Of a stretch of DNA of 32,865 nt, positions 1-32,865 are shown piece after piece. How positions within the stretch are numbered: position 1 is the first letter of the stretch; each line of letters opens with the position of its first letter. The notes below the pieces were generated by a model that did not search any database, was not told where the DNA came from, and saw nothing but the letters and a program-made list of their open reading frames with translations. A program made the translations under genes and the position numbers. The stretch is from Prevotella sp. (GTDB lineage: Bacteria > Bacteroidota > Bacteroidia > Bacteroidales > Bacteroidaceae). The stretch lies in contig JAGCNO010000021.1 in NCBI GenBank assembly GCA_017645905.1, positions 1-32,865 of the forward strand, written 5' to 3'.

Positions 1-124
1 AATGAAGAATGAAGAATGCTGCGCACAGCCAATGGTCAATATTCAATGGCCAATGGTCAATGGTCAATGGCCAATGGTCAATGTTTATACCTCTTTTCCT
101 GATTGTTATATTTTGCTTTGCCAT
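1..124 (-). CDS. Partial exported protein, N-terminus only (probable SusD or FAS1 partner of the upstream SusC)
   Basis: An ATG at 124-122, 14 bp after the stop of the SusC gene, opens a frame that stays open to the window edge (41 codons). It begins MAKQNITIRKRGINI, which resembles the leader MKKNAKISKRGNVRM of the FAS1 gene at 4942 and its twin at 8406, and it ends LCAAFFILH like them. Between these parts lie eight 7-bp repeat units (30-85) that code for a repeated DHWPL-type segment. The rest of the protein is outside the window. By position after a SusC it is most likely a SusD-family or FAS1 lipoprotein, but no mature domain can be seen. Frame and start are read directly; identity is inferred from position and leader similarity. 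Confidence 0.6.
   Translation of the reverse strand, partial: MAKQNITIRKRGINIDHWPLTIDHWPLNIDHWLCAAFFILH
30..85. repeat. Heptanucleotide array, CAATGGT type, 8 units
   Basis: Eight consecutive 7-bp units (CAATGGT, with variants CAATGGC, CAATATT, CAATGTT). Positions 1-17 hold a second heptamer type (AATGAAG), joined through TGCTGCGCACAGCC at 17-30. Both arrays lie within the leader of the partial minus-strand gene, so a one-unit change would shift its frame. Confidence 0.9.
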
Positions 125-138
125 AATGCTATTGATGT

Positions 139-3100
139 TTACAGGTTCAGTTTCACACCCACATGATAGCTGCGGCTCTGCGGCAACAGTCCGGCATCGA
201 TGCCCTGACTAATCACGGCCGTTCCATAGCTAAACTCGGGATCGGCTCCCAGATAATGGGTCACGGTAAAGATGTTCTCCACGGAGGCCCACACCTGCAT
301 GCCCTGAATGATTCGCGGACGTATGGGCAGGTCGTAGGTAAGGCTGACCTGTCGTAGCTTCAGGTAGGAGGCGTCCTCTATCCAGCGGTCGCTGAAGCGA
401 CTGTTGCCCATGGGGTCGCCAAAGGTGGCTTTGGGAACGTCGGTCTGCTGTCCGTCGGTCATCCAGCGTCGGCGCAGGGTCTGGCTCTGATTCGCCAGCG
501 TTGAGCCGTTCTCCAGCTGTTGGCGCAGGGCGTTGAACGCATCATTGCCAAGCGAATAGGTGAAGAACGCATCGAGCGTGAGGCGCCGCCACGTCAGGTT
601 AAAGCCGAAAGAGCCGTACACATCGGGGTTGGGGTCGCCGATGACGTCCATGTCGTGCTCGTCGATGATGCCGTCGGCCGTGCGGTCGGCGAAGTGAATG
701 TCACCAGCGGCAAAAGGCTGTCGACGCCCTGTTTCGTCGATGATTGCGAGGTTGGCCTGCTCAGCCTCCGCCTGGTCAGTGAAGACGCCCAGTGAGCGGT
801 AACCGTAGAAGACACCTAACGGGCGCCCCTCGCTGGTGAGCACGTTGGCTCCGAGCACCTGCGTCACGAAGTCGCCGTCGGTCAGGTGTTTTACCTTATT
901 CTTATAATGGCCTACGCTGAGGCGGGCATTGAGCTGCCAGTCGCGCTTGTCGATGAGACGGGCGCTGAGCGCTGCCTCAAAGCCTTCGTTCTGCAGCTCT
1001 CCGTCGTTGGTCCAGTAGCTCTCGAGCCCGTATTCGCGGTTGAGCTGCTTGCGCACCAGCAGGTCTTTCGTCGTGGAGCGGAAATAATCGGCACTCAGCG
1101 ACAGGCGGTTGTGAAGCATGCGCATGTCGATGCCTGCCGTGAGGGTGGCTGTGCGTTCCCACTTCAACTTCTCGTTGCCCACATTGGCCAGCACCAGTCC
1201 CTTGGCCAGACCGGCGAAGGGCGTTGTCTCGAAGTAGGTGCGGGTGACGCTGACGGGCAGGCCGTCGTTGCCGGCGAGGTCGTAGCCCACGTGGAGTTTG
1301 AGGTAGTTGATGGCCCTCAGCCTTTGCATGAAATGCTCATTGCTGACAATCCAGGCCGCGTTGACCGAGGGGAAGACTCCCCAGACCACTCCGCCCAGCT
1401 TCATTCCGCTGGCCTCCTTGCCAAAACGGCTGTTGGTCTCGAGCGTGGCCGATGCGGAGAGCAGATAGCGGTTGCGCAGGCTGAAGTCGGCCTGGGCATA
1501 CCAGGAAAGGGAGCGCCAGTCGTCGTTCACACCATTGGTAGTGCGCAGTGACGACGTGGTGACCGAGAGCGAGCGCAAGTTGTCGCTGCCCGTGTTGTAG
1601 CCCTGACCGTAGTCGCTTTGGAATGTGTCGTTGAGATAGCGGAAACCAGCTATTACTGAGACGTATGCCGACTGGCTGCTTTCTAGGCATAGCTTGGAGA
1701 GCTCGCCTGACAGGTCAAGGGTAAGTGTTGAGTGGCGGGTCATGAGCGAGGCGACGCTGTTCTGGGCTGTGCCGTACCAGTCGCCCTGGGCGTTGAGAAG
1801 CTCCACTTCGGGCAGTCCGTAGTCGGGCATGAATGAGCTCTCCTTCGTCTTGTCCCACGAATAGGCCGCCATGGCCTTCAGTGAGAAGTGTTCGGAGAAA
1901 GTGTATACGGGAGCCAGCGAGGCCGTGAAGCAATAGTTCTTGGTCTTGCCCTCGGCATTCTCAACGATGGCCAGGGGGTTGGCGACTCCCAATTCGTCGA
2001 CATCGGAAAGGCGGCCGAAGAGACGGCCCTGGGTGTCAAACTGATGGGGGCTATAGAGCGGAGACTTCAGGTAGGCTGTCAGGTATTGAGAGTTGAGAGC
2101 AGCCCCATCAGACCCATCATCCCCGAAGAGCTGTTGGGGCATGAGGTTGCGTGAGACCTGAGCAAAGGCGATGTCGGCACGAGTCTTTAAGTGCTTCGTC
2201 AGGTCTATGTCGCTGTTGAACCTGACGTTGAGGCGGTCGAAGTTGGTCTCGCGGATGATGCCGTCATTATGGGCGTAGCCTAAGGAGAAGGAGTAGAGGG
2301 CCACGTCGTCGCCTCCGCGGACTGCTATGCCATAGTTCTGTGTGGTGGCGGTATGGGAGATGACGTCCTGCCAGTCGGTGTCGTTGTGGCTGGCCTTATA
2401 GAAGGATGTCGACGGGTCGTCGTTGAGGAAACGGAGCTGTTGGGTGTTCTTGCTCCTCTTTGTTCCGCAAGCGTCCCTTTGGGCCGAGCGGGGTGATGGG
2501 TGTTGGGTGTCGGTTGATAGCAGGTCGGAGGCGAGTACGCGGTAGTCGGAAGCTCCGAGCATGGGAATGGCTTTACCCTGGCTGTGAATGCCGGCCGAGA
2601 GATTCACCTCTATCTCGGTGGCCATATTGTGACTGCGCTTGGTGGTGATGACGATGACGCCATTGGCTGCCTTTGCTCCCCAGATGGCAGTGCCGTTCTT
2701 CAGCACTTCTATGCGCTCAATATCGTCGGGGGAAATGAGTGCCAGGGGGTTGCCGAAATAGCCTTCGAGGAGGGTGTTGGGTGTTAGGTGTTGGGTGTTG
2801 GCTGTTGGGTGTTGGCTGTTGGGTGTTAGCTGTTGGCCATCGACGATGATGAGTGGCTGCGACTGCATGTTGAGGGAATGGAGTCCACGGATGAAGAAAG
2901 CATGTCCGCCGCCATCGAGTCCGCTATGGGTGATGCTCCTCAAGTGTCCGGCGAGCATGGATACGTTCTCGTCGGCTGTTAGGTGGTTTGGGGTGTTGGT
3001 GGTTTGGTGGTTTGGGGTGTTGGCTATTGAACGTGCTTGCAGTGAATATTCGTCGTAGGCTGGCTCTGCCTTTCCTGAGGGCAGCATGCGCACCAATATC

Positions 3101-3408
3101 TTATCAAGGCTGCCACGCAGCGGCCACAGCTGCATGTCGTAGCCGGGAGCCTCTATGCGAAGGATGGCATCGGCATTGGGCACGGTGAGCGTGAACAGTC
3201 CGTTTTCTTTGCTCATGGTCATTTTGGAATTAGACAAGCGAGATTCCCCACAACAGGTGTTGTCCACCACGGTGATGCGTGCTCCGGCAAAGGGCTCTCC
3301 CGTAGCATCGTCAACCACAGTTCCCTTGATCATTTGCGCCTGCGCTGCGCTAAATGAGAAATGAGAAATGAGAAATGAGAAATATATTTTGGCTATTCGC
3401 TTTTTCAT
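139..3408 (-). CDS. SusC/RagA-family TonB-dependent outer-membrane transporter
   Basis: 1089-residue SusC-like receptor expected to import oligosaccharides through the outer membrane with a SusD lid and TonB energy. The signal peptide (about residues 1-25, ending AAQAQ) is followed by a carboxypeptidase-regulatory-like domain (about 26-110), a plug with LIIVDGQQL and IERIEVLKNGTAIWGAKAANG, and a long beta-barrel ending VGVKLNL, the usual SusC C-terminus. The ATG at 3408 follows the upstream FAS1 stop by 6 bp, so it is co-transcribed. Oddities: four 7-bp repeats code for most of the hydrophobic signal segment. Three low-complexity inserts sit in frame: an 8-bp array before the plug, a 9-unit 7-bp array inside the plug, and a 48-bp dispersed element in the early barrel. 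The family call is secure; the substrate is unknown. Confidence 0.95.
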   Translation of the reverse strand: MKKRIAKIYFSFLISHFSFSAAQAQMIKGTVVDDATGEPFAGARITVVDNTCCGESRLSNSKMTMSKENGLFTLTVPNADAILRIEAPGYDMQLWPLRGSLDKILVRMLPSGKAEPAYDEYSLQARSIANTPNHQTTNTPNHLTADENVSMLAGHLRSITHSGLDGGGHAFFIRGLHSLNMQSQPLIIVDGQQLTPNSQHPTANTQHLTPNTLLEGYFGNPLALISPDDIERIEVLKNGTAIWGAKAANGVIVITTKRSHNMATEIEVNLSAGIHSQGKAIPMLGASDYRVLASDLLSTDTQHPSPRSAQRDACGTKRSKNTQQLRFLNDDPSTSFYKASHNDTDWQDVISHTATTQNYGIAVRGGDDVALYSFSLGYAHNDGIIRETNFDRLNVRFNSDIDLTKHLKTRADIAFAQVSRNLMPQQLFGDDGSDGAALNSQYLTAYLKSPLYSPHQFDTQGRLFGRLSDVDELGVANPLAIVENAEGKTKNYCFTASLAPVYTFSEHFSLKAMAAYSWDKTKESSFMPDYGLPEVELLNAQGDWYGTAQNSVASLMTRHSTLTLDLSGELSKLCLESSQSAYVSVIAGFRYLNDTFQSDYGQGYNTGSDNLRSLSVTTSSLRTTNGVNDDWRSLSWYAQADFSLRNRYLLSASATLETNSRFGKEASGMKLGGVVWGVFPSVNAAWIVSNEHFMQRLRAINYLKLHVGYDLAGNDGLPVSVTRTYFETTPFAGLAKGLVLANVGNEKLKWERTATLTAGIDMRMLHNRLSLSADYFRSTTKDLLVRKQLNREYGLESYWTNDGELQNEGFEAALSARLIDKRDWQLNARLSVGHYKNKVKHLTDGDFVTQVLGANVLTSEGRPLGVFYGYRSLGVFTDQAEAEQANLAIIDETGRRQPFAAGDIHFADRTADGIIDEHDMDVIGDPNPDVYGSFGFNLTWRRLTLDAFFTYSLGNDAFNALRQQLENGSTLANQSQTLRRRWMTDGQQTDVPKATFGDPMGNSRFSDRWIEDASYLKLRQVSLTYDLPIRPRIIQGMQVWASVENIFTVTHYLGADPEFSYGTAVISQGIDAGLLPQSRSYHVGVKLNL
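2442..2489 (-). repeat. 48-bp dispersed element, copy C
   Basis: The reverse complement matches the copies at 11786-11833 and 14416-14463, sharing the core GCCCAAAGGGACGCTTGCG and the flanking GAACACCC end. It contains two mini-palindromes (CCC-AAA-GGG and CGC-TT-GCG). Here it lies in frame inside the SusC coding sequence and adds the segment around SAQRDACGTKRS. Confidence 0.8.
2774..2836. repeat. Heptanucleotide array, GTGTTGG type, 9 units, inside SusC plug
   Basis: Nine 7-bp units (GTGTTGG, CTGTTGG, GTGTTAG) make exactly 63 bp, or 21 codons, and so keep the frame. On the coding strand they read as a Q/T/P/N/S/H-rich insert after LIIVDGQQL in the plug domain. Confidence 0.9.
2985..3024. 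repeat. Octanucleotide array, GGTTTGGG type, 5 units
   Basis: Five 8-bp units alternate between GGTTTGG(G/T) and GTGTTGG(T/C). They encode a polar stretch around NTPNHQTTNTPNH just upstream of the SusC plug. The period is 8 bp, unlike the 7-bp arrays elsewhere. Confidence 0.75.
3352..3379. repeat. Heptanucleotide array, AAATGAG x4, in SusC signal peptide
   Basis: Four perfect 7-bp units followed by a partial AAAT. On the minus strand they encode FSFLISHFSF, the hydrophobic core of the SusC signal peptide. A one-unit change would shift the frame before the mature protein. Confidence 0.95.
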
Positions 3409-3414
3409 AACTGC

Positions 3415-4029
3415 TTATTTTTCTACAGGTTCGAAAATGATGCGGTCAAGACGGAAGGAGCGTGCGTAGGTGCCTGAGGAGAACTCACGTGCTGTGACGT
3501 TGGTCGTGATGGTCAGGGTCGTCGTCGTAGGCAGTGTGGAAGGGTCGTTGCTCTCTTCCATCAGCCAGAGTCGGTCCGTGGTGTTGCTGACGGGAATCTC
3601 CACGTCTTTCAGGGCGAGCATGGTGGTTGTCTGCGTACCGCTGGTTATGAGTTCGCGGGCCTCGGCTGTAGTAGGCTTCTTGGTGGCGGAGCGCCCTTTG
3701 TCGTTCATATAGGTGAGGGTGAAGTTCACCTTCGTAGAGTCAAGCTCGGCCGTGGCCCCTTCTACGGTGGCTGGCAGGAAGACAGCATAGACGTTATAGG
3801 TTCCGGCGAGGAGGTTGGGGATGTCGAAGATGACCGTGGGGTTGGTCGATGTGGAGATGGGCATGACCTCAATGTAGCTCTCGCCGCTCACGTTCTCTAT
3901 AAGGCTGCTGGCGGTGACGCTTCGCTGATAGACGGAGGTGAGGGTGTTGTTGTAGGTGCGTCCGTTTTGCTTCTCAGCCTCCACGATGACTGGCTTGTCC
4001 CAGGTCTCCCGGCTGTCGAAGTTGAGCAA
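3415..4029 (-). CDS. C-terminal part of a frameshifted FAS1 lipoprotein gene
   Basis: This is the downstream half (about 204 codons from a TTG at 4029) of the gene that starts at 4942. Its frame stays open upstream past 4100, reading LPASNGTAWLCPLLNFDSRE, so it is very unlikely to be an independent gene. It carries no signal peptide. The sequence (SYIEVMPIS, PTVIFDIPNLLAGTYNVYAVF, FRLDRIIFEPVEK) resembles the C-terminal beta-rich module of the neighbouring FAS1 protein at 4955-6802 (GTYEIRLGY, FHFDYLEYVPV). It ends 6 bp before the SusC start. The break coincides with three GAGTGAG repeats at 4071-4091. Deleting one unit joins the halves into a 506-residue protein. The function of the module is unknown; surface glycan binding or adhesion is possible. 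Confidence 0.8.
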   Translation of the reverse strand: MLNFDSRETWDKPVIVEAEKQNGRTYNNTLTSVYQRSVTASSLIENVSGESYIEVMPISTSTNPTVIFDIPNLLAGTYNVYAVFLPATVEGATAELDSTKVNFTLTYMNDKGRSATKKPTTAEARELITSGTQTTTMLALKDVEIPVSNTTDRLWLMEESNDPSTLPTTTTLTITTNVTAREFSSGTYARSFRLDRIIFEPVEK

Positions 4030-4942
4030 GGGGCAGAGCCAGGCAGTGCCATTGCTGGCTGGCAGCTGGTGAGTGAGGAGTGAGGAGTGAGGGGGTGCGG
4101 TAGATCAGGTTTTCGACGATGGCCAGTCGGGTGCGGATGTCCTGCAGGGAGTCGGCGACGGAGGAGGCTTCGTCGTAGACCTTGAAGGAGGGCGCTATGC
4201 GGTCGTAAGCCTGCTGCCATGCCTCGTTGGTGGGCAGGAGCATGGTGTAGGTGGAGTCCTCGCGGGCGATGCTGCCCAGACCGTAGACAGGATGCTCGAG
4301 GAGACGGTTGTAGCTGACCCAGATGCTGTCGTAGACAGGGCGTCCCTGACCGTCGATGTCAATCTCTACGGAGTCGTCGACGTCGAACTTCACTTCATCG
4401 AAGCGGTGAATGAAGCTATAGAGCTCTGACAGCTCGGGGCGGGTCTCGATGTGCTCGTAGAGGTTGTTGACGTAGGGAATCTGAGTTTCGAGAAGGTGTA
4501 CTACGCCGTTGCTGGCTGGAAGCGCTTTGCTAAAGGGCGAGAAGTGATAAATCTTACCATTGAGCATTTCTATGCCTACGCTCTGCGGGGTAGAGGCAGG
4601 ATAGATGTGGCGGGCGATGTGGTTGGCCACCATTCGGCGCACGTCGGCGGCATTGGGGCTCTGGATGGGAGCAAAGACCGTGAGGGCCTGACTTGAAGCG
4701 AGCAGGTCGGCGTAGCCAGCCTGGCGCACCTGGGTGGCGAAGTCAGCCGTCTGTCCGCTCTTTTCAAGCAAGTCCATTACCGTGAGGTCCGCCCCTGTGG
4801 CAGGACCTTCGTCGTAGTGGTCAGTCCAGTCGGTGCAGGAAGAAGTGAGAAGTGATAAGTGATAAGTGAAAAGTGCTGCGCACAGCACGTTACAGGTCAT
4901 TCTCACATTACCTCTCTTGCTTATTTTGGCGTTCTTTTTCAT
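3974..4942 (-). CDS. N-terminal part of a frameshifted fasciclin (FAS1) domain lipoprotein gene
   Basis: The leader MKKNAKISKRGNVRM is followed by a hydrophobic stretch coded by 7-bp repeats and a lipobox-like LTSSC (Cys36), so this is a predicted lipoprotein. A first FAS1 domain spans about residues 50-165 (LTVFAPIQSPNAADV, NGVVHLLETQIPYV). A second starts near 170 (TYTMLLPTNEAWQQAYDRI). After about residue 284 the frame enters an unrelated tail (AASQQWHCLALPLAQLRQ), because a GAGTGAG array at 4071-4091 shifts it; the natural continuation is in the frame of 3415-4029. The gene follows the FAS1 gene at 4955 by 12 bp and is part of the same operon. FAS1 domains usually mediate adhesion or protein-carbohydrate contacts; the role here is inferred. 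A sequencing error cannot be excluded, but the break falls exactly on the repeat. Confidence 0.85.
   Translation of the reverse strand: MKKNAKISKRGNVRMTCNVLCAALFTYHLSLLTSSCTDWTDHYDEGPATGADLTVMDLLEKSGQTADFATQVRQAGYADLLASSQALTVFAPIQSPNAADVRRMVANHIARHIYPASTPQSVGIEMLNGKIYHFSPFSKALPASNGVVHLLETQIPYVNNLYEHIETRPELSELYSFIHRFDEVKFDVDDSVEIDIDGQGRPVYDSIWVSYNRLLEHPVYGLGSIAREDSTYTMLLPTNEAWQQAYDRIAPSFKVYDEASSVADSLQDIRTRLAIVENLIYRTPSLLTPHSPAASQQWHCLALPLAQLRQPGDLGQASHRGG
4071..4091. repeat. Heptanucleotide array, GAGTGAG x3, at the FAS1 frameshift
   Basis: Three perfect units. Reading frames on either side of this array belong to the same protein but are offset. Removing 7 bp (or adding 14) restores one frame of 507 codons including the stop from 4942 to 3415. 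Confidence 0.9.
4843..4877. repeat. Heptanucleotide array, AAGTGAT type, 5 units, in FAS1 signal peptide
   Basis: Units AAGTGAG, AAGTGAT, AAGTGAT, AAGTGAA, AAGTGCT. On the minus strand they encode LFTYHLSLLTS, the hydrophobic core just before the lipobox cysteine. It adjoins TGCTGCGCACAGCA at 4874-4887. Confidence 0.9.
4874..4942 (-). repeat. Duplicated leader cassette, copy 1
   Basis: About 69 bp nearly identical to 8338-8406. It encodes the N-terminal leader MKKNAKISKRGNVRM plus CNVLCAA and ends in the near-palindrome TGCTGCGCACAGCA (4874-4887) next to a heptamer array. It forms the start of the FAS1 gene. Confidence 0.85.
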
Positions 4943-4954
4943 AGTTTTCTCTCT

Positions 4955-6802
4955 TTAGTCTTTGTCTTCTGAATCGATTAAGCTGACGGGGACGTACTCC
5001 AGGTAGTCGAAGTGGAACTCGCCCAGCTCGCTCTCAATGTTCTTCACGCGGAAATAGTGGGGCGCATAGTCCTGGAAGGTGAAGGTGCCGACAATGAATC
5101 GCAGGGAGCCAACGTTCTGCCGCAGGGTCTTCTGTCCGTTGATGGCATAGACCGAGTTGGGCCCCTTCATATAGCCACGGTTACGCATCATCTTGTCGTT
5201 CTCGGCTCCGTTGTCGGTGGTCTGCTCGTCGCTTATCCATCCTATCTGTGGCTGCTCGCCGGTATAGTTGAACGAGACGGGTATGCCAATGATGTTGCCG
5301 TCGACGAAGAGCTGGGCGATGCCTCCCCACGAGCGTGCAGAGTAGCCGAGCCGAATCTCATAGGTTCCCGGTGGTACGGGCAGCATGCGGACGGTGACGT
5401 CGTACCATCCTCGGACGGAAATCTCGTCGCTCTGATAGTTGGTCCAGTAGTCTGACGACCACATGATGAACTTCGAGGCGTCGTTGAACTTGAAATAGTC
5501 GCCACAATAATCAGGGCTCATGGTGAAGCCTCCGAAGCCGTCGAGGTTGTTGAGCTTCCACCTTATATTGTTATTGGTGAGCTGTGGCGCTATGGCATAG
5601 GCGTCGAAGCGTATGCGTTTGTTGAGCACATCCTGCTGCATGACGGTCTCATCGTAGACGAGCATGTCGGTCAGCGAATGGATGAATCCATTGGCCCCGT
5701 CGATATTTGAGCGGCTCTCATCGACGCCGACATAACGGCCGTTCTGCTGCATGTTGAGCCGGTTGCCTGCCCGGAACTCAATGAGGCGGTATTTGAGCAT
5801 GGTCTCGTAGTATTCAAATCGCTTGTCCATGTAGTATGTCGAGGTGCTCGGTCCGCTGTAGATAAAGGCATTGGTAGACATCTGCCGGTTGAGCATGTGG
5901 TAGGAGACGAACCTGTTGAGGGCATTGCTGCGGTCGGTGGCATCGTCGGCCGCTTCATTGCCGTAATATTTCCGGGCGTAGGCCGTTAGGTCGTCTATGC
6001 TGTTGATGCCTGCTGCCTGCATGACGCTGTTAGGCTCGGCGAAGAGGGTGTAGCCCAGTCGGCGTTGCTGCAGGGGCTTCATGGTGTAGCCCAGGATGTT
6101 GACGAACTCCGTGGTGTAGGGGTTCTGGTAGTCCATGTCGTAGGTCTCGAGGATGGAGTCGTTGAGATGGGTGCGGCGCAGTGCTTCGGCAAAGATGCTA
6201 TAGTCGGGCAGGGCGTCGAGCAGGGCCCCGAGGGTCTCGTCGCTGGGCACGAGCACACGGTCTATGACGTGCACCACGCCGTTATGGAGCTCCACGTCGG
6301 GGCGTATCACCTCCGACATCTTATTGATGAGGATGGAGTTGCGTCCTTGCTCGTTGGGCCTGTAGGAGATGATGATGTAGCGGTTGTTCATGTTCGACGT
6401 GCCCAGGGCTCCCTCGGTGAAGTCCTTGGTCAGGTAGTCGATGGCGGTGGAGCGAATGATGTGGTTATAGACGATGTCGCGCTTTTCTTTCATCGAGAGC
6501 TGCCCTGCCTTGGCTTTTAGCTGCTCGCTGTTGGGTGTTGGCTCATGGAAGAAAGCGGCAAAGGCCTCGTCGGTGGGTATGAAGGCGGTGTAGTGGCCGT
6601 AGGTGGCCAGCAGTGACTCTTCGCCAGCCTCTTTCACAATCTGGGTAAAGACGCTGAACGAGTCGGGACGGTTCTCGATGTAGGTCGCCACCGTCTCGCC
6701 CTTAAACGTGTAGTAGCTGTCGCCCGCCAGCGAATCGCTGTCGCACGAGGCCAGCAGGATCAGATTAAGAAATGACAATATGAAAAAGTTCTGATACTTC
6801 AT
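4955..6802 (-). CDS. FAS1-domain lipoprotein with C-terminal beta-rich module
   Basis: 615 residues. The N-terminus has a short signal with lipobox LLASC (Cys20), so it is a predicted outer-membrane lipoprotein. FAS1 domain 1 covers about 38-190 (YTAFIPTDEAFAAFF, then HNGVVHVIDRVLVPS). FAS1 domain 2 covers about 195-390 (YTLFAEPNSV, then NGFIHSLTDMLVYDE). A beta-rich C-terminal module of about 215 residues follows (VPPGTYEIRLGYSARS, FHFDYLEYVPVS). The ATG at 6802 lies 21 bp after the SusD stop and the gene ends 12 bp before the next FAS1 gene, so all are in one operon with SusC/D. A two-unit remnant of the 7-bp repeat (near 6529-6542) codes for HEPTPNSEQ inside domain 1. The role is inferred from position: a surface glycan-binding or adhesion protein. 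The fold call is strong; function is not shown. Confidence 0.9.
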   Translation of the reverse strand: MKYQNFFILSFLNLILLASCDSDSLAGDSYYTFKGETVATYIENRPDSFSVFTQIVKEAGEESLLATYGHYTAFIPTDEAFAAFFHEPTPNSEQLKAKAGQLSMKEKRDIVYNHIIRSTAIDYLTKDFTEGALGTSNMNNRYIIISYRPNEQGRNSILINKMSEVIRPDVELHNGVVHVIDRVLVPSDETLGALLDALPDYSIFAEALRRTHLNDSILETYDMDYQNPYTTEFVNILGYTMKPLQQRRLGYTLFAEPNSVMQAAGINSIDDLTAYARKYYGNEAADDATDRSNALNRFVSYHMLNRQMSTNAFIYSGPSTSTYYMDKRFEYYETMLKYRLIEFRAGNRLNMQQNGRYVGVDESRSNIDGANGFIHSLTDMLVYDETVMQQDVLNKRIRFDAYAIAPQLTNNNIRWKLNNLDGFGGFTMSPDYCGDYFKFNDASKFIMWSSDYWTNYQSDEISVRGWYDVTVRMLPVPPGTYEIRLGYSARSWGGIAQLFVDGNIIGIPVSFNYTGEQPQIGWISDEQTTDNGAENDKMMRNRGYMKGPNSVYAINGQKTLRQNVGSLRFIVGTFTFQDYAPHYFRVKNIESELGEFHFDYLEYVPVSLIDSEDKD

Positions 6803-6823
6803 TTGGGTGATTGGTGATGGGTG

Positions 6824-8347
6824 CTACTTGACGATGTCGCTTGACGTGTCATAGAAGGGGTTTTGCTTTAAGAGTTTATTGACTTTGAGCTCATCGCGGT
6901 GAATGGGCATGTAAAGGGCATTGAGTGTGTTCAGGCGTGTGAGCACTGTTGCCTGGTCAAGGCTTTCATACTTGCGCAGCAGATAGGTTGACACCACGTT
7001 GCTGAGGTCGTCGGTATGGCGGATGCGGCGCAGCAGGTCGAAGTAGCGCTTGCCCTCGAACATAAACTCACGCTGACGCTCGTCGAAGACCAGGTCGCGC
7101 ATCAGTTCCTGCGAGTTATAGCTTGCCGGCGACAGCGACCCTGTGCCACGAGAGGGGTTAGCCCGGTCGTAGGTGTAGCCCACCATCTGTATGGCTTGCT
7201 CCAGGTCGCCGCTTCCGTTGCGCTCCACCAGGGCCTCGGCCATCATCAGGTAGACATCGGCCAGACGATAGACTATCCAGGGCTGGGTGTTCTGGTTCGT
7301 TACGTAGTCGGCGGCGGCCACCTGGGTGCTGGTGCTCTCACGGCGGTAGGCGACGTACTTGCGGATGGGTATGAACGCACCGCCGGCGTTGCGGAACATG
7401 AAGTCGTGCTGCCGGACGTCGCTGCCGTCGAACAGCGTGTAGTTGCGCCAGTCGAGTGCCGACAGCTGGTTGGTGCTCGAACGTCCGCCGCTCATGCCAT
7501 ACATCTCGTTGACCACGTAGTTGGGCGTATAGCTGTCGAACACCAGTTCGAAAATGGTCTCCTGCGACAGTCCCTGACCGAAGACCTGCTGGTTGTAACG
7601 CCCGGCGCTCTCCAGCTGCAGAGGGTTGAGCGGGGTCTGCAGCACCCGCTGGCACAGTTCTATGCAGCGGTCGTAACGGCCCAGCCACAGGTTCATGTCG
7701 GCCATGAGCGTCCAGAGCATCTTCTGCGTCACCCGTCCCTTGGTCGAGGCGTTGCTCGAATAAACCGACTTGGCAAAGTTGTTCTCTATGCCGTCAAGCT
7801 CTGTGAGCAGCTCTGAGAGCAGCACGTCGCCGTCGGTCTGCGGCAGCTGGAAGGGTCGGGTGTCGTCGCTGTACGACTGGGTCGTGAAGGGCACGTCCTT
7901 GAACGTCCGCACCAGATAGAAATAGCACAGCGCCCGCAGCGTCTTCATCTCAGCCTCAAATGCCCGCAGCTCGCCAGTCTTGAAGTCGGGGTCCTGGCGC
8001 TGCACCGCCGGCATCTGTTCGAGCACTGTGTTGCAGCAGTTGATGACCTGATACATCGGGCCCCACTGGGCATATCCGTTGTTGGCATCGACGTTCGCCG
8101 TCAGCATATAGTAGACGTTGTCGTTGTAGCTTTGGCCAAGCAGCACATTGTCCGAGCGCATCTCGCCCCAGGCGATGAGGCGTTCCATCACGTCGGGCTC
8201 TTCCAGACCGCGGTAACAGGCAGCGACGGCACTCTCCACGTCGCTCTTCGTCTGCCAGAAGTCATCGCTTACCAGCTCCGTCTGAGGCTTGATATCGAAG
8301 AAGTCGGAGCAGGAAATGAAGAATGAAGAATGAAGAATGCTGCGCAC
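6824..8347 (-). CDS. SusD/RagB-family glycan-binding lipoprotein, leader out of frame
   Basis: About 507 residues from a GTG at 8347, typical SusD size. It carries the usual start of the mature SusD fold (SDFFDIKPQTELVSDDFW) and the C-terminal RagB pattern (LVFDERQREFMFEGKRYFDLLRRI). It should form the lid of the SusC encoded just upstream. The start is unusual. From GTG 8347 the leader is only MRSILHSSFFISC, short but with a usable lipobox (Cys13). A far better leader, MRKNAKISKRGNVRM, starts at ATG 8406, 12 bp after the SusC stop, but is one frame off and stops at 8269. Adding one TGAAGAA unit to the three at 8317-8337 joins them as LCAAFFILHSSFFISCSDFF and gives 529 residues. The gene is therefore either translated weakly from the GTG or is currently phase-off. 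Confidence 0.92.
   Translation of the reverse strand: MRSILHSSFFISCSDFFDIKPQTELVSDDFWQTKSDVESAVAACYRGLEEPDVMERLIAWGEMRSDNVLLGQSYNDNVYYMLTANVDANNGYAQWGPMYQVINCCNTVLEQMPAVQRQDPDFKTGELRAFEAEMKTLRALCYFYLVRTFKDVPFTTQSYSDDTRPFQLPQTDGDVLLSELLTELDGIENNFAKSVYSSNASTKGRVTQKMLWTLMADMNLWLGRYDRCIELCQRVLQTPLNPLQLESAGRYNQQVFGQGLSQETIFELVFDSYTPNYVVNEMYGMSGGRSSTNQLSALDWRNYTLFDGSDVRQHDFMFRNAGGAFIPIRKYVAYRRESTSTQVAAADYVTNQNTQPWIVYRLADVYLMMAEALVERNGSGDLEQAIQMVGYTYDRANPSRGTGSLSPASYNSQELMRDLVFDERQREFMFEGKRYFDLLRRIRHTDDLSNVVSTYLLRKYESLDQATVLTRLNTLNALYMPIHRDELKVNKLLKQNPFYDTSSDIVK
8317..8337. repeat. Heptanucleotide array, TGAAGAA x3, at the SusD leader frameshift
   Basis: Three perfect units between the conserved leader (from 8406) and the SusD lipobox. 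With four units the two frames join; with three they do not. It adjoins TGCTGCGCACAGCA at 8338-8351. Confidence 0.95.
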
Positions 8348-8406
8348 AGCACATTACAGATCATTCTCACATTACCTCTCTTGCTTATTTTGGCGTTCTT
8401 TCTCAT
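8338..8406 (-). repeat. Duplicated leader cassette, copy 2
   Basis: About 69 bp nearly identical to 4874-4942, encoding MRKNAKISKRGNVRM plus ICNVLCAA from ATG 8406. It precedes the SusD gene but is presently in a different frame from it. Confidence 0.85.
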
Positions 8407-8418
8407 ATATTTCTCACT

Positions 8419-11400
8419 TTATATTCCTACGGTTATACCAGCTGTGAAATATCTTGAGCGGGGCGTCTTCGACCAGTCGGCACAGACGCCCTGGCTGTCA
8501 TAGCCCACCTCGGGGTCGACACCCGAATAGCGCGTCCACGTCAGGATGTTGTTAAGCGTAAACGAGAAGGTGACGTTGTTTAGCCCAGCCTTCTTCAGCA
8601 ACTTCGGGTCCATCTGGTAGTTCAGCGTCAGCTGCTTCCAGCGCAGGAACGAGCCGTCCTCCACGAAGCGGTCGGAGCCCATCCAGTTGCGCCCGTCCTG
8701 ATAGAGCGCTCGGGGCATGTCGGTCAGGTCGCCGTCCTTGCGCCAGCGCCAATTCACCGAGACGCACTGGTTGTCGTTCGAGTACATGTTCTCGGCATAC
8801 ATGCGGGCGTAGTTAATCACCTTGTTGCCGTAGCGGAAATTGAAGAAGCAGTTCAGCGACAGCCGCTTGTTGTAGCGAACGGAGAAGCCGAAGCCGCCGT
8901 TCAGCTTGGGGTTGCAGTTGCCTAAGTACACCACGTCGAGCTCGTCGATAGTGCCGTCGCTGTTGATGTCCTCATAGACGGCATCTCCGCCACGGAATCG
9001 GCGGGCGTTGGTCGTGCCATAGGCATAATACAGCGGCACGGGCACGCCAAAGCTGTCGAACACCACCTCCCCGTTCTTGTCGCGGGCCACGGGAGCCTTG
9101 GGGCCGCTCACGCCCTTCACTTCCTCAGCACTGTACTGGTCGTACTGGTAGACACCCAGCGACCGCAGACCATAGATGGAGCCAAACGAGTTGTCTGTCT
9201 GCACACGGCTGAGATAGCTGCCGTTGGAGTAGTTGAAGTCGCCGTTATACGAGTCGAGCACATTGTCGTCCAGCGCAATGATGGTGTTCTTGTAGTTGGA
9301 GAAGTTGGCGTTCAGGTCGATGGTGAACTTGCCGATGTTTATCAGGTTGGTCGTGTTGATGTTCAGTTCCCATCCGTCGTTGTCCATCGTGCCGGCATTG
9401 ATGTAGCTCAGACTGCCGAAGCCGGTCGACGACGGGATGCGCTGGTCGCGGAAAAGCATGTCCTCCGTGCGACGGTGGTAGACGTTGAGGTCGGCGGTGA
9501 AACGGTCGTCCAGCAGTCCAAGGTTCAGACCTACGTTGACCGACGTGGAGCGTTCCCACTTCAGACCCGTGAGCTTCACCGACGAGGGCTTGATGGTCGG
9601 GATGCCCAGATAGCTGCCGGCACCCGTAGACCACGAACCGTTGTACCGGGCGAAGTAGAGATACTCACGGTCGGGCATGTTACCCGTAACGCCCCATCCG
9701 GCTCGCAGCGAGAACTCGGATAGCCAGTTCTCCAGCGGCTTCATGAACTTCTCGTCGCTGATGATCCATTTTCCCGACACTGAGGGGAACACTCCCCAGC
9801 GGTTGCCGGGGCCGAAGCGCGTGGAGCCGTCCCAGCGGATGGTGGCATCGAGGATGTAGCGCCCTTGCCAGGCATAGTGCATACGGCCCAGCACGGCCAT
9901 TGAGCGCCACTGGCCCTGCTCGGAGTTCATGGCGCCCTGATTGCCGCCCGCCGTGGCGTCTGTGATGCTTTCCGACGGAGAACCGTAGGTCACGAAATAC
10001 TGGTTCTGCGACGAGCCGGTCGTCAGCTGCCAAGAGCCGTAGAGCATCAGCGAGTGGTTCTCGCCCAGATTGGGCATCCATGTCACGTTGTGGTCGGTCA
10101 TCACAGACAGACCTTCGTTCTCCTGCTCCTCCGCACGATTGATATATTCATCCAGCCATGACCTCGGAACCAGCTCCTTCGGCAGGAAACGGTTAATCTT
10201 ATAGTTCTCAATGTCGAACGTCACGTAGCCATTGTAGCGCAGACGCTGCAGATCCGTAGCCTCAATGAAGTCATATTGGATGCGCAGGGTTGGGATGATG
10301 CGCATGTTCTTCTGTACGTTCTCCGCCAGATGGGCCATGGCCACGGGGTTATACAGGTCTTTCTGCGACGAATGAAGCATCGAAGAGGGCAGGATGTTAT
10401 AATAGGCTCCCTTGTCACTTACCACTTCTCCCTTATCATTCATCACTTCTCTATAGATGCCCACATTGGGCAGCTTCCTGTAAGCCACGTCCAGCAGGCC
10501 GATGTTCGACCCCGTAGCGGGATAATACTGCTCGTAGTTGCGGTCGTTGTTCGTGTAGGTCATGGAGAAGTCGCTCGTAAACTTCAGACGGTCGCTGACT
10601 TGGTATTCTAGGTTCATGCGGGTCGAGAAGCGGTCCAGCTGCTGCTCAATCACCGTACCCGTCTGGTTATAGTAGCCCAGCGAGGCACGGAAGCGCGCCT
10701 TCTGACCGCCGCCACTGATGGACAGCGAGTGGTCGTGCGTCCAACCCATCTGCGACACCTCCTTCACCCAGTCAGTGTTGTTGTTGAACTGCTCGTATTC
10801 CGAGAAGTTCGGGTCGTAGTTGAACTCCGAAATGTTCGATTCCTGCTCGTCCATGTTGCGGTTGAAGTAGGCCTGCTTCATCAGCATCGTATAGTCGTCG
10901 CCATTCAGCATCTTCATGCCGCGCGGCTGCCAGTTGCCGCTAAGGCGGTAGCTGTACGTCACACGGGTCGGACCCGTAACGCCCTTCTTCGTCTTAATCG
11001 AGATGATGCCGTTCGCACCACGAGCACCCCAGATGGCACAGGCCGCACCGTCCTTCAGCACCGTAATCTCTTCAATATCCTCCGGCGAGATGTTCAGCAA
11101 CGTAGCAAACTGGTCGTTCGAGGCAGTGTTGTAGTCGAACGAGGCGTCTATCTGTGAGTCAAAGGGAATGTCATTGAGCAGAATCAGCGGCTCGGAGTTG
11201 GAGTTGATGGATGTCGTGCCGCGAACGCGAAGTGATGACCCGGAGCCCAGGTCGCCGGAGTTCGCCACGATGTCAAGTCCGGCAATGCGCCCCTGCAGGG
11301 CATCGTCTACTGACGCCACCGACATGCCCTCAAACGTCTTCATCGATATGGTCTGCTGAGCTCCGGAAAGCTCGCGGACAGGAACATTGAAGCCCGCATC

Positions 11401-11757
11401 GCCGGTACGACGCCGACCCTTCACCTGCACCTCGGCAATAGCCTGCGTGTTGTCCTTCAGCGTGACGACGAACCGCCGACGGTCTTTTATCGGGAGCGTC
11501 TGAGGGGCACACCCCACATAGCTAATCTTCAGCACGTTGTCGGTATTCTTCACCTGAAGCGAGAAATCGCCATTGTAGTCCGTGACGGTCGAAGAGACGA
11601 TACGCCCCGTCTTGTCATGCTCCACCACGCTCGCACCGATGCACTCACCGTCAGGAGCCGTGACGTGACCCGTTATCATGGTCTGTGCCACAGCAATAGT
11701 GAGCGATAAGTGGTACGTGATAAGCGTACAGAGAAATGTGAATAATATTCGTTTCAT
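8419..11757 (-). CDS. SusC/RagA-family TonB-dependent outer-membrane transporter
   Basis: 1112 residues, standard SusC length. The signal peptide ends near AVAQT (about residue 26). A carboxypeptidase-regulatory-like domain (about 27-105; MITGHVTAPDGECIGASV) is followed by the plug (about 125-260) with LRVRGTTSINSNSEPLILLND and ITVLKDGAACAIWGARGANG, then a 22-strand-type barrel ending SRYFTAGITVGI. It is followed directly by SusD, the classic pair, and preceded by the four-domain FAS1 gene with a 75-bp gap. The signal peptide segment LITYHLSL comes from degenerate 7-bp units (about 11699-11730). The conserved plug motif carries Cys and Trp (AACAIWGA) where many SusC proteins have A-T-A-I-Y-G; the second SusC here shares the IWGA form. 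Substrate unknown. Confidence 0.95.
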   Translation of the reverse strand: MKRILFTFLCTLITYHLSLTIAVAQTMITGHVTAPDGECIGASVVEHDKTGRIVSSTVTDYNGDFSLQVKNTDNVLKISYVGCAPQTLPIKDRRRFVVTLKDNTQAIAEVQVKGRRRTGDAGFNVPVRELSGAQQTISMKTFEGMSVASVDDALQGRIAGLDIVANSGDLGSGSSLRVRGTTSINSNSEPLILLNDIPFDSQIDASFDYNTASNDQFATLLNISPEDIEEITVLKDGAACAIWGARGANGIISIKTKKGVTGPTRVTYSYRLSGNWQPRGMKMLNGDDYTMLMKQAYFNRNMDEQESNISEFNYDPNFSEYEQFNNNTDWVKEVSQMGWTHDHSLSISGGGQKARFRASLGYYNQTGTVIEQQLDRFSTRMNLEYQVSDRLKFTSDFSMTYTNNDRNYEQYYPATGSNIGLLDVAYRKLPNVGIYREVMNDKGEVVSDKGAYYNILPSSMLHSSQKDLYNPVAMAHLAENVQKNMRIIPTLRIQYDFIEATDLQRLRYNGYVTFDIENYKINRFLPKELVPRSWLDEYINRAEEQENEGLSVMTDHNVTWMPNLGENHSLMLYGSWQLTTGSSQNQYFVTYGSPSESITDATAGGNQGAMNSEQGQWRSMAVLGRMHYAWQGRYILDATIRWDGSTRFGPGNRWGVFPSVSGKWIISDEKFMKPLENWLSEFSLRAGWGVTGNMPDREYLYFARYNGSWSTGAGSYLGIPTIKPSSVKLTGLKWERSTSVNVGLNLGLLDDRFTADLNVYHRRTEDMLFRDQRIPSSTGFGSLSYINAGTMDNDGWELNINTTNLINIGKFTIDLNANFSNYKNTIIALDDNVLDSYNGDFNYSNGSYLSRVQTDNSFGSIYGLRSLGVYQYDQYSAEEVKGVSGPKAPVARDKNGEVVFDSFGVPVPLYYAYGTTNARRFRGGDAVYEDINSDGTIDELDVVYLGNCNPKLNGGFGFSVRYNKRLSLNCFFNFRYGNKVINYARMYAENMYSNDNQCVSVNWRWRKDGDLTDMPRALYQDGRNWMGSDRFVEDGSFLRWKQLTLNYQMDPKLLKKAGLNNVTFSFTLNNILTWTRYSGVDPEVGYDSQGVCADWSKTPRSRYFTAGITVGI

Positions 11758-11785
11758 AACTTTCTAATCTAACAGCTAAACACCC

Positions 11786-11833
11786 GCTCGGCCCAAAGGG
11801 ACGCTTGCGTAGCCAGTCGGAGCATGAACACCC
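11786..11833 (+). repeat. 48-bp dispersed element, copy A (intergenic)
   Basis: It begins GCTCGGCCCAAAGGGACGC and ends GAACACCC, and fills much of the 75-bp gap between the FAS1 stop and the SusC start. It matches 14416-14463 at most positions and 2442-2489 in reverse orientation. Confidence 0.8.
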
Positions 11834-14517
11834 TAATCCGGACTAAGCGCATGGTCTATGAGGTGAATGACCGACTGCGACGATGACACAATCTGTGTCG
11901 CCGAGCGGTAGTCGGATGAGTTGACGATGAAGTCGCGGCTCTGCAGGTTGTAGAGCCCCGGCGTCAGTATCACGTGGGCCACGTTGCCCTTCGAGTCGCT
12001 GAAGGCGAGGTTCTTTCCGTCGCCACTCACGGTGAGTTTCTGGAAACGTCCACCGTCGGTACGCGCTGCCGTCTCGTAGGTGAGGGTGGAGAAAGGCTGC
12101 TGGTCGACGTAGGTTGAGTTGTCGACGAAATGATACTGTAGGAAGCGCATCAGCCGGACGGCCCATTCGCGTTGCAACGTCGGGTTGCTCATTTGCTCGG
12201 CTATCTCGTCCCACGTGTGCAGCGTGTGGTCGGCAGCGAAGGCAGCATCGACGGCCTCATTCGTAGGCACGAGCACGGTGTATTGGAAGTTACCGAACGA
12301 TGACACCACATTGCCCAGCCCACTCGACTGCGTGGTGCGGTTGAGCGTGAAGATGCTCTTAATCTCAGGGTCGTTCTCAAACATACGGAACACCATGTCG
12401 TTGCCGTTCAGCAGTTCGAAGAAACGCGAAAACTCCTCGTGCTGCTGCAGGTTTACGTAGACCGAGTTCACCGGGTCCTGCAGTACGCGGTCTATGATGT
12501 AGCATCGGCCGTTGTCGGCATCATATCGACCCACCGCTCCTGCGGCAGCTGCAGACAGCTCCACATCCCCGCCGCCTTGTGCCCTAAGCACGGGGCCTTC
12601 GCCCTCTACGCGGATGGTCGACCCGCCCTTCGACTGGTAGTAGTGGCGCGAGCCGTCGTCGATGTATCCGCCCATCGTGCCGTCGTCATCCATCGTTCCT
12701 ACGATGATATGGCGGTCGCAGACGTCGTAGAGCCGGTTACGAATCACTCCTTGGTCGTCAATCGTGCGCAGCAGCTCACCCTTAGTGCCGTCATCCAGAA
12801 CGCTGAACACGTCGGCCGTGACGGGATTGTCGCGTGTGTCGTCATACTTGAACGCCCAAATCTCCCTGTTGCTGCGCCCCTTAGCCCAGCTGACAGGGTC
12901 GCGATAGTTCTGCAGCGCCTCGTCAGTAGGCACCAGCAGGTTGTACATGTTCTCCATCGAGCGCAGATAGAGGTAGAACTTCATCTCACGGTCCTGCAAC
13001 GCCCAATTCATAATCCGAGTGTGCTCGTTCGTCATCACGGAGGCATACACGCTCTGGTAGTCAATCGGCGGATAGACCTTGTTCGTCATGTAGACAATGC
13101 CATTGCCTGTCACAAACGACCGCACGACGTCGCTCCTGTCTACATGCATCGCAAAAGAAGACTCGTCGTTCATCGCTGGCCACATCGACGGCAGCGACGA
13201 CATGAACGACTTCTTCTGATGGTTCTTCACGAAGAGCGCCACGAGGCTCGTCGGCACATTGTCCCAACTGCCGTAGGCATCCTTCAGGTAGCTTCCCTTG
13301 CCGCCGTCGATGTAGGCCGCCAGGGCTTCGTTCGTCGGAACGAACATCACACCCATGTCCTGCAACCCCCCGTAAGCGTTCTGCGAAGGGTCGAAATAGA
13401 GCAGACCATAGTTGGTCATGTCAGTGCCGTCAGGCGCTTGTGGACGTGTCTCGGTGAAATAATGCTTCGTAAAGACAGAGTCGCTAATGAGCGGACGGCT
13501 TGCGTCCGTGCCGTCGTAGAGCTGGTGAACGGCCTCAGAGACGCCGCTGTTATAATAAGGAGCACTGAAACGCTCCAGAAGACGGGCAAAGTCGCGCATC
13601 TGGGGCTCACGGTTAATCACCTGACTCATGGGCTGAAGCGGAGTCAGCACATCATGCACCACGTGGACATAGCCGTTCTTGCAGGTGATGTCCTGCTCAT
13701 CGACGTGCGAACCGTTGATATACAGCCCCTGAGGGTCGTACGTCTGACCAAGCACCAGCGAGAGGTCCTCGGTAGCAATCTTGTTCGCCAACGTATGCTG
13801 GGGTGTGAAGTGCACCATGTAGGTCTCGCTCTCGTCGTCCACCAGTCGCACTCCCGCTGGAGGGGATTTGTAATCCCCGACCCCGCTGGAGGGGATCTGT
13901 ACTCCCCTATCTTGGAAACGCTTCCAGAAGGGTGCTTCAAACTGAGTGGCGCTCTGGCAGAGCTGAATGCTGTCCAGATAGGTATACTGTGTACGGCGAC
14001 GAACAGCCGTTCCTTCGCCGCTCTGGCTCTCGGCATTGCTCGTATTGGCCAGCATGTAAGCCAGGTAGGCCATGTTCACCGTGCTGGCATTGAGCAGGCA
14101 GCGCTTCTGGGCCATCGTCAGCTGATCGTAGCTCTTCACACCGTAGGGGTTGTCGCTCTGGAAGAACCGCTGCCAGGCCTCATCGCGGGCAGGGAACACG
14201 GTCTTCGAGCCCGTCAGCTGCAGCACCCGACCGTAGTTCAGGTCGTCCACCAGCCGCAGGTAGTTCGTGAAGTCGCCCTGACCCTTCAGGTAGTCGTAGA
14301 TGCTCGCTCCCAGGAAGTCGGGCTCACGCTCCTCGTACTCGTAGTCCTCAGAACACCCCCAAACCACCAGACAACCAACCCCCCAAACTACCAAAACCAA
14401 AACATCCAACAGCACGCTTGGCCCAAAGGGACACTTGCGCAGCCAGTTGGAGCAAGAACACCCAGCTGATAACAGTCTGGCCGACCAGCGATAAATGTTC
14501 TGTTGTTGCAATTTCAT
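11833..14517 (-). CDS. Large FAS1-repeat lipoprotein, first gene of the minus-strand PUL operon
   Basis: 894 residues with about four FAS1-like repeats: about 65-300, 300-500, 500-690 and 690-890. Each has a recognisable piece of the fold, for example VMFVPTNEALAAYI, NLLVPTDEALQNYR, TVLVPTNEAVDAAF and closing lines such as VIHLIDHALS. The N-terminus is long. The hydrophobic segment VLVLVVWGVGCLVVWGC ends in a lipobox-like cysteine (Cys55) and is coded by low-complexity GGTTTGG-type DNA (14345-14400). Before it lies a copy of the 48-bp element (14416-14463), coding the NWLRKCPFGPS segment. A palindromic element at 13851-13910 adds SSGVGDYKSPPAG in frame. The gene heads the operon, with a long leader upstream. 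It is a surface lipoprotein by prediction; adhesion or glycan capture is inferred. Confidence 0.88.
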   Translation of the reverse strand: MKLQQQNIYRWSARLLSAGCSCSNWLRKCPFGPSVLLDVLVLVVWGVGCLVVWGCSEDYEYEEREPDFLGASIYDYLKGQGDFTNYLRLVDDLNYGRVLQLTGSKTVFPARDEAWQRFFQSDNPYGVKSYDQLTMAQKRCLLNASTVNMAYLAYMLANTSNAESQSGEGTAVRRRTQYTYLDSIQLCQSATQFEAPFWKRFQDRGVQIPSSGVGDYKSPPAGVRLVDDESETYMVHFTPQHTLANKIATEDLSLVLGQTYDPQGLYINGSHVDEQDITCKNGYVHVVHDVLTPLQPMSQVINREPQMRDFARLLERFSAPYYNSGVSEAVHQLYDGTDASRPLISDSVFTKHYFTETRPQAPDGTDMTNYGLLYFDPSQNAYGGLQDMGVMFVPTNEALAAYIDGGKGSYLKDAYGSWDNVPTSLVALFVKNHQKKSFMSSLPSMWPAMNDESSFAMHVDRSDVVRSFVTGNGIVYMTNKVYPPIDYQSVYASVMTNEHTRIMNWALQDREMKFYLYLRSMENMYNLLVPTDEALQNYRDPVSWAKGRSNREIWAFKYDDTRDNPVTADVFSVLDDGTKGELLRTIDDQGVIRNRLYDVCDRHIIVGTMDDDGTMGGYIDDGSRHYYQSKGGSTIRVEGEGPVLRAQGGGDVELSAAAAGAVGRYDADNGRCYIIDRVLQDPVNSVYVNLQQHEEFSRFFELLNGNDMVFRMFENDPEIKSIFTLNRTTQSSGLGNVVSSFGNFQYTVLVPTNEAVDAAFAADHTLHTWDEIAEQMSNPTLQREWAVRLMRFLQYHFVDNSTYVDQQPFSTLTYETAARTDGGRFQKLTVSGDGKNLAFSDSKGNVAHVILTPGLYNLQSRDFIVNSSDYRSATQIVSSSQSVIHLIDHALSPD
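13851..13910 (-). repeat. Palindromic element, two tandem copies, in frame in FAS1 gene
   Basis: The coding strand contains GGGGATTACAAATCCCC followed by TCCAGCGGG, with a degenerate second copy before it. The stem is GGGGATT/AATCCCC with a 3-nt loop. It adds the peptide GVQIPSSGVGDYKSPPAG. The same element, in the same orientation relative to coding, occurs in the GH2 gene (18376-18452). Confidence 0.85.
14416..14463 (+). repeat. 48-bp dispersed element, copy B
   Basis: It matches copy A (11786-11833) over the full 48 bp with a few substitutions. It lies inside the coding sequence for the N-terminal leader of the four-domain FAS1 lipoprotein. Confidence 0.8.
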
Positions 14518-14565
14518 ATTCTTGTCAAATTATGTTGTCTGAGCACATCACTCATCACTCATCAG

Positions 14566-14763
14566 ACTTTGAGCCGTTCAAACCCTGAAGTTGAGCCGTT
14601 CGGACTGTGAGTTTAAGCCGTTCGGACTGCGAGTTTAATCCGTTCGGACTCTGAGTTTAATCCGTTCGGAATGCGAGTTTAATCCGTTCGGACTGTGAGT
14701 TTAATCCGTTCGGACTGTGAGTTTAATCCGTTCGGACTATGGGTTTGAGCCGTTCAAACTCAG
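14566..14763. repeat. 22-bp tandem repeat array, 9 copies
   Basis: The core CCGTTC starts at 14574 and recurs every 22 bp exactly, at 14596, 14618, 14640, 14662, 14684, 14706, 14728 and 14750. The consensus is AGTTTAATCCGTTCGGACTG plus two bases. The inner copies contain TCCGTTCGGA, with TCCG/CGGA dyad symmetry; the outermost copies have CAAA in place of CGGA. There are no spacers, so it is not CRISPR. It lies between the start of the minus-strand operon and its best candidate promoter, so it could be part of a roughly 320-nt 5' leader. A lone copy is at 23616-23637. Confidence 0.95.
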
Positions 14764-14842
14764 AGGCCCTTCCGAAGGCCGATTTAGGGTGAAGCTTTCT
14801 GTGACCGATTTCGAGCATTAGTCAGTCGTTCTTTTCTGAGGA

Positions 14843-14850
14843 CAAAGGTA
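14843..14850 (-). promoter_or_regulatory. Candidate -7 box for the SusC/D-FAS1 operon
   Basis: The minus strand reads TACCTTTG, a perfect match to the Bacteroidetes -7 consensus TAnnTTTG. A clear -33 TTTG is not seen at the usual distance. If used, transcription would start near 14836 and carry the 22-bp repeats in the leader. Confidence 0.45.
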
Positions 14851-14981
14851 GTAATAAAATATAAGAAATGTAGCACTTATTCCACCCATAAAGTGCAACG
14901 AATGTCGCAAATGTGAGCCAAATGCAACATTTCTGCCATTTTATGACGCTATGACATAGGCGCTTTTCGCGCGATTATTAT

Positions 14982-14989
14982 TAATTTTG
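14982..14989 (+). promoter_or_regulatory. Candidate -7 box for the enzyme operon
   Basis: TAATTTTG matches TAnnTTTG and lies 29 bp before the GH95 ATG, giving a short leader of roughly 20-25 nt. The -33 element is weak (only a TTTT run near 14964). Confidence 0.55.
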
Positions 14990-15018
14990 CACAAAAACCT
15001 ATAACAACGTATTCCAAC

Positions 15019-17370
15019 ATGAAAAAGAACAAACTATTACCTCTGGTCGTCCTGGTGCTCATCGCCACTACCGACGTGCAAGCCGGAGGACTGACGCTGA
15101 GCTACGAGCAACCCTCACCATCGTGGATGGGTTCGCTGCCGCTGGGCAACGGTCGCCTCGGCGTCATGGTTTATGGCGGCACGGACATGGAGACCATCGC
15201 CCTGAGCGAGGTGACGCTCTGGAGCGGACAGCCCGACCCCGACTGCAACAACATGCTTGGTCCCGACCGGCTGAAAGAGATTCGCAGCGCCTTCCTCAGC
15301 GGCGACTATAGGTTGGGCAACGAGATGGGGTGGCGCTCGATGAACGGACACGGGCGCTCCTTTGGCACGAACCTGCCGCTGGGCAACATCGTCATCAGCA
15401 CGCCAGGCTCGGGGTCGTCGCCTACAACGGAGGCCTACAGCCGCGAACTGTCGCTCGACGAGGCTGTGGCCCGTGTAAGCTATACAATAAATAAGGTGGA
15501 GTATCGGCGTGAGTACCTCTGCTCCAACCCCGACCAGGTGCTGGCCGTGAGCTATAAGGCGTCTCGGCGTGGAGCCATCAACGTCGATATATCGATGAAC
15601 CTGTTGCGCCATGCCAAGGTCGAGGCGCAGGGCAACATGCTCGACATCGTTGGCGATGCCCGTTTCGACAAGTTCGGCGAGGGCGGCGTGCGCTTCCGCG
15701 GCATGTTAAGCGCACAGACCGACGGCGGTGGCACCGTCAGTGCGGAGGGCGATCGGCTGGCCGTGCGCGGAGCCACGGAGCTGACGCTGGTCTTCGACCT
15801 GCGCACCGACTTCCAGAACCTGAAGTATCGGGAGCAGTGCTACGAGACGGTGAAGAAAGCCTCTGCCAAGACCTTCGACGAGCTGAAGAGGGCTCATGTG
15901 CGCGACTATCAACCCCTTTTCCGCCGCATGAGCATCGACCTGGGACCTAATGTGTCAGGGGCCAAGACAACGGACCAGATGTTTGCCCAGGCCCATGAGG
16001 GGAAGTCGAACCCTGCCTTCGACGCGCTCTTCTTCCAGTATGGCCGCTACATGCAGATCAGCTCCAGCCGCGAGAACTCGCCACTGCCCAGTAATCTGCA
16101 GGGTGTCTGGAACGACAACCTGGCCTGTAACATGCCTTGGACATGCGACTATCACCTTGACATCAATATCCAGCAGAACTACTGGAGCGCGAACATTGCG
16201 AACCTCAGCGAGACGAACACGCCGCTCTTCGGCTACATTGCCCTGTTGGCCAAATACGGCCACGACACGGCCCGCAAGCTCTACGGCTGCGACGGATGGG
16301 TGACCCACACCATCAACAACGTGTGGGGCGACACCGCGCCGGGCAGCTCTCTCGGCTGGGCACTGAACGTGACGGCGGGCGCCTGGCTTGCCACTCACCT
16401 GTGGACGCACTTTGAGTTCACGCAAGACCGCGAGTACCTTCGCCAGACGGGTTATCCGCTGCTGAAGGAGACGGCTCAGTTCTTTGTGGACTACATGGTG
16501 GAAGACCCCAAGACTGGCCAGCTGCTATCGGGCCCGAGCATCTCGCCGGAGAACAGCTTCTGCGGTGCCGACGGGCGGGACTACTCGCTCTCGATGATGC
16601 CCACGACGGACCGTGCCACTATCTACGAGATTTACCACGCGTGTATAGAAGCCAGCCGTATTCTTGACATTGATGCTGACTTCCGTTCCCGGCTGGAGCG
16701 CGACATCAGGCGCCTGCCGCCCTACTGGGTGCGCAGTAACGGTGAACTAGCTGAGTGGCTGCTCGACGTGGGCCGCTCCGACCCATCTCACCGCCATGCC
16801 GCTCATTTGCTGGGCCTCTATCCCTACGGTCATATTGCACCTGACGTGACGCCGGAGCTGGCCAAGGCTTGCTCCACGTTTCTGGCTAACCAGGAGTCGC
16901 ACCCCAACTGGGAGGACACGGAGTGGACACGGGGCAGCAACATCAACTTCTATGCCCGGCTGTTCAATGGCGAGAAGGCCTACAAGAGCCTGCTGGGGCT
17001 CTACAGCGGCTTTATGCGGGAGAACCTGATGACGGTGTCGCCAGCTGGCATTGCCGGTGCGGAGAGCGACATCTTCTCTTTCGATGCCACCGAGGCAGCC
17101 GTGGCCGGCACCTGCGAGATGCTGCTGCAGTCGCGCTGTGAGGCCGACGGCATCTTCCTCCATTTCCTGCCTGCCCTGCCTGACGTCTGGAAAGACGGCA
17201 GCGTGAGGGGCATCTGCGCCCGTGGCGGCATTGAGGTCGATATGACGTGGCGCGACAAGCATGTGGTGAAGGTTACGCTGCGCGCAAAGACGGCCCAGAG
17301 AATGAATATCAACATCAACGGGCAGAAGAAAACCATCCGGCTCCTGCCTAACAAGTCTTATTCCCTGTGA
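15019..17370 (+). CDS. GH95-family alpha-L-fucosidase/alpha-L-galactosidase-like enzyme
   Basis: 783 residues, the normal length for GH95. The signal peptide is about residues 1-22 (ending DVQA). The N-terminal beta-domain has SWMGSLPLGNGRLGVMVYGG and ALSEVTLWSG. The (alpha/alpha)6 catalytic domain includes LPSNLQGVWNDN, HLDINIQQNYW (about 379-389), SGPSISPEN with the expected acid Glu near 511, and SDPSHRHAAHLLGLYP. In characterised GH95 enzymes two Asn in the N-x-N motif and a later Asp complete the site. Here the first Asn position reads Asp (D-I-N), and the usual late PPFQIDGNFG segment is IFSFDATEAA, keeping one Asp near 689. It is first in a plus-strand operon ending with fucose isomerase, which supports fucose release. 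L-galactosidase activity is an alternative. Confidence 0.88.
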   Translation: MKKNKLLPLVVLVLIATTDVQAGGLTLSYEQPSPSWMGSLPLGNGRLGVMVYGGTDMETIALSEVTLWSGQPDPDCNNMLGPDRLKEIRSAFLSGDYRLGNEMGWRSMNGHGRSFGTNLPLGNIVISTPGSGSSPTTEAYSRELSLDEAVARVSYTINKVEYRREYLCSNPDQVLAVSYKASRRGAINVDISMNLLRHAKVEAQGNMLDIVGDARFDKFGEGGVRFRGMLSAQTDGGGTVSAEGDRLAVRGATELTLVFDLRTDFQNLKYREQCYETVKKASAKTFDELKRAHVRDYQPLFRRMSIDLGPNVSGAKTTDQMFAQAHEGKSNPAFDALFFQYGRYMQISSSRENSPLPSNLQGVWNDNLACNMPWTCDYHLDINIQQNYWSANIANLSETNTPLFGYIALLAKYGHDTARKLYGCDGWVTHTINNVWGDTAPGSSLGWALNVTAGAWLATHLWTHFEFTQDREYLRQTGYPLLKETAQFFVDYMVEDPKTGQLLSGPSISPENSFCGADGRDYSLSMMPTTDRATIYEIYHACIEASRILDIDADFRSRLERDIRRLPPYWVRSNGELAEWLLDVGRSDPSHRHAAHLLGLYPYGHIAPDVTPELAKACSTFLANQESHPNWEDTEWTRGSNINFYARLFNGEKAYKSLLGLYSGFMRENLMTVSPAGIAGAESDIFSFDATEAAVAGTCEMLLQSRCEADGIFLHFLPALPDVWKDGSVRGICARGGIEVDMTWRDKHVVKVTLRAKTAQRMNININGQKKTIRLLPNKSYSL

Positions 17371-20129
17371 TGACTATGAAAAAAGCACTGCTCACCTTCC
17401 TCTGCGCTGTCGCTACAGTAGCCAACAGCCAACAGCTAACTGCTAACACCCAACGTCACCTGCACGACGGTTGGCGATTCCGGCAAGGCAACTCCGAGAT
17501 ATGGCATCCCGCTCAGGTTCCCGGCAACACGCACCTCGACCTGATGCGCGAACGAATCATCGACGACCCGTTCTTTCGACTCAACGAGCGCGCTGTGCAG
17601 TGGGTCGACAAGGAGGACTGGATGTACGAGACTCATTTCTCGCCTACGGCCAAAGAGCTGGCTGCTACAAACCAGACATTGGTGTTTAAGGGTCTCGACA
17701 CCTATGCCGACGTCTACCTGAACCACCAGCGCATCCTCGTGGCCGACAATATGCACCGTACTTGGCGCTGTGACGTCCGTGGTATCATGAAAGAGGGCGA
17801 CAACCTCCTGGAGGTCTACTTCAAGAGTCCCATCAAAATCAACGTCCCGAAGTTCGACGCCCTGCCCTACCGTCATAACACTGGGCCCGACCACTCGCAG
17901 ATGGGAGGACTGTTCGACAAGACCATATCGCCCTTCGCCCGCACCGCCGGTTATGAGTACGGCTGGGACTGGGGGCCGCGACTGGTCACCTTCGGCATCT
18001 GGCGACCCGTAGTACTCGAAACATGGAGCGGCACACGACTCGCCGATGTGTGGTATATTCAGAAAGATGTCAACAAGTCAAGGGCACAACTGCAGACGAT
18101 AGTCGAAATCGAGACCGACGCCCCCGTTGCAAGCGCCACCGTGAATATCACAGCTGACGGCAAGCAGGCGGCCACCAAGACGGTCAGCCTCGTAAAGGGT
18201 CTGAACACCGTTGCCATCGACTACACGCTCCGCAACCCCCGCCTTTGGTGGACCAACGGCCTCGGCATGCCCTACCTCACCCAGATGTTGACTACCCTCA
18301 CCATCGGTCCCGTTTGTTGCGACTCTGTAGCAACCCCTCTCGGCATACGCAGCCTCAAGCTCCACAACGAAAAAGAGTCGGGGATTGCAAATCCCCTCCA
18401 GCGGGGGGAGTCGGGAATTGCAAATTCCCTCCAGCGAAATCCCCTCCAGCGGTGGGACGACACCCACAAGCCCGGGCATTGCCTATACTTCGAGCTGAAC
18501 GGCGAACCGCTCTATGCCAAGGGCTCGAACATGGTTCCTAACGATAACTTCCTCACTCGTTGCAACGACTCCGTCTACCATCGCGTGGTCAGCGATGCCG
18601 CTGCCGTCAATATGAATATCATCCGCGTCTGGGGAGGCGGCATCTACGAGGACGATGCTTTCTACCGTTACTGCGACGAGATGGGCATTCTCGTTTGGCA
18701 GGACTTCATGTTCGCCTGTCAGACCTACGAGGTAGACTCCGCCTTCCTTGCCACCGTGAAGGCAGAGGCCATCGACAATGTGCGCCGCCTGCGCAACCAT
18801 GCCTGCATGGCCGTTTATACCGGCAACAACGAGGAGCAGGACGTCTGGTTCGGATGGGGCGGCAAGAAGCGTTACTTTGAAGAACGTGGCCAGGCTGAGC
18901 GCGTGTGGGCCATGCAGCGCAGCATTTTCTACGAGGTACTGCCCGACGTGGTCAGACAATACGGCGGCGGCACGGCCTATCGCCCCTCATCGCCTTGGGC
19001 CTTCGACGATACGCCCAGCGACGGCATCAACGGCGACGACCATTACTGGGGTGTGTGGCACGGCGGAGAACCCTTCGAGGCTTATTTCGACCACCACGTG
19101 CGTTTCCAGTCGGAGTACGGCTTCCAGTCGTTCCCTGAATACGAGAGCGTGCTGCGCTACAACCCTGACCCCCGAGACCATAATATCTACAGCGAGGTGA
19201 TGATGGCTCATCAGAATGCCGGCACCTATGCCAACCACCGCATCGAGGAGTACATGGGGCGAGACTATCATGTTCCCGCTGACTTCCCGCTGTTCCTTTA
19301 CGTTGGTCAAGTGCTTCAGGCCGATGGGGTGAAGATGGGCATGGAGGCTTTCCGCCGTGACCGCCCTTACTGCATGGGCGGCATTATCTGGCAGCTCAAC
19401 GACTGCTGGCCCGTCGCCTCATGGTCCAGCCGCGACTACTACGGCCGTTGGAAAGCGCTGCATTACGTCACCCGCAAGGCCTACGACGACATCCTTGTCT
19501 CGCCGCGGGTAAAAGATGAAAAAGCCCAGGCACGGCAGAATGTACAAGTGGCAGCTTTGCCAGGTCAGGAAGATGTTGGAGTGAAGCAGTCGGAAGACAT
19601 TGCCCTTTCCCGCAAGGTGCTCGAGCTAAAGCTCGTCAACGACCGCCGTTCGTCTGTACGGGGCACGCTGACACTCCAGACGCTCACCCTCGACGGCCGC
19701 GTGGTCTGCCAGAAGAAGCAGCCGCTCACCCTGCCAAAGAACGATGCCATCGACGTGTATACCCTTCCCCTGACCGACTTGCTGAGAGGAGAGCAGCCTG
19801 AGAACGTCATCTTCTACATCACTTACGAGACGGCGGGCAAGACCTACTACAACATTGCGTACCCCCTTCGGCAGAAGCAGATGGCCTTTCGGAAGCCCCA
19901 TCTCAGTGTGACGCTGACGCCCGTCGCTGACGGTTTCAACGTCACCGTCGGCACCGATGTCTTTGCCCGTGCCGTCTTCCTGAAGACGAAGGGCATCAGC
20001 GACTTCTTCTCAGACAACTACTTCGATCTGTTGCCTGGTCAGAGCCGCACCCTCCACCTACGCACCAACAAGCCCCTGGAGCAAATACAGCAGGAGCTGG
20101 AGACCATAACGCTTGCCGACACTTATTGA
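17370..20129 (+). CDS. GH2-family beta-mannosidase-like glycoside hydrolase
   Basis: About 919 residues. The start at ATG 17370 overlaps the GH95 stop (TGATG), suggesting translational coupling; ATG 17376 (MKKALLTF) is an equally good start. A signal peptide is followed by a sugar-binding domain, an Ig-like domain and a TIM barrel. Motifs typical of GH2 beta-mannosidases are present: AGYEYGWDWGPRLVTFGIWRP (about 192-212, split here as AGYEYGWDWGPR and GIWRP), IIRVWGGGIYEDDAFY, acid/base Glu in TGNNEEQD (about 488), nucleophile Glu in SEYGFQSFPE (about 583), and GIIWQLNDCWPV. Five 7-bp units (17421-17455) code for ANSQQLTANTQ at the signal/mature junction. Palindromic repeats (18376-18452) add about 25 residues between the Ig-like domain and the barrel. 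Mannosidase is the best family call; the substrate is not proven. Confidence 0.9.
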   Translation: MTMKKALLTFLCAVATVANSQQLTANTQRHLHDGWRFRQGNSEIWHPAQVPGNTHLDLMRERIIDDPFFRLNERAVQWVDKEDWMYETHFSPTAKELAATNQTLVFKGLDTYADVYLNHQRILVADNMHRTWRCDVRGIMKEGDNLLEVYFKSPIKINVPKFDALPYRHNTGPDHSQMGGLFDKTISPFARTAGYEYGWDWGPRLVTFGIWRPVVLETWSGTRLADVWYIQKDVNKSRAQLQTIVEIETDAPVASATVNITADGKQAATKTVSLVKGLNTVAIDYTLRNPRLWWTNGLGMPYLTQMLTTLTIGPVCCDSVATPLGIRSLKLHNEKESGIANPLQRGESGIANSLQRNPLQRWDDTHKPGHCLYFELNGEPLYAKGSNMVPNDNFLTRCNDSVYHRVVSDAAAVNMNIIRVWGGGIYEDDAFYRYCDEMGILVWQDFMFACQTYEVDSAFLATVKAEAIDNVRRLRNHACMAVYTGNNEEQDVWFGWGGKKRYFEERGQAERVWAMQRSIFYEVLPDVVRQYGGGTAYRPSSPWAFDDTPSDGINGDDHYWGVWHGGEPFEAYFDHHVRFQSEYGFQSFPEYESVLRYNPDPRDHNIYSEVMMAHQNAGTYANHRIEEYMGRDYHVPADFPLFLYVGQVLQADGVKMGMEAFRRDRPYCMGGIIWQLNDCWPVASWSSRDYYGRWKALHYVTRKAYDDILVSPRVKDEKAQARQNVQVAALPGQEDVGVKQSEDIALSRKVLELKLVNDRRSSVRGTLTLQTLTLDGRVVCQKKQPLTLPKNDAIDVYTLPLTDLLRGEQPENVIFYITYETAGKTYYNIAYPLRQKQMAFRKPHLSVTLTPVADGFNVTVGTDVFARAVFLKTKGISDFFSDNYFDLLPGQSRTLHLRTNKPLEQIQQELETITLADTY
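17421..17455. repeat. Heptanucleotide array, GCCAACA type, 5 units, GH2 N-terminus
   Basis: Units GCCAACA, GCCAACA, GCTAACT, GCTAACA, CCCAACG. It encodes ANSQQLTANTQR at the end of the GH2 signal peptide; a one-unit change would shift the whole enzyme out of frame. Confidence 0.9.
18376..18452 (+). repeat. Palindromic element, two to three copies, in frame in GH2
   Basis: GGGGATTGCAAATCCCC and the next copy GGGAATTGCAAATTCCC, each followed by TCCAGCG, then a third half copy. The second copy shows paired changes that keep the stem intact. It codes for SGIANPLQR-type repeats in an interdomain linker. Confidence 0.85.
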
Positions 20130-20157
20130 TGATTGAAGCGTGAAAAACGATAATTTT

Positions 20158-21942
20158 ATGATTGAAATGAAGCGAGAAATATCCAGAATAATCATTGCAG
20201 CGGCCGCCCTTTGCTGCGGCGCAACTCCTGCCTGCGCCCAGCAGGAAGACCGTAATCAGGGCGTGACGGCCAACAAGCCCACGGCGTTTCAGCGTGTAGG
20301 CTCGCAAGACGAGTCACTGCAAGACTTCTTCCCCGGCGAGATTCGCGCTCGTCCCGTGCTGGGCAACTATACCCAGGGCCAATACATGGGTCTCTTCTCC
20401 GGCGGACAGGATTTGGCGGGCCCGCAGCAGGACTACTATGCCGATGAGCGATGGGGCGACCAGGGCGACGGCACCTTTGCCAACCCCGTGCTCAATGCCG
20501 ACTACAGCGACCCCGACGTCATACGCGTCGGCAGCAAATACTACATGACCTGTTCAGAGTTCCACTTTATGGGCATGCCCATCCTGGAGTCCGATGACAT
20601 GGTCAACTGGTGCGTCGTCGCGCATATTTTCACCTCCATCAACCTCCCCGGCTATTCCTCGATGACGAAGTATGGCGGTGGCACATGGGCACCGGTACTG
20701 CGCGAGCACGATGGCCGTTTCTACATGTATGTCTGCACCCCCGACGAAGGACTGTTCATGTCTGTGGCTGACGATATCTGCGGCCCGTGGGAACCTCTGC
20801 ACCAGGTGAAGGCCGTGAGCGGATGGGAAGACCCCTGCCCCTTCTGGGACGATGACGGGCAGGCCTACCTGGGACGCTCGCAGCTGGGTGGAGGCCCCAT
20901 CATCCTGCACAAGATGAGTGCCGACGGCCGGCAGCTGCTCGACGACGGCAAGGAGATTTACAACGGCCCCGTCGCCGAGGGCACCAAGCTGTTCAAACGC
21001 AATGGCTGGTACTATCTCAGCATTCCCGAGGGCGGCGTGGGCACTGGCTGGCAACAGGTGCTGCGCTCGCAAAACATCTACGGACCCTACGATGGGCGCA
21101 CCATCCTGGAGCGAGGCGTTACCAACGTGAACGGCCCCCATCAGGGCGCACTCGTCGACACACCCGAAGGCGAGTGGTGGTTCTTCCACTTCCAGAGCAC
21201 CGAACCGCTGGGACGAGTCGTCCACCTACAGCCCGTCACCTGGGCCGATGACGGTTTCCCCATCATCGGCACCGACTACGACCAGAACGGCATCGGCGAG
21301 CCAATGAAAATCTGTCGAAAGCCCGCTGTCAAAGGAGATTTGCAATCCCCGCCTCATTACCCACAAGGCAGCGACGACTTCTCCTCGGCCACGCTCCACC
21401 CCATGTGGCAGTGGAACCACAACCCCGACTCCACCCGCTTCTCCCTCAGCGAGCGTCCCGGCTGGCTCACGTTGCGTCCCCGCAATGCCACCACCCTGCG
21501 CACCGCCCGCAACCAGCTCACCCAGAAGCTTATGGGCTACAAGGGCGAGGCCACCGTCACGCTTGACTACACAGAGCTGAACGACAGCACACGCAGCGGT
21601 CTGGCCTGTATTGGCAACACCTTCTTCGGGGCAGGCATCCGCAAGGGTGGCGGCAAGACCTATCTCTACTGGGAGAAAGACGGCTCAGAGAAAATAGTGC
21701 GGGCCCTTACGGACAACGAGCTCCTGTCGGGCATCATCTGCCTGCGCCTGCAGTTCGATGCCATCAGCAACAGTTTCCGTTTCCGGTTCAGCCTCGACGG
21801 TACCACGTTTACCGACCTGGGCGACAGCTTCAAGCAGGGTTCACGCGACTGGAAGGGCGCCCGCCTGGCCCTCTATTCTTACACCACCGGTAAGCAGGGC
21901 GGCAACGCTCATTTCGACGAATTTAATTATCAGTTCCAATGA
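20158..21942 (+). CDS. GH43-family exo-enzyme (beta-xylosidase / alpha-L-arabinofuranosidase type) with C-terminal beta-sandwich
   Basis: About 594 residues from ATG 20158 (MIEMKREI). ATG 20167 is also plausible, and a GTG at 20140 is less likely. The signal peptide ends near ACAQQ. The five-bladed propeller carries the GH43 triad: Asp base in NADYSDPDV (about 117), Asp in GWEDPCPFWDDDG (about 223) and acid Glu in GPVAEGTKLFK (about 273). The C-terminal domain (about 395-594; DDFSSATLHPMWQW, FDEFNYQF) is the concanavalin-like beta-sandwich found in GH43 xylosidases. The overall pattern resembles the GH43_12 enzymes of xyloglucan loci; the subfamily needs an alignment. A short copy of the palindromic element (21334-21352, coding KGDLQSPP) lies in the linker. 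The stop overlaps the next ATG by 4 bp. Confidence 0.9.
   Translation: MIEMKREISRIIIAAAALCCGATPACAQQEDRNQGVTANKPTAFQRVGSQDESLQDFFPGEIRARPVLGNYTQGQYMGLFSGGQDLAGPQQDYYADERWGDQGDGTFANPVLNADYSDPDVIRVGSKYYMTCSEFHFMGMPILESDDMVNWCVVAHIFTSINLPGYSSMTKYGGGTWAPVLREHDGRFYMYVCTPDEGLFMSVADDICGPWEPLHQVKAVSGWEDPCPFWDDDGQAYLGRSQLGGGPIILHKMSADGRQLLDDGKEIYNGPVAEGTKLFKRNGWYYLSIPEGGVGTGWQQVLRSQNIYGPYDGRTILERGVTNVNGPHQGALVDTPEGEWWFFHFQSTEPLGRVVHLQPVTWADDGFPIIGTDYDQNGIGEPMKICRKPAVKGDLQSPPHYPQGSDDFSSATLHPMWQWNHNPDSTRFSLSERPGWLTLRPRNATTLRTARNQLTQKLMGYKGEATVTLDYTELNDSTRSGLACIGNTFFGAGIRKGGGKTYLYWEKDGSEKIVRALTDNELLSGIICLRLQFDAISNSFRFRFSLDGTTFTDLGDSFKQGSRDWKGARLALYSYTTGKQGGNAHFDEFNYQFQ
21334..21352 (+). repeat. Short copy of the palindromic element in GH43 linker
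   Basis: GGAGATTTGCAATCCCCGC is the element in the opposite orientation to the GH2 copy with one mismatch in the stem. It lies between the GH43 catalytic and C-terminal domains. Confidence 0.6.
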
Positions 21943-23582
21943 AAAAGTTGTTCTTTATTCTTACTGCCCTCCTCACCTCCATCAGCACTCAGGCCGGATG
22001 GGAAGAACAGGCCGTGCTGGCCCGGCGTTTCACTGCTGATGGCTTTGAACTCGACAAGTATGCCTTTCTGGCTCCCAGCGCCTACACCAACGGCGTGTTT
22101 CTCGACTTCAACAACGACGGCCTGCTCGACTTGCTCATCGTAGGCCGTGGCGGCGACTGGATTATCAAGGCTGATGTGAACATCGTGGAGCTCTATCGCA
22201 ACCTTGGACCCGATGCCGACTACCGTCTGGAGCGCGTCAGCTACACCGGCCTGCAGCCCTTCACCGACGAGGGTTACTACAACCCCGTGTCGGCAGGCGA
22301 CGTGAACCACGACGGCTATACCGATCTGCTCGTCATGACCTACCACGAGGGCCGGCACGTCGACCTCTACCTCAACGACGAGGGCAGCGGCCGTTTCATC
22401 CAGCAAGAAGGCCTTGACTTCGAAGGGGCCACCAATGGCTCGTGCATGCTGGGCGACCTTGACGGCGACGGATGGCTCGACCTGGAATATTCGGGCTACA
22501 GCGACCGCACGGCCACCTGCCTGAAGCTCTACCGCAACCAGTGCGACGGCTCGTTTGCCGACGTCTCGCAGAGCAATGTCACGGGTGCCTTCCAGGGTGG
22601 TTCAGCCCTGGCCGACATCAATGGCGACGGACTGCTCGACATCATCACCACCGGCAACGGCAACAACTGGGTCTGTCTGGCATCTGTCTTTCTGGCCCGT
22701 GGCGACGGCTCCTTCACCGTTGTCAGCGAGTCGCAGAGCCGACTCTTGGGCGTCAGCCGTGCCACGCCGCTCGTGGCCGACATGAATGCCGACGGCCTCA
22801 TGGACATGGTTATCAACGGCGAGCCTAGCGACGGCTCCGGCTTCCGCACTCGCATCTACTACCAGCAGGCCGACGGCACTTTCCTGCTCGACACGTCCTA
22901 TCCCATCATACCCGTCAATCAGGACGGCGGTATCAATATGGGCGATGCCGACGGCGACGGCAACATGGACATCATCGTGGGCGGATGGACGGGCAGCGGC
23001 GCTCCCAGTGGCTGCTACTCATCGCCCCTGCGTGTCTATGAGAACCATCTCGAGGCTGCAGGACTGACCTCCAACAGTCGCCCCGTGCCGCCCGCCACCG
23101 TCGACGTGGCCCTGCAGGGCGACAGCCTCATCATCAGCTGGACGGCAGGCAGCGACCGCGAGACAGCTACAGAGGCCCTGCGCTACAACCTCTTTGTGCG
23201 CTGCGACGATACCAGCGAGCTCTACACCCTCATCCCTGCCGACGTGCTCAGCGGGCGGCTGCTGGTGGGCACCGATCTGCAGACCTCGCTCTCGTCGTCC
23301 GTCTGTCGCTACGCCATCAAGTGTATAGGCCCGGCCAATGCCTCCTACACCGTAGGTGTGCAGACCCTCGACCAGGCCTACGCCCCCAGCGCTTTTGCAA
23401 CGGCCACCACCGACTTTACAGACGGTATCGGCTCACTGTTCAAGGATGTTGATAATCCCCGCACATTTCATGGAGATTCACAATATTACTCCATCGACGG
23501 CAGGCGCCACCCCTCCCGTCCCACCAAGCCCGGACTATACATCCGGCAACATGCAACCACTACCAAAGTCATAGTCAAATGA
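21939..23582 (+). CDS. Secreted FG-GAP/VCBS-repeat beta-propeller protein
   Basis: 547 residues. The signal peptide ends near STQA (about 19). Six calcium-binding-type motifs mark a propeller over about residues 45-350: DFNNDGLLD, DVNHDGYTD, DLDGDGWLD, DINGDGLLD, DMNADGLMD and DADGDGNMD. A fibronectin-like stretch (about 380-490) follows. The tail YYSIDGRRHPSRPTKPGLYI and a final KVIVK resemble C-terminal tails common on secreted Bacteroidales proteins. The start overlaps the GH43 stop (ATGA), so it is part of the enzyme operon. No catalytic residues are recognised. A carbohydrate-binding or scaffolding role is an inference; the family has many functions. Confidence 0.85.
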   Translation: MKKLFFILTALLTSISTQAGWEEQAVLARRFTADGFELDKYAFLAPSAYTNGVFLDFNNDGLLDLLIVGRGGDWIIKADVNIVELYRNLGPDADYRLERVSYTGLQPFTDEGYYNPVSAGDVNHDGYTDLLVMTYHEGRHVDLYLNDEGSGRFIQQEGLDFEGATNGSCMLGDLDGDGWLDLEYSGYSDRTATCLKLYRNQCDGSFADVSQSNVTGAFQGGSALADINGDGLLDIITTGNGNNWVCLASVFLARGDGSFTVVSESQSRLLGVSRATPLVADMNADGLMDMVINGEPSDGSGFRTRIYYQQADGTFLLDTSYPIIPVNQDGGINMGDADGDGNMDIIVGGWTGSGAPSGCYSSPLRVYENHLEAAGLTSNSRPVPPATVDVALQGDSLIISWTAGSDRETATEALRYNLFVRCDDTSELYTLIPADVLSGRLLVGTDLQTSLSSSVCRYAIKCIGPANASYTVGVQTLDQAYAPSAFATATTDFTDGIGSLFKDVDNPRTFHGDSQYYSIDGRRHPSRPTKPGLYIRQHATTTKVIVK

Positions 23583-23615
23583 TATGGCCCAATCAGACAC
23601 ATAAAACCATGCCCA

Positions 23616-23637
23616 GACTTTGAGCCGTCCAAACTCT
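23616..23637 (+). repeat. Lone copy of the 22-bp repeat
   Basis: GACTTTGAGCCGTCCAAACT plus CT is nearly identical to the first unit of the nine-copy array (14565-14586). It lies in the 118-bp gap before the GH3 gene, next to a candidate promoter. Confidence 0.75.
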
Positions 23638-23647
23638 ACGCTCTCTT

Positions 23648-23677
23648 TTTGTGGGTAGTCTCGCTCGTCTAATTCTG
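23648..23677 (+). promoter_or_regulatory. Candidate internal promoter before GH3
   Basis: TTTG (23648-23651), an 18-bp spacer, then TAATTCTG (23670-23677), one mismatch from TAnnTTTG. The arrangement fits a Bacteroidetes sigma promoter, with the start predicted near 23684, so GH3 and fucI may be expressed separately from the upstream genes. Confidence 0.5.
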
Positions 23678-23700
23678 CATCTCCTAACATCCACACAATT

Positions 23701-26280
23701 ATGTTCTTACCTGTCAAAATCCTTCTCGTCATTGGCCTCCTGAGCCAACAGCCTACAGCCAATGGCCAACAGCTGACAGCCCTCTCCACCGAGACCCGCA
23801 TCGATGACCTCATCAGCCGCCTCACCATCGAGGAAAAGGCTAACCTGCTGATGCACTATTCCCCTGCCGTCGACCGTCTGGGTCTGCATCAGTTCCAATG
23901 GTGGGGCGAGGCGCTTCATGGCGTCGGCTTCTCCGGCTTTGCCACCGTGTTTCCCGAACCGATAGGCATGGCGGCCTCGTTCGACGACACGCTGCTCTAT
24001 CAGGTGTTCGATGCTGTCAGCACGGAGCAGCGAGCGAAGTACAACAAGGCGGCGCAGCGTGGAACCTTTGACACCTTCGAGAGTGTCAGCGTCTGGACTC
24101 CCAATGTCAACATCTTCCGTGACCCTCGTTGGGGCCGTGGGCAGGAGACCTACGGTGAAGACCCTTACCTGACGAGCCGCATGGGGCAGGCGGTGGTCCG
24201 CGGTCTGCAGGGGCCCAAGGGCTCATTCTTTAAGACGCTGGCCTGTGCCAAGCATTATGCGGTGCACAGCGGGCCGGAGTGGAACCGTCATCATGAGAAC
24301 ATTGACTACTTGCCGCCCAGAGACCTCTGGGAGACCTATCTGCCAGCGTTCAAGGACTTGGTGATGAAGGCCGGTGTGCAGGAGGTGATGTGTGCGTATA
24401 ATGCCTACGACGGAGAGCCATGCTGCAGCAGCAACAGGCTACTCCAGCAGATACTCCGCGATGAGTGGGGCTTTCGTGGGTTGGTGGTGAGCGACTGCGA
24501 TGCTATAAACGACATCTGGGTTGAGGGGCATCACGGCATTGAGCCCGATGTAGCTCATGCGTCGGCACGCGGCGTGGCTGGTGGTACCGACCTGAACTGC
24601 GGCGGCAGCTACACGTCGCTGCCCGATGCCGTGAGTCAGGGGCTCATCAGCGAACAGCGTGTCGACGAGAGTCTGAGGCGTGTGATGCGTGCCCGCTTCT
24701 CGCTCGGCGACTTCGACCCCGACTCGGTGGCTGAGTGGAATGCCCTCACGATGGATGTGGTCAACTGTGAGAAGCACCGCGAGCTGGCCCTGAAAATGGC
24801 CCAAGAGACGATTACGCTGCTGAAGAACGACGGCGTATTGCCAATTGAAACTAAGCCCCGCATTGTTGTGCTCGGACCTAATGCCAACGACTCGACCATG
24901 CTTTGGGGCAACTACTCAGGAAGGCCTGCCCACACGGTGACCATCCTTGAAGGCATTCAGGAAAAGGTGGGCAAGGAGAACGTGACGTTTATCGATGGCT
25001 GTGGCTATGCCAGCAAGAATGTGCGGACGGAAAACCGCTTTGACTGTCTTGGCCAGCTGAAGGCTGAAGTGTGGAACACTCCTGCAGCCAATGCCCAACA
25101 GCCAACAGCCAACAGCCAACACCGAACGTTTACGGAGCCTTTGAACTTCAATCTCAACGAAGACGGATTCTTTGCCCCTGGTGTGGGCAGGGAGAACTTC
25201 TCCGCAAGGCTGAGGGGCACTTTCCATGCTCAGGCCACGGAGGAGCTGCAATTTGCCATTGCCGGCGACGACGGTTTCCGGCTCATCATCGATGGCGACA
25301 CCGTGGTCAACGAGTGGCAGACGCAGTCGACAAAATACTGTTATCCGATGGTCAGCGTGGTGAAAGGGCGCGACTATGAGGTGCAGATAGACTACTTCCA
25401 GGGAGGCGGCAGCGCCGAACTGAAGTTCGACATCAACCACTATCGTGAGCTCTCGGACGATGAGCTGCTGGAGCAGGTTCCGCAGGATGCTGAGACCGTC
25501 ATCTTCGTCGGCGGCATCTCTTCCAGGCTGGAGGGTGAGGAGATGAGCGTCAACGAACCGGGCTTCCGTGGTGGCGACCGTGAGAGCATCGAACTGCCGC
25601 GGAAACAACGTGACATGCTGCGCCGGCTCAAGGAGATGGGCAAGCGCATCGTCTTCGTGAACTGTAGTGGCTCGGCCATGGCTATGGTGCCCGAACAAGC
25701 GACGTGCGACGCCATTGTGCAGGCATGGTACGGAGGCGAGCAGGGAGGCAGGGCAGTGGCCGACGTGCTCTTCGGCGATTACAACCCCTGCGGCAAGCTG
25801 CCCATCACGTTCTATCGCTCCACGGAGCAACTCCCTGACTTTCAGGACTACAGAATGGCCAACCGCACCTATCGCTATTTCAAGGGCGAGGTGCTCTATC
25901 CCTTCGGCTATGGCCTGAGCTATACCACTTTCAATATCGGAAAGGCAAAACTGGAGGGGGAGCAACTCATGGTGCCCGTGAAGAACACCGGCAAGCGTGA
26001 AGGTACCGAGGTGGTCCAGCTCTATGTCCGCTCACACGACGATGAGGGCGGTCCCCTACGGTCGCTGAAAGGTTTTACCCGCATCACCCTGAAGCCTGGC
26101 GAGCAGGGAGTAGCCACTATCCCCATCCCCCGAGAGACCTTCGAGCGGTGGGATGCCGAGACCAACACCATGCGCATCGTCCCCGGACGCTACACCTTAT
26201 ATTACGGCACCAGCTCTGCCGAAAAAGATTTGAAAGCTGTTGGGTGTGGGGTGATGGGTGATGGGGTACCCAACACCTAA
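23701..26280 (+). CDS. GH3-family beta-glycosidase (beta-xylosidase-like) with PA14 insert
   Basis: 859 residues. The signal-like N-terminus ([14 protein letters not shown]) is followed by a repeat-coded [14 protein letters not shown]. The TIM-barrel domain carries [35 protein letters not shown] and the nucleophile Asp near 265 in LVVSDCDAI. The alpha/beta domain includes [14 protein letters not shown] and is interrupted by a PA14 module (about 480-580; [16 protein letters not shown]). An FnIII domain (about 740-845) closes. This layout is that of Prevotella/Bacteroides GH3 xylosidases with PA14. An internal 7-bp array (25087-25128) adds a polar stretch just before PA14. The C-terminal residues [14 protein letters not shown] come from repeat-like DNA and the stop lies inside a 9-unit array. 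Glucosidase or arabinosidase activity cannot be excluded. Confidence 0.92.
23744..23778. repeat. Heptanucleotide array, GCCAACA type, 5 units, GH3 N-terminus
   Basis: Units GCCAACA, GCCTACA, GCCAATG, GCCAACA, GCTGACA. It lies just after the hydrophobic signal segment and encodes [12 protein letters not shown]. Confidence 0.85.
25087..25128. repeat. Heptanucleotide array, GCCAACA type, 6 units, inside GH3
   Basis: Units GCCAATG, CCCAACA, GCCAACA x3, CCGAACG; 42 bp equals 14 codons, so the present frame is kept. It codes for [14 protein letters not shown] immediately before the PA14 domain. Confidence 0.9.
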
Positions 26281-26331
26281 CACCCAACACCCAACCCCCA
26301 ACACCTAACACCCAACACCTAACCCCTAACC
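26269..26331. repeat. Heptanucleotide array, CCCAACA type, 9 units, GH3-fucI junction
   Basis: Nine 7-bp units (CCCAACA, CCTAACA, CCCAACC, CCTAACC) contain the GH3 stop codon (26278-26280) and fill the spacer up to the fucI ATG at 26337. Copy changes would alter the spacing before fucI, and possibly the GH3 C-terminus. Confidence 0.9.
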
Positions 26332-26336
26332 CAACT

Positions 26337-28157
26337 ATGAACAAATATCCTAAAATTGGAATCCGCCCCACCATCGACGGTCGTCAGGGCGGCGTTCGTG
26401 AGAGTCTTGAAGAGAAAACCATGGCGTTAGCCCATGCAGTGAAGAACCTGATAGAGCAGAACCTGCGCAATGGCGACGGTTCGGCCGTGGAGTGCGTCAT
26501 TGCCGATACGACCATTGGCCGTGTTGCCGAGAGCGCTGCCTGTGCCGACAAATTCGAGCGTGAGGGCGTGGGCTCCACCATCACCGTCACCTCGTGCTGG
26601 TGCTACGGCTCGGAGACCATGGACATGAATCCCCACTATCCCAAGGCCGTATGGGGCTTCAACGGCACGGAGCGCCCCGGGGCAGTCTATCTCGCCGCAG
26701 TATTGGCTGCCCATGCCCAGAAGGGCCTGCCCGCCTTTGGCATCTACGGCCATGATGTGCAGGACCTCGACGACAACACCATTCCTGCCGACGTGGCGGA
26801 GAAGCTCCTCCGCTTTGCCCGTGCTGCCCAGGCGGTGGCCACCATGCGTGGCAAGAGCTACCTCTCGCTTGGCAATACCTGTATGGGCATTGCCGGTTCT
26901 ATTGTCGATGCCGATTTCTTCCAGCACTATCTGGGCATGCGCACCGAGTATGTGGAATTGGTAGAGATTCTACGCCGCGTGGATTTCGGCATCTACGACC
27001 ATGAGGAGTTTGAGCGGGCCATGGACTGGGTGAACCGCTATGCCAAGCCCCACGAAGGTCACGACTACAACGAGGAGCGTCCGCTATTCCCCGGCACCCC
27101 GATGACCTTGTTCAATGGCAAAGGCAAGGGCAAGACACGCCAGGAGAAGGACGACGACTGGGCCTTCACGGTGAAGAACATGATGATCATCCGCGACCTG
27201 ATGCACGGCAACCCCCGTCTGCTGGAGATGGGCTACAAGGAGGAGGCGCTCGGACACAACGCCCTGCTCGGCGGCGTGCAAGGGCAGCGCCAATGGACTG
27301 ACTACAAGCCCAACTTCGACTTCCCGGAGTCGATGATGTGTACCTCCTTCGACTGGAATGGTATTCGTGAGGCCGATGTCCTGGCCACGGAGAACGATGC
27401 GCTGAACGGCGTGTCGATGCTGTTCGGTCATCTGCTCACCAATCGCGGCGTCATGTTCAGCGACATCCGCACCTATTGGAGTCCCGAGGCCGTGGAGCGT
27501 GTGACAGGTAAAAGACCACAGGGACTGGCCGCAGGAGGCTTCATTCACCTCATCAACAGCGGTGCCACCACGCTCGATGCCACCGGCGCCATGACCGATG
27601 CTGACGGGCAGCCTACGATGAAGGAGCCTTGGAACATGACCGAGTCCGACGTCGAAGCCTGCATCAACGCTACCAGCTGGATGCCTGCCGACCGAGACTA
27701 TTTCCGCGGTGGCGGTTACTCGGCCCATTTTGTCAGCCGGGGCGGCATGCCCATGACCATGATGCGCCTGAATATGGTGCAGGGACTGGGCCCCGTCTTA
27801 CAACTGGCAGAAGGGTGGACGGTAGAATTGGACGCCGATGTTCACGACAAGCTGGACAAGCGTACCGACCCCACATGGCCCACCACATGGTTCGTGCCTC
27901 GAACGGACGCAGCGAAAGACTGCTTCAAGGACGTCTATTCGGTGATGAATGCCTGGGGAGCCAACCACGGCGCCATTGCCTATGGCCACATCGGTGCCGA
28001 CGTGCTGACGCTCTGCTCCATCCTGCGCATCCCCGTCTGCATGCACAACCTACGGGATTGTGACATCTTCCGTCCCGCTGCCTGGAATGCCTTCGGCATG
28101 GACAAGGAAGGGGCCGACTATCGTGCCTGCCAGAACTTCGGACCGATTTATAAGTAA
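26337..28157 (+). CDS. fucI: L-fucose isomerase
   Basis: 606 residues (E. coli FucI is 591). It converts L-fucose to L-fuculose in the cytoplasm (EC 5.3.1.25); no signal peptide is present. Long stretches match the family: [98 protein letters not shown] and [13 protein letters not shown]. The metal-binding Glu (about 352, ATEND), Asp (about 376, FSDIRTYW; 24 residues later as in E. coli E337/D361) and His (about 544, ANHG) are all kept. It is last in the plus-strand operon, after the 9-unit repeat, and ends 14 bp from the convergent esterase gene. It links the fucosidase-like enzyme to fucose catabolism. The kinase and aldolase are not in the window. Confidence 0.97.
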
Positions 28158-28171
28158 TTGAAGAGTGTTGG

Positions 28172-30181
28172 TCAGTTGGCCAAGTGATTGTTGATGGAGA
28201 GTCCTGGCCAGTCGTCGGTGCGGAAGGGCACGGCAGGCAGCCCGGCGGCGTTCTGCAGGTTACAGAGCGGGTTGACGTGCCAGGCATAGCGGACGGCGAC
28301 AGGAGCGGCGACATCGGGGCTGCTGACAATGACGGTCTGACCGTCGATGCGAGCCTGTGCCCAGTGCCACTGGTGGTCGCTGCCAGCAATGGCAAAGCCG
28401 GTTAGAGGACTGCCGTCGGATGTGCGGAGACCATCGGCATGGTCGAAGAGCAGACGGATGCTGTTGCCCTCTATCTGATAGTCTTTGTAGAGGGGCCCTG
28501 AGAACTCCAGGCCCTTCTCGCCGTAGGTGTTAGCTCGGGCGATGAGTGCCAGCCGACGTCCTACCTCCTGCTTGTTGCGGGGGTGGATGTCGTTGGCCTC
28601 GCCGATGTCGATCAGACAGGCCAGTCCTGACTTCTCGACGTGGCGAGCTGCCATAGCCTGAGCCTCACGCACCTCGGCCCACTCATCGTCGCCCGGCTGG
28701 GTCTGCAGTTGTTTGTAGTTGGCCAGCTGTACGATGTAGAAGGGGAAGTCGTAGCCCCACTTGGTGCGCCAGTCGCGAATCATCAGAGGCAGCAGTTCGC
28801 GATACTGGTAGCCCTTGTGCTCGTTGTTGCAGCCCTGATACCAGATAGTGCCGCGTATGGCGAAGCCCACGAGGGGGTTGATCATGGCATTATAGAGGAC
28901 GGTGACCTGATTGGGCGATGACGCGTTGTCGACGGGGATGGGTTGGAGGGCACTGAGCGGCGTGGTGGCTTTGTAGTGCCACTGTCCGGCAAGGGGCAGC
29001 CGTTCGCCCCGGCACTCCATATAGAGCTGGTCGGCAGAGCTGTAGAGTCCGCCCTCGCCGCCTGTGTCGATGATGCGCATGGCGATGACGGCCGTTCCGT
29101 GCTTCACCTGCCGTGCTGGAATGGTGTAGGAGCGCATTTCGCCGTATGCATTGGTATGGCCTACGAGCTGCCCATTGAAATAGGTATAGTCAATATCGTC
29201 GACCAGCGGTCCCAGCACGAGCTTCACCTCCTTACCTGCCCAAGAACCGGGGATGTCGACCGTACGAAGCAGCCAGGCTACACCGTCGTAGCCAGGCAGT
29301 CCGCCCTCTTCCCACTTCACGGGGATGGTCATCGTGGACCATTTTGAAGTGATACGTGATAAGTGATGAGTGATAAGTTCGGGGATTTCGAAACCCCTCG
29401 CACTGGAGTCGAGCGTTGCCTCTCGCTGTTTCCACTCGTCGAGCTGCTTTTGGTAGAGTTGCTCGCGCTCATTCTTGTCGGCAGGCAGGGCAGCGACGCG
29501 CTGCAGGTCTTGCTGCATGTCGGGGTGAAGGGCGAGCGCCTGAGCGCTGGTCCACGGCTCGATGAACGTGCCGCCCCAGGAGGCATCGATGAGGCCTACG
29601 GGCACGTTGCGGTATTTGTGGATGTCGCGGCCAAAGAAATAGGCCGTGGCCGAGAACTCCTTCACGCTTTGTGCCGAGCAGACCTGCCATCCGCCGCCGA
29701 GGTTGGTCTCGAAGTCGTTAAGCGGCTGCGGGCTGGTGTTCTTACGCACCTGCAGCAGTCGGATGTTCTGATACTGGTTGGCCTCCTGCTTCTCCTGCTC
29801 GAAGTTGAGGACACGGCTCCATCCGTCGACGGGCATCTCCATGTTCGACTGTCCTGAGCAGAGCCACACCTCGCCCACCATGACGTTCTGTAGGGTTATT
29901 TTCTGTCCGTCGCTGACGGTGAGAGTGTAGGGACCGCCAGCCTGTGGTGTGCGCAGCGTGGTGCGCCAGTTGCCCTGGGCATCGGCGGTGGTCTCAACGG
30001 GGGTGGTAGCCCACGAGGCGTTGATGGTTACTTTCTTGCCAGCCTTGGCCTGTCCCCAGATGGGGGCGTCGGTCTGCTGCTGGAAGACCATGTTGTCGGT
30101 GAACAACGGTGGCATGACGGGCTTGGCGCTGACGGGGAGCGCGGCAAGGGTCAAAATCAAAAGGAATGCTGGTGATTTCAT
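28172..30181 (-). CDS. SGNH/SASA-type carbohydrate O-acetylesterase (CE20-like)
   Basis: About 669 residues from ATG 30181 (MKSPAFLLILTLAALPVSA, a clear signal peptide). The open frame continues upstream to 30286 through repeats, but that part is not credible as protein. The enzyme should remove acetyl groups from sugars outside the cytoplasm. It shows an SGNH layout: nucleophile Ser112 in LCSGQSNMEMP, TIWYQGCNNEHKGYQYRELL, and Asp531/His533 in GEANDIHPRN. A jelly-roll-like insert lies between the halves (about 290-420; WAGKEVKLVLGPL, YTYFNGQLVGHTN). This resembles the sialate O-acetylesterase group that includes family CE20, which acts on acetylated xyloglucan in Xanthomonas. A four-unit 7-bp array (29347-29374) codes for ITHHLSRIT in frame before the insert. 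It follows GH36 and is probably co-transcribed. Confidence 0.88.
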   Translation of the reverse strand: MKSPAFLLILTLAALPVSAKPVMPPLFTDNMVFQQQTDAPIWGQAKAGKKVTINASWATTPVETTADAQGNWRTTLRTPQAGGPYTLTVSDGQKITLQNVMVGEVWLCSGQSNMEMPVDGWSRVLNFEQEKQEANQYQNIRLLQVRKNTSPQPLNDFETNLGGGWQVCSAQSVKEFSATAYFFGRDIHKYRNVPVGLIDASWGGTFIEPWTSAQALALHPDMQQDLQRVAALPADKNEREQLYQKQLDEWKQREATLDSSARGFEIPELITHHLSRITSKWSTMTIPVKWEEGGLPGYDGVAWLLRTVDIPGSWAGKEVKLVLGPLVDDIDYTYFNGQLVGHTNAYGEMRSYTIPARQVKHGTAVIAMRIIDTGGEGGLYSSADQLYMECRGERLPLAGQWHYKATTPLSALQPIPVDNASSPNQVTVLYNAMINPLVGFAIRGTIWYQGCNNEHKGYQYRELLPLMIRDWRTKWGYDFPFYIVQLANYKQLQTQPGDDEWAEVREAQAMAARHVEKSGLACLIDIGEANDIHPRNKQEVGRRLALIARANTYGEKGLEFSGPLYKDYQIEGNSIRLLFDHADGLRTSDGSPLTGFAIAGSDHQWHWAQARIDGQTVIVSSPDVAAPVAVRYAWHVNPLCNLQNAAGLPAVPFRTDDWPGLSINNHLAN
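29347..29374. repeat. Heptanucleotide array, AAGTGAT type, 4 units, inside esterase
   Basis: Units AAGTGAT, ACGTGAT, AAGTGAT, GAGTGAT. On the minus strand they encode LITHHLSRIT within the esterase, upstream of the jelly-roll insert, and are currently in frame. Confidence 0.85.
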
Positions 30182-30219
30182 GGGTGTTGGGTGTTGGTGG
30201 TTTGGGGTTTGGTGCGCAG

Positions 30220-30268
30220 CCACTCCCCTCCCATCAAGGGGAGGGGCAGGGGTGGGGTCTGTAACTCC
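30220..30268. repeat. GC-rich palindromic element between GH36 and esterase genes
   Basis: CCCCTCCC-ATCAAG-GGGAGGGG is a perfect 8-bp stem with a 6-nt loop (about 30224-30245), followed by CAGGGGTGGGG. It lies in the 94-bp gap with GGTGTTG-type repeats (30181-30212). It has no T-run, so it is not a typical terminator; it looks like a dispersed palindromic repeat. Confidence 0.7.
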
Positions 30269-30275
30269 ACTCTTA

Positions 30276-32486
30276 TTACTTCTCACTTCTCACTTCTATG
30301 ATATGGCTGACGAGGTCGTTAGCGGAGGTGACTGTGATGCCCACCTTCATGAGGTAGTCGCCGGTATAGACCTTGTCATTGCAGTTGAGCCAGCTCTGCT
30401 CGCCGGGCATGAGGCAAATCTCACGGACACGGTAGAGGGCATCGGGGTCAAGTCCTTTCAGTCGTGTGGGCAGCTGCTGCTCGCCATAGCGTGGATGCAC
30501 ATCGTAGGCAAAGACGAGGGCCTGGCGGCGGTCTTCGCTGACTCGCTGCATCACACAGTGCTCACCCTCGTAGGGCGACACCAGACGATAGAGTTGCGGC
30601 GAGAAGACGACGGGCTTCAGACGGTTATAGGCACCGATGGCCTCGCGGCAGTATTGCAGGTCGCGCTCCGAGAGCCCCTTCAGTCCGATGTCGAAGCCCA
30701 GCTTCCCAGTGAAGGCCACGTCGACGCGGAACTTCACGCTGGCCCGGCTGTTCCAGTTGGTGACGTGGGCACACATGGCCTTGGCGGGCATGAACTGCGA
30801 GTAGCCCCATTGTATGAACAGCCGCTCGATGGGGTCGGTATTGTCGGAGCACCAGAACTCGGTGAAGTATTTCAGCCCCTCGTAGTCGGTGCGTCCGCCG
30901 CCGCCTGAGCACATCATCATGTAGAGGTCGGGGTATTTCTGCTGTACACGCTGGAGCACGTTGTAGAGCCCCCGAACGTAGTCCACATAGAGATTGCCCT
31001 GCTCCGCCTGCTCGTAGTGTGAGAAGATGTTGGTGATGGGCGAGTTGCAGTCCCACTTCATGAACTTCAGGTTCGGGTTCTCCTGCATCAGCTGGTCCAC
31101 CACGCCGAAGACGAAGTCCTGCACTTTGGGATTGCTCAGGTCGAGCACCAGCTGATTGCGGAAGTAGTAGACCTCTCGCCCCTTCCATCGGAGTATCCAG
31201 TCGGGGTGCTGTTCGGCCAGCTCACTCTGCGGGTTGACCATCTCGGGCTCAATCCAAATACCGAACTCCACGCCCTTCTCGTTGGCCGCCTTCACCAGAT
31301 AGGGCACGCCGTTGGGCAGCTTTGAGCGTGTCACCTGCCAGTCGCCCAGTCCGGCATGGTCGTCCTTTCGGGGATATTTGTTGCCAAACCATCCGTCGTC
31401 GAGCAGGAACAGGTCTACGCCCAGGTCCTTGGCCTCGCCGAAGAGCTGTGTGAGTTTCTGCTCGTCGAAGTCGAAGTAGGTGTTCTCCCAGTTGTTCAGC
31501 AGCGTCATGCGGTCGATGTCGCCCTTGTAGAGCTGGTGCCTGAGCGCCCATCGCTGGAACCGTCGGCTGCCCTCGCCCACACCGTCGGTAGAGAGCGTGA
31601 ACAGGAAGTCGGGCGTACGGAAGCTGTCGCCCCGCTTCAGCAGATAGGTTGAAGCATCGGGGTTGATGCCGCTGACAACGCGCAGGGCGTTGTCGTGGTC
31701 TACCTCGAAGGTGAAGCGGAAGTTGCCTGTCCAGGCCAGGGTGCCCATGAGCACCGTGCCGTGGTCTTCGCTGACAGGCTCTCCGATGCCAAGCTCAAAG
31801 AAGGGCGAGGCAAACATGTTGGCACGGGCGCCCAGACGGGAGTCTACAATCTTCTTGCCGAACTGCAGCTGCTGGCTCGACATGCGCATCTCCTTGGCCC
31901 AGTCGCCCGAGAACTCGGTGAGGAAATACTGCCCGGCCTCGAAGTAGAGCATCGACGAGGCATAGCGCGACAGGGTGAAGCGGCCTTTCTCGTCGTGGCA
32001 GATTTCGCTCCACTGGCGGATGATGTCCTCCTCTGGATAAGTCTCGTAGTGTAGCACCACGCTGACGGGGTATAGCTCGTCGCGCAGGGTGACGGTGGTG
32101 TGGTTGCCCTGCTGCTGGTGAGTCTGATATTTCAGGATGCTGGTGGGGTGGCCGTCGGTGTGGCGCAGCTCGAGGGCAGGCTCATAATAGTCCTCGGTGC
32201 CCATCACGGGGTAGGCCTCAAAACCCTGTATGGCCGTGCTGCTGAGCTGGCCGTAGGGCTGGCTGAGCAGGCTGACGTCGGTCTTGGCCGACAGCCGCTC
32301 GCCCAGATAGGTCTGATAGAGCCGCCCATTGTCTTTCACCTGCAGCACCAGCTGCGTGTGGTCGGTGACGATGGAGATGGTGGTGCGCTCGGCATGCAGC
32401 GGCAAGGCCAACAGCCAACAGCCAACAGCCAACGGTAGTAAGCGAAGCTTCCAAGCTTTGCAGTAATCAAGAATAGTCTGTTTCAT
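30276..32486 (-). CDS. GH36-family alpha-galactosidase
   Basis: 736 residues from ATG 32486. An upstream in-frame ATG at 32513 falls inside the promoter and is rejected. The enzyme removes terminal alpha-galactose. The signal peptide ends near LPLHA. The N-terminal beta-sandwich is followed by a TIM barrel with FLLDDGWFGNKYPRKDD, LGDWQVTRSKLPNG, GIWIEPEMVNP, the nucleophile Asp479 in MKWDCN, CSGGGGRTDYE, and the acid/base Asp548 in FWCSDNTDP. These are textbook GH36 motifs. Four GCCAACA units (32407-32434) encode AVGCWLLAL, the hydrophobic core of its signal peptide. The last codons (EVRSEK and stop) lie in another 7-bp array (30278-30298). It is first in a two-gene operon with the esterase. 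Confidence 0.95.
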   Translation of the reverse strand: MKQTILDYCKAWKLRLLPLAVGCWLLALPLHAERTTISIVTDHTQLVLQVKDNGRLYQTYLGERLSAKTDVSLLSQPYGQLSSTAIQGFEAYPVMGTEDYYEPALELRHTDGHPTSILKYQTHQQQGNHTTVTLRDELYPVSVVLHYETYPEEDIIRQWSEICHDEKGRFTLSRYASSMLYFEAGQYFLTEFSGDWAKEMRMSSQQLQFGKKIVDSRLGARANMFASPFFELGIGEPVSEDHGTVLMGTLAWTGNFRFTFEVDHDNALRVVSGINPDASTYLLKRGDSFRTPDFLFTLSTDGVGEGSRRFQRWALRHQLYKGDIDRMTLLNNWENTYFDFDEQKLTQLFGEAKDLGVDLFLLDDGWFGNKYPRKDDHAGLGDWQVTRSKLPNGVPYLVKAANEKGVEFGIWIEPEMVNPQSELAEQHPDWILRWKGREVYYFRNQLVLDLSNPKVQDFVFGVVDQLMQENPNLKFMKWDCNSPITNIFSHYEQAEQGNLYVDYVRGLYNVLQRVQQKYPDLYMMMCSGGGGRTDYEGLKYFTEFWCSDNTDPIERLFIQWGYSQFMPAKAMCAHVTNWNSRASVKFRVDVAFTGKLGFDIGLKGLSERDLQYCREAIGAYNRLKPVVFSPQLYRLVSPYEGEHCVMQRVSEDRRQALVFAYDVHPRYGEQQLPTRLKGLDPDALYRVREICLMPGEQSWLNCNDKVYTGDYLMKVGITVTSANDLVSHIIEVRSEK
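30278..30298. repeat. Heptanucleotide array, ACTTCTC type, 3 units, GH36 C-terminus
   Basis: ACTTCTC, ACTTCTC, ACTTCTA. On the minus strand it supplies the last GH36 codons (EVRSEK); a unit change would alter the C-terminus and stop position. Confidence 0.85.
32407..32434. repeat. Heptanucleotide array, GCCAACA type, 4 units, GH36 signal peptide
   Basis: GCCAACA x3 and GCCAACG. Read on the minus strand (TTGGCTG) it encodes the hydrophobic AVGCWLLA of the signal peptide. The same unit read on the other strand in GH2 and GH3 encodes polar QQPTANSQ. Confidence 0.95.
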
Positions 32487-32510
32487 GCTATTATAACTTT
32501 GTTTATAGTG

Positions 32511-32545
32511 CAAAAGTACATTTTTTTTGACATTTATAGGACAAA
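32511..32545 (-). promoter_or_regulatory. Candidate promoter of the GH36-esterase operon
   Basis: The minus strand has TACTTTTG (32518-32511), a perfect TAnnTTTG -7 box, and an upstream TTTG (32545-32542) with a 23-bp gap, a little long. Transcription would start near 32504, 18 nt before ATG 32486, which decides the GH36 start. Confidence 0.6.
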
Positions 32546-32865
32546 AACCTACTTAAAAAATAGAAAAGATAGCCCAGAACGCCCCCTCTTGCAACAATTG
32601 TACCCAACTGTGCGACATTTCTTATATTATAAGGTAATTCAACTTTCGCAAGCTCGCTTGCTGGGAGTGAAAGGGAAGTGAAGGGGGCCCTTTCACTCCT
32701 TATCACTCCAGACATGCGAAACTTGTATAAGGTAATTATATGCAATTAGACCTAATAGTAGGTGAAGCTCTCTGAGCTCAAATTTGAGCCCATGTACTTT
32801 CTGCAGTTTTAAAGGGGTTTCGCATGTTTTCAGCACCCTGTTTTCATAGTTTTCACTTTTTTCAC
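32546..32865. other. Gene-free right edge with several inverted repeats
   Basis: No gene is seen. Contents: CTTATATTATAAG palindrome (32621-32633); direct repeats TATAAGGTAATT (32628-32639 and 32726-32737); GCAAGC-TC-GCTTGC (32648-32661); a 12-bp stem GGAGTGAAAGGG/CCCTTTCACTCC (32664-32675 and 32688-32699); inverted pair CATGCGAAAC (32713-32722) and GTTTCGCATG (32817-32826); and the perfect palindrome GCTCAAATTTGAGC (32776-32789). Confidence 0.75.
32664..32699. repeat. 12-bp perfect inverted repeat (hairpin)
   Basis: Arms GGAGTGAAAGGG and CCCTTTCACTCC with a 12-nt loop. No T-run follows on either strand, so terminator function is doubtful. Confidence 0.7.

Follow-up and report, generated by a model that had tools for sequence, protein, structure and literature searches.

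The arrays of 7-bp tandem repeats in a PUL of Prevotella sp. are probably slippage-prone heptamers of the kind spread over the whole genome, carried in part by small insertion elements and exerting local on/off effects, with no dedicated PUL-wide switch. Many arrays in the genus would make up the arms or the tail ends of a small hairpin repeat present at dispersed sites, others would have been copied inside a leader cassette common to lipoprotein genes, and heptamer DNA would land or grow at sites that the proteins tolerate. Most coding arrays would be held in frame by selection, an array at a leader could be reused as a signal-peptide core, and a one-unit slip of 7 bp, always frame-shifting, would occasionally switch off a lipoprotein such as SusD.

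The window, that is, the whole stretch of 32,865 bp analysed here, corresponds to contig C12 in a draft genome of 3.40 Mb and 181 contigs (G000, completeness 87.5%), whose nearest named relatives are Prevotella metagenome assemblies from ruminants; the evidence base consists of draft assemblies with one genome per species. Pfam assignments in the window revealed a PUL with two SusC-type receptors, SusD, three fasciclin-domain proteins, GH95, GH2, GH43, FG-GAP, GH3, L-fucose isomerase, SASA esterase and GH36. In the window TRF returned 20 rows with period 7, of which two overlap. Exact lag-7 runs of at least nine matches numbered 14, against a mean of 0.16 and a maximum of 2 in 100 order-3 Markov resamplings, and solely 7, 14, 21, 22 and 24 among the periods from 2 to 25 gave more than one run. 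This excess of an exact 7-bp period over chance characterizes the arrays as heptameric simple sequence repeats.

The units listed in the initial annotation were all recovered among the TRF period-7 rows, up to rotation, and the places it had assigned to the arrays (signal peptides, N-termini, loops and gene junctions) were borne out by TRF, ORFs and translation (Table 1). Arrays occupy the signal peptides of SusC2, fasciclin 1, SusD, GH2, GH3 and GH36, the interiors of SusC2 and GH3, and three gene junctions, while two further stretches of similar style lack period 7 in TRF. In translation, the leader array encodes the hydrophobic core itself, for example FSFLISHFSF in SusC2, and likewise in GH36.

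Table 1. Repeat arrays, adjoining sequences and affected genes in the window.
Feature	Position	Strand	Remark
AATGAAG array; CAATGGT array	1..18; 30..83	-	leader of gene truncated by contig end
GCTGCGCACAGC	18..29	-	between AATGAAG and CAATGGT arrays
GGGTGTT array	2491..2510	-	SusC2 interior, in frame; relatives have different sequence here
GGGTGTT array	2772..2836	-	SusC2 interior, in frame
G/T-rich related repeat	2978..3023	-	SusC2, in frame; period 24/8, no period 7 in TRF
AAATGAG array	3352..3383	-	encodes SusC2 signal-peptide hydrophobic core, in frame
Fasciclin 1 lipoprotein gene	3415..4942	-	two ORFs, 3974-4942 and 3415-4029
GAGTGAG array	4071..4092	-	frame break of fasciclin 1 lipoprotein (tblastn)
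AGAAGTG/AAGTGAT array	4841..4875	-	fasciclin 1 signal peptide, in frame; then GCTGCGCACAGC at 4875-4886
TGGGTGA array	6804..6823	-	immediately upstream of fasciclin 2 start
SusD gene	6824..8406	-	leader ATG 8404-8406 out of frame with body; GCTGCGCACAGC at 8339-8350
AATGAAG array	8315..8339	-	SusD leader; frame change inside; 25 bp GCGCAG-TCCTG
CCAAACC-type related repeat	14355..14400	-	fasciclin 3 leader, in frame; period 24/16/8, no period 7 in TRF
CATCACT array	14546..14564	.	upstream of fasciclin 3
AGCCAAC array	17420..17454	+	GH2 signal-peptide end, in frame
AGCCAAC array	23743..23781	+	GH3 leader, in frame
CCAACAG array	25085..25127	+	GH3 interior, PA14 domain edge, in frame
GGGTGAT + ACCCAAC arrays	26242..26335	+	junction; across GH3 stop up to fucose isomerase start
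AAGTGAT array	29347..29378	-	within open SASA esterase ORF
GGGTGTT array	30181..30212	-	junction; immediately 5' of esterase ATG
ACTTCTC array	30278..30297	-	junction; encodes final GH36 residues and stop
GCCAACA array	32407..32433	-	encodes GH36 signal-peptide hydrophobic core, in frame

A network specific to the PUL, as had been supposed at first, was rejected, since heptamer arrays occur across the whole genome. When exact arrays were counted as runs of 12 or more, 55 were present in 572 kb of the source genome sampled from 39 stretches outside the window (9.6 per 100 kb), and the window itself had 27.4 per 100 kb. The relatives G041, G297, G117, G360 and G278 carried 2.5-10 exact arrays per 100 kb; none occurred in the 59 kb searched of G285 or in the 60 kb searched in each of four further complete genomes from this genus.

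A basic greedy ORF caller served to place the 84 merged arrays found in 605 kb of sequence that includes the window. Of these, 18 lay no farther than 80 bp downstream of a stop (2.2 expected), nine upstream of a start (2.6), 15 in the first 35 codons (6.3) and six in the last 12 codons (2.1); eight were intergenic and farther out (6.4), and elsewhere within genes 28 were found against 64.4 expected. Orthologous places in relatives hold other heptamers, such as AACAATG and AACAGTG at L041, where both leaders are in frame, or alternatively a CCCCTCC..GGGAGGGG palindromic repeat.

The units are A+T-rich (G+C 0.37 versus 0.53 in the genome sample) and, different as they are in the initial annotation, related to one another. 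Among 39 distinct units 53 one-step pairs were counted, exceeding the 24.7 +- 4.5 obtained with letters shuffled within units, so wholly unrelated units were rejected; the relatives gave 22 pairs among 21 units versus 9.4 +- 2.7. A unit motif YCAHYNN was dismissed as a mere tendency: it fits 14/14 of the window arrays from which it was read and fewer outside, namely 51/80 and 26/40 arrays, the corresponding fractions being 0.17-0.18 for genomic 7-mers and 0.25-0.26 for shuffled units.

Part of the arrays belong to a definable hairpin element. Arrays of the AAGAATG and AAGAGTG types often terminate in TTTGCTNCCGC in a single register, and the head AATTTGCTNCCGC is present in 45 copies in the source genome, where the reversed pattern has none. 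At least one copy was detected in 128 of 249 genomes of the genus, with a maximum of 84 (G213 and G216) and at least ten copies in 55 genomes by manual count of the table; because the reversed control matched about 29 genomes, mostly with one copy and at most with four, low counts of the head are near chance. Among the listed places, heads often occur as inverted pairs separated by some tens of bases, and the proposed layout of the element would be [heptamer]n-AATTTGCTNCCGC-loop-GCGGNAGCAAATT-[heptamer]n. In eleven other genomes a lag-7 array flanked the outer side of 16/20 heads and the inner side of 1/20, compared with 22/240 control stretches; in the source genome heptamers adjoined heads on the outer side in 8/11 cases and on the inner side in 0/11.

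One copy is an in-frame hairpin with heptamer arms in menC of G041, a gene identified by PF21508 and PF13378; the sequence of G297 is shorter here by 78 bp. The insert of about 20-30 residues is absent in 6/6 other genomes, four of them covered by the menC alignment and two, G297 and G360, assessed by a separate comparison. By manual count, the peptide of the insert has matches at 14 other G041 sites, eight of them on both strands, as expected of a hairpin, and the 20-nt loop of another hairpin copy is inverted between G041 and G297. The supposition that a mechanism making heptamers, and not a spreading repeat, underlies the arrays is therefore half sustained: the constant period agrees with it, while the conserved heads and the membership of arrays in a dispersed hairpin repeat speak against it.

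The window contains zero copies of AATTTGCTNCCGC, so the descent of its arrays from the element is something we infer, and no head was found for the CCAACA/GGGTGTT arrays, which form the majority on the glycosidase side. Another sequence, GCTGCGCACAGC, adjoins arrays in five of its six genome copies, and it abuts three arrays of the window; it was rejected as a second head, as in leaders it encodes LCAA, and may be plain leader sequence.

Rickettsia palindromic elements and the small dispersed repeats that occur within heptamer arrays of cyanobacteria are small palindromic insertion elements inside genes. The Prevotella hairpin resembles them in being a short, dispersed, multicopy palindrome inserted in frame in a conserved gene, here menC, whose orthologues lack the insert; it differs in that its arms are heptamer arrays, and its sequence is not known to be related to theirs. 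An IS200-like transposase acting as mover in a REP/RAYT-like manner found no support, as the Y1 transposase family PF01797 had no match in the 87.5% complete G000 at E 1e-10; 80 genomes did match, with the head-richest G213 and G216 (the latter 68% complete) not among them. It is doubtful that a new family of tiny palindromic mobile elements with heptamer arms, on landing in leaders, supplies both the signal-peptide core and the frame switch, with the SusD and fasciclin breaks as off states. If true, one mobile element would both create secreted proteins and render them phase-variable.

Neutral birth and decay of microsatellites would explain the period by polymerase slippage preferring 7-bp units under weak selection, with heads and cassettes being coincidental. 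This is consistent with the gathering of arrays in weakly constrained places and with the heptamer excess in many bacteria, for which a polymerase-contact idea is put forward in PMC4692102. However, dozens of heads stand in one register with arrays, units cluster above shuffled units and menC carries a hairpin, making a purely neutral origin quite improbable.

The reading frame across the arrays bears on the phase-variation system that the initial annotation had suggested for the locus. An array inside an open ORF is no test of frame, the ORF being open by definition, and such counts were excluded as evidence. A codon-usage scan of the 84 arrays assigned the same frame on both sides to 27, different frames to 19 and no coding on both sides to 38. 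Outside the window the numbers were 24 (five of which lie at the end of an ORF or between two ORFs), 16 and 31, and on reading 16/16 of the differing cases were gene junctions. The other three differing-frame arrays are those of the window at 26249, the GH3/fucose isomerase junction, and at 4071 and 8315, which are true breaks; a gene junction at 8315 was refuted by translation. Codon usage and reading found no in-gene array breaking frame outside the window, and a leader scan there gave 14 candidates, none convincing, having missed the SusD paralogue L206, which was recovered by a SusD census.

If switching were free, roughly two thirds of arrays should be out of frame, and the observed state, far more often in frame, does not support a general switch: 9/11 period-7 arrays within window genes are in frame and 2/11 are not. 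The suggestion of phase variation survives locally, at SusD and fasciclin 1, where a surface gene loses its frame precisely at an array and the number of units sets that frame, and is not supported as a general switch. It is possible that a dedicated switch exists.

In SusD, the leader ATG opens MRKNAKISKRGNVRMICNVLCAAFFILHSSF, the body SILHSSFFISCSDFFDIKPQ lies in another frame, and translation places the change within the leader array. Leaders of the same type, similar from LCAA or LGAA onward, keep the frame in all seven further genes that could be read, of which G000 and G139 have two each and G059, G066 and G291 one each. The GCGCAG-TCCTG distance is 32 bp by script in five in-frame homologues, 32 bp by reading in L212, and 30 bp in L220, whose edge is diverged and which was measured via another anchor; the window SusD has 25 bp, making the window array one unit shorter than the 32-bp leaders. 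Slippage is the likely cause of the SusD break, as judged from the sequence, because two genes of the operon are broken at arrays and no other split gene was seen in the ORF list of the window. A GTG at 8345-8347, in frame with the body, could serve as an alternative start giving a very short leader. The census of 24 family matches in the source genome, one lacking an N-terminus and one truncated by a contig end, found an in-frame ATG in 7/9 SusD genes with a readable leader array and in 13/13 without one. The exceptions were the window SusD and L206, which has no in-frame start and bears a hairpin head in place of the leader.

For fasciclin 1, tblastn aligns the 540-aa protein of G041 down to position 4097 in one frame and resumes at 4065 in a second, and intact orthologues measure 540 aa in G041, 537 aa in G054 and 503 aa in G117. 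As a stretch here is 31 bp in the window and 87 bp in the orthologue, this break may be as old as the origin of the array.

These two genes speak for a true contingency system, in which arrays in leaders and loops of SusC/SusD, fasciclin and glycosidase genes would be selected for slipped-strand on/off control of nutrient uptake at the surface. Such a system would fit the two out-of-frame genes in one operon, the SusD leader one unit off its homologues, the lack of an in-frame ATG in 2/9 SusD genes with a leader array versus 0/13 without, the differing unit numbers between close species and the termination of the window contig within a leader array. Yet 2/9 versus 0/13 is a small sample, L206 has its leader replaced, which is more than a shift, codon usage and reading detected no frame break at arrays outside the window, and in-frame leaders of the cassette have a constant length of 32 bp across five species, which looks like selection against change; on balance a contingency system is unlikely. 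L206, with an array joined to a hairpin head where the leader should be, would also suit a role of arrays as recombination handles through which genes swap leaders or 5' regions, unit mutation being a side effect, as would the nearly identical fasciclin 1 and SusD leaders of the window and the single leader type on three G041 genes. Widely varying unit sequences would restrict recombination, however, and 49/84 arrays lie inside ORFs, leaving this role hardly credible.

Length change between close species belongs to the evidence for slippage-prone heptamers, the reading preferred here, and the comparison with non-repeat DNA that the initial annotation had advised came out in favour of variability. 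Between G041 and G297 (94.3% identity over long alignments), length differed at five of ten mapped arrays, five being unchanged and four more unmapped, by 70 and 7 bp in whole units and by 24, 58 and 78 bp in the others. Control windows differed in 1/90 coding and 15/90 intergenic cases, with 14 and 40 unmapped.

Heptameric simple sequence repeats are known in bacteria, including TAACTGA arrays (PMC4679880) and GGGAATC arrays in Xanthomonas and Nostoc (PMC4692102). A survey of 7,006 prokaryotic genomes reports tandem heptamers as the most abundant intergenic repeats in a wide range of species and gives no clear functional clue (PMC6344855). As far as these sources go, the Prevotella arrays share the 7-bp units, the frequent location near starts or in intergenic DNA and the indels in 7-nt steps between close strains; they differ in having many related units per genome, signal-peptide cores and a shared hairpin head. 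The genus links part of the prokaryotic tandem heptamers to a definable hairpin element, and its arrays show heptamers serving as signal-peptide cores. Neither hairpins with heptamer arms nor arrays in Prevotella SusD leaders turned up in a literature search covering mainly open-access papers. Bacterial heptamers as such have been described before; what seems to be new is the hairpin element, together with the leader cassette and the SusD gene broken at its array.

On/off phase variation of SusC/SusD outer-membrane proteins in Bacteroides fragilis proceeds via a DNA invertase, according to a reference title in PMC11868660, whereas the Prevotella SusD leader is a candidate for a 7-bp slip. The SusD and fasciclin 1 frame-break arrays are concrete loci for counting one-unit switching; if the slippage route exists, it would be separate from DNA inversion and could influence which strains utilize a particular glycan. 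Tandem repeats within a small inverted-repeat element are also described in Bacteroidetes for the BrickBuilt MITE of Porphyromonas gingivalis, which differs in its 23-bp unit and always intergenic location (PMC4596501). BrickBuilt is closer to a separate intergenic array of the window with a period of 22 bp, at 14594-14738, which is the source of the 22-bp signal.

At several sites where the window carries heptamer arrays, leaders included, relatives bear instead the palindromic repeat CCCCTCCC..GGGGAGGGG, which lies at gene positions orthologous to those arrays in the close relative G041 and in the stretches L041 and L042, and which encodes LSPLPWGGVGGG within the relatives' leaders. The L041 orthologue of fasciclin 1, the lipoprotein gene broken at a heptamer array in the window, is likewise frameshifted, and since the site of its shift is devoid of any heptamer array, the fasciclin 1 gene may decay for other reasons. 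In a SusD paralogue elsewhere in the source genome (G000), the hairpin head GCGGTAGCAAATT is joined to the leader array and an in-frame ATG is absent. The loop of one heptamer-armed hairpin has opposite orientations in the close relatives G041 and G297.

Coordinates of the features discussed
Feature	Position
Palindromic repeat	window 30220-30260
SusD paralogue (L206)	G000:C113:24604-25230
Hairpin with inverted loop	L112 10977-11058; L123 6553-6634
Lipoprotein leader MKKNAKISKRGNVRMTCNVLCAA	window 4780-4945
Lipoprotein leader MRKNAKISKRGNVRMICNVLCAA	window 8290-8420
Array at start of contig C12	window 1-18
Array at start of contig C5	L007 1-28
22-bp-period array	window 14594-14738

Adjacent lipoprotein genes in the window have near-identical leaders, and among the fasciclin and SusD genes of G041 one leader, MMKYQ...LPWGGVGGG, is common to three, as if the leader had been copied along the operon in both. 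The start of the window's contig (C12) falls within a leader array. Contig C5 likewise opens inside an array of this kind, with a SusD-type body after it, and the two contig ends appear to be neighbours separated at the array.

The window also holds an array of 22-bp period with a near-palindromic unit, and more occur in other stretches of G000. Period-22 runs were found at 59 loci in 605 kb of this genome, a few of them heptamer-like. Clusters of the core AAAGAACGGCTT of these arrays are intergenic in 45 of 46 cases, and the 22-bp arrays of several relatives have different cores, for example GAGAAGCGGTGCTTTTC in G041.
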